Below, in pieces: positions 1 through 64,000 of a stretch of DNA of 64,000 bases. The notes under the pieces are model-generated. The model worked only from the letters and a program-made list of their open reading frames with translations. It searched no databases and was not told the DNA's origin. How positions within the stretch are numbered: the first letter of the stretch is position 1; every line of letters begins with the position of its first letter. The stretch is from NCBI RefSeq assembly GCF_964355755.1, contig NC_092675.1, positions 27,010,412 to 27,074,411 on the forward strand. The letters run 5' to 3'. The translations under genes and the position numbers were made by a program. This stretch comes from Antedon mediterranea (taxonomy: Eukaryota > Echinodermata > Crinoidea > Comatulida > Antedonidae).

Positions 1-3000
1 ACGTCATGGACACGCTTCGAGCCTCTGATGCCATTGCAACCAACTAGCTAAATAAAACCAGGCAGGTATAAATAAAACAAACATAGCTTACATTAATTTA
101 GACTTTAGGCCTTTGTAAATTGAACATTGAAGATGTTTATTTGTTTTTTACGGTTGCTTAGATGAAATCCCAAATTAAGTTAAATCAGAGAACTGTTTGT
201 GATTTAACCAAAATTCACATAGTTACCAAGCAATTTCCATTGACACACACTGAATTAGTATCGTCGTAGTTACAACGTGTTCCATCGATAACATTTTGTC
301 TTGTCTTGTTAATGGATCCGGTTAGAAGCGATGTACATGAAAGTTGGCACTGTTCCTTTGCAACTTCTGTTTTAAAAAAGACGATTATCTTTTATCGTTC
401 TAACAGATTAGCTCGTAACGGAAATAATCAAAAATAATAGACAGTTATTGTCGGAAATATTTAAAGATAATAGACAGTGTCAAAACTATTCAAAGTATTG
501 TAGTTACTTTTTTTTTAAATAATAATAATTTTTTTTGTGTCGTACCGTTACCAGTAACATATGGTACCCATAGGTTATCTACGTCATTGGAACGACGTCG
601 GCACTGTAACTCCCGAAAATCTTCAGTCGGTCTGACGCAATCCTTATAAAAAAAAAAAACAATTAAGAGCATTGTTAATTAATTTAGAAAAGCATTGTTA
701 ATGTTTTGTAATTCTAATCTTGAACCAAACCATGTCTTTTAAGTTCAGCCCCGTTTAGTAGTTCAATAAGAAAATTATGTTCTAAGCTTGATTCCCACCA
801 AGACACTACGTAATGATGTAAGCCGCAACACAACCGAATCGACCAATCACAAGCGGCAGTTGGAATAATCCATCGCTTGTGATTGGTCAATTCGCTTGCG
901 TGCGGCCTACGTACTTGCGTCGCATGCAAGTGGGAACCAAGCGTTACCGACCACATACAACCCATTTTTCTATTCATTTATCATATTAGAGGGCGTTAAT
1001 TGTCTATATTCATTATGTGCAACAACAATACTAAAATGTTTATTATATTAGAAGTACAGTAGGACTGCATTATACTTACGTCAGCATTGCAGAACCTGAA
1101 ATCTTTACTTTTACCTCTACATCTTCTGCCACCTTTGAGAGGCCTGTGAAATATAGCGTTTATTCTTAATCAAAATAGTAACTGATTATTTTAATCCCAT
1201 TCCAATTAATATCATCATCGGTGTCAATATATCATCAGAAAATGATCAGTAATCAGTTAATAGTATGAAGCATTAAAATGAAGATTCTTACGGTGGATTA
1301 TCACACCTCCTTGTCTTCTTACTAACACCAATCCCACACGATTTAGTACAAGGCCCCCATGCACTCCATGGACCCCATGCCCCATTCCGTTTCTTGTAAG
1401 CTAAGCATCGTCCTCCCAGGCACCACTATAAAGTACAGCAAAGTAATTAAAAATCAAACCTACGTATATATTAGTGTGTTTGGAGAGGCTATGAGCATAC
1501 ACTGTGCTGAAATCTATAGCCGATTACAATCATCAGATATGTTTTTGTAAACTGATTATATATTTGAATGAAGATCGATTGTATATTTAGATGAAGATCA
1601 TGTATAAACATAATTATAAGCATGGACGTGTACATCAATAAATATCAAATATAAAATGTTATACCCAAGAGTTCCTTCGCTATTTTAGAGCCTTCAGAGA
1701 TGATGGTGATTAAACAATTACGCTGTGAATTCCTTACTAATTTCTTAAAAGGGAACTCCGGGGTTAAAACGATTATTCTTATTTTAAAACATAAACCTGT
1801 CTGCACCACTTTTAAAAGTAGGGCTTATGTCACGCTCGTTCTGCTTTAGTCGGGTTGTTATCAATGTTGCTGCAGAGGGTTATATTTTATAACAATGTTG
1901 AATTCGGAGCTATCTTTAAAATAAGAATATAAGACCGTCATATGTATATCTACAATGTGACAGTGCAACTGCATCAGAGGTTGAGTTGGATAAGTGAACG
2001 AAAGTAAGCATATTATCATAGCATAGTCTGAAACATTATTTATAAAAGAAGATATAAGTTTTTTGAAGCGAGTGTAAAGATAAAGATAACTTACCATATT
2101 TGGCGCACATTGCGTACCATCTAATGGCGGCGAGCGCCGTTTCTCTGGAATACAATTCCGGCTTTCATCCGGATTATAACACAGTAGAATATTGCACGGG
2201 TCAGCCTAAAAAAAATGACACAGTAGTGTTAAAAACATTGACATTTTAAGCCTATATATTTATATTAATTGAGTAATGTGCTTGCACTTCTTAATCATTT
2301 GCCAACAGCGCAATCAATATTACAATAATGCAAATACCCTGTTTTCTATCGTAACCCATGGACAGGCAGTGTAGTTTCCACCGTAAATGTATTGACACTG
2401 TTCGTCTAAGGAAAATTTCTCTCCGATGTTCCTGTTCGGCTGTGGGTAAGGAATAGACAGCGGATAGTCCCGTAAACATCGGAATGATCTAGAAGAATTT
2501 AAAACACAAATGTTTGATATTAGACTAAAGTTGTTACCTTCATTTGCATCATGGAAAAGGGGATTCCAACCAAGTAATACCAAGGCCTAAATTAGAGTTT
2601 CTTCACAGGCCTACAATGTTACCGTAGTGTCTATTTAGCCACTATTTAGCCGTGATTTAGCTTTTAAGCCACGGGCTAAATAATAGTATAAAATCAAATA
2701 AACCACAATCATAAATACGCTACAATTATACTTACTTGATATCCTTTTGCATGGTTTCTCGACTACAATTTGACCAGAGATATCGAATGAATGTTGACCG
2801 AATGACTTTTGACATGATGCTACCACGGAAGATATCATCGGCGCATCCATTGTCATCATCATGCTTCAACCCGAGTCTGAAAATGGAAAGAATACTAATT
2901 ATTATAATAATAGCATTAAATTGTTAATCTTACAAATACAGAAAATACAAAAATGCATTCACGTTTTCTCTATTCGTTTGAAGCCGAATTACATAAAATA

Positions 3001-6000
3001 AATGACAGTACGAAACCGAAGGGGCCTTTTATAGGGGTAGTATCAGGTTGGAGTGACTAATAATGAGAATTGAATGCACCAAAAGCAACCCGCAGACAAG
3101 TAAATGAGATATAGGGTCTAGATCAAAGGGGAAGTGGACGCACCACAAACTCAACCCGCAGACAAGTAAATGAGATATAGGGTCTAGATCAAAGGGGAAG
3201 TGGACGCACCACAAACTCAACCCGCAGACCGCAGGTCGGTAGATATAATGACCAGGGCAAACAATTATGAAAATTTGAACACAAAGCAATCCGTAAATAA
3301 AGGGATATAGGACTAGGACAAGCAATTATGATAATTTGAACACACTAAAGCAATCCATAAAAGGGGATATAGGACTAGGACTAAGACAAGCAATTATGAT
3401 CATTTGAACACACTAAAGCAATCCATAAAAGGAGATGTAGGACTAGGACAAGCAATTATGATCATTTGAACACACTAAAGCAATCCATAAAAGGGGATAT
3501 AGGACTAGGACAAGCAATTATGATCATTTGAACACACTAAAGCAATCCATAAAAGGGGATATAGGGGATATAGAGACTAGAGAAAGCAATTATAAACATT
3601 TGAACGCACTGGAGCAATCCGCAGATTACAAGTAAAGGGGATATAGGGACTAGATCAAGCAAGGGAATTGGACACACCAACGCAATAGGCCTAAAGTAAA
3701 CTAGAACTGGACACAATAATAACACGGGCAACAACAAATGAGATAAATGACAAATGGGAATAACAGACAATAATAATAACCTGTGAGAGTGTGAGAGCAA
3801 GCAAAATGGTACAATTTAGAACTCACTAGAACTCCAGATAGCAATTGCATTTTTATAACACTTTTGTTAACATTTTATTATACCATATTTTTCTTTGTAT
3901 TTTTCTAAATTTGTTAAATGTCGGTGTTATTCTATCGTTCTAGTTGACAGGGGCTGGTCAAGCACATCACAAGATGACAGTTTTATACTTTTGCTTTTCC
4001 GCTACTCCCCTGTTATACTTATATGTTTGTTTTTTTGCTATGTAGAAAGATTGAAAATAAAAAAATAAAATAAATAAATGGTTGAGAAACTGTTATTCTT
4101 GGTATGACTCCAATAATCATGGTGACGAGACTTACAGGTGACCTATTTCCTGAGCGATTGCAAATGAGGTAGTGAAGCCTTCGTCTTGTACTAAAGCACA
4201 ACTTCTAAACTCGCTACACATCTGGCCATTTTGTTCATAACCTGCAATACAAAATATTAGCAAATTTGTTTTTTGAATTATTTTCGCAATAAAACATAAT
4301 ATAATGGGAGTTAAAACTACAATCAAGCCGAACTATGTATAACTTTGTAGGCCTGTCGTTTTTTAATATAGATCTATTCACAGAATCTGATGTTTAGCGT
4401 GACAATAGAGAGAAATGGGCCAGACGTATACAATTCAATGGAATCATAACAAACTGTTTGAGGTGATATTTTGATACAAATTTTGCAGTTTGTACACACT
4501 TTTGTGTACATCTTTCTTTAAAAAAAAACTTCCCTGCATACAAAAACATATCGCGATTCGCTATATTGTTTTACAGTGTGTACCCAACTCGCTAATTGGC
4601 GAGTTGGCGTGTCTGTTAAAAAATATACAACTTGCTCTAATCCCTCTTGGAAGTTACTTTGCATAGTTATGATAATAATTAATTCCCTTGTTTAACTTCA
4701 ATATATCACAACAATTTAACCGGAAGGTTCCCACACCACGATAAATATCGGCATAAGTCCTTCGACTCTCGGAGACTGTTTTTTTGGACACCACTTTAGT
4801 ACTAGAGAGGGTTTATCCCACGGACAAATTTGAACGAATTAATCCGACAAAGAGTGTTTCCTATTGTAATACAAATTTAAACGGCTGATATTGTAAGAGC
4901 ATGGATTAGTATAAAGCAGATACAGTATTGTAATATTCTCCGAAACCTTATTTTATATTTGACGAATTCCGCTCAGGGATAATATGAGATAGAATGTTTT
5001 GGTTATGTGTGTGTAAAGCAATTCAATACGCACACAAATTTATTTTTCTATAGGCCTATACTTATTTAAGTTTATGATGAATAATACTACCTTCTGTGTA
5101 GGAACTCAATTATTAAAACTGAAATAAAAGTTCAATCAGTCCCGCTTATCGTAGCAAGACGCACTAGTCACGGGTTTAATATTTTTCCGAGTGAGCCAAA
5201 TTTAGTACGATAAACATACATAATCGCTTAAAAACAAATTGACTAAATGCGAATGCACTAACCAGATTTTGAAAGTTCCTTCCGTGTAAGAAATAAGGCC
5301 AAATCATAATGATCTTCGCTTGCATCATCAATGTCTTGATTCATCCTAGCCCACGAGCACACTCTGCTACGACTCAGCTGTAAACTCGTCTTTACTATTT
5401 TGTTGGCCGACTGTATTAAAAAAAATTATTAATTTTAGATCTTGTTTTAAGTTCAAATTCATGAAAACCCCCTTTTTTACTGTTATTGTTTAAGGTTATA
5501 ATAATTATATCTGTTTTAAGTTAAATCATAACTGCATTCGTTAAGTTAAATGCCTTTTTGGTTCATTATCATATTGTTTTTTACATGTTTCTTACCTTAA
5601 TTAATTATGTTGCCTGGACCCCACATTTTAAAGCTTAAGCTTCCAGTGGGGTACACCTTTTCTCATTTATTATCTATTATTTTAGAAAATTTTAACTGTA
5701 CTTTGTTTTTATTTGAGAAATAAATTTATTATCGATTGATTGATAAAAAAAAGAATTATAAATTCGTTATTTAGAAAAGTGTACCGGTATATCACGGTAA
5801 ATATTTTAGCAATATATTTAAGGTATTTCATGAATAAGCGATCCATCGTCGTTCATAATTATACAAGATAGTATAGTAGTTACAAGTGACTAATCCGACA
5901 AAATGTATACAATGTATTAGTTGGGTAGGCCTATTTAACAATGTTAGAAAACGGATGAATACTTTGAATTAGTAATGCTAATCATACTAGTTACAACAGG

Positions 6001-9000
6001 ACTCCTCCTTCCTTCTTATAACGTATCGTATTATGTATAATGTAGTTAACAATGTTATAAAATGTTTCTATATCATGCCTACCAGCAGAGATAAAAACAA
6101 TCATTGTTACCTCTTGTTCACTCCAAAGAACTATTTTGGTGATGATAATTTGAATATTTATGCCGATAGTTTCATCTTGTAAGATCTCATTGACCTAAAC
6201 AAATAATAAGTAAATAATAAGTAATAGTATTAATAAATAATATACTATACTTTTGCTCTCTGAATTATTTACCTACAATTGATATCTGTTATACCTGTAA
6301 AGATTGTTCGCACTTAAGCTTGGTTCCCATTGGCGACGCGACGCAACGCAACCGACGCAACGTAAGAAAATTTCCTTCCAATAATTGTGTTTGTCCCCAC
6401 CTGCGTGAAATCAAACCTGCGATGTTTGCAGCACTGTTGCATAGTCGGTTCCCACTTCTGACTACGCAATACAGGACTTTGCGTCGATACCTCGCTGCGT
6501 TGCGTTCTAGTGGAAACCACGCTTTAGACCCAACGCAATGACGTTTAAAACGCATCGCAAGTAATTTAGATGGATGGATCACCCAAACTGTTAAGCTTGT
6601 CATTGGTCAACTCACTTGCGTTGTGCCTACGTCGTTGCGCTGCGTTCCAGGTAACGAGCCTAAACGCATGTGTGATTTGGACTATGCGTAATAATGATAA
6701 GTTGTTAATATTTTAAGAGAATGTTTGCTTACCTTGAATATCAGTGATTCTAAATATTCAGTCACGGTATCTTGGTAAAATTCACTCATACTAAATTCAC
6801 CAACAAGCAGTGTTTCGATATAACGGACCGGTCCTTTGAGGGACCGACGATTTCGTGCTCTTTGGACAGATTCTTTAATAAAATACAATGTAATTAAGAT
6901 GAACGAATAGTTACTCAAATTCTAGGCCTTATATGAATATTTGAATCAAGCATTTATATTGCCAACAATAATGATTTATTAACAGGCTTTTACTCACTTT
7001 CAACTGGATCACTAGTACTAGGCCTAGCACCGTCAACTGGATTTACTCCGTTATTATTTGCGTGGCAGTAAAGAACATGGGGGCAGCCATTTTGACGGCA
7101 CTGATCTTCATCATTTGTGACGTATTCAATTATACACGCATGGTCCCGAACTTTTATTACACCTTGCTGCAAAATTAATTGTAAGCAGTTGTTACATTAA
7201 CAGTCACACTAGGGAAGAGTGAAATTACTCTTCCCTAGTCGCACACACCCAACCCAAACCACACCATCTCCCACAACCCCCACAACATCCCCAACAACCC
7301 CTCTCCCACAACCTCCCCAACCCTCACAACCTCCCCAACCCCCACAACCTCTCCAACAACCTCCCAAACCCTCGCAACCTCCCCAACCCCCACAACCGCT
7401 CCAACACCCACAACCTCTCCAACACCCACAACCTCTCCAACACCCACAACCTCTCCAACACCCACAACCTCTCCAACACCCTCCCACACAACCCCACAAC
7501 CTCCCCAACACCCTCCCCGCCCCCCACAACCCCCGCAACCTCCCTATCTTAGTCTTCTATGTAGGGCTTAACAACTTGGTTCGACTTGTTTTGTATCGTC
7601 TTGTAGATTTTTCTTGTAAATTTTTCTTGTAAATTTCAATGTTTTTCTTCTCAATGGAATTTTTTTAGAAAATATTTAAAACAACTTACCATTCCATAAT
7701 TCACTTTTACTTCAACTGTTGAGAAGATTCCATTGATGTTCCCTGCATAATATCCATTGCCTATGTCGTATGTTGTTGAACGATTGTTCGAAGTTTTAAC
7801 AGAGAACATTTCCCTATTTTCAATTCTTACCAAGTCCATTGTATACTTAATATCGTAAATCTTAATAGTAATATATAATAACGGCACGTTTTCTGATAAA
7901 TCAAAACTAAGGAATTCACCATGTTTAGTTGATTTGTATGGTACAACAATTGTATCTGAAGGTAATAGAAAATAAGAAAGAACGATACGATATATTATTA
8001 CTGTGCTGTATGTCATGTTTTTAAACTGTATTTACCTCCTTGTCTGAGCCTATACCTATAATAATATACGAGTTTTCAAAACAACTGAGTTGTTATAAAT
8101 AAATACTGGTGGTGTCTTTATTAAACAAAAATCCATACATTTTGTGTGTGCAGCAGAAATTGGAAGAAAGACCTCTAATACCAAAGGTTCTCCAAAAAGA
8201 GTTATTTCGGCCAAATATATTTTTTTATTAATTTCAGTAGCCTACCTGATTTAAATAAAATATTTTCAATTTGGTCTACCTGAAAAAAAACCACATTTTT
8301 ATTAAAACATAATTTTAAATAAATTAGGCATAATTGTGTTTATGGTGATGATGATTATAAATTGAAATTTACTGAGAAGTGAATGTAATAAAAATGAATA
8401 CTCCTAAATGTTTGGTGTTGACAATATTTCCTCTTTGCGTTTTTGAGTGACATTTTGAGTTGCATAATTATTTTTAATGAGAAACACGTAAAAGTACTTG
8501 AACACAAGGGCTTATTGTTCGGTGTGAAAAGCGTGCGACTTGACAAGTCCGATCAGATGGAACTAATTACTGTTCGTTACCTAATTTGAGGTTTAATAAT
8601 CATCTCTCTGTTCATGGCTTAAGGAAAGCGTAACATAATTGGCGTTGAAACAAAGAAACTTATAGTGCGAGGCTGCTTTGGGAACATGCATGTAGGCCTA
8701 ATCAGACTGGCCATCAGACCTCTCCCACTCCCCAATCTCGACAAATTCACCCTCTTCTCCAACGCCCCCACCCCTTTACTCCTTCACTCCTTCAACAAAT
8801 CAAAGATTGAACAAAACAACATCGAGATCCTATTTGTAGGCATATAAAAGCAATTTAAACTGCTGTTTTTTTGTAAATGCACCAATCGGCGGTGTGTTAT
8901 ATTGGGGTGGGGAGATCAGAGAATTCTTCTGCGGCAAATACATTTAGTAAGCTATTACCCTCAGTAAAACGGCCCGGTACCAACTTTACTTGTTGCATGC

Positions 9001-9523
9001 ATTGCGGTTCAAAGGGGGACTTAAAAGGAACTTAAAGCAGCTCCTCGGTGCGTGAGGAAAATATTAATTACGAATGTAACACCCATGACTCATGTATAAA
9101 GGAAATGACAAACCGATAAAACCAAATGATTAATGGCGGAATCCCTCAACGCACCTATAATCAAATTCTCATGAGATGCTTAAATGCATCTATCAAAACA
9201 TGAAAACTAAAACATGTTTATAACGTTTATTATAACTTTAGATCGAATTCGTTTCTACTATACAGAGTTTAAAATGTGCCTATTAATCCGCTACTGTTTT
9301 AAATGTCTTAATATAAATAATATGGAGGTATAATACAATATATACCCCTTCGTGATTTATATACCAGCACAACATTAAATACCATTTTCAATGGATCAAG
9401 TAGGCATGTAAACAATAACCAAACTATTAAATCTAATTATAATTTAGCCTAGGCCTTTCTTACCTGGACGGAATTCGTTACGGCAATGACGGCCAAAACA
9501 ATAGGAAACGTAGATGTCCACAT
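1..9523 (-). CDS. ADAMTS-family secreted metalloprotease-like gene, zinc site degenerate; 3' end outside window
   Basis: Fifteen exons in coding order: 9464-9523, 7690-7955, 6998-7166, 6733-6872, 6111-6194, 5263-5410, 4136-4241, 2736-2876, 2338-2488, 2095-2205, 1292-1425, 1080-1143, about 568-642, 227-349 and 1-47 (continuing left). Domains in order: signal peptide (MWTSTFPIVLAVIAVTNSV); reprolysin propeptide; furin-like RNRR followed by RYIETLLVGE, the usual start of the catalytic domain; catalytic domain; disintegrin-like domain ending WCLGGRC; a TSP1 repeat with WGPWSAWGPC and CGIGV; Cys-rich domain with DFRELQC and DGTRC; then VGCNGIRGS at the spacer boundary. The active-site helix reads QEIGHLLGLKHD with a Met-turn SIMS. 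The family motif is HExxHxxGxxHD, so the first zinc-binding His is Gln (CAG) and the enzyme is probably inactive. Exon 1 ends in phase 0 while exon 2 needs phase 1, so a small exon is probably missed between 7956 and 9463. The donor of the exon near 568 is also uncertain. The family is certain; the paralogue is not. Confidence 0.9.
784..943. mobile_element. Foldback (MITE-like) element, family M copy 1
   Basis: The ends are inverted: AAGCTTGATTCCCAC on the left and GTGGGAACCAAGC on the right. The inner part pairs as GACCAATCACAAGCG against CGCTTGTGATTGGTC. It lies in an intron of the ADAMTS-like gene, between the end of the TSP1 repeat and the Cys-rich exons. Related copies are at 6313-6662 and 22526-22688. 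It has no coding capacity, as expected of a non-autonomous DNA transposon. Confidence 0.7.
3085..3245. repeat. 66-bp tandem repeat in ADAMTS intron
   Basis: The motif CGCAGAC recurs at 3091, 3157 and 3223, giving an exact 66-bp period over about 2.5 units. Each unit contains the phrase GGGTCTAGATCAAAGGGG. It sits in the intron between the two exons that carry the zinc-binding motif. Confidence 0.85.
3246..3660. repeat. 62-bp tandem repeat in ADAMTS intron
   Basis: CAATTATGATCATTTG recurs with a 62-bp period (3391, 3453, 3515), and flanking units diverge in length and sequence. There are about five to six units. Shared words such as GGGGATATAGG and CAATCC suggest it derives from the same ancestral unit as the adjacent 66-bp array. 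Confidence 0.8.
6313..6662. mobile_element. Foldback (MITE-like) element, family M copy 2 (compound)
   Basis: It begins TTAAGCTTGGTTCCCATTGG and ends GCGTTCCAGGTAACGAGCC. The interior is rich in GACGCAACGCAA-type words and their complements. It is about twice the length of copy 1 and contains an internal GGTTCCCAC / GTGGAAACC pair, so it looks like one element nested in another. It lies in the ADAMTS intron between the furin-site exon and the next catalytic exon. Confidence 0.6.
7246..7545. repeat. C/A-rich minisatellite (G/T-rich on the transcribed gene's sense strand)
   Basis: About 300 bp almost without G on the plus strand, built of units like CCACAACCTCTCCAACAC (18 bp, at least five near-perfect copies at 7394-7480) and 15-bp variants. 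It is intronic to the minus-strand ADAMTS-like gene, so the pre-mRNA carries a G/U-rich tract. The proline- and leucine-rich open frames across it are by-products of the repeat. Confidence 0.85.
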
Positions 9524-10739
9524 GTTTCTTGTTAACTTCAAACTGTGTATAAGCCAACATTCAGCACAAACTGAAGGTAAAGATACTTCATAAACCAACA
9601 CATTGAATTATGACAATTTTTAAGGTGCGTGATGCTGTGTGCTGTCAAACCATAAACTGAAGTTTCTACCTGTCAAGAATATTTAGTTTGATTCGACACA
9701 AGTCGACATTTGGATCATATTTCCCGGTCTTCGTACAACAGCTAGCAATCGGTTTCAACTTCTATAAAAACAACACGTGACAATAACCGTCTGATTTAAA
9801 TAAAATATAAACAATTATATTTTTCCGACATTTGCCGAGTGTCCGGTCGATAAAAGAGTTCTTATGCGTATGATTTGTACAACGAAGACATTAGTATAAT
9901 TTCCGGAATTACGTACTCACCACAAGTTGATGATATTGACATCTGGCTTTAGTTGCTAAGCACGTTGTGTAAATAAGACGCCGATTGGTCGGCTCATAAT
10001 TAAGACAATTTAATGAGTAGGCCTATAATGTACAGTAGGTCTATATATATATATTCATAGAAGAAGGTGTATATAAAGTCCCATCACACAATAATTATGT
10101 GTCTATCTGTAAAATCAATTACCATGTAGGCACGCCACAGACCTAAACTTGAATTTGTTATCCTAAAAAATCAAATTATTATTATCAAACCCTGAAAATA
10201 AAAACATACCTTCCCATTGCTCAATTACACAAATTAGGTCTACATTGAATCAGAAGTTTAATTAAATCTAATTGTACCAGCATCGAAACTCGAAAGTGGG
10301 TAATATAATCGTAGTCGTAACCACAACTTAGAAATCGTGGGAGTCTACATAATTATTTGCACGATACGTTTGTTTTAGTCTTAACTTACATCTCATTGAA
10401 TCTTTAGGAAAAACGCTAGGAAAAACTTTTTACTCGTCCATGATGGCGCTCATCACGAAAAAGTGCTCATCATATTATATTTTACAGTATAAGATTTTGT
10501 GTTTTCTTGTTATATATTTTTAAAATAAACGTAACGATTATGTAAGTTATGCTGTATTTTTTAATCGCATTTAAAAAAATAATAATTCATTTATTCGAAT
10601 CAGTAATTTTAATTTTTTTCCTAATTTAATAATATTTTATATCTTTTTGAACGAGGATAGTTCTTAGTGATCAAAGTTGGGTCATAGTTCATCTAAATAT
10701 AGGAGGTGGTAAACAAAAAAAGGTTCGTCGAGAGAGAAT
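9524..10739. other. Intergenic, 5' flank of the ADAMTS-like gene
   Basis: This is the stretch upstream of the ADAMTS start at 9523. It is AT-rich with no open frame I can assign and no recognisable core promoter element. It presumably holds the ADAMTS promoter. Confidence 0.5.
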
Positions 10740-11370
10740 GACTGACTAGCCTAGCCTAGGTAGGCCTTTGCTTTTTAACATAATATGCCTACATTATAAC
10801 AAGATAAGGTAGTCAACAAAAACGTTTATGATAGACTTGGCTAGGCCTAGGCCGTAATCTAGCATCATAGGCCCCAGCCTATCTAGGCCTACCTAGGCCT
10901 ACTACTAGCTAGTACTAGTAGTAGTAGGCCTACCTAGGGCTAGCCTAGGCCTAGCTAGCCTAGCCTAACTAGGCCTAGTACTAGTAGGCCTAGCTAGCTA
11001 GCTAGGTAGGCCTACTAGTAGGGGCGGGCGGGATATAATATAGACTAGCTAGGCGTACCTAGCAGTCCGTCTAGAATAAAGTAGTAGGCCTAGCCTAGAG
11101 AGTCTAGCATAGCCTGCTGGGTGCGATTATCTTGTTCTTGGCCTCCTAAAATAAATAAAACTTAAAAGCTAGCTAGCTAGTGCTGGCTACTAGCCTAGCT
11201 AGACCCTAACTGGCCCTAGCCTAGCCAGCCTTCTAGCCTAGTCCTTCGGTGTTCCCCAGCCAGTAGTAGCCCCAGGCGGGTGTTAGTTGGACCGCCCTGG
11301 CGAGTGTTATTAATATTAGTAGAACCGCCCTAACTAGATTATCATAGGCCCTAGCTAGGCTAAGCCACTT
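10740..11370. repeat. CTAG / GGCCTA-rich low-complexity tract
   Basis: About 600 bp composed largely of permutations of CTAGGCCTA, CTAGCTAG and TAGTACTAG, much of it self-complementary. It lies a few hundred bases before the EFCAB7 coding start, in the head-to-head region between the two divergent genes. The same octamer type (AGGCCTAC) is scattered singly through the whole window, and here it is concentrated. Confidence 0.85.
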
Positions 11371-11571
11371 CCAGTTCACCAATAATGATTTTTATTTATT
11401 TTTTAAAAGTTATAATCTCTTCAAAATGGGTAAATAATGACAATATGAGCCTGATTATATTTAATCATATTATTTTGATTTTGAACATAGGCCTATATAA
11501 ACTATTTCAAAATGTAATTTCTTTTCATTCTTTCTTTTATCATATCAATCAAGAAGCTGCTAAACCTGACG

Positions 11572-14500
11572 ATGTCTGTGAAAAGTTTTAAAAGTGCATC
11601 CAACTTCAGTGCATTGAATCCTGATGAGAAAAGCATTGATGATGAGTGCCGAATGACGTACAAACTGATTGTTGGCAACATGAAAGACAATATTAAATCC
11701 AAAAGCCAGCTCGTTCAAAGTAAGCAGACCTCCAAGTATCCGCATACCCAGGTAGCTGGGTGACTTGTAGTAGAGGGTCCTGCCACAGCAAACATGACTT
11801 AAAAGTTTCCTTTTCAAAAGATCAGGTGGTTTGTGCCCTTCTCTGAATCTACCTACAGTATGGTGAATTCTATCTGATTTGTCGGACTCTCTAATTTTAT
11901 CACTAAAAACCTACTTCAGTACAACAGATGTTGGAATAGCTCTTGGTCTAACCCCTAGCAATCAATATTATTTATTTGTTTTTTGTTAAACTTGCATAAT
12001 TAATTCTTTTTACTTATACAGTGTTGCACCATGCTGGGCGTAACCCCTCACAGAAGAGCCTTAAAACATACTGGAAGGACAATACAAGTAAGTATCAATG
12101 TCGCCATTAATTTTAAAATGTTGTTCTACTACCATAACAGTAGTAGAGTAGTCCATCTTCTAAAGTTCCATTTGTGAGTTAAATGGCAAATTTTTTAAAT
12201 AAAGTTTCTAATGCAATGTTTTTATTATTTTATACTAGCTTCATTAACATATCAAGACTTCTGCAAGATAATGAAAGATGAAAAAGTGATGAATGAACGT
12301 GAACTTGAGAAAGCTTTCAAAAAGATAGATGTGAATGGAGATGGCTTTATTACATATAAAGAATTGAAAAAGGTTTTAACTGGGGTAAGATGTGTATACA
12401 GTAGTCAACTTTCCCATATCTGGGCTAGCCAAATCAAAAATGTCAGTTTTCTAGGAAGTCTGCTATTCATAATACATTTAAAGATGTATAAACACATGAA
12501 ATAAAAATTAATAAAAAAAAAAAGATATTGAATAGTCCATTTCACAGTTTAAAAAAAAAAAAAAAAACTTTTCAATGTATTGTTACCAATTCTTGCTTTA
12601 AATTACATTTTTTTTTTATACAAATTTTGGTCAAAGGGAATAACTATTGATATTAAAATGGCCTATTCAACAAACAAATTTCATAAACAAAATTTGTTCA
12701 GGGTCACAATATATCTTTAATAGTAAAAGCATTGATTGATGGGGAAGTACAAAATAAGAACGGATTAGAACTGAAAAAGATAGGGGTTTTTTATTAGAAA
12801 TACCATAGTCTATCTAAATATACACTGGGTCACATACAATTCCCCTTATGTACCCATAGTTCCCCTTGATTTTATATAAGCTTGGTTGTTTTTTTTTAGA
12901 GAGGAGAAAAAATGTCTGAATCAGAAGTTAAGTCAATGATAAAAGAAGTTGATGAAGATGGTGATGAAAAGCTGAACTATACAGAGGTAAATTAATTACA
13001 TTCCTTTTGTTTCTATATCTGTAAAGTTTAAATAATGAAGAAACTTGCTAAAAATGATGATACTTTTTTTTTCAGTTTTGTAAGATGCTTATTTCAACCG
13101 TGGAACAATGCAAGAAAAAAGGTGCCGATAAGTTAAGCAGAATAGAGCACAGATCAAAGGATAGCAAGGCAAAGGCCGATTCATCATCTCGCAGAGGGAG
13201 CTCAAGAGATATCAAAAACGGTAAATGTTTAGATGTGGTCTTGAAAAATTGTATTGGGCAACCATGTAAAATGTTCTGTACTTATCATCATACACTCGCA
13301 TACATCGAGTTATAACGGTCTGAAGCTTATGTTATACACATTAGAAAACATACACATTGACACATTGGGAGACTCTAGTCTGTAGCTATTCCCCATTAAC
13401 CATGCTCTGTACCTCATTATTATGCACATATTAGACTGTGGTCTTTGCCTCTTATCATATAAAGGCATAAAATGGCAGTGGTTTTTTATCTCTTATTATG
13501 CATACACACACATAATCAAATGATAGTGGTTTTTTACCTCCTATTATGTAAACACATCCGCACGCACATTGTATTACAGTGGTTTTTTACCTCCTATTAT
13601 GTAAACACACATCCGCACGCACATTGTATTACAGTGGTTTTTTACCTCCTATTATGTAAACACACATCCGCACGCACATTGTATTACAGTGGTTTTTTAC
13701 CTCCTATTATGTAAACACACATCCGCACGCACATTGTATTATAGTGGTTTTTTACCTCCTATTATGTAAACACACATCCGCACGCACATTGTATTACAGT
13801 GGTTTTTTACCTCCTATTATGTAAACACACATCCGCACGCACATTGTATTATAGTGGTTTTTTACCTCCTATTATGTAAACACACATCCGCACGCACATT
13901 GTATTATAGTGGTTTTTTACCTCCTATTATGTAAACACACATCCGCACGCACATTGTATTACAGTGGTTTTTTACCTCCTATTATGTAAACACACATCCG
14001 CACGCACATTGTATTATAGTGGTTTTTTACCTCCTATTATGTAAACACACATCCGCACGCACATTGTATTATAGTGGTTTTTTACCTCCTATTATGTAAA
14101 CACACATCCGCACGCACATTGTATTATAGTGGTTTTTTACCTCCTATTATGTAAACACACATCCGCACGCACATTGTATTATAGTGGTTTTTTACCTCCT
14201 ATTATGTAAACACACATCCGCACGCTCATTGTATTATAGTGGTTTTTTACCTCCTATTATGTAAACACACATCCGCACGCACATTGTATTATAGTGGTTT
14301 TTTACCTCCTATTATGTAAACACACATCCGCACGCACATTGTATTATAGTGGTTTTTTACCTCCTATTATGTAAACACACATCCGCACGCACATTGTATT
14401 ATAGTGGTTTTTTACCTCCTATTATGTAAACACACATCCGCACGCACATTGTATTATAGTGGTTTTTTACCTCCTATTATGTAAACACACATCCGCACGC

Positions 14501-17500
14501 ACATTGTATTATAGTGGTTTTTTACCTCCTATTATGTAAACACACATCCGCACGCACATTGTATTATAGTGGTTTTTTACCTCCTATTATGTAAACACAC
14601 ATCCGCACGCACATTGTATGACAGTGGTTTTTTACCTCCCATTGTGTACATATCTAGTGTCCAACTGTTGATGGCACTCCCATCATCATCATCACACACC
14701 TGGCCTTAATAGTCTGTACCTCATTTATATACAATTTACTACTGCATTTTTTAGTTATGTTCAGAGATGGTACTCCCATCATCATCATCACACACCTGGC
14801 CTTAATAGTCTGTACCTCATTTATATACAATTTACTACTGCATTTTTTAGTTATGTTCAGAGATGGTACTCCCATCGTCATCACACACCGGGCCTTAATA
14901 GTCTGTACCTCATTTATATACAATTTACTACTGCATTTTTTAGTTATGTTCAGAGATGGTACTCCCATCATCATCACACACCGGGCCTTAATAATAGTCT
15001 GTACTTCATTTATATACAATTTACTACTGCATTTTTTAGTTATGTTCAGAGATGGTACTCCCATCGTCATCATCACACACCTGGCCTTAATAGTCTGTAC
15101 CTCATTTATATACAATTTACTACTGCATTTTTTAGTTATGTTCAGAGATGGTACTCCCATCGTCATCATCACACACCTGGCCTTAATAATAGTCTGTACC
15201 TCATTTATATACAATTTACTACTGCATTTTTTAGTTATGTTCAGAGATGGCACTCCCATCATCATCATCACACACCTGGCCTTAATAGTCTGTACCTCAT
15301 TTATATACAATTTACTACTGCATTTTTTAGTTATGTTCAGAGATGGTACTCCCATCGTCATCATCGCACACCTGGCCTTAATAATAGTCTGTACTTCATT
15401 TATATACAATTTACTACTGCATTTTTTTTTTATGTTCAGAGATGGTACTCCCATCATCATCGCACACCTGGCCTTAATAATAGTCTGTACTTCATTTATA
15501 TACAATTTACAACTACATTTTTTTTTATGTTCAGAGATGGTACTCCCATCATCATCACACACCTGGCCTTAATAATAGTCTGTACTTCATTTATATACAA
15601 TTTACTACTACATTTTTTTTTTATGTTCAGAGATGGTACTCCCATCATCATCGCACACCTGGCCTTAATAATAGTCTGTACTTCATTTATATACAGTTTA
15701 CTACTGCATTTTTTAGTTATGTTCAGAGATGGTACTCCCATCGTCATCATCACACACCTGGCCTTAATAATAGTCTGTACTTCATTTATATACAATTTAC
15801 TACTGCATTTTTTTTTTATGTTCAGAGATGGTACTCCCATCATCATCGCACACCTGGCCTTAATAATAGTCTGTACTTCATTTATATACAATTTACTACT
15901 GCATTTTTTTTTTATGTTCAGAGATGGTACTCCCATCATCATCGCACACCTGGCCTTAATAATAGTCTGTACTTCATTTATATACAATTTACAACTACAT
16001 TTTTTTTTTATGTTCAGAGATGGTACTCCCATCATCATCACACACCTGGCCTTAATAATAGTCTGTACTTCATTTATATACAATTTACTACTACATTTTT
16101 TTTTTATGTTCAGAGATGGTACTCCCATCGTCATCACACACCTGGCCTTAATAATAGTCTGTACTTCATTTATATACAATTTACTACTACATTTTTTTTT
16201 TATGTTCAGAAATGGTACTCCCATCGTCATCACACACCTGGCTTTAATAATAGTCTGTACTTCATGTATATACAATTTACTACTACATTTTTTTTTTATG
16301 TTCAGAGATGGTACTCCCATCGTCATCACACACCTGGCCTTAATAATAGTCTGTACCTCCTTTATATACAATTTACTTTTATGTTTTTTTTTATGTACAG
16401 ACCGACGTCCAAGCTCATCAGAATCCAAGATAAGAAGGCGGGATTCAAGTTCCTCAAAAACAAAGAAGTCGGAACCTGTTCAATTCACCCTTCCAGCAGT
16501 AACACGTGTGGCGCCCCGTGTAACGGAACCACGCATGCTCAAGTCGTGGCACCATGTATTCAGTAAAGGATGCTTCCATTTTGAGGAGAATGGCTCGATT
16601 ATTTCACATCAGTATTTATTAGAACTACCAACAGCATCTACAGTATGGATGACAATAAAACCATCTATATTAAAACCAGGTAAAAACTACTACAGTAGAT
16701 AAATCATGAATAATACCACCAAACTTACGAGTTAGGATGACTATAGCGAGGCATTTAATAAAAAGGCAAATTGCCTTAAAATGTAAATGTGACATGTTTC
16801 AAGAAACTATTCTCATCATCAGAACAGTAAACAACACCTAAAGTGCTTATATACCAATAGGACATATTTTATGTAAATAAGTAAGTAATTAGCATAATAA
16901 AACTACAGTAGAACTCCTAAGAAGATAACGTCAGGACCAATCAAAGTGTCCCCTTAAAGCTCTGTCTACACTATCAAATGAGTTTGACAAAAAGTGTGAT
17001 GTGCTCAAATAGGCCGGTGATATGCCGAAATATGGTAGTGATATGACATCATCATGTCCATATATGGGCACATCACATTTCTTTGTCACATACAGTTTGA
17101 TAGTGTAGACAGAGCTATAAGGGATTTGATTCACTAAAGTGTCCCTTTAAACAGGCACCTCCTCCTCCTGAATACGAGTTTTACTGTATTTTAATTGTTA
17201 TGATCTGTTTTTGGTGATCATCAAAATACATATATTTTCATAAAATATTTTCTGACTTATTTCTGTGAGTCTATTGTTTATATTGTTAACAACCCTTTTT
17301 AAGTGTTATGTAACTCTTCCTTTTACTTATATTAAAATAAGTATATATTACTTTAAAATGAATACAGCATTGATACTCAATTTGTCTTAAAACAATATTT
17401 CAGATCAAAAGGTTATTGACACTTTGCTATTTATTGTTGAGCAAAATGATGATGGAACTTTAGGAGAGTATGTTGGCTACACACACCTTAAAAATCAACA

Positions 17501-20500
17501 GGTTTGATTTGTTTTTATGTTATTACTGTACTTTATTTTTTAGTGTCTGTGTGAATTTGTTTGTAGATGTATACATAACATGCAGTAACATCTTTATCTT
17601 TATCCAAACTATGAGAAAAGAATACTAAAAAATGTTTCCAATACTTTTTCTTTTATGCACAACTTATTCATTCGTTTATTCTTTATTTTGTAATCATTGT
17701 ACATATAAAAATATGACATAAAAAAAATTGACTCTTTATATACACAACTATACAAAAAAACCAGATACAATAACAATCATCCATCCATGGACCTGTTTGC
17801 ATCATCCATTGCTGAGCCATAAAGTACATTTCTCAGAATATTTTCTCAGAGAATATTTACGTAATGGGAAAATCTCATTTCATTTATGTCCCACCTTAAA
17901 CAGGGGATAGGATATTACATCTTCCCATAAAATAAATGTTAATTTCTTTTTAACATTTAATCATATCTATATATAAATTTACGTAAGGGCAAAATTCGGT
18001 AAATCGCGCGTTATTTCTAGAAAAATACTCGATGGCATGTAAAGTTGGTTCGTACTTTCGGTACTGATTTTAACCACCTGATGTAACCCTGTTTACTAAT
18101 TAAATTGAATTCGATAATTAGTTATTGACGATTAAAACGAATTTAGGTTCAACGATTTGCCCCAAATAGGGGTGTTTTCCGATCGTGGTATACACTGTCT
18201 AATGGATGTCCAATTTGAAAAATACGAGGACACTTCGTATTTTCCCATCTCCTCCTACGATAATTGTTTTTAATAGCTGAAAACCGGTTGAACAGTTCGA
18301 GTACAGCATCATAATGTTGAAGACAGGCCGATTTTATTTTAAAAATGCTATTTTGATAGATTTAATATACGTTTTTACAAATGTATTGATTTGCGATGAA
18401 TGGAATATTCCAATCTCTGTTCCACAAGTGTCTATTCCCTCAGGCGTCGTAAAGGCAAGTACTGTATACTCATAACAGAAATTCGATCCATTTTTTTTTT
18501 CAATCTGTGCTGCAGAGGTTGGATATACATTTTTTTTAAACAGATAATGAGCTAGCGTTTTCAGTCGCCGTATATTTATGTACAAATATTTATTATTGCA
18601 GTTAAACCACCCATCCCTCACTGGCATGAGTAGCGTTGTAAATCCAGTAGAGGATAGGCCTACAGTGCATCACATGCCCTAAACGCAGAACAACTTTGGT
18701 GGGTAGGGTAGGAACCAACTTAAGTATGAATTGGCTCTAAGAAACAATTGAAAACCATTAGGCCTACTAATTAAGTTGAGTTAGATAATTTAATATATAT
18801 TGACGATTAAGTCGAATTTATGATTTGCCCCGAATAGAGGTGGTTTTCACAAATTGTTTTACATTATATAAACATATACACGTTGTCGTAGTGATGTATC
18901 GTTACATGTACTGTAGGCCTACTGTACTATTTCAATCGACTAGGACGGTGATAGTTTCAACAAGTATTACATCGCAATGTTTTACTGTGTTTAGTGGTAT
19001 ATTAGTTGTACAACATGAAAACAATTAATATTTCGTTACTAAATGGATAAAGAATATATTTAAAAATTGTTCCTCTTTGCACCCATCCTCTTCCCCATCC
19101 CTCAACCCTAATGTTACATATAAAACACAAATTAAGTTTGTTTAAATTTGACACACATTTTGTGACAAGTTTCTTTTACGGAAGTAATTCCCAGGGTGCT
19201 AATTTTAGTTGAGTACATAAATCACAGTGACTATTTATTCGTTTCTGTAAACAACATGTATTATTGTTCTGCGGTACGTACATTTGAAATCGCCAGTTTT
19301 TTAACGCTGAAATTATTATGTATTCGAGAACCATCTGTGGGCACAACCTAGATGGTACGCGAGCGTACCATCTAATTTTAATAATTTAATCTAAAATTGC
19401 ATTCAGAAATTCAAAGGTCATATGTTTTGTAACCTAAATCTGTGCTGCAATTGACAGTAACAATAATATAATCCTATTAATTTCATTACAGAAATTTTGT
19501 CTTAATAAGAGCCTCAAAGCAGGAAGCTATCGTTTGATTCCATTCACTTCCGGATGTCTCTTTAAGCCTCGGACAAGGAAAATAAAAGACAAGGCCAAGT
19601 TAGTTGAACAAAGTGGGGATGAATATCAGCTGACTAAAGCCTTCAGGTGAGCATAGAGAGTGAGCCCTCAAACACTGCCAGTAAGAATGTGGAAATTTGA
19701 TCTGGAATTGTGTTGTAGGTCATACCCAGGATGCATTATTTTTTTTCCTATCTGGTTACAGCAGAAATCATGAATAATACACTATTTTCTGTGATAAAAG
19801 AATTTCAAGATAACTGACCTATCTAAATTTAACTGAACCTAACCCTCTTTATAATCTATCGATGAGTATCGATACCTTAGACCATTGAGGTATTATACGT
19901 CCATACCACTTGACCAATCATTTTAGCTTGGCGAACACTAGTTTAATCCAATTTTTTTTAATATATTTGACAATAAATGCTGTGCAAGCAGCGCATTCAT
20001 GAAAAATTTCAATTTAAAGAAGAAATATTAATTATCACAAATAGAAATAATTCATTGGCATTAACGCAAATTATAGAGGGCAGTGTGCATGTAGAATTAC
20101 TGACGGTAGATATAATAATGTAGTATGTTATGGAGTGGGTGCCTTTGGCTGATTTAAATGTATATAAACAATACAAAGAAAAAATAAGTATAGTGCTCAT
20201 GAACAATCAAGAAATGATGAAAACATTTCTCTGGCTGGATTCAAATCTGTTACTAGTTTTTGACATTTAAAAAAAAATCTGATGATTCAAGGAATGTGGA
20301 CAGAGGTTATATTTATGTGAGAAACTGGTACTGTATATAAATATTAGTATGTAATTGTTGTGTTCAGAACTACAATGATAGTTACTACTAGTCTACTGTA
20401 CAGGCAATTCACGTCGGACGGCATACCTGCAGCAAAACAAAGAACAAAAATGTTGAATTAATGATGAATTTACTTTCATTGTATTTATATGCAATTTGGG

Positions 20501-23500
20501 GTGGGTAGTGAAAATTGAAAATTATCTTTCTATTTGAGAATTAGGACTGGTAAAGCTCTGTCTAGACTATCAAACAAGTTTGACAAAACAAGTGTGATGT
20601 GCTCAAATATTAGTTTCAACACAGACTAAGTATAATAGCGATTAGACCATGGAGTCTGGCCATGTTCAACAATATTCCATCTTCTTTTTTCTTTTCAGGG
20701 ACACATTAACGGATGTATTTGAAATAATTGATTTAGATTGCAATGGACTTCTCAGTCGAGATGAGTTTAGTTTGTTCCAGCTAAGAACAAGTGGTGAAGC
20801 AGTTGATGATGATGCTTGGGAAGTTGTTGAAGGTTTGTAAAAATAATTTAATATTTGGGACCATGTAAAAATTATTCTTACTGCGGTTGCTGCAGTAACT
20901 ACATTTTGCTTACTCTTTAACCTGTTTATACAATTATTTAGCAAGATTATTTATTGCAGTAACTGCCTTCTAATCTCTATATTGAAATAGACTATGATCA
21001 TAAGTTAATTGCAGTAAAATAATATACAGTAGTACTGTATTATAATATCCTTGATTTATATAGCGCCTAATGTTGTGAAACCTCTATACGCTGAACATTA
21101 TTACCACAGTCATTTTTTTTTGCTAACTTTTCTGGCTGTTTTATTTTATCGTTTTGATTTAGCTTTTCGCTATTTTTTTGTATTTCCATTGAGATTCAGC
21201 CACTGATACCCACATCATTGAGTAATTTGCCCTTGGATTTATATAAATATGTATACTGTAGCTACATATAACACAGTATATATTAACAATAACAATAAAA
21301 ATTATATACAAGTTTCAAATGTTGTTCTGTGAATAAATTTCTCTTGTTGGATTCCTGCTATCCAGTCTCATAGCCTTGTATGTGTACGTATATACACAGT
21401 ACTATCAAGAATAAGTCCCCACATTGTTTTCCACAAATGGAATGTGAATGATATGAAGTTAAGATTGGACCATTCCCTATATTCAATCAATAGTTAAAGC
21501 ATGGAATAACTAATACATGTATAAGTAATTTGTATTTTGTAATCTGAATCCACAATTTAATGATGTGTTTCACTGATAATAAAGGTAATTCTATTGAATA
21601 TAATATAAAGAAACAGGAAAACTTGCCAATTCATAGTTTAGAATGGTCCATGGGGTTATTATTATCAATGCTTTTATGAGGAAGAGGAATTAAAATTTAT
21701 AAATACGAAGACAATGAGTTTGTTTTAGTTCTAAAATGAATCAAGTGTTAGATAAACAAGGAATAGGAAACAATTAAGGCTTGTATAATGTGAATAATAT
21801 CCTTATTGTATCGCATTTACCATTTCTTACGAAATGTGCAATAAAAACACTGTACATTCCAGGAAATTTGTAAATAGAACATTATTAGCACAGTTCTATT
21901 GAATACAACACTAAAAAACCAACATATTGTTAATGAGTACTGGAGGTTACATTGTACTGCATGTATCATGCTGTGCCCAGTAAAAAAAAGGAGGGACCAT
22001 GTCAAAATAATTGTACTGCAGTAACTATATTTTACTCTTTACTCAGTTTTATTCAATTTTTTAACAAACATTTGTTGGTGAGGAGTTGGGGTAATCACAC
22101 TGTTTTTTACACAATGCCTTATATAAACCTGTACATTGGAACAAATAATGTTATTGTAGTAAATCAAACAATTAATCCAAAGTAAATATTATATTTGAAG
22201 TCTTCATAATCTTTGAAATATTTGACTGCAATCTACATAGCCAATCAACATTCATAATTCGATATTGTGGCATTGTTTTCACAGGGAACTCAAATGCTTT
22301 TATTGCGAAAGTAATGAGTTTAGTTTCGGTTTATAGTAAGCAATTAGGTAACACTAAATAATGATTGGAAAGTTGTTAATTAAAAAGGTATTGATATAGT
22401 TTCATATTACAATTTCTTATTTGTAATTTGCCTATTGTAAAACCTCTAAAACAAGCCCATGGGTGTCTGGTGAGCTTCTTTTCTAGATTGTTTTCTTTTC
22501 TATATTATGGGGTTTCTTTTCGATAAAGCTTGGTTCCCTTCCCACTATAATGCAATGCAACGATGTAAGCCGCAACGCAAGTGAATTGAGCAATCACAAG
22601 AAACCGTTCGAATGATCCATTGCTTGGATTGGTCTTGCGTTTCGTCTTACGTCCTTGCGTTGAATGATAGTGAGTGAGAACCAAACTTTTTTTAGATTTT
22701 ACCGTAGTTTACAATGATCACATAAGGTATTTTTTTTTTTTTTTTTTTTTTTAAGGAAGTATTATTAGAAGAAGGCAATGTAATACTATAGTTAGTTTCA
22801 GTTGAGAATAAGCTATAAAGTAACAATTTTATATTTCTGGATCACAAAGTTGTTAAAGTTAACAAAAATTGAACATATATTGTTGTATTAATGTGGCATT
22901 ACAAATCATTAAATAATATTTGTGTTGTAATGTCCATATCCTCTAAACAACAAATTGTGTACTTGTGTACACTGTAGCTTTTCTAAAAAGACTTCATAAA
23001 AATCATGGAACATGTCCGCTGTAAACCTAGGCTAAGTTCACAATGATTTACAGCATTGATTTAACAGTTAACGCATTATTTGTTATCCATTTTATATTTT
23101 GTAGAAAACTTTGAACTAAAGAAAGGCGAACTCACCAAAAAAGGTTTCATGGAGCTTAACCAGATGGAAGCAAATGACGAAGAGGGGGACACTGAAGACC
23201 TCTGGGTTACCCTTAACTCCATGGGGTTTGCTGATGACTTGAAACTGGATGAGGTACAGTATACCTGTTTTTTTTAAAGATGGTGTGCTTGTTTTCTTTA
23301 CCAATCGTTACCGATCGTCTTTGTAAATTGGCCTTTAAGCGCTTATTTTACTATTATTTATGGCAATATTTTACACACTGTATTAATCATGTTATTTTTT
23401 AGGCTTGCCCATATAGAATTGATATATACACTGAAAAATCGAGAGGTCGATTGAAAGTTCTCCAGCTTCAGATGGGAGGGCGGGCTTTAGATCGGGCCGT

Positions 23501-25017
23501 ATGTGAATCCGTCAAAGCCACAGAAGATGTACAATCAAGTAGTATAAGCCAAGATGTAACTGCATTTTACTACACAGGAGACAGTAGAGTTACTGTTGCT
23601 ATACAGAATCAAGTGAGTTAAATAATTGAACTACCTCGAAAAGAAGGCTTCTTTCTGTTTTAGTACTCTTGGATGGGCTTTTTAAAAAGATGGACTTCTT
23701 TTTGGGGGTTAATGTATTTTAAATGTTATGGAGTGTACCGGTAATTTTTTGTTATAGGACCCCAACGGAAGTAAACCGTAAGGTTTTATTGGGTCATCCT
23801 GAGCTTTGTTTTTTACTTTTAAGTTTATATTACAACCGTCCAATATTGCGAAAGTAATGAGTTCTGGTATCTGAATTAATGTTTCAATTGTCAAAAGAAT
23901 CTAGGTCCTTTTTGACCTCAAAAAAAGTTTTGGAGAATTTTCGAGTTTTCAACTCTTTACACAGGATATAATTTCGGATTACCTTAAATCTTTTCTCTTC
24001 ACGCTTAACTTTAAACACAGTTTATGATCTGCAATCAATAATAACTGGGTTTGTGCATCTAATTAAGATTAGTTGAAAGCCTCCCTAAGCTCTTCAATAT
24101 TGATATTTTACTGTAGTTTTATACACTATCTTACACAATTTTATCTATTAACAGTCCAACAGTCGTGCTGTAGTCAAGTTGGATTTTGGAAAAAGCCAAA
24201 ACTGTGTCAGTAACATCAATGATATGGAAAGGACAATGCAGATTCCACCAACATCAATGAAAGTAAGTTGTATTTATATTTACACATTGTTCGGTGGTTT
24301 ATATATATTTTATTGTAGTTTTTTGGACTTTGCCACTTTCATAACTTAAGGAAATTTATTAGCATTTTTTTTATAGAAACTTCTTTCTTTTTAATGTTTT
24401 AATCTCATAATTTATTTGTAAAGTGAAAGAAATGTTTTTTATCGTTAAATCTAATTTTGAAAGAAACAAATGTTTACTTGAATGAATGAATGAATGAATA
24501 TCCTTTTGAAATTCTCTGTCTTTCGGTTTAAAGAGAAAGTTTACTCATTATCAGATTTTTTAATAAGCATATGGTGAATAATACATCATTGTTATATCAA
24601 CCTAGCAAGGTACATTGTCTGCAAACAGAAAGTATTCCTTTATACGTGGACATTTATCTGTATTTTTACTGTACAAAATATAGACATATTTATTTTATGC
24701 TTAAAGTTCAACTTTATTTTATTTCAAACAATCATGGACTCCCAAATCATCATCATGCGACGTACGCAGTAAAATAGTACTTAAATTATAATGTACAGTA
24801 AAAACTATAAACTAAAAACAAAATAAGGAAGTAGTATGTAAGTTTATGTCTAATTAAGTGAGTGTAACTGTAACTTTTTTTTTAAATACTATAAAATACT
24901 GTATTATTAGCAACAATCTTTTTAACATTACTAATATTTTTATAGGTTGCACTTCATTTACTTCCAAAAGATGAAGAAGAGGATTGGACAATAAAATGTT
25001 ATGAGACCCTTAACTAG
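11572..25017 (+). CDS. EFCAB7: EF-hand calcium-binding domain-containing protein 7
   Basis: Thirteen phase-consistent exons give 598 aa: 11572-11719, 12022-12087, 12239-12384, 12900-12986, 13076-13220, 16401-16679, 17404-17501, 19492-19646, 20699-20832, 23105-23253, 23403-23612, 24155-24262, 24946-25017. Three canonical EF-hand loops are visible: DVNGDGFITYKE (102-113), DEDGDEKLNYTE (138-149) and DLDCNGLLSRDE (386-397). Between the second and third lie a Ser/Arg/Lys-rich linker and the conserved block around KGCFHFEENGSIISHQY. EFCAB7-specific phrases include AGRNP, QLRTSGE, NQMEAND and DLWVTLNSMGF. Human EFCAB7 is slightly longer (about 630 aa). In vertebrates it works with IQCE to anchor the EVC-EVC2 complex at the base of the primary cilium and promotes Hedgehog signalling. 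The start was chosen as the first Met before SVKSFKSASN, which aligns with the family N-terminus. Long introns carry arrays and MITEs. The stop codon abuts a MITE at 25016. Confidence 0.94.
13472..14645. repeat. 55-bp minisatellite array in EFCAB7 intron 5
   Basis: About 22 units. The word GTGGTTTTTTACCTCC recurs every 55 bp from 13580 to 14626 (19 exact periods), preceded by shorter variants spaced 53 and 48 bp. Units are nearly identical, differing mainly at ATTACAG / ATTATAG, which implies recent homogenisation. It lies between EFCAB7 exons 5 and 6, immediately before the 93-99-bp array. Confidence 0.95.
14660..16390. repeat. 93-99-bp minisatellite array carrying splice-acceptor-like ends, EFCAB7 intron 5
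   Basis: About 17 full units plus partial ends. Each unit runs from ATGTTCAGAGATGGTACTCC through CACACCTGGCC and TTTATATACAATTTACTAC to a T-tract. Length variants differ by whole triplets (extra ATC or ATA), so frames stay open for hundreds of codons on both strands. The T-tract plus ATGTTCAG of each unit resembles the genuine acceptor of EFCAB7 exon 6 (T-tract, ATGTACAG at 16393-16400), which is itself the last, degenerate unit. I treat it as non-coding intronic repeat. Confidence 0.93.
16958..17116. mobile_element. MITE family X, copy 1 (full length)
   Basis: Terminal inverted repeats: AGCTCTGTCTACACTATCAA on the left and TTGATAGTGTAGACAGAGCT on the right. The interior has GTGATGTGCTCAAAT and ATGGGCACATCAC. 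It lies in EFCAB7 intron 6. Other copies are at 20554, 25016 and 59589. There is no coding capacity. Confidence 0.85.
17502..19491. other. EFCAB7 intron 7, including a diverged direct repeat
   Basis: There is no exon in this 2-kb intron. Two related stretches (about 18105-18190 and 18780-18855) share TTGACGATTAA, CGAATTTA and GATTTGCCCC, marking a decayed dispersed repeat. An open minus-strand frame at 18334-18627 has no family resemblance and is not called. Confidence 0.5.
20554..20612. mobile_element. MITE family X, copy 2 (5' fragment)
   Basis: It starts AGCTCTGTCTAGACTATCAA and continues through GTGTGATGTGCTCAAAT, then similarity stops, so only one end survives. It lies about 85 bp upstream of EFCAB7 exon 9. 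Confidence 0.75.
20833..23104. other. EFCAB7 intron 9
   Basis: AT-rich intron without recognisable exons. It contains the third family M foldback (22526-22688) and a run of about 25 T residues near 22730. Confidence 0.5.
22526..22688. mobile_element. Foldback (MITE-like) element, family M copy 3
   Basis: It starts AAGCTTGGTTCCCTTCCCAC and ends GTGAGTGAGAACCAAACTTT. The interior shares GATGTAAGCCGCAACGCAAG, a near match to the corresponding part of copy 1 at about 815. It lies in EFCAB7 intron 9. Confidence 0.75.
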
Positions 25018-25126
25018 AACTCTATACTATCAAATTTGTTAGACAAAAAGCTTTGCCCAATTATGGTAGTGATATGACATCATCGTGTCCATATATGGGC
25101 ACATCACATAAAGTGTAGACAGAGCT
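25016..25126. mobile_element. MITE family X, copy 3, at the EFCAB7 stop codon
   Basis: The left end AGAACTCTATACTATCAAA begins inside the TAG stop codon of EFCAB7. The right end is AGTGTAGACAGAGCTT. The interior ATGACATCATCGTGTCC and ATATATGGGCACATCAC match copy 1. It therefore forms the start of the EFCAB7 3' UTR. Confidence 0.8.
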
Positions 25127-26537
25127 TAAGGTACATAGCAAAAGCAAAACAATCTTAGTGGTTGCCTACCAATCCCAGGGACATTGGTTCAAATCCTGTA
25201 ACAGTTCCATGATTTTTCTGAAGGCAAGGCCAATACAGCCAAGGCCAAGTACTTTGATGGTTGAAAAAAATGTAGTAAAGTTATATTTATTTTTAATTGT
25301 CTTATTGTTAAATTTTAATAATTTCCAAATATGAATGTGTGCTGTGTTATCTTTCTTTGCAACATACTTAAAACTCTTTGAGAAAAAAAATATACATATA
25401 CATTGTATAATAAAAATGTATTTAATGCAATAACAATTATATTTTACATTAATACAGCCAAAAGCATATGTTAGCGCTATTTCTGAAGAACCCCTCCCCA
25501 CCTTTTTTTGTGCATTATTTTTCATAGTTTACATTGAGCATTATTTTACTGTAAAATTACTACACCTTGAACAAAATAATAATTAAATTTTGCTTTCTAA
25601 TTATAATTGATGTAACCGAGATAAATGTAATATGATTTCTGTGATATTAAATGAATAGTATGATACCATTATTGGTTTTTATTTTTTATTTAATGGTTGC
25701 ATTTTGAATAATGTAGGCCTACAGTATTGACTTCCTGCATTACATGGAAATATTAATTGTACAATAATTTGCCTTTAATATAAATGTATTTTTTTAAGCT
25801 CGAACAGTTTTTAATGTTGATATAACATAGTAAATACATTTCCTCCTTTCAAATCTAAGATGGTTTGGAACACCAGGAAAACATAGGGACTTTCCCCAAC
25901 ATCTAGTTTATATATAGCTATTGTCTTTTTCCATGAAACGCTACAGTATGTGTGCCAACATGCTATCTTTTAATCGCAGTCTACAACAAACCTAGATATT
26001 CTCTTTTTATAGATTTTTTTTAATCTCTTGACATTTTAAACTAATTATCCAATTAGCAAAGTTATGGAATATTCTAGACGATGTGTTGCATAGCAAATTT
26101 CTACCTAGTTACAACCCATGTAGGCCTAGGCCCATAGCAAAATATATAAATTATTTCCTGCTTTAAAAAATTGGTTTATGAAAAGGTTTCCCGTTTGCGT
26201 GGGTAAAGTGCACAGGATCGGAACTATCGTATAGTCGTACTGTACTTAATAATCCGGAAACTAATACTTTTGATGACTTAAACAGACAAGTAAGAACATA
26301 CTAATCTTGTTGTGGCCGAATGCAGTATGAATAGATCTAAAATGTCCATTTCCTTTTCATTTTCATTTGTATAGATTTTAGTTTAGGAGCGTTTCCTATA
26401 CTTAATTTGAATTGATGTTAATTACTGTGAATTATAAATAATGTATCAATTTGATAAGCCAGTGATATAATTGAATATCTTCTTTTCGTAACTATTTGTA
26501 AAAGCGTAATATTAATACGGTCATTTTTTGTAAACGT
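25127..26537. other. EFCAB7 3' UTR and intergenic, with tRNA-like SINE fragment
   Basis: At about 25150-25205 there is a tRNA-like stretch with a good B-box (GGTTCAAATCC at 25187) and an A-box-like TCTTAGTGGTTG, suggesting a tRNA-derived SINE fragment. The rest is AT-rich. No strong polyadenylation site could be singled out. EFCAB7 and receptor gene A converge here, tail to tail. Confidence 0.45.
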
Positions 26538-29500
26538 TTATTTATTACGTTGAAGCCTATCATAAGTAGTATCTTCTGGTGACGTATTTATCGATGTGTC
26601 CACGTAAGAGTACATGTCGTCATTTTGTGGTGACGTATCTATGTCCAGCTTTCCATATTCATTGCCGAAGTCATTATTCTGGGCTTCTTCATTGACCGCA
26701 CTGTAAATCTCACCATCGGGTTTTTCGTCAGTGTTTGTACCTGTTGTCGACTGCATGTTGGTAGAATTGGCATAGTAGGCTTCTGCTTTGTTTTCATATG
26801 GTATGTTTTCGTTGTCATTCCCTACCCTGTATGACTGCATGTCGGCAGCATTTATACTATCGTAAAATTCACCACCATTCTTAATTGAAAGAAATTCTGT
26901 GTTTCCATACGTTACGTCAGCATCTGTTTCTGTATCCGGTACCATGTCCGAAGCATTTAACGAATCGTAGGCTTCGCCGGAATCTTTGTGTTTCTTCTTA
27001 TTTGGTACGGCATACAAATTTGGCGGTACGGCATACACATTTGACGCCACGTCGTTTTGGTTTGCGGGTGGTGACATGGCTGCGTTCTCCGTACACTCGC
27101 CGGAATGTGTGTCAATAAGTACGCCATTAGAATATGAAACTCGGCCCCCTATTGAATAGAAGAGAACAAAACGTATACAATACTTCAAACTTGAAGGAAA
27201 CAATTTTAATAGATCTGGTATTAGACTAAGACTCCCTAAAATCAATGTATGTAGAACACGGAAGTCCTTTGTTGCAAATAGCATTAATATGTACAATTGT
27301 AACGTTCGTCGTAAATATTTGTTGTATTTTTTAAATTTAAATTTTAACAGTATTTTACAGAGCCTTTGGCGCTTTTAATAGTTTTTAAACAGTATTTTAA
27401 CATTTTAATAGTATTTTAACATTGCCATATGCAATTTTATATATTTTTGCTTTGTTGTTTTATTGTCTTAACTATGCCAAGCAAAACAAATTTCCGTTTT
27501 AAAGTGGACCAATAAAATGTCTTAAATCTTGAACAAATTATACAGATGGCGATCACATAGGTGGATTTAAACGAGAAGCCGAAATGTCTCCGGTTCTCAA
27601 CCAAGAAGAAAGGGATTGTTTGGGTGACATTCATAAATCCGCCGCTGGGGATTTTTTTTTTAAAGTTAATTGTTCTTGAATCTTTGAGATTTTTGTACTC
27701 GTAATTAGTTTGATAAAAGAATCAAAAAATGAAACCGAACACATTATTTAACCGCGTTTTAAAGAGGCACGTCAATTTAAAGTAACTTTTCTGATGGTTT
27801 CATAAGTGTACATGCGGCGATAGATTTTACCGTATCCTGTGTAGGCCCTACCAAAATGTACGTACCTTTGGCATAATTGCTATTTGAAGTATTTCGCTTT
27901 TTTTTTTTCCGTCGAATTAGAAATAAAGCAATGATTATTACCAGGATTATAACAACCAACGGTACACAAATAATAACCAATAAATCATCGCTAGCCTGTT
28001 TATTTCCGGAGGTAAAATTTGAATTTGGTGAAGACATATTCGTTGATGAAATCGTTTTGTCTGTGTTGATTGGGTGTGAATTTTCAGACGTCGACATTTC
28101 TGGTTGAGTATTGAACAAAGATGTTGTTGATACTGATCTGGGAGTCGATGTTGTCGGCACTTGGCATATTTTCGTTTTGTCTGTAAAAAGTTATAATTAT
28201 CTGAATTTTTAATTAAATTGATATAACAATATATAATTACAGAAAAATGGAGAGGTTGCTACTAATTAACAGTCTGAAGCCTAAATAAAAAACACAATTT
28301 TAAATTAAATTTAGATGTAATTACGAGTGGAATAATTTGTTATCAATTTTGCAGTAAGAAGGTGGACCTTTAAAATATCGCCGTTGCTAAAGATACGGTA
28401 CCGTATCCATGCTTTTAAAAACTAAAGATACGGTAAATATAGAGGGCGCTTCCGTTTGCTAAAAGTACGGTATAAAATTGCATTCCTAAAACTCGTACCT
28501 AAATATAAAACTCATTCCTAAATATAAAACTCGTTCCTAAATATTAAACTCCTTCCTAAATATTAAAAACCTAACCCTCTAAATAATCTCTCTTAAATTA
28601 AAAACTAAAAAAAAAAATAAAAAAAAGACGTCAAGAAGAGTATCGAACCCCCTACACCTTAAGCCAAAGCCTCATCACATGCCCACAAGGCTACACAGCC
28701 GGCTTACAGTAACCCAATGCAATAACCTATTTGATTAACATCCACATTACATAGCGCCCTCTATAATTACCGTACCTTTAGTTTTTAAAAGTATGGATAC
28801 GGTACCGTATCTTTAGACATAACGTTAAAATATATGTTCCTAATAATTCAGGAAAATGTAAATATTGAATATCAGCGGGTATGAGAGGTTATGAGACCAT
28901 ATTTTATTTGTACATCCTCCCATTAAGTAACAACTGTATGCTACTCTGGTCGTGAACATATGTCAGAAACGTTGCTTTTTCTCACCAGTAGATTCACAGA
29001 TAATGCTGTTTACCCTAACAGTTGTTGAGCATTCGATGATGTCACTAGTTACGGTATTCGATAATCCATATCTATCATGCACATTGATTATTTTACATCC
29101 CATGTTCTGCACATGGACATAAAATCGATTTTTATTCCCCACACTAAGAACATGTAAAACATTTTCTGTTAATTGATTGTATTCCTCAAGGCTATTTATG
29201 ACAGTTATGTTCCCGCCAACCAATTCACATTTCCGTTGAGCATCATCACACGATCTAGGTTTATTGTCCACTTTTATATACTTATAGCAGTTGGGGTGGC
29301 TGTATACATTGTCATCTACCAACAAAAAGTGGAAAATGTAATGACAATCACAAAATTAAAAAACCTATGCAAAACAAATGTCATTGTTTATTTTGATAAT
29401 GTTATGAAAAACTAAATCAATACATATATAACGTATTTTTTCATTATGTATAGGCTAATGCTATTAACACAGTATTGTAGGCCTGCATACCTGCACCATG

Positions 29501-30435
29501 CGTTTCTCCTTTCGGGTCTCTGTATTTCCATTCTCCATCTTTAGAGTATATCAGGTAGCAATTATTCACACCTGAACAATCAAAACCACTATAACAAAAC
29601 CAAACATACGTAACGTAACATTGAATAAGTGATGCATTTAAATTTAAACCTTGGTACTACAAGTAACGATTAATAGCTATTCGATTATCTTAATTTATAC
29701 AATATATACATATCAACGCATTTTATTTGACAGAACATTAAACTGCATAACTTCTGATCTACAAGTGAATTAGGCGAATACGGTGTATTAACGTAATTGA
29801 ATAAGCGTTAATATTTTCAAATGTTATATTTTTAGCGCAAATTTATAGAATGTTAAATGTATGGAATGCAATTGCCCATAAAACACATTCATTTCTAAAA
29901 CTGTTGTTGTGTTCTTATTTTTTATTTTATTATTTCTTTCCTCCTATTCCTCCTCTATATTCAATAGACAACTCCTTTTTTAGTTGTGTTTGATTTCGAA
30001 ATGTCGTATTGATACGGTACTTGTATGTATTTACTTTTTCCTCCATGAGTGTAGGCCTACTTACATTTCCTAACAATTGTATAAATATAATAAAAATAGT
30101 ACAATAATAACATCAAAAAATTTGAAATTGATGGTTCAGTTGAATCCGAAAACGATCACACTTATAGAACAACAGTTTTGAATTGTTTCTGATGTTGTTC
30201 TAAGGTTTGTTTCCCTAACCTAACACCTAGATATGACTCCTAGACTGCAAACTATAACACAGTGTTGCTCAGTACTTAGGCCTACATTTCTTCACTGATT
30301 CCGCTCTATTCGTGACAATGGCCTACATTATGTTAATACTTACTTAGGACATCTAGTTCCGGATATTCCCAATGTTAACAAGCATATTATTATTACCCCC
30401 GAGACACATTTCGGCCATTGTATAAACCTGTGCAT
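26538..30435 (-). CDS. CTLD receptor A, long tyrosine-rich tail
   Basis: Five phase-consistent exons (30344-30435, 29491-29588, 28986-29315, 27866-28180, 26538-27148) give 481 aa. Order: signal peptide (MHRFIQWPKC start, hydrophobic core VIIICLLTLG); a short exon with DCSGVNNCY and GEWKY; a CTLD exon with NCYKYIKV, DAQRKCELVGGNITVINS, a CKIINV block and IICESTG, keeping the Cys spacing of the C-type lectin fold but without EPN/QPD or WND calcium motifs; a Ser/Thr-rich stalk; a TM segment at about 240-262 followed by RRKKKKR; and a tail of about 203 aa. Tail tyrosines include NVYAVPP, NLYAVPN, EAYDSL, VTYGNT, EFYDSI, PYENK, AYYANS, EIYSAV, NEYGKL, MYSYV and TYDRL. The type I membrane topology is inferred. 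I know no named orthologue. Signalling through SH2-domain proteins is an inference from the motifs. Confidence 0.82.
28387..28816. mobile_element. Foldback element Z with tRNA-like core
   Basis: The left arm (CTAAAGATACGGTACCGTAT, then GAGGGCGCT at 28442) is mirrored by the right arm (AGCGCCCTC at 28753, ATACGGTACCGTATCTTTAG at the end). Between them, on the minus strand, is a tRNA-like stretch with GGGTTCGATACTC at about 28640. It lies in intron 3 of receptor A and I see no counterpart in B, C or D. Confidence 0.7.
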
Positions 30436-33400
30436 ATTTAGGCCTACTGCTTCGTGCTCTTGTTTTTCATGGTATGGAACGACACGGAAGTTACTGCTTA
30501 ATTATAGGCCTACCACAAAAGTGAAATTTTAAGATTAGTAGGCCTATGTCCTTGTTTTGATATTAAATTACACGGATACATTTATGAATAGAAAAGTTGT
30601 TTTACAGACATTGTTCCGTGTTAAACGCAATATTAATTATTTCCAGTTTTCGCGCCACAAAGAGATCCTATCTAAGAATGGTTAATGGATTTTCTGTCGT
30701 ACTTTTAGATGTATTGTCCCTTTGACTAATTCCAAAAAAATAAAAAATAACAGATTTCAAAAAAAGGTGGGTCATTTTGAAGTATCATAACAGTTATTAA
30801 CTATCACCAAAAATTTGTTTAAAAAAAAATCATTTAACTGAAATACAGACGTTTTTTTGTTAAAAAAATAACATTGACTTCCAGTCAAAGTTTTCAATCA
30901 AAACATATCCCATAATGAAACGCGCTTGTTTGGCTACTCTGTATGCATAATCATAAAACTTCCTCACGATCTGTGTAAAAATACCTTCTCAACCGTGACG
31001 AGTTGTAAACAATCCTAATTAGCATATGCATAATGCGTAGTACTCGTGGTTTGAAATCTTTGTTTACTTTTGCTCGCGACGATTTTCCAGACGAAATGTA
31101 ATCGGCAAATCAATGTACCTGTTAATTACGTAAACTTGTTGTTTTTGGCTCGAATTTTCGAATTAAAGTGAATAACTTTAATATTACTTGGATATGGCCA
31201 ATTTAAATTTAGAATATTTTGACCTTCATTTTTTTGTGTTTCAAGGGACAATACATCTTTAAACAAATCATGGTATATATTCTTAAATCGCCATGCATGA
31301 TTTTATAAAATTTACTGAATCATGTTTTTAGTAGGAATTCAAACATTGAAGGTCATGGATTCGCGTCCCATTACGTGCAAATATTTAAAAGTACAATCAC
31401 GTTTAGCATTAAACATCTTTCACTAAAGAGGTAGGCCTACGTGTCACTAGCTAAAAGTTCATTCTTATACTTACTTGTAATACATCATAAATGTATTAAT
31501 TTCCAAATAGAAATAAAAACAACCTTCAATGACGAGCTAAGATAAATATTATACATAATAAATTTGTCAAAGAATATTGTATTACTCAACCAAATGCACT
31601 GTATAGTTATTGATATAAGGTTTAACTATTCCTCATAATAAACATGGTAAAAATGAAGTGATTTAGCGAGTTTTTCTAAAGAATACATTTCCATCCATTT
31701 CTTCCGTACCAGTTTGTATTTTACACTAGGTATTGCACTAAAATGCTATCTATAATTTCCAAATCTATGGATGAATAAAGCGATGTCTATGTCTATGTCT
31801 ATCAAATCTTAAAAAGTGTAACCATAGTTATTCAGCTTTTGAATGTTAGTTTATGCAAGTTAGATAAGTGTAAATAAATTCATGGTATTAAATAATGATG
31901 CTACAAATAATCATGCTACAACATAGTCATGCTACAACATAGTCATGCTACAACATAATGGATTTTGATTTTTTTTAATGGCGCATTTCGAGTGTACACA
32001 TAATAACACATTAACTTCGAATGGCATGTAATGCGGCTAAGCCAAGTAGTTTAATGTTGATTTAACATTTCCTTGTATTATCACTAAGATCGTTGGAAGG
32101 CAAACAACATAGGGATATTCCCTACAACTATTTATAGAATGGACACTGACAGTAGTTTGTTTAAACTAATTCTTCATTACTAGTTAGGCCTACCAGTATA
32201 ATCAATATCACTCAATAATCTTTTATTTCAGCATTTAACACCATAGAAATACATATTAATATACATAAATATTTTATAGCATAAAAAAACATATAAAGTC
32301 ATATAAAGATACAGACATAATTATACAAAAGTAAAATTCCAAGTATTAGAAATATTATACTCTCAGTATCATCATCCATGTAATATAGCGTAGCAAAATG
32401 ATGTTTAGTCGCCACACCTAGACAAATGATATACAAATAAAAGCTAATCAGAACTGTTTTATACAAAATGTTAACGACGGGTTAAAGTGCAATAGCTAAG
32501 ATCTTCATCTATATTTACTGATAATATGGAAACGCGATTTCCAGACAAGGAAAAACGTTATGTAGGCAATAGAAAAGGTTTTCAATTAAAATCTCCATCA
32601 TAGTGTGCTTTGCGTAGTTTAGGAATGTTCCATTGTCTACTTCTAATATTAGGGCGTGGGGTGGGAAAGAGTTGGGGGGGGGGGGCTGTAGGTGGTGTAT
32701 GCAATGGTGTATGCCGCTTCTGACAAGCAAAACAAAAGTCACCCCTTTTGCTGTTACAACAGTTTAAGAAGAAGGGACGACAACACCAGTTGTGCAAATT
32801 AAATTAAAAATATTCCAATAATTAGCCAATTAGTCCAATCTGTTCCATATTTTTTTGTTTTTATTATTATTAATAATAGTGTTATTATTATTATTATTAT
32901 TTTGTATTAAGGAAACATAGCACTGCTTACTTACTTAGCTGTGTGCGTTTAGACGAACTCCAATGTTTTGCTATTGGTCTAAAAGTAAAATTTGTAAGTA
33001 CAGGTTTATGGTTGGTTCCGGGGTTTTAAATTTGCATTGGCCAGTACAAAATCAGATTAGTTGCTATTTTTAATTCTGAAAGTTACAAGGTCATATACAT
33101 TGGCTGGCCCAGTCGCGCGCGCAAATTTGAGTTAGTGTTTACCTACCGACCGACCGACCGACCGACATAGTGAGCTATAGAGTCGCGTTTGATCTTTTCT
33201 CTTTTTTTAGTGTAAGATACAATTTCCTGTCATCAAGTACAGTTTCATTTGTTCATTCTGCTTCCAGCCCCGGAAATTTCTAAACATAGTTCCACCATAA
33301 ACCAACATAGTTCCACCTCCCTAAGATATGCACCCATACTCGTATCAGTCTATGCTACTACTAATCCTTGCTGCTATATCTTTGGTTTAATTACGTTGTG

Positions 33401-33598
33401 TATTTACATATCAAAATAACATCATTGTTTTTATGATTTGGATTGATCTTAATTATTATATACTGTATCTTAAAAATTAGATGAAACTGATCAATCTCAT
33501 AAATAAATTAAGCAAGTAATTTATGGAATATCTTCTTTTGAAGTAAAATATTTGAACATGTTTAAAAGAGTACAGTCAGTTACTATGTTACAAGTTTA
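30436..33598. other. Intergenic between receptors A and B (duplicated at 44.6-47.0 kb)
   Basis: No gene. Most of it recurs between C and D, for example the short CATGCTACAACATAGT tandem (31895-31945 and 45430-45475), and GGGATATTCCCTACAACTAT at about 32111 and 45630. A tRNA-like T-arm remnant lies at 31350-31380. A homopolymer of about 13 G is at 32674. Confidence 0.65.
33100..33190. repeat. CCGA-microsatellite element
   Basis: A short dispersed repeat of the form ATACATTGGCTGG, then (CCGA)n, then CATAGTGAGCTATAGAGTCG. It has counterparts at about 39465-39570, 46495-46570 and 52600-52680. All four share the sequence on both sides of the microsatellite, so this is a repeat family and not just a simple repeat. 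Confidence 0.75.
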
Positions 33599-36500
33599 TT
33601 ATTTATTACGTTGAAGCCGATCATACGTAGAATCTTCTGGTGACGTGTTTATCGATGTGTCCACGTAAGAGTACATGCCGTCATTTTGTGGTGAAGTATC
33701 TATGTCCAGCTTTCCATATTCATTGCCGGAGTCATTATTCTGAGCTTCTTCATTGACCGCACTGTAAATGTCACCATCGGGTTTTTCGTCAGTGTTTGTA
33801 TCTGTTGTCGACTGCATGTTGGTAGAATTAGCGTAATAAGCTTCTGTTGTTGTGTTTTCATATGTTTTGATCTCGTTATTATGCTTTTCCTTTCCCGAGT
33901 CCATTTCGGCAGCATTTATGCAATCGTACATCTCACCGCCAGTCTGCTGTTCGTCTGTGTTCGCATACGTTACGTCACCATTATTATCTGTTGCTTTATC
34001 CGGTGGCATGTCCGAAGCAGTTAACGAATCGTAAGCTTCGCTAGAATCTTGATCCTTCCGTTTCTTTTTATTTGGTACGGCATAGAGGGCCATTGCCACA
34101 TTGTTTAGATTTGCTGGTGAGGACGTGGTTTCTTCCATGTCATGTTGGGTATGTTCTGTGTCTTTAAAAAGAGCAGCGTTCATTGGTGTTTCTGGTGGGG
34201 ACGCTATCTCGTCTGAGAGTGTGGGGATAAGTACTCCATCACCATATGAAAAACCTGCTAAAATAAACAACAAACATAAATAAAGGATATGATTGAAAAA
34301 CTTTAAAAAGCACGGTTGCTGTTTATCTAGGTTTCTGGCGATGGCAAAGAAGGGACATATTCCAGGAAATATATCGGTAGAAAATTGTAACAATTTATCT
34401 TTAAAAAACTTAGAACATAAAATATTAATAGACATAAAATAGCATAAAATGAAAAATAAAGGATATCAGACCTAACCATACTAGAAGAGAAAGTTACACC
34501 TTTCTAACATTACTAACAAAATGTTACCCTGTGTATCAAACTTCACGCACCTTTATGTACCATCTGTCGTTTTTTCTTTTTCCGTCGAATGAGAAAGAAA
34601 GCAATGATTACAATCAAGATTATAACCACGACTAATGGCACACAAATAGCAACCACTAAATTAGTACTTGATTGTTCAGATGCATTTGGTTGAGATATTA
34701 TGTTATTCGTTGATGAATCTGTATAGCCGCCTGTCGATGTTACTGATGACGTTTCCAGTAATTCTGACACGGAGGTTATTGCTGTGGCCGGTAGTGGGCA
34801 TATTTCAGGAGATATATCTGTAGAAATTTCAAATATATTATATTTTCTCAGATGAAACTTTGAATTTAATTGCAAATGTATTAAAGATTATATATGAAGA
34901 TTATTTAAATCAGACTTTGAATAGGTTATTTTGTAGTTTTCATAAACACTTTCACTTTCGTAGAAAAAAAACGGAAAAAAATAATGTTTTCACTTGTAAA
35001 ATAACATAATAAATGGTTAAATTCAACAAATAAATAATTGGTTGGAAGCCAATTTGAGTATTTCTTGCTTTGAAGAAAGTTTTCCAGGTAAATTTTTTTC
35101 AGATCCAATTTTTGCTCAAAGTGGATAACTATTATGTTATATTAAAATGGAGTATACAAACAAAAAACGTTAAAAAATTATTTTTTCATCTTTAAGAATA
35201 GCAGTTAAATAAAATTATGATCTAATGATATTAATAATGCTAAATCAAACAAAACAGGAATTATATCACAGCTTCTATGTGATGCAATTCAATTAGGCCT
35301 ACTAGATTCCATTTGTAAAAATAATTTATAAACGAAAGATCAAAGTATTATATCAATTATAGACCAAGCTATATATACATTTCCACTGGACAACCGTCCG
35401 GTTTTAGAAGATGAAAAACACACAAATTACTTAATGGTTAATAGCCAAAAGTAGATAGAAGAGAATCGACAATCCATTATTGTTTTTTTGATTATAATAA
35501 TAATAACTTTATTTGGATTAACGCTTTTACAACGCGGCACAAACCAAATGATAGTACATCCTAAATATAAAAATTAAAACGTTATAAAACAATACAATCA
35601 AAATAAACAAGAAAAATATAATATATTGAACATTTACAGTAAATAACGTAAAAGCTATGTCTTTTTAATATAACTTTTACAGAAATATAAAAATATATCA
35701 TACAGAAGATTAAACTTCGGGTAATTATTAAAGTAGTTAGAGTTGCCAAGAATTAAATTGAAAACTAAATCACCATAAATAAAAAAAAAGAGACCAATAA
35801 TTAAACAAAACATTATGAGACCAAGGCACTTTCGAGATTAATAACTCTATTAAAACTATTAAACTAAACTGGCTCTGATAGCATTCAGACATTTACACAT
35901 AAACACGAAGTGAATTAGATCTTCGGATCCTTTATTATACATAATGGACATGTGCTATCATTGTCCTGTTGCCATTCTGCAACTTTTCTATTGAGATGTA
36001 ATGTATTTGAGAGGCTTGAATTTCAAACTTTATTATTTTATTATAAATACTGATTTTCTGCAGGCGTATTTGATTTCTATACGTCAACAATATTTCAAAT
36101 AATACTTAAAAAAAATAATAATTTAATGCATAATAGATATAGTTTCTGACTTGTTTTACTCTTTTTTTGTACTGGACATTACCATCGGCATTTAATGAAT
36201 ACATCAAAACACACATTTTACAATGTGATCTTCAATTTGATAAAAGTACTGACGGAACGGTTGTCACAATATAATAATTTACAATTAAATTTTGATTGTC
36301 TGCAATCAATTTTTATCACAGACAATCAAAATTTAATAGAAAATTCCTATATTGTTGCCATACTGTGTTATTAGTGTTATTTATTTAATAATAGAAATAA
36401 ATCCTATACCAATACCATAAACTCATAGTGCCAGGTTTGTTAATTATTTTAAGAGGATTTTTTTCATTGCCTCGAATAGACTACACGGGAGGCTTGTACA

Positions 36501-38914
36501 AATGATATGCCATTGGTTATGTATTATGTGTACTCAGTGTATTTAAATATTGTTAATACTCACCAGTAGATTCACATATAATGGTGTTTACGTCATCAGT
36601 TGCTGAACAGTCCATGTTTTCACTGTCTTTGGTATTTGAAGAGAAAGCACCATCATTCACATCGATTATTGCGCATCCCTTGTTAAGATTTCTCTTGGGT
36701 AGGCGTAGACCTATTCCTGATTCTACATGGACATTAAACTTACTACTAGACGGGGCACTAAGAACATGTAAAACTTGATCTGTTAATTGTTTGTATTCCT
36801 CGTCGCTATTTATGACAGTAATGTTCCCGCCAATCATTTCACATTCACGTTGAGCATCATCACATGATCTTTGTTTATTGTCCACTTTTATAAATTTATA
36901 GCAGTTGGGGTGGCTGTATACGGATTCGCCTGCAAAGGATAAATCAATTGTACTGATGATGACATAGTGAATGTAAGAACATAATTAGTATTCAATTTCA
37001 CGAGTATAATTTATTACTTACATGACTCGTTCTCAATCTGTCATTACTGTTTTTTTTTTTTTACCTTTTTGTCTGTTGGACGAAAATATTGAATTGAATT
37101 GAAACACTTTTTGAACATTTGTTTGATTTAGATATTCAAATAATATTTATATTTATTATGGTATCAAATAATTTGATGTCTGATCACAATCACTATTTAC
37201 TGGTCATTACTTTTGTAAACATTTGTCTATTATTAAATTATACAAATAAATATTTCACTAATAACACTGTCTCAAACATTGTTGTTTTTAAAATTAATTA
37301 GTGTTCCATGACCTTCTCATCAAAATTAATGTCTCTCATTGTTGTGCTATGTCAACATAATGTCAATGACGGCGAAATGTCCCCAATAATGGGGATAGCT
37401 ATGCAAACAAGTAATTATAATTGATATATGAAACAATATTTTGATATTAGAATAACATTAATACTAAAATTATACATTTATTATACTTTTTTAAATTATT
37501 ATTACTTAATATACTATTACTAGTAATAAAAGTATTTTGTGTTAGACGTTCCTCACGGTTTTAATAATTATTAAGATCAATGATGTAACAATATGTTAAA
37601 ATAATAATTATTATTAATTTTTTTTAAACATATATATTTATATAAAAAAAGCTACACTGTAATCCAAATACAAACAATTGTTTAACCTGTATCATACGTT
37701 GTTTCTTCTGGATCTTGGTATTTCCACTCTCCATTTTCAGGGTATATAAGGTAGCACTTATCCACACCTGAACAATTAAAACCACTATAACACAAAAGTA
37801 TAACAGATAATAATTCAAAAAAACTAAACGGATGACAGCGCCGTGAAACGAAACATGTGTTGACGAGGTCGACCTCGTTAGTGTTGACGGGATGCGCCTC
37901 AATAATATGTTCTCATTTTGCTTATCTATTCTCTATACAGCATTATGCACTAATTAAATTTTATTTTACTTTATTTAACAGAGTTACGCAACATAAAAAA
38001 CAACGATAATTAATAATTAAAAATAAAAGATTTATAATGTAGCACAATTAAAAAGTGTCAAAGAAACGTATTTCCTCCATTGAATCATGTCCCAACACTA
38101 TTTTGTAGTGTTAAAACTAGTTGTGTTTTATTTATGTGGCTTACGGTTTTTAATTTTCTACTGCTATAGTATTTCATTAAATCTTCAAATACGTATTACG
38201 AGGGTTACTTTCATACATATTAATAATACATACAGGTACAGTAGTATAGTAATTTTTTAATAGTAGTTTTTTAATTATATCGGCTACTATCTGTTATAGG
38301 CCTATTTTGATTAAATTAAAGCTGTCAAATAATGGTGATTGACTATTGACCTTAAGAGTCAGTGATTCAGTTGAATGAATTTATTTCAAATTCAGGGGCC
38401 AATTATCGTTAACTTTGGTGGGATAGTAGGTCACCAAATTACCGGGTAACTAAAAACAAACGTCTGAAAGCGGGCCCATAGAGGGCGTAAAATGTGTAAA
38501 AATATTATAATAATACGATTAGCATTTAGAATTTAATCAATCAGATTATGTAGAAGAGGAGGAGAGTATGTATTAGGTGATGCTGGAATAACACTAGAAT
38601 AACAAAATATTGTTCATCGTTTGTTTTTATACCGTCCGTGCTGTGAATACAACATACTATATATGAATACACATTATGCTTAGGCCTACTGATAGATCTA
38701 CCACTGGTGACAGTAAATTCCGCCGTTCTATTAAATTTGAAGACATCACTGTATGCGATATTAAACAATTCGATAGTTAGTGTTTTTATCATACTTATGT
38801 AAGGAACAATGAATACATTACTTACTCAGGACATTGTGCAGCCTCTGCTACTTTCCATTTTAACATGCATATTACTACTGAAACACATTTTAGCCATTGT
38901 ATAACCCTATGCAT
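33599..38914 (-). CDS. CTLD receptor B, long tyrosine-rich tail
   Basis: Five phase-consistent exons (38826-38914, 37687-37784, 36564-36929, 34551-34817, 33599-34254) give 491 aa. The start ATG (38914) follows CCACC. Signal peptide MHRVIQWLK with hydrophobic VSVVICML, ending AEAAQCP. Exon 2 has NCSGVDKCY and GEWKY. The CTLD exon has NCYKFIKV, DAQRECEMIGGNITVINS, KGCAIIDV, ENMDC and IICESTG. A Ser/Thr-rich stalk is followed by a TM segment at about 238-261 and RRKKKKR. The tail (218 aa) carries LYAVP, EAYDSL, VTYANT, EMYDCI, KTYENT, AYYANS, DIYSAV, NEYGKL, MYSYV and STYDRL; the last fits the ITIM pattern S-x-Y-x-x-L. It pairs with D as a subfamily by signal peptide and stalk. All splice sites are GT/AG and no lesion is seen. 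An immune-type receptor role is inferred. Confidence 0.84.
34320..34400 (-). pseudogene. Relic stalk exon in receptor B, intron 4
   Basis: On the minus strand the words GATATATTTCCTGGAATATG and CCCTTCTTTGCC match the start of the real stalk exon (GATATATCTCCTGAAATATG, CCCACTACCGGCC at 34816), but there is no AG just before it and no TM part. It looks like a duplicated stalk exon now lying in the intron before the tail exon. D has the same relic at 47715-47775. Confidence 0.6.
35925..36065 (-). pseudogene. Non-LTR retrotransposon C-terminal relic (copy in receptor B intron)
   Basis: It is the counterpart of 49170-49499, which is better preserved. The minus-strand translation includes the remains of the zinc-knuckle-like end of a LINE reverse-transcriptase ORF. 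It lies between the CTLD and TM exons of B and was inserted before the B/D duplication. Confidence 0.6.
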
Positions 38915-41089
38915 GGTGGTGTTGCTTTCAGGGTCGATGAATGTATGGAATAACACGGAAATTACTATTTACCACGAACTCAAACCATAGAAATAATATA
39001 TTCGTATTTGTACTTCCGGGCTTAAGATCATTTTAGCCTGGGGAATACAGTTTAATTATGAATGCCTATTTTCACAAATATATTTGTTTATATTAGTAAT
39101 TGTTTTTTAAACATGATATATTTTTACTCTCTCTCTTATACTTCTAGCAAGTTGATTCCTTAATTTTGGGGTCTATGTTATAGCCTACTTTGCTGACCCA
39201 TATTGGTTAGTTTTAATGTTATTACAGTACGGTAATTGTCTTTCGATATATCATAATCTGCATGAAAGTATGAAATATATTAAATAAGGAAATTAAAACA
39301 TTTTTTTAAAGTTGTCTTTTATGGAACATAGGCTAAATATAATAATATCATTATGTAATAATTATAATATATAATTTATTATTAGTTTAATGAGTCAACA
39401 TGAAAAGATTGCAGTAGGACAAACTTCGCTATTGCATCTAAGATTGAAAGCAATTTCAGCAAGGCCATATACATGGCTGCAGTCGCATGCACACATTTTA
39501 GTTATTGTTTACCGACCGACCGACCGACCAACCGATCAACCGACCGACATAGTGAGCTGTAGAGTCGCGAGCACGCGACTAAAAAGTAAACGGTGTGCGC
39601 TTATTAACATAGCTTTGTATTTTACCGCTTATTTTAGCAGTTTGCCATCAGACTAAACATTGGATAGATTTAGTTACGGTACTGCGTATTTTGGAAAAAT
39701 TCTTACAAAGTATATTACTTACTTTGAATGCTTGTTCGTTATCCATTTTCACCATTAACTAATGGTCGTCAAACAAACCTATCGATTCCCTGTGAAATTC
39801 TTGAATTGTTGGTTTTTTTATTTTATTTTTTTTATTTATTTGTTGTTTTCGCATTTTTTTTGTTTTTTTTTTGTGGAGTCAGGCGTAAAGAAATGAAAAA
39901 AAAAATGGAAATATTTTTGAGGAACAACAATGAAGCACATCCTATTCAGTTTAAAAATGTATGTCATTGTCGTATAAATATAATTTGTTATTATTATATC
40001 GTATTTTTCAGTGTACTGCATTGTACTTAATAACTCAATTAAATTTAGATATAATATGATTTCTTTTCAGGATCATATTTATGTTTCAACCGCTAGAAAC
40101 CAAATTCTTCCTTCTATTAACTGTTTTACTGTTTTGTGGAGGAATCCTTCGTTTTTCTCATTTACTCATATTTTTAAGTAATGCATTTTAGTCAGCACAT
40201 GTTAGTAGATTGTGTTGAGTCGTTCAATTTTAGTCAATGCATTTTGTCAAAGAAGATTTAGTACAGTGTATTCTCAGTCGATGTAGAAAGCATTTAGTTG
40301 ATGCATTTTAATTATCATTTCAGTCAATGCATGTTTGTGGTAGTCGTTTTCATTTAATGCAGATTTAATCAATGTTGAGTATTAGTCGACCGTTAAAATC
40401 ACATCTGTCCAAAATTAAATCATCGACAGTTTCGAAAAAAAAAGAAGTAAATTCTACAGTATAATAAATAAACGCTTATATTTCATAGAAACTTGGTACG
40501 ATGTGCTTCAATATATATTTTATTTAAACTTTTCAGCTGATAAGCTTTCAAGCTTAGTAGCACCGAATAACATTATATACAAACTATTTTTAGCTAGGTC
40601 AATACTGCACTTTTTCTGTTATTAATTTTATAAATAATAAGCATTGCCTGATCATTATTCACAGACTATTATTAGCAACCTCATTACTGCACTTTTCTGG
40701 TATTAATTATTATAGTTAAATATTAAATGATTTATATTTATTAATTGACATTTATTTTAAATTTATTTTAAAAATAGCAATAGAATAAACGACCTTTTTA
40801 AGGAATTAAATTAAAAATACTTACTCTCGTTAGATCCCTAAATACACATAAATAAAATCACAAGCAAAAGAAACATCAATATCATACGTATTATGTGTAT
40901 GTTACTGTTACATTGCTCTTTGCACTTAATTACAATGAAAATTGATATAAATTAGTATAATTAAATTTTATATAAAATACTTAGGATAGGGCCTATTCAG
41001 GTAACGATTTTGTAGCTAACATGCCACTAATGCATTTTATGATGAAATTTAGGCTTAGGACATACAGATAGTTAATGTGTGCAACATCT
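38915..41089. other. Intergenic between B and C, duplicated at 52.0-56.3 kb
   Basis: No gene. It contains a CCGA element (39465-39570), T-rich runs near 39815-39870, a set of AATGCATTTTAGTCA-like short repeats (40180-40380), and two to three diverged units of the repeat that is expanded to about 27 units at 53.7-55.9 kb (40560-40730). Confidence 0.6.
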
Positions 41090-44000
41090 TTATGAAATCA
41101 AACCATACACTTCATTTTTAACGACAGTATCATGGTACATTTCACTCTGGTCAATTGATGGAACAGCAGCACCATGCTTATATGAACCAGTCTGGAGTTT
41201 ATCTTGTTTAATAGAGTTACCGTCAACCTTAGAATCTACAAAGATAAAATTAACAAATTAAAATTGACCACCATAGTTGCTCATCTGTATAGTTTTGTAA
41301 CCAAACCAACATGTATAGCCAATCCGACCACATTTATGCGAGTAGTGTACATATCTTTATGGTCAATTGTATCTAGATTGCTCATCATATCCATATTCGG
41401 TAATGCAGCATCCATGTGTTTCACATGTATTGCCTAGTGTTTCTGGTGGTGACGCTATCTTGTCTGGGTGTGTGGGTATGAATGCTCCATTGCCATATGA
41501 AAATAAATTAAAAAACAATGATACAAATCATATGACGTTGCTGATGCTTATCTGGGATTATGTTGATTGCAATTGGCATTATTCCAGAATATATATCGGA
41601 AGAAAACATATAAATATTTTTTTTTTATTTAATCATTTGGTCAAAAACAGTTAGAAAATATATGAGAACAAGCTTACAAGCAATGTACTAAAAATGGGAA
41701 TTTGAAAAGCTATCAACCTTCATAAAAAGCAGATCAAGGATTACCATTCCAATACAGTTAGGCCAATTAAAAAATGCATACACTAATAACACGTTTATTT
41801 GTTATTTTGTAAACTGTTAAAGGTGACGTGAAGTTAACCAGCGAAAAACAACAACAATTAAACAGGTTTATTTCTTGAGCAAAATATTATGTTATTTTCC
41901 ATAACACTTGATAGTTTGTTAATTCTCCTCAGTAGCGTAGAATTTACCGTCAATAATTGTAGTCTTAGTTGCAAAGAAATTTACACTTAAAATACGGTAG
42001 AAAATTGTAATAATTAAATAAGTATTAAGCTTTTAAAAAAATTGAAACTTAGCACATAAATTATAAATAGACAAAGCATAAAATGAAAGAAAGATAAGAA
42101 AACATTATTAATACAATATCAGACCTAACCATTCAATAAGAGAAAGTTACGCCTCTTTAGTTAATATTACTAACAAATGTTACCATGTGTATCAAACTTT
42201 ACGCACCTTTTTGTATCATCTGTCGTTGTTTCTTTTTCCGTCGAATGAGAAAGAAAGCAATGATTACAATCAAGATTATAACCACGACTAACGGCACACA
42301 AATAGCAACGACTAAATTAGTACGTGATTGTTTAGATACATTTGGTTGAGATATTATGTTATTCGTTGATGAATCTGTATAGTCGCCTGTCGACGTTACT
42401 GATGACGCTTTCAACAAAGATGTCGTTGATACTGATCTGGGGGTCGTTGGTGACCCAACTGGGCATAGTCCAGGATGTATATCTGTAGAGTGGGAACAAT
42501 CCACATTATTTTATGATATCATAAACACTGCCCTTAAACAGATATGATCGTTTAAAATATCAATTTATACCGCCCCTCTGCACAGCCCATTTTGGGAACA
42601 TTGTCGAGCCAACGCATATAGACTGAGTTTAGTCTGGTGGTTTTTCTGTTTGTTTTTTGTCAATTATACTTTTATAGTGTCTGCTGTCGGTTTAATAATG
42701 ATTTAATTTGTCACAAAATGTCGGTAAATATCCATTTAGGCCATACACATTATTTTGTAGGTGGTTAAGTTGTCTACTTTCTTGAAGATTGTTTTTATAC
42801 TCACCAGTGGATTCACAGATAATGGTGTTTATCAAATTAGTTGTTGAGCAGTCCATGTTTTCACTGTTTACGTCATGCGAATTCAAAATTCCATCATACA
42901 CATCGATTATTGCGCATCCCTTCTTTAGCCTTTTCTTCAGGGTTAGTTCTGATTCCACATGGACATTAAACTTACTACCCGACCCGACACTAAGAACATC
43001 TAAAACGCTATCTGTTAATTGATCGTATTCCTCAACACTATTTATGAGAGTGATGTTTCCACCAAACCTTTCACATTCCTGTTGAGCATCAATACACGAT
43101 CTTTTCTTGCTCACTCTTATAAATTTATAGCAGTTGGGGTTATTGTATGCGGGTCCGTCATCTGCAAAAGATACATAAAGTATATATCGAATGTACAGTA
43201 TTACTAATGATTATCTTAAATACTGTGTAATATTTACTTTGTGAATATTTATTTGTGTTCACATTTAAGTCAATACACGATCTTTTTTATTACTCACTTT
43301 TATACATTTATAGTGGTTAAGGTTGTTATATACATCTCCACCTGCTCAAAAAACGTAACTGACTTAGAAGTTTCTGCATATTTGAATGACGTATATAATA
43401 TTTATTTATTTAACAACATCTTTATACATGATTACACAATCCGGTAAAATAAAACCTGTTTTGCATTGTGGTCCTGTCTTAAATAATAATAAATAATAAT
43501 AAATCAGGAAAAACACATTTTTAGTTTTGTTTAAAAAAAAATAAGATCGATATCTAGCTTTGAATGAAGCAATATTGTTGGGGAATATTTAATTTCAGTT
43601 GGTAGGTTATTTCATATTTTAGTGCCTGCAACTTTGAACTTTGAACTTGTTTTATTATTACATAACTATAATCCAAGAATAATTCAACTTAATAAGGCAT
43701 GCCTCATTTATTGAAATTGTTATATTATTTTATCCAATGAATATATCATCATTTCGCGGATATTAATTTTATGGTTTTGTTTATATTATCACTATTATTA
43801 TACTGCTATTTTGACCTAGTTGATTGTTTCTATTGTTTTTTATTTTTATCTTAACCAAGCAATGTGAAGAACATACTTGCATCCCTCGTTTCTCCATTTG
43901 GCTTCTTGTATTTCCATCTCCCATTCACAGGGTATATCAGATAGCAATTCTTACCCGAACACTCAAAACCACTAAAACAAACCAAACGTAACGTAACATT

Positions 44001-44591
44001 AAATGAGTGATACATTAGATTTAAACCTTAAACCAGCTATTGATTATTATGTGTACACATAATTATCAACGTACCAACGCATTTGTCAGAACAGTAATAC
44101 AATTATGTTCTAAACATTTTTTATATAGTTTTACTTCATTAATGCTTACATTTCCTAGTGTTTCGTTTATTTATTTGACCAGCATGAAATCAAAACAATA
44201 TACCGGGTATTAAAAAATAAATCAAAAACAAAACAACAAAGATATGAAATGCCGGGCAGGGGCAGCTTAAGCAAAATACAGTACATTGCAGTAACTTAAA
44301 TGAGTGAGCTACACCTCATATCAATTTCTAAACATTTGTCAATAAAATGTGTCTACAATTTCAAATTGCAATATAGTACTATACTGTATTTAGACCTACA
44401 TTTCTTTAAAAAAAGTTTCAGTTCTTATAAATATAAAGACTATTAGGCCTACTTCCGTGTACTTATATTTATGTTACTAATACTTACTCCGGACATGATC
44501 CAGTCCATGATATTTCCCATGTTAACATGCATATTATTATTACTGAGACACATTTCGGCCCGCATTTCGGCCATTGTATAAACCTGTGCAT
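41090..44591 (-). CDS. CTLD receptor C, predicted short tail
   Basis: Exons 44488-44591, 43877-43971, 42805-43161, 42207-42482 and a proposed last exon 41090-41235, all phase-compatible, give 325 aa. Signal peptide MHRFIQWPKCG with VIIICMLTW. Exon 2 has ECSGKNCY and GRWKY. The CTLD has NCYKFIRV, DAQQECERFGGNITLINS, KGCAIIDV, ENMDC and IICESTG. The stalk shares PTTPRSVSTTSL with A, then comes a TM segment followed by RRKKKQR. The last exon (acceptor TCTTTGTAG) encodes 48 residues with GSYKHG, EMYHDT and EVYGLI. It has no similarity to the long tails but joins the TM exon in phase 1 and is conserved at 56314-56459. A remnant of the old long-tail exon (about 41410-41512) has lost its acceptor. 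The use of the short tail is inferred; transcripts are needed. A further intermediate tail exon around 41300-41420 is possible. Confidence 0.7.
41410..41512 (-). pseudogene. Decayed long-tail exon start (gene C)
   Basis: On the minus strand the frame reads SYGNGAFIPTHPDKIASPPE, aligning with SYGDGVLIPTLSDEIASPPE at the start of the B tail exon. The TTTAGCAG acceptor present in B is missing here because of a deletion, and the similarity to the rest of the tail ends after about 25 residues. The same relic is at 56640-56710. Confidence 0.75.
43265..43365 (-). pseudogene. Partial duplicate of the CTLD exon start (gene C, intron 2)
   Basis: On the minus strand an AG acceptor is followed by GGAGATGTATATAACAACC, HYKCIKV and SNKKDR, matching the first 25 residues of the CTLD exons (YNNPNCYKFIRVSKKR). 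A frameshift and a stop follow at once. It lies between exon 2 and the intact CTLD exon of gene C. Confidence 0.7.
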
Positions 44592-46992
44592 ATTTAGGCC
44601 TACTGCTTCCAGGCTAAGCTGTTCGTGTATGGAACGACACGGAAGTTACTGCTTAATTATACCACAAAAGTGAAATCTTAAGATTGTATTAGTATGTCCT
44701 TGTTATGATATTGAATTACACGGATACATTTATGAATGAAAGTTGTTTTACAGACATTGTTCCGTGTAAAACGCAATATTAATTCTTTCATACAGAAATT
44801 ATTTCCAGTTTTCGCGCCACAAAGAGATCCATTTATCTATTCTAAGAATGGTCAATGGATTGTCTGCCGTACTTTTAGTTAAACAAATCATGATATATAT
44901 TCTTATAATCGCCATGCATGATTTTATGCAATTTACTGAATCATGTTTTTAGTAGGAATTCAAACATTGGAAAGATTAGGTGCATACTTTTTGTGATCTG
45001 GAGGTCATGGGTTCGAGTCCCATTACGTGCGAATGTTTAAAAGTACAAATCACGTATGCCAAACATCTTTCACTAAAAGACGTACGTGTCATTATACACA
45101 CTTGTAATACATTATAATTTTATTGCTATTAATTTCCAAAAAAAAACAACCTTCAACGTGTTAAGGGAAAAGAATAATTGTATTACTCAACAAAATGTAA
45201 GGTTGAACTCCTCATAATAAACATGGTAAAAATGGAGTGATTTAGCGAGTTTTTCTAAAGAACACATTTCCCTTCATTTCTTCCGTACCAGTTTGTATTT
45301 ATAGCCTACAGTAGGTATTGCAATAAAATGCTATCAAATCTTAAAAAGTTTAATCATAATTATTCAGCTTTTAAATATATTTAGTGTATGCAAGTTAGAT
45401 AAGTGTAAATGAATTCATGGTATTAAATAATGATGCTACAAATAATCATGCTACAACATAGTCATGCTACAACATAATGGATTTTGATTTTTTTTAATGG
45501 CGCATTTCGAGTGTACACATAATAACACATTAACTTCGAATGGCATGTAATGCGGCTAAGCCAAGTAGTTTAATGTTGATTTAACATTTCCTTGTATTAT
45601 CACTAAGATCGTTGGAAGGCAAACAACATAGGGATATTCCCTACAACTATTTATAGAATGGACACTGACAGTAGTTTGTTTAAACTAATTCTCCATGACT
45701 AGGTTAGGCCTACCAGTATAATCAATATCAATCAATAATCTTTTATTTCAGCATTTAACACCATAGAAATACATATTAATATACATAAATCTTTTATAGC
45801 ATAAAAAAAAACCATATAAAGATACAGACAATTCGACATAATAATACAAAAGTAAAATTCCAAAAATTAGAAACATTATACTCTCAGTATCATCATCCAT
45901 ATAGCGAGCTAAATGATGTTTAGTCGCCACACCTACACAAAATAAACAAATAAAAACTAATATATTTGTTCACTCAGAACATTTATGAAAATGTTAACGA
46001 CGGGTTAAAGTGCAATAGTGCAAAATGTAGGCAAATGTAGGAATGTTGTATTGTGTTTCTAATAAGGGCATGGAATGGAGGGGGTGGGGGATGTAGGTGG
46101 GGTATTCAGATGGTGCATTGGTGCCGCTTCTAACAAGCAAAAAAGCTCACATCTTTTGCTGCTATAACAGTTTTAAGAAGAAGGGACGCCTGGTGTGCAA
46201 ATTAAATTATTAATATTCCGTCAAACAATATCAACCAATTATTCCTCTACTTATTTGCAATTGCATCTGTTCCATATTTTTATATTATTATTTTTTTGTA
46301 TTAAAACGTATAGCACTAATTACTTACTTAGCTGTGTGCGTTTAGAGGAACCCCAATGTTTTGCTATTGGTCTAAAAGTAAAATTTGTAAGTACGGGTTT
46401 ATGGTTGGTTCCGGGGTTTTAAATTTGCATTGGCCAGTACAAAATCAGATTAGTTGCTATTTTTAATTCTGAAAGTAACAAGGTCATATACATTGGCTGG
46501 CCCAGTCGCGCGCGCAAATTTGAGTTAGTGTTTACCTACCGACCGACCGACATAGTGAGCTATAGAGTCGCGTTTGATCTTTTCTTCTCTTTTTTTTAGT
46601 GTAAGATACAATTTCCTGTCATCAAGTACAGTTTCATTTGTTCATTCTGCTTCCAGCCCCGGAAATGTCCTAAAAATAGTTCCACCATGGAGCAACATGG
46701 TTTCACCTCTCCAAGATATGCACCAACCCATACTCGTATCAGTCTATGCTACTACTAATCCTTGCTACTATATCTTTGGTTTAATTACGTTGTGTATTTA
46801 CATATCAAAATAACATTATTGTTTTCATGATTTGGATTGATCTTAATTATTATATACTGTATTTTAAAAATTAGATGAAAATGATCAATCTCATGAATAA
46901 ATTAAGCAAGTAATTTATGAAATATCTTCTTTTGAAGTAAAATATTTGAACATGTTTAAAAGAGTACAGTCAGTTACTATGTTACAAGTTTA
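44592..46992. other. Intergenic between C and D
   Basis: The collinear counterpart of 30.4-33.6 kb. At about 44970-45035 there is a tRNA-like T-arm with a full B-box (GGTTCGAGTCCC), preceded by a variable-arm-like segment that is absent from the first copy. A CCGA element is at 46495-46570. No gene is seen. Confidence 0.6.
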
Positions 46993-49900
46993 TTATTTAT
47001 TACGTTGAAGCCGATCATACGTAGAATCTTCTGGTGACGTATTTATTGATGTGTCCACAAAAGAGTACATGCCGTCATTTTGTGGTGAAGTATCTATGTC
47101 CAGCTTTCCATATTCATTGCCGAAGTCATTATTATGAGCTTCTTCATTGGCCGCACTGTAAATGTCACCATCGGGTTTTTCGTCAGTGTTTGTATCTGTT
47201 GTCGACTGCATGTTGGTAGAATTAGCGTAATAAGCTTCTGTTGTTGTGTTTTCATATGTTTTGTTCTCGTTATTATGCTTTTCCTTGCCCGAGTTCAGTT
47301 CGGCAGCATTTATGCAATCATACATCTCACCACCAGTCTGTAGTTCGTCTGTGTTTACATACGTTACGTCACCATTATTATCTGTTGCTTTATCCGGTGG
47401 CATGTCCGAAGCAGTTAACGAATCGTAAGCTTCGCTAGAATCTTCATCCTTGTGTTTCTTTTTATTTGGTACGGCATAGAGGGCCATTGCCACATTGTTT
47501 GGATTTGCTGGTGAGGACGTGGCTGCTTCCATGTCATGTTGGGTATGTTCTGTGCCTTTGAAAAGAGCAGCGTTCATTGGTGTTTCTGGTGGTGACGTTA
47601 TCTCGTCTGAGTGTGTGGGGATAAGTACTCCATCACCATATGAAAAACCTGCTAAAATAAACAACAAACATAAATAAAGGATATGATTGAAAAACTTATA
47701 AAAGCACGGTTGCTGTTTATCTAGGTTTCTGGCGAAGGCAAAGAAGGGACATATTCCAGGAAATATATCGGTAGAAAATTGTAACAATTTATCTTTAAAA
47801 AACTTAGAACATAAAGTATTAATAGACATAAAATAGCATAAAATGAAAAATAAAGGATATCAGACCTAACCATATTAGAAGAGAAAGTTACACCTTTCTA
47901 ACATTACTAACAAAATGTTACCCTGTGTATCAAACTTTACGCACCTTTATGTACCATCTGTCGTTTTTTCTTTTTCCGTCGAATGAGAAAGAAAGCAATG
48001 ATTACAATCAAGATTATAACCACGACTAATGGCACACAAATAGCAACCACTAAATTAGTACTTGATTGTTCAGATGCATTTGGTTGAGATATTATGTTAT
48101 TCGTTGATGAATCTGTATAGCCGCCTGTCGACGTTACTGATGACGTTTCCAGTAATTCTGACACGGAGGTTATTGCTGTGGCCGGTAGTGGGCATATTTC
48201 AGGAGATATATCTGTAGAAATTTCAAATATATTATATTTTCTCAGATGAAACTTGGAATTTAATTGCAAATGTATTAAAGATTTATATATGAAGATTATT
48301 TAAATCAGACTTTGAATAGGTTATTTTATAGTTTTCATAAACACAAAATAAAAAAAAATATGTTTTCACTTATAAAATAACATAATAAATGGTTAAATTC
48401 AACAAATAAATCATTGGTTGGAAGCCAATTTGAGTATTTCTTGCTTTAAATAAAGCTTTCCAGGTAAATTTTTTTTCAGATCTATACAAACAAAAAACTT
48501 TAAACAATTATTTTTTCATCTTTAAGAATAGCAGTTCAATAAAATTATGATCTAATGATATTAATAATGCTAAATCAAACAAATTCAATTAGGCCTACTA
48601 GATTCCATTTGTAAAAATAATTTATAAACGAAAGATCAAAGTATTATATCAAGTATACACCAAGCTATATACATTTCCACTGGACAACCGCCCGGTTTTA
48701 GAACATGAAAAACACACAAAATACTTAATATTAATGGCCAAAAGTAGATAGAAGAGAATCGACAATTCATTATTGTTTTTTTTATTATAATAATGATAAT
48801 AATAACTTTATTTGGATTAACGCTTTTACAACGCGGCACAAACCAAATGATAGTGTATCCTAAATATACAAATTAAAACATTATCAAAAGTACAATATAA
48901 AACAATACAATCAAAATAAACAAGAAAAATATAATATATTGAACATTTACAGTAAATAACGTAAAAGCTATGTCTTTTTAATATAACTTTTACAGAAATA
49001 TAAAAATATATCATACAGAAGATTAAATTTCGGGTCATTATTAAAGTAGTTAGAGTTGCCAAGAATTAAATTGAAAACTAAATCACCATGAATAAAAAAA
49101 GAGACCAATAATTAAACAAAACATTATGAGACCAAGGCACTTTCGAGATTAATAACTCTATTAAAACTATTAAACTAAACTGGCTCTGATAGCATTCAGA
49201 CATTTACACATAAACACGAAGTGAATTAGATCTTCAGATCCTTTATTACATAATGGACATGTGCTATCATTGTCCTGTTGCCATTTTGCAACTTTTCTAT
49301 TGAGAGGTAATGTATTTTTGAGGACTTGAATTCCAAACTTTATTATTTTATTATAAATACTGATTTTCTGCAGGCGTATTTGATTTCTATACGTCAACAA
49401 TATTTCAAATAATACTTTAAAAAATAATAACTTAATGCATAATATATATAGTTTCTGACTTGTTTTACTCTTTTTTGTACTGGACATTACCATCGGCATT
49501 TAATGAATACATCAAAACACACATTTTACAATGTCATTTTGATAAAAGTACTGACGGAACGGTTGTCACACAATATTATAATAATTTAGTTTTACAATTA
49601 CATTTTGATTGTCTGCAATCAATTTTATCACAGACAATCAAAATTTAATCGAAAATTCTTATATTGTTGCCACACTGTATTATTACAGGGAAGAGTTAAA
49701 TTACAATTACCAATACCAGGTTTGTTAATTTTTTTGCAACATCATTGATTCGAATAGACTATACGGGTGGCTTGTGCAAATTAGATTTCATTAAATAGGT
49801 ATAGTGTACTCAATGTAGTAAAATGCTGTCTATACTCACCAGTAGATTCACAGATAATGGTGTTTATCTCACCAGTTGTTGTGCAGTTGGTGTTTTCGCT

Positions 49901-52040
49901 TTTTTTGGTATTATAATGTAAAGTTCCATCATGCACATTGATTATTGCGCATCCCTTGTTGATATTTCTTTTGAGTCGTTCTGATTCTACATGGACATTA
50001 AACGTACTAATAGAATAGCTACTAAGAACATTTAAAACTTGATCTGTCAATTGATCATATTCCTCAACGCTATTTATAACCGTGATATTCCCGCCAACCA
50101 TTTCACATTCACGTTGGGCATCAATACACGATCTAGGTTTTTTGTCCACTTTTATAAATTTATAGCAGTTGGGGTTGCTGTATACGGGTCCGCCTGCAAA
50201 TAAATCAATTGTACTGATGACGAAATAGTGAATGTAAGAAAATAATTAGTATTCAATTTCACGATTAGAATGTCTTTTATGACTTGTTCTCAATCAGTCA
50301 TTACTGTTTTTGTTTTTACTTTTAAATATAAGTGAATTGAAACACATTTTGTCTATAAAATTATATCAATTCATATTTTTACTAATAACACGTTGTCTCA
50401 CTCATCATGATTTTATTATAATTTAAATATGAAACAATAACATTAATACTATACTAATACATTTAATATACTATTACTAGTAGGCTAAATATATTTAATA
50501 ATTACAAAGATAAAAGTAGATAGTAGTTAGACGTTCCTCATTGTTTTAATAATTATTTAGATCAATGATGGAACAATTGTTTAAATATTAATTATAATAT
50601 TAATTTGATTAAACACATCTATATCTTATATATAAAAGTCAAACTTGAATCCAATAATGGTGACAATTGTTTAACCTCTATTAAACTTCGGCCCGCGTCG
50701 TCCCTTTTTGTATTTCCATTCTCCATCTTCAGGGTATATCAGGTAGCAATGTATTGGGTGAAATAACACTAGAATAACAAATATATTGTTCATCGCTTGT
50801 TTTTATACATTCCGTGCTGTGAATACAATACTATACAGATATTGACTGCTTAGAGGTTAAATATAAGATTTGACATCCCCGAGGGAATGATATTAAGTTC
50901 GAGGGAATAGGGCCTATATATTTCCCGAAGCGCCAGCTGAGGGAAATATATATTCCACGAGAACTTAATATCATTCCCGAGGGGATGTCAAATCTTATAT
51001 TTAACCGATATAAAAGGCAATATCTGTTATATTATATAGCCAAGAACAAGTCTGCTGGGTTGGGTGAAGCTAGACTAGGCCTAGGCCTACTATAGTATTT
51101 GTATTGTTGTATTTAAACAAGCCTGCCTAGAAAGACACCTTACCTTGCGAAGAATAATATACAGATAATTACTAATTAATGATTCCTTGGCAATAAAATA
51201 TTCACTTAGGCCTAGGTCGTTTAAATTAACAGAAGAATTTCCATCAATAAGCCTATTAAAAATAATAATAATTATAATCAGGTAGGCCGAATAAACAATT
51301 CGTCTTCTTCTCGATCTTCTTCGAGGAGCCGAATCACCGGATGTTCAGCGCGTACTAGTTACTAGGTTACTACCGTGAGTATTGACCAATCACAAACGGT
51401 GTTTCATCACATTTAGGGTGGACTTATAACAAATGAGGGCGCTATGTATGCATAGTTTAAATAGTTTAGAAGATTAATTTCTTCAAGCAACTTTCGTGGC
51501 GCAACGGTTGAAGCGTTGTCTTGCGATGGAGTGACAATTCCACCCGAGTTCAAGATCGAGTTGATGACTTTTGTTTATTTATCGGCAATGCGAGTGTTGG
51601 CACACGAAAATTACACAGTCAATATCATCGTACTCGAGAATCTATATGTTTAATGACAGGGGACACGATAATTACGCGAAAATTACACAGTCAATATCAT
51701 CGTTCTCGAGGATATATACGATTTACGATCCTCGCAGCGGTAGTCATGTGATGCAGTTTCAACCAATCACGTTAGCGTATTTACATAGGCTATGTAATAT
51801 AACATATTATTCATATATTTACTGATAGATCTACCACTGGTGAAAAATAACATAGTGAATTCCGCCGTAGTCTATATAAAGTTATCACTGTATGCGATAG
51901 TTTGGTTTTATCATACTTATGTAAGGAACATGAACAATGAATACTTACTTAGGACATGATTGTTCAGCCTCTGCCATTTTCCATTTTAACATGCATATTA
52001 CTACTGAAACACATATTAGCCATTGTATAACCCTAAGCAT
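46993..52040 (-). CDS. CTLD receptor D, long tail, probably disrupted at exon 2
   Basis: Exons: 51949-52040 (signal peptide MLRVIQWLICVSVVICML), truncated exon 2 at about 50676-50750, CTLD 49840-50193, stalk-TM 47945-48211, tail 46993-47648. The CTLD has NCYKFIKV, DAQRECEMVGGNITVINS, KGCAIINV and IICESTG. The tail keeps LYAVP, EAYDSL, EMYDCI, AYYANS, DIYSAA, NEYGKL, MYSFV and STYDRL; DIYSAV has become DIYSAA and the second Tyr of MYSYV is Phe. In exon 2 a deletion joins intron 1 sequence (as at 38565-38600 in B) directly to CATTGCTACCTGATATACC, removing the acceptor and the GFNCSGVDK part. The nearest AG upstream gives an early stop, and skipping exon 2 shifts the frame (phase 2 to phase 1). 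D is therefore probably a recent pseudogene unless another first exon is used. Confidence 0.72.
47715..47785 (-). pseudogene. Relic stalk exon in receptor D, intron 4
   Basis: The counterpart of the relic at 34320-34400. GATATATTTCCTGGAATATG is retained with a one-base difference nearby. It shows that the relic predates the B/D duplication. Confidence 0.55.
49170..49499 (-). pseudogene. Non-LTR retrotransposon ORF2 C-terminal relic
   Basis: The translated end contains STCPLCNKGSEDLIHFVFMC followed by AIRASL. This C-P-x-C...H...C cluster is typical of the very end of LINE reverse-transcriptase polyproteins. Upstream NRKVAKWQQDND fits the same region. Only about 100 residues survive. It is in intron 3 of D, with a counterpart in B at 35925-36065. 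Confidence 0.7.
50855..51006. mobile_element. Near-perfect foldback element W in receptor D intron 1
   Basis: GGTTAAATATAAGATTTGAC on the left mirrors GTCAAATCTTATATTTAACC on the right. Pairing continues inward through CATCCCCGAGGGAATGATAT, giving arms of about 45 bp around a centre of about 55 bp. It is absent from the corresponding intron of B. Confidence 0.85.
51490..51560 (+). mobile_element. tRNA-derived SINE-like segment
   Basis: A-box TGGCGCAACGG at about 51499 and B-box-like GAGTTCAAGATC at about 51546, at roughly tRNA spacing. The arms do not fold into a convincing functional tRNA, so it is read as a SINE head. It belongs to a block of about 1 kb (50840-51815) inserted in intron 1 of D relative to B. 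Confidence 0.5.
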
Positions 52041-53680
52041 AGTGGTGTTGCTTTCAGGGTCGATAAATGTATGGAATAACACGGAAATTACTATTTACCA
52101 CGAACTCAAACCATTGAAATAAAATATTCGTATTTGTACTTCCGGGTTTAAGATCATTTTTAGCCTGGGAAATGCAGTTTCATAGAAGTTTATGAATGGC
52201 AATTTTCACAAATATAATTGTTTATAGAATTGTTTTTAAACATTGATATATTTTTACTCTCTTCCTTATAATTCTAGCAAGTTGATTCCTTAACTTTGGG
52301 GTCTATGTTATAACCAGGCCTACTTGCTGACCCATATTGGTTAGTTTTAATGTTATTACAGTACGGTAGTTGTCTTTCGAGTATATATCATAATGTGCAT
52401 GAAAGTATGAAATATATTAAATAAGGAAATTAAAACATTTTTGAAGTTGTCCTTTATGGAACATAAGCTAAATATAATAATATCATTATGTAATAATTAT
52501 AATATATATTAGTTTAATGAGTCTACATGAAAAAAAATGCAGTAGGACAAACTTCGCTATTGCATCGAAGATTGAAAGCAATTTCAACAAGGCCATATAC
52601 ATGGGTGTAGTCGAGTGCACACATTTTAGTTAGTGTGTACCAACCAACCGACCGACCAACATAGTGAGCTGTAGAGTTTGCCATCAGACTAAATATTGGA
52701 TAGATTAGCTATATAATAATATAGGGCCTATCTACTGAAATATATTTGGAAAAATTCTTGCAAGGTATATTACTTACTTTGAATGCTTGTTCGTTATCCA
52801 TTTTCACCATTAACAAGTGGTCGCCAAATTGATTCCTTTGTTAAATTCTTGAATTGTTGGGTTTTATTTTTTATTTTGTTTATGTGTTGTTTCGCATTTT
52901 TAAATTTTTTTTTGTGGAGTGAGGCGCAAAGAAATGAAATTTTTTTTAAAACAGCTGGAAATATTTTATTTAAAAATTCAGTTTAAAAATTGATGTCATT
53001 GTCGTAAAATATAATTTGTTATTGTTATAACGTATTTTTCCAGTGTACTGCAATGTACTTAGTTACTCAATTACATTTAGATATAATATGATTTCTTTCC
53101 AGGATCATATTTATGTTTCAAGCGCTAGAGACCAAAGTTTATTCCTTCTATTAACTGTTTTCCTGTTTTGTGGAGGAATCCTTCGTTTTTCACAAACGCA
53201 TTTAGTCATGTTTTTAAGTAATGCATTTTAGTCAGCACATGTTAGTAGATTGTGTTGAATCGGTCCATTTTAGTCAACGTATTTTGTCGATGAAGATCAA
53301 TCTTCTTATTTCATGCCAGTTTCAAATGTATTTCCATTTTATATTACTATGAACAATAAAATAATATCAGTATCAGTATCAGTCGATGTAGAATGCATTT
53401 AGTTGATGCATTTTAATCATCATTTCAGTCAATGCATGTTTGTAGTAGTCGTTTTCATTTAATGCAGATTTAATCAATGTTGAGTATTAGTCGACAGTTA
53501 AAATCACATCTGTCCGAAAATGAATCATCGACAATTTCGAAAAACAAAATTGTAAATTCTATACAGTAAAATAAATAAACGCTTATATTTCATAGAAACT
53601 AGGTACGATGTGCCTCAATATATATTTTATTTAAACTTTTTCAGCTTATAGGCTTTCAAGCTTAGTAGCACCGAATAACA
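52041..53680. other. Intergenic downstream copy of the B-C spacer
   Basis: It matches 38.9-40.5 kb, including the CCGA element (52600-52680) and the AATGCATTTTAGTCA repeats (53215-53480). No gene is seen. Confidence 0.6.
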
Positions 53681-53689
53681 TTATTTACG

Positions 53690-55940
53690 ACTGTTAATGT
53701 ACTGCACCTTTTCTGTTATTGATTTTATAAATAATAATCATCGTCTGAACATTATTTACAAACTATTTTAGTCACCTCAATACTGCACCTTTTCTGTTAT
53801 TGATTTCATAAATAATAAGCATCGTCTGAACATTATTTACAGATTATTTTAGTCACCTCAATACTGCACTTTTCTGGTATTGATTTTATAAATAATAAGC
53901 ATCGTCTGAACTTTATTTACAGACTATTTTTAGCCACCTCAATACTGCATTTTCTCGGTTATTAATTTTATAAATAATAAGCATCGCCTGAACATTATTT
54001 ACAAACTATATTTAGCCACCTCAATACTGCACCTTTTCTGTTATTGATTTTATAAATAATAATAATCGTCTGGACATTATTTATAGACAATTTTTAGCCA
54101 CCTCAATACTGCATTTTCTCTATTATTAATTTTATAAATAATAATCATCGTCTGAACATTATTTACAGACTATTTTTAGCCACCTCAATACTGCATTTTC
54201 TCTGTTATTAATTTTATAAATAATAATCATCGTCTGAACATTATTTACAGACTATTTTTAGCCACCTCAATACTGCATTTTCTCTGTTATTAATTTCATA
54301 AATAATAATCATCGTCTGAACATTATTTACAGACTATTTTTAGCCACCTCAATACTGCATTTTCTCTGTTATTAATTTTATAAATAATAATCATCGTCTG
54401 AACATTATTTACAGACTATTTTTAGCCACCTCAATACTGCATTTTCTCTGTTATTAATTTTATAAATAATAAGCATAGCCTGAACATTATTTACAAACTA
54501 TATTTAGCCACCTCAATACTGCACCTTTTCTGTTATTGATTTTATAAATAATAATCATCGCCTGAACATTATTTACAGACTATGTTTAACCCCCTCAATA
54601 ATGCACTTTTCCTGTTATTAATTTTATAAATAATAAGCATCGTCTGAACATTATTTACAAATTATATTTAGCCACCTCAATACTGCACCTTTTCTGTTAT
54701 TAATTTTATAAATAATAATCATCGTCTGAACATTATTTACAGACTATTTTTAGCCACCTCAATACTGCATTTTCTCTGTTATTAATTTTATAAATAATAA
54801 GCATAGCCTGAACATTATTTACAAACTATATTTAGCCACCTCAATACTGCACCTTTTCTGTTATTGATTTTATAAATAATAATCATCGCCTGAACATTAT
54901 TTACAGACTATGTTTAACCCCCTCAATAATGCACTTTTCCTGTTATTAATTTTATAAATAATAAGCATCGTCTGAACATTATTTACAAATTATATTTAGC
55001 CACCTCAATACTGCACCTTTTCTGTTATTAATTTTATAAATAATAAGCATCGCCTGAACATTATTTACAAACTATATTTAGCCACCTCAATACTGCACCT
55101 TTTCTGTTATTGATTTTATAAATAATAATAATCGTCTGGACATTATTTATAGACAATTTTTAGCCACCTCAATACTGCATTTTCTCTATTATTAATTTTA
55201 TAAATAATAATCATCGTCTGAACATTATTTACAGACTATTTTTAGCCACCTCAATACTGCATTTTCTCTGTTATTAATTTTATAAATAATAATCATCGTC
55301 TGAACATTATTTACAGACTATTTTTAGCCACCTCAATACTGCATTTTCTCTGTTATTAATTTCATAAATAATAATCATCGTCTGAACATTATTTACAGAC
55401 TATTTTTAGCCACCTCAATACTGCATTTTCTCTGTTATTAATTTTATAAATAATAATCATCGTCTGAACATTATTTACAGACTATTTTTAGCCACCTCAA
55501 TACTGCATTTTCTCTGTTATTAATTTTATAAATAATAAGCATAGCCTGAACATTATTTACAAACTATATTTAGCCACCTCAATACTGCACCTTTTCTGTT
55601 ATTGATTTTATAAATAATAATCATCGCCTGAACATTATTTACAGACTATGTTTAACCCCCTCAATAATGCACTTTTCCTGTTATTAATTTTATAAATAAT
55701 AAGCATCGTCTGAACATTATTTACAAATTATATTTAGCCACCTCAATACTGCACCTTTTCTGTTATTAATTTTATATATAATAAGCATCGTCTGAACATT
55801 TCACAGACTGTTTTCAGCCACCTCAATACTGCACTTTTCTGTTATTAATTTTATAAATAATAAGCATCGCCTGAACATTTTACAGACTATTTTTAGCCAC
55901 CTCAACACTGTATTTTTCTGGTATTAATTACATAAATATT
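53690..55940. repeat. 82-bp tandem array with higher-order structure
   Basis: About 27 units with an 82-bp period (TCTGAACATT at 54151 and 54233). Each unit contains ATTTTATAAATAATAA, CATTATTTACAGAC and CCACCTCAATACTGCA. A variant unit with AACCCCCTCAATAATGCAC appears three times (near 54585, 54915 and 55655), at spacings that are multiples of the unit, so multi-unit blocks were duplicated. The paralogous locus at 40560-40730 has only two to three units. Confidence 0.92.
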
Positions 55941-56313
55941 AAATCATTTATATTTATTAATTGGCATAAATATTTTTGACATTTTATTAAAATTTAAAAA
56001 AGCAATAGAATAAACTAATTTTTTAAAGAATTAAATTAAAAATACTTGTCTCGTTAGGTCCCTAAATACACATAAATAAAATCACAAGCAAAAGAAACAT
56101 CAATATCATACGTATTATGTGTATGTTAATGTTACATTGCTCTTTGCACTTAATTACAATGAAAATTGATATAAATTAGTATAATTAAATTTTATATAAA
56201 ATACTTAGGATAGGGCCTATTCAGGTAACGATTTTGTAGCTAACATGCCACTAATGCATTTTATGATGAAATTTAGGCTTAGGACATACAGATAGTTAAT
56301 ATTTGCAACATCT

Positions 56314-59300
56314 TTATGAAATCAAACCATACACTTCATTTTTAACGACAGTATCATGGTACAATTCACTCTGGTCAATTGATGGAATAGCAGCACCATG
56401 CTTATATGAACCAGTCTGGAGTTTATCTTGTTTAATAGAGTTACCGTCAACCTTAGAATCTACAAAGATAAAATTAACAAATTAAAATTGACCACCATAG
56501 TTGCTCATCTGTATAGTTTTGTAACCAAACCAACATGTGGCCAATCCGACCACATTTATGCGAGTAGTGAACATATCTTTATGGTCAATTGTATCTAGAT
56601 TTCTCATCATATGCATATTCGGTAATGCAGCATCCGTGTGTTTCACATGTATTGCCTAGTGTTTCTAGTCTGGGTGTGTGGGGATTAATGCTCCATTACC
56701 ATATGAAAATAAATTTAAAACAATGATACAAATCATAAGACGTTGCTGATGCTTATCTGGGATTATGTTGATTGCAAAGGGCATTATTCCAGAATATATA
56801 TCTGAAGAAAACATATAATTATTATTTATCTTTTTCATTTATTCATTTGGTCAAAAACAATTAGAAAATGTATGAGAACCAGATTTCAAGCAATCTATTA
56901 GAAATGGGAGTTTAAAACCTTAATTAAAAACAGATCAAAGATTAACATTCGAATACAGTTAGGCCAATTCAAAAATGCATACAATAATAACACGTTTATT
57001 TTTCGCGCCGCGGCTCTAGCCAGTTATGTCCCAGGAGGACACATTCATTAATAAGCTGTTTCATAGCGGTAGCTTTAGTATCTAAGACTGACAGTTTTGT
57101 GAATTTGGAAACTCGACTATAATTTATAGGTAGCTGCTGGACCCAAAAAACGTCTGGGAGAAGAGAGTCTATATGAAAGCCTTTGCTGATAATACAGTAT
57201 TATTGAGATGTAGACGGAAATCTGTAAAATATTGATCAATAAATAATAACTTCGTTTTTGCTGTCAACCAGGCCGGTATTATAATAAGTCACTGTCAAAT
57301 AATCATTCGATAATGGTCAAAACTTTATTTTGGCTCTGTCAACATAAAGGGAGGTATTTACAATGACTTTCTTTGACTTTCAATCTAGGCCAATGTTATA
57401 ATAATACGCCGTCAGATATTAAATCATTGAAACAGTCCTCGTAAATTTTTTGTTGGTTATCAGATGCCGTGGGGGGTCCAATCAATTATCGTCAGAAGGT
57501 GAACAATCAGTCTACAGCAGATTATTAGGAACGCCTGCTCCATTAATTAATCCAGAAAAAGGTTTGAACATTATCTATTTGTTTATTAGCCTTCTCCTAA
57601 CACAATTATATTTTCTTTAAAAAAAAAGGTTTTATAAGTGGTTTCAACATTTATGATAGTAATGTCACAGTTCTGTGTCTGGACGCAAGTTCATAGACCT
57701 ACTAGTTATATTATTCATATTAACTGATACTTACTCTTCATTTACCGTAAAGTTCAGTTTTAATGAAATATATAATATAAATTGGCTTCGTAACAATTAA
57801 TTAGTTTTGAAAAGGTTAGTTTTTTGGTGATAGGTGAAAATTACATGTAACTTCGTAAACAATTTATTTTTTGTGTATAAAGGCCCAATTACACTATGAC
57901 GATAACGACAGACGATAAATATATAGCATGCATTTTTTTTACATAAACCAAAAGAAATTAGAAAGGTTTTCGTTCTAAAAATAATGTTTTTCAAATTTCA
58001 ATCAAATGACGTCATGATAAATAAAAACAATAAAATCGCTGTATTGTCACGATATTATTGGTCTTACTAATCATGACGTCATTTGATTGGACGTGTGAAA
58101 ATATAATTTTCATCAAAGGAATTGTTTATATTTCTTTTGGTTTATGTATTAAAAATGCACATTTGTCTATTTATCGTCGATCGTTATTGTCCTAGTGTAT
58201 GGGCCTTATGCTGTAAATGTTCAATTAATTGATCATTCCGATTTTATTAGTTTGACTCTTGCACAGTTGCTGTCTAATCGTTGTTGTGTAATATCATTTC
58301 GAACCATATTAAAATCATAAAGAGATTCATATTCCTTAACATGTGGCTGTGCATGGAAGTCTAGTCTACACAAACTCGGCCCCGGGCCTGAAAGTGTTGG
58401 TGAATTCATAATTATACTTAATATTATATATATAAACACAACAGGCATAGAAATAAATTCCAAACCGCCCGGTGATACACTGAAAATTATTTAATTAATT
58501 TTTGAAACGATAAAGATGAGGAAATCTGGGAGTGTTGAAACATTTCAATATTCATTTAAAAAAGTACATTAATTATGGTATTGATCAGTGCCTATAGAGG
58601 CGTAAAAACCCTCGGTCAATATCATGTAAAATGCACTGTGGAAGGGTCATTATTAAGACTGCAAAATTGGGCTTATCAACAAATAAATACTTTCGTTCAA
58701 AATGTAAAATCAAGGCTGAAAAATTGGGCTTATCAACAACAAAATATGTTATTATTAGACGCGATAACATCAAGGATAATCAGTATAATTATTAATATAG
58801 CCACTGTTACTAGTTATTCTACATGCTAAAGTAAATAAAAATCCACTAGAAAACAAGCAAGTCTGAATGTTATGCTTATTAGCCATGTTATGTTTGTTAC
58901 TGTAGGCCTATGATTGTTTGCAATGTCCACATATTATTTCCGTGGGCATATCCATAGTGTATCACTCACAAAAAAGACGTGTGAGGTTCTTTCTTTAAAT
59001 TTTGATGAATGATTTGTGTTACACAAGAGTCAAATGCTCAAGATATTGGCTAACGCCATGGGACCCTTGGCTTATCAATGAATAATAAATATAGTACTAC
59101 TTTCGTTCAATTGAAATCGGAATCTGACCGTTTCATTAAATTGGGTGTGATTAGGCCTAAACATATAATAATTTATTAAAAAGGTACAATAAAAACAAAT
59201 GCATCAGAGGCGTAAAGAACCCACGGTCAATATCATGTAAAATGTATATGGTATAAGCACTGTGGAAGGGGTCATTATTATTAAACTGGAAAATTCGGCT

Positions 59301-60990
59301 TATCAACAAATAAATACTTTCGTTTAAAATGTAAAATAAGACTGCAAAATTGGGCTTATCAACAAATAAATACTTTCGTTCAAAATGTAAAATAAGACTG
59401 CACAATTGGGCTTATCAACAAATAAAATACTTTTTTTCAAAATGTAAAATTAAGACTGGAAAATTGGGCTTATAAACAAATAAATACTTTTTTTCAAAAT
59501 GTAAAATTAAGACTGGAAAATTGGGCTTATAAACAAATAAATACTTCCGTTCAAAATGTAAGAAAACATTTTTTAAATATAATCCTTAAGCTCTGTCTAT
59601 ACTATCAAACTAAATATGATGTGCCCATATTATATAGACATGACGATGTCATATCACTACGATAATCGGGCATATCACTACCATATTTGGGCACATCACA
59701 CTTTTTTTGTTAAACTAGTTGGGACAGTGTAGACACAGAACTATGTGATCGAAACATAAGTCGGAATTGGACTGACGCGATTGATTTAATTGGGTATTTT
59801 TATTAATGTAATGATTCATTAAAAACTATAATACCGATACGCGTTTGGTATTGATCAATGGTGCAAAAAACCCTGAGAAATAATGTTATAACGCGATTTG
59901 GTGATAGCTTAGCAATAATACAACCCATATACTATTATTATAAATACCTATTACAAATCCATTCATATAACTTTTCATCGCGAACCGAAAATGTATAAAT
60001 GTTATTCTACAGACAGTAATTATATATTCAAAAGCCATATTATTATTATTATCAATACCTAAATGCGATAGTAATAACCACATACATTATTCCCAATACA
60101 AATTTGTGCGTTTAATTCTACAGTAGAAAGAAACGACTGTGCTGACAGGCCAATGACATAAATCACAAGTAAAGTCCCAATTGTTCACTTGCGTTTTGAT
60201 TGGCCGACCTATTATATTAGATTAATGAAGACTGTTCTTACAACTGTCCAGTCAAAAAGTTACGCGGCGTTTTTTGTAAGAAATATTTCTTGTTTATTTT
60301 GTAAACTGTTAAAAGTGACGTGAAGTTGGCCAGCAAGAAACGTAACAACAACAATTAAACTGGTTTATTTCCATTGGAAATGTTTAGAATAATTAATTTT
60401 CCATAATACTTGATAGTTTGTTAACATTCTCTTAAGGCAGTAGCGTAGAAGGTACCGTCAATAATTGTTGTTTTAGTTGCAATGAAATTTGCACCACTTT
60501 GTCAGTAAATAATGATTTTGATCACAAACTTTTTTTTAAAGTTCCTTAACATAGAACATTCATAAATAATAGATAAAGCCTACAATATTAAAAATAATGG
60601 TAACAAACACAAACAATACGATAACCTACCTAACAATTTCATAAGAGAGAATTACACATTTTGAAAATATTTATACTAAAATAAATGTTATCCTATATGT
60701 TGCTATCAAACTTTACGCACCTCTATCTACCATCTGTCGCTTTTTCCTTTTCCGTCGAATTAGAAAGAAAGCAATGAGTACAATCAAAATTATAACAACC
60801 AACGGCACACAGATCGCAGCAACTAAGTTAGCACTTGACTTATGTTGTTCAGATGCATGTGGTGGTGATATGTTATTCGTTGATGAAATAGCATAGTCTG
60901 CAGACGTCGATGTTACCAGTGACGTTTTTGTTAATTCTGGTACGAGGGTCGTTGATTGTGACGGTACTGGGCATATATCAGGAGATGCAT
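56314..60990 (-). CDS. CTLD receptor E, partial: stalk-TM exon and short-tail exon
   Basis: Two exons are recognised: 60721-60990 (stalk and TM) and 56314-56459 (48-residue tail), both phase 1. The stalk exon starts DASPDICPVPSQSTTLVPEL, is Ser/Thr-rich, and is followed by AAICVPLVVIILIVLIAFFL and RRKRKKR with a GTGCGT donor, as in B-D. The tail has GSYKHG, ELYHDT and EVYGLI and differs from C at Met/Leu and Val/Ile positions. The intron between them is enlarged by the 3.3-kb insertion at 57003-60290. Upstream exons (CTLD, exon 2, signal peptide) are not found between 60991 and 64000. Intron 3 sequence similar to B (35.28-35.42 kb) is visible to about 61640 and then repeats take over, so those exons lie beyond the window or are lost. 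Confidence 0.65.
56640..56712 (-). pseudogene. Decayed long-tail exon start (gene E)
   Basis: The counterpart of 41410-41512. The frame SYGNGALIPTHPD is followed by a stop (TAG) made by a small deletion. The acceptor AG is absent, as in C, so the loss predates the C/E duplication. Confidence 0.7.
57881..58206. mobile_element. Foldback element Y
   Basis: It starts AGGCCCAATTACACTATGAC and ends CCTAGTGTATGGGCCT. The arms continue inward (ACGACAGACGATAAAT against ATTTATCGTCGATCGT; TTTTACATAAACCAAAAGAA against TTCTTTTGGTTTATGTA; ATGACGTCAT on both sides). It is about 326 bp of imperfect inverted repeat without an open frame. Confidence 0.8.
58640..59565. repeat. Interspersed 56-58-bp repeat
   Basis: ATTGGGCTTATCAACAAATA recurs at 59352, 59408, 59466 and 59523 (spacing 56-58 bp), with two more units at 58665-58740. 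Units carry TACTTTCGTTCAAAATGTAA. A longer parent phrase with GGTCAATATCATGTAAAATG occurs at about 58614 and 59223. Confidence 0.8.
59589..59742. mobile_element. MITE family X, copy 4
   Basis: Left end AGCTCTGTCTATACTATCAA, right end ACAGTGTAGACACAGAACT. The interior has CATATCACTACCATATTTGG and GGGCACATCACAC. It lies inside the insertion in receptor E. Confidence 0.8.
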
Positions 60991-61129
60991 CTGTAGAAAA
61001 TTTGATCTCATGAAACTTAACAGCAATTTTAATTACAAATGTATGAATTACTATTCAAGAATAGTTACTTAATAAATAATTCAGTTGAATGAAACCAATA
61101 GGTCTCTAAAATTATAAATGTCTATTAAT

Positions 61130-61480
61130 AATAATAATAATAATAATGACGATGACGACGACGACAAATGGGACTTATATAGCGCATTTTGCAAAGCCTC
61201 AATGCGCTTTCAAAAAAAGAAATAAAAAGCGGAAACTAGGAGAAAAAAGGTGATTTTTCAGAGCCTTAAAATAAGCGATTTGAAGTAGCCCGACGGATAG
61301 AGATGAAAATAAACCGTTTCAAAGGGCGACAGAGGCCAAAGAAAAGGAACGAAAACCATAATACTTTGTGGTCGGATTGATGGGAATGAGCAAGTAGAGA
61401 CTCTGAAATAGATTGCAAACATCTCTTAGGAACATGGATGAATAAATTACCGCAGGCCTTAAAAACCAGTTCGAAGCTTA
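61130..61480. repeat. Dispersed repeat with AAT/ACG microsatellite head
   Basis: (AAT)n followed by (GAC)n leads into TTATATAGCGCATTTTGC and CTCAATGCGCTTTC, then about 280 bp of single-copy-looking repeat body. The microsatellite-headed form and the TATAGCGC...TGCGCTTT phrase are typical of abundant invertebrate interspersed repeats. It is in intron 3 of receptor E. Confidence 0.5.
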
Positions 61481-61640
61481 CCGTATGTTGTGATGCAATT
61501 CAAATTGGCCTGGGCTACTACCGCAAAGATTTCATAAATGCCACAATTAGAAAACTAATTAAATTATATCAATAAGAGGTTTTAGACTAAAATAGTGGAA
61601 ATTACACTGGACCATCGCCCATCAAACAAAGTACTACGTA

Positions 61641-62331
61641 GCTCCAAGCTGCCCATTGTATATGTTAATCGCAATTGATAGTCCTAGTTCAATTTCGGTG
61701 CATATCCTGTTTGCATATCACATGTTTTCAATTTATTTTTGGATAATTTTTATTATTTAGGCCTAAATAATGATTTTAATTTGTTATCGTCATAAAAGTA
61801 GTTCAAGGAAAATTATTAGTAAATATATATAATTTAATATAGGGGCCTAAATAATAAGTTTATGCTAAATGTATTACTCTGTCTTTAAATTGTTCGATTG
61901 TGTGGTTAACAAGTACGCGTACGAGTACGCTACTTGAAAGATATCTCTTAATTGTTGTTATTATTTGACAATATCTGGACTTTTATTTGGTGTTGAACTC
62001 ATAGTGATAAACAAGGAACTCATATAAAAGGAAAGTACACTTTTTATTACAGAACCCATTGTTAGATCCAAGTGATTTAGACCTTCAACGCCTAGGCCCA
62101 CGGATAGAAAAAAAGTTGTACCATACGATCTATACAGGGTTAGTTTGGCCCTTTTCATTGCTGGGACCTCAAACGATCGTACCGCGTCTTTTCTGCCTTC
62201 TAATCGGCCAATCAGTGCGAGGCGTCGTTGTGCTAGGCAACAGTACTTTCTATTGTCTTCTTTTGTCCATTGAAATCGTACAAATACCACTGCATAGCGA
62301 AATCGCTAATGCAACAATGCAACACATAGCA
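61641..62331. other. 5' flank of the element ORF
   Basis: AT-rich up to about 62050, then a more GC-balanced stretch. No CTLD exon of gene E is visible. It may contain the 5' UTR of the element that starts at 62332. Confidence 0.4.
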
Positions 62332-64000
62332 ATGGCTGACAAACTAATTAAATCTAAGAAAACTAAAAAGAAAAAGGTTTATGCTGTTGCTGTCGGGAAA
62401 CAACCAGGTATCTATTTATCCTGGCTGGAATGCCAAGCAAATACTGATGGCTATCACGGAGCTTTATTCCAATCATTTTTAGTGTTGAAAAAGCCGAAAA
62501 ATATCTCCGCGAAAATGGGGTGTGCAATGACTTAGAATGTACTGATGCAACTAAAGTCAATGATGCTGAAGTGGAACTACCTTTAGTAAATACAGCTATT
62601 GAAAGTAACAAAATAGATACTGAATGTAATGATACATTACATGACCTGGTTACCACTGATGTAAATGACCTTCAAAACATCCATTCCGCTTGCACTCAAT
62701 CACATTTTGATCACTCATTAGCTTCTCCAAATCTATCTGATTTGCTAAAAGAAAACTTCGAACTCAAAATTAAAATGTCTGAAAATGAAAATAGAGTCCT
62801 GAAAGATAAATTACTAGCTAAAAACAATGATTGTGCTATTTTGGTTGAAGCTGTAAAAGATATTCGATGTGAGCTTAATGAATTTAAAAAAGAGGTTAAA
62901 TCCCTACAAGAAAATAGAAAATTCAAACAGAATATGAATATTAAATTCGAAGCTCTTAAGTCCGATGTAACACAATTGCAGCATACTTTACAACTTTTGC
63001 AGCAAAAAGATAAGGAAGTGACAAAACTACACGATCTACTTATCTCCGCTCATAAAGATGCTGCTAAAGCCAAAGATGAAGCATACGATGCGAAAATAAC
63101 CTAAGTTGCTATTGACACATCTGACTTTATTACTGTGAAGGGGCATAGTGTTACACAACATAAAACCTGTCCCAAACTTGGTCTGCACGATAGATGTTCC
63201 TCTCCTCAAGAACAGTCTATACATCTGACCTCATTGGACCTCCCGAAACAAAATCGGTCTAATGCAGAACCAAATTGTGACAGTAAAGCTATCGATGATT
63301 CTCGGACTTATTCTGAGCAGCTAATTGACACTCTATATAACGCATTGGACACTCTATATAACGCATTGGACACGACTAGCCCTACTAATGATGTAACGAA
63401 GAGTACTGGAAAAGTTGATTCTTATCAACTACAGCTTCATCAATACCGTAATATAAACAAAGTACTAAGCGACACACAAACAATTTCTGATAAAACTGCT
63501 AGTACTCAAGATTACACAATTCCAGCTGACGTTCTGATTATTGGTGATGCAATGATTAAACATCTTCGTCCCCAACGATTAAGTAATTCTACTGAAAAAA
63601 GGGTGATATGCCACACTATGCGTGGTGCAAAAATAGAAGACCTCGCGCATTGTGCCAAGCGTCTTGCAGTAAAACATGGTGTTGAAAGAGTGATTGTTCA
63701 TGTGGGAACTAACAATAGAAATGACAGTTCAGACACTTTGACCTAAAAAACGACATCTCTGTGTGAAACCTTGAAGCCAATAAAGTGCACAGTTTCCTCC
63801 ATCATACACCGACGCAACCAGATGCGATGATGTAGAGAGAGCAAATCACCATATGAAACTCATATGCAAAGAGAATGGCTGGGGATTTATTGATAATACA
63901 AATATTCCATTCATGAAACTATCTTCTGATGGAGTTCATCTTAGCCCACGAGGAACAAGTACTCTGGCGAAGAACATTATTGATCACATAAGTAGTGAGT
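62332..64000 (+). pseudogene. Decayed mobile-element ORF: viroplasmin/RNase H1-N, coiled coil, SGNH esterase-like
   Basis: From MADKLIKSKK a lysine-rich start leads to KVYAVAVGKQPGIYLSWLEC and GYHGALFQSF, the RNase H1 N-terminal (caulimovirus viroplasmin-type) hybrid-binding domain. Its end, SVEKAEKYLREN, is in another frame after a T-run at about 62475, so there is a frameshift. A heptad-rich coiled coil follows (about 62745-63090), then an in-frame TAA at 63102. After it, still in the same frame, come VLIIGDAMIKHLRP, VICHTMRGAKIEDLA and VIVHVGTNN: SGNH-hydrolase blocks with GDS changed to GDA. DGVHLSPRG, the Asp-x-x-His block, is in a different frame near 63930. Esterase-type ORF1 proteins are known in CR1-like non-LTR retrotransposons. 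No reverse transcriptase is within view. It continues past the window. Confidence 0.65.

Follow-up and report, generated by a model that had tools for sequence, protein, structure and literature searches.

A tandem cluster of predicted CTLD receptor genes with two kinds of tyrosine-bearing tail in the crinoid Antedon mediterranea

Gene models and extent of the cluster

The window analyzed here was a stretch of 64,000 nucleotides of Antedon mediterranea (NC_092675.1, 27,010,412-27,074,411), and the sequence was read with an extension of 100 kb on each side (264 kb). This region held a single row of some twelve related genes for receptors of the cell surface. The feature under study, 26538-60990, was bounded by the end of the gene A tail (26538) and the start of the gene E stalk/TM exon (60990). 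When the 264 kb were searched by tblastn (E <= 1e-4), the family exons were confined to window-scale positions 26541-116248, all on the minus strand. The tandem receptor cluster proposed in the initial annotation was thus real and continued past the window with copies F-L, up to 116248. The tail exon of gene D matched that of gene B with an E value of 3.5e-132 and the CTLD exons matched one another with E values of 1e-39 to 2e-53, which excluded chance as the source of their relatedness.

Genes A, B, and C each consisted of five exons (leader, Cys exon, CTLD, stalk plus TM, and tail) with GT-AG borders, and were open from start to stop; the splice phases of 2-1-1-1 described earlier for the complete copies were found in all three. 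The leader was judged by eye and the TM segments by hydropathy. The product of gene A was identical, letter for letter, to database protein P0002, and database protein P0003 was the C-terminal part of the gene C product. In gene B, the exon 2 donor (GTTAAA) looked weak. In gene D, the join of exon 1 to exon 2 was out of frame; exon 2 instead had its own ATG, lying upstream of 50748, from which it was open with a hydrophobic lead, and a new start at this ATG is possible. The database model of gene D (P0001, 394 aa) starts within the CTLD. Gene E had only its stalk/TM and tail exons in the window, with the first three exons lying beyond the window end at window-scale positions 70955-74731. Of the five related genes initially read as sharing one exon plan, D and E were not complete copies in the window: the common strand, the relatedness, and the plan in A, B, and C stood, and the shared plan did not extend to the out-of-frame gene D or the partial gene E.

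Table 1. Positions of the genes, tail-exon relics, and divergent block in the window
Feature	Position	Strand	Details
Gene A, long tail, complete, 481 aa	26538..30435	-	Exons 30435-30344, 29588-29491, 29315-28986, 28180-27866, 27148-26538; GT-AG, phases 2-1-1-1
Gene B, long tail, complete open frame	33599..38914	-	Exons 38914-38826, 37784-37687, 36929-36564, 34817-34551, 34254-33599; tblastn
Gene C, short tail	41090..44591	-	Exons 44591-44488, 43971-43877, 43161-42805, 42482-42207, 41235-41090
Gene D, long tail	46993..52040	-	Exons 52040-51949, 50768-50676, 50193-49840, 48211-47945, 47648-46993
Gene E, 3' part in window	56314..60990	-	Stalk/TM exon 60990-60721, short-tail exon 56459-56314; P0004
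Relic of long-tail exon start, last intron of gene C	41437..41518	-	blastn 41518-41437 to gene D 47667-47580, 81%; acceptor AG missing
Relic of long-tail exon start, gene E	56664..56709	-	blastn 56709-56664 to gene D 47646-47601, 87%
Divergent block of B vs D (intron 1, Cys exon, CTLD exon, adjoining introns)	36417..38792	-	Sliding identity; flanks near-identical

In the whole cluster, open CTLD exons numbered 11 (A-J and L). Long tails were found in A, B, D, F, G, and H, and short tails in C, E, I, J, and K (I and K partly by eye). Copy K was a TM and tail fragment without a CTLD, copy L had a stalk with no TM after it, and the long tail of G was frameshifted. The tyrosine-bearing tail module was duplicated in tandem in F (long, window-scale 75965-76861) and in J (short, window-scale 96874-97212). 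Database protein P0007 had no full-identity match in the 264 kb around the cluster.

A second, partial CTLD exon start was seen at 43277-43342 (minus strand), upstream of the gene C CTLD exon. Intron 3 of gene D contained a retroelement-like ORF piece at 49170-49499 (CPLC..H..C pattern, by eye), in a stretch common to the gene B intron near 36.1 kb. The stalk/TM exon gave Pfam matches to TMEM154, Orf78, Psg1, RIFIN, and similar families, among which only TMEM154 reached its cut-off (35.2 vs 30.3 bits in gene A; equal to the cut-off in gene E); these were rejected since they were centred on the TM helix with its basic residues. At 13523-16401, one tandem array of 55-bp units (20.5 copies) lay next to another of 96-bp units (17.9 copies), and the long ORFs there look like repeat artefacts. 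On the plus strand at 62011-64000, neighbouring ORFs with coiled-coil and SGNH-hydrolase-like stretches, recognized by eye, are perhaps part of a mobile element. Rfam gave nothing at gathering score in the window.

The CTLD ectodomain and the two kinds of tail

The third exon had been read as a CTLD, with an HMM search as the proposed check. In Pfam, the best score was 16.6 bits against a cut-off of 22.6, with no match for gene C; CD93 and CD302 were among the seven best profile matches. A Pfam CTLD match at an E value of up to 1 was obtained for 4 of 14 CTLDs, and among the matches listed in a genome scan, none lay within the cluster. CLEC9A shared the top structural Z; thrombomodulin stood first in the Foldseek list, but no Foldseek match was under an E value of 0.001, and pLDDT was only 45-50 in three of the five structure models. 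A prediction for full-length P0002 (pLDDT 38.7) was left unused. The profile matches and structural Z supported the predicted CTLD fold of the third exon, as originally proposed.

Every one of the 11 CTLDs of the cluster had six cysteines; when 14 rows were aligned, P0008 and P0012 lacked the fifth. Calcium-dependent sugar-binding C-type lectins carry EPN or QPD together with WND. Neither EPN nor QPD occurred in any of the 11 cluster CTLDs, and WND occurred only in that of copy H, farther from the cysteine than is usual in lectins. No positive selection was seen in the CTLD, along which pN/pS ranged from 0.20 to 1.23 (nine copies; G and H excluded).

The long tails of A, B, D, F, and H contained 12-17 tyrosines each, and the short tail of C and E was encoded by a different exon of 48 aa with three tyrosines. 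Contrary to the initial description, a long Tyr-rich tail was therefore restricted to A, B, and D among the five genes. The multi-tyrosine character itself was supported: when gene D was compared with the more distant P0006, P0008, and P0009, tyrosine was the best conserved residue of the long tail, identical in 25 of 36 cells, whereas the remaining residues together were identical in 164 of 612. Long tails were also found in P0006 and P0008 of Anneissia. Short tails resembling those of C and E occurred in J and P0007 and, as judged by eye, in P0005 of Anneissia. Because both types also occur in Anneissia (the short one by eye), the two kinds of tail look older than the Antedon/Anneissia split.

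Near the C-terminus of the long tails there was a recurrent run, e.g., YGKL-x11-YSFV-x12-YDRL. The ITAM consensus is Yxx[LI] x6-12 Yxx[LI], and this strict form was found in one of seven long tails (P0006) and in none from the window. A relaxed pattern, Yxx[LIV]x6-13Yxx[LIV], set post hoc after the tails had been inspected, occurred in all seven long tails and in 0/4 short tails tested. Such pairs exceeded shuffled sequences in six of the seven long tails (p 0.0002-0.015), with P0008 at chance (p 0.13), and the triple Yxx[LIV] form was likewise present in 6/7 long and 0/4 short tails tested. Acidic-YxxL/I sites were above shuffles in A, B, D, P0006, and P0009 (p 0.0005-0.013) and at p 0.32 in P0008; since they were also above shuffles in the short tail of P0010 (p 0.02), this motif alone failed to separate the tail types. 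YxxP was above shuffles in P0008 (p 0.005) and P0015, and YxN in no single tail. The likeness to LAT/Gab suggested earlier thus failed for YxN, and the spaced YxxL/I/V pairs spoke for it.

ITIM matches numbered zero in C and E, one each in B, D, P0007, P0009, and P0010, two in P0008, and three in P0005, never beyond shuffles in the tails tested, and an ITIM reading of the tails was rejected on these counts. The only ITSM match was in P0010 (p 0.04). By ITIM and ITSM counts against shuffles, nothing marked the short tail as inhibitory.

Mosaic histories of ectodomain and tail exons

By comparison of their sequences, the ectodomain and signalling exons were shown to have different histories in the pairs B/D and C/E. 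Genes B and D were 88-97% identical in exon 1 and in the 0.6 kb preceding this exon, 33-52% in most of intron 1, and about 61-92% in the Cys and CTLD exons with their adjoining introns. Beyond the CTLD block and through the tail, identity was mostly 92-100%, with dips to 84% beside gaps. Between B and D, dS was 0.33 in the CTLD, 0.015 in the TM exon, and 0.076 in the tail (Fisher p 3e-6 on rounded synonymous counts). The high synonymous divergence of the CTLD indicated a different history and not merely selection on the protein. The CTLDs of B and D remained neighbours in the CTLD tree (support 74/89). Homogenization of the flanks is therefore no worse an explanation of the B/D mosaic than import of a CTLD, and may be how the mosaic arose.

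In the CTLD tree, in which 10 of 15 inner branches were weak, a single clade of the eight long-tailed rows was rejected (p-AU 0.0004). The long tail required four changes on this tree vs a shuffled mean of 6.1, a value as low being reached in 36 of 500 shuffles, which indicated mild clustering.

For C and E, dS was 0 in the tail and 0.48 in the TM exon. Their tails stay open and are 96% identical, and none of the 47 codons compared showed a synonymous change; recent copying and constraint would account for this equally well. Both genes retained a relic of the start of a long-tail exon (Table 1), lacking the acceptor AG in each. In gene C, the relic corresponded to the acceptor region and beginning of the gene D long-tail exon, and the junction lay at about 41436: the stretch 41436-41303 matched J 97346-97222, in the intron before the J short tail (78%), and 41248-41120 matched J 97224-97081, the J short-tail exon (78%). 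In gene E, 56658-56527 matched J 97346-97222 (80%), and the relic had the junction of gene C plus a further small deletion. The TM exon of both genes was of the type of the long-tail genes. Because the long-tail relic abuts a J-like short-tail 3' end behind a TM exon of long-tail type, C and E look like former long-tail genes whose 3' end was exchanged for that of a short-tail gene, in one replacement common to both. An 82-bp tandem array of 27.5 copies was located at 53700-55947, downstream of the gene E tail, with a related stretch at 40569-40714 downstream of the gene C tail; it is a possible recombination substrate.

A possible paired-receptor system and its alternatives

Related ectodomains with different tails in one cluster, the arrangement by which paired receptors are recognized, were found here. 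We give about an even chance to the reading that this crinoid family works like paired receptors, with a type I CTLD and two kinds of tyrosine tail, probably on coelomocytes; a function in immunity is inferred, as is whether each tail activates or inhibits. The CTLD, without EPN/QPD, would bind its ligand, presumably independently of calcium, and the Ser/Thr stalk, single TM helix, and basic stop-transfer would lead to one of the two tails. Ligand clustering would cause phosphorylation of the long tail by a Src-type kinase, the spaced YxxL/YxxV/YxxL array would recruit a tandem-SH2 (Syk-type) kinase, and the YxN and YxxP sites would recruit adaptors, such that the long tail would activate. The short tail, without the array, would signal otherwise, by damping, endocytosis, or as a decoy. 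If the same kind of ectodomain were coupled to both tails, the result would be a paired-receptor system, probably on coelomocytes. The scheme is modelled on hemITAM/ITAM signalling logic (PMC3819593, PMC9287148).

More tentatively, crinoids might have evolved a paired-receptor locus independently, in which a lectin-like block diverges, the flanks are homogenised, and an activating ITAM-type tail carried by the receptor itself is exchanged with a short one through recombination, leaving a fossil of one such event at base level; we think this possible but somewhat doubtful. To our knowledge, paired receptors with exchangeable tails are known mainly from vertebrates. If the proposal is true, paired-receptor logic evolves again from other parts, namely a type I CTLD below the Pfam cut-off. 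Crinoids are described as the sister group of all other living echinoderms (PMC11336682). With the C/E junction as a marker, the sequence of events can be tested directly in further crinoid species.

Under ordinary birth-and-death evolution, unequal crossing-over and gene conversion would have produced the mosaics incidentally, and the C/E tail would be an accidental fusion, a swap without a role. The conversion-like tracts, the B and D CTLDs still grouped, the many tandem repeats, and the defects and duplications of individual copies (tail modules in F and J, the G frameshift, D exon 2 out of frame, L without a TM) are all consistent with it. However, the C/E tails are open and 96% identical, although a recent copy fits this as well, and similar short tails occur on J, P0007, and P0005 (by eye); we consider this explanation rather unlikely. 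Similarly improbable in our judgement is that the genes encode engulfment or scavenger receptors working in the manner of Draper/MEGF10 or Dectin-1; the crinoid CTLDs would then bind microbial or dead-cell ligands and both kinds of tail would drive uptake via tyrosine motifs, with no opposing pair. Multi-tyrosine tails with YxxL, YxxP, and YxN, and short tails that also carry YxxL/I (above shuffles in P0010), agree with uptake, but it does not by itself account for the presence of two families of tail behind related ectodomains, nor for the replacement of one by the other. Self-recognition or gamete recognition instead of defence seems less likely still, since the CTLD lacks signs of positive selection, although the genes were found only in crinoids by the searches made, are multicopy, have a B/D ectodomain more divergent than its flanks, and find a precedent in a tunicate CTLD receptor linked to allorecognition (PMC9505182).

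For the paired-receptor reading, the known systems offer partial parallels. CD302 and the CD93/thrombomodulin group are type I single-CTLD proteins encoded by few-copy genes and are not known to have ITAM-like multi-tyrosine tails; the order of N-terminal CTLD, TM, and C-terminal tail is the same here, whereas the crinoid genes form a clustered family with two tail types. LAT/Gab-type scaffolds share many tyrosines in a disordered-looking tail with YxN and YxxP sites, but are adaptors not known to have an extracellular ligand-binding domain. NK-complex lectins (Ly49, NKR-P1, CLEC-2, Dectin-1) are also clustered CTLD receptors with YxxL motifs, and CLEC9A was the structural match named above. 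The NK-complex design initially suggested did not apply, however: these lectins have type II topology, with an N-terminal tail that carries a hemITAM or ITIM (PMC3819593), whereas A, B, and C have the order leader-CTLD-TM-tail and the crinoid family has long multi-tyrosine tails. Siglec-11/16, CEACAM, and CD300A/C are paired receptors shaped by gene conversion (PMC5701461, PMC2832619, PMC12447643); they are neighbouring genes with common modules and different tails, like the present ones, but are vertebrate Ig-superfamily receptors. Siglec-11/16 resemble each other in the ectodomain, whereas B and D resemble each other in the tail and diverge in the ectodomain.

The best protein matches were uncharacterised Antedon mediterranea proteins, with up to 100% identity, and the protein searches yielded 15 proteins, all Antedon or Anneissia by name. 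No relatives outside crinoids appeared in the profile search, whose scoring covered the 7997 candidates with the most words in common. The tail was also searched by itself, as proposed at the outset: that of P0002 matched only P0002 and P0001, none outside crinoids. The initial statement that no named family has this combination agreed with the protein, Pfam, and P0002-tail searches, within their limits, and a literature search of titles and abstract starts, its coverage excluding most subscription journals, found no such crinoid receptor family described. Among the relatives, P0005 of Anneissia japonica had two CTLD-TM-tail units in series, either a real fusion or a merger of gene models.
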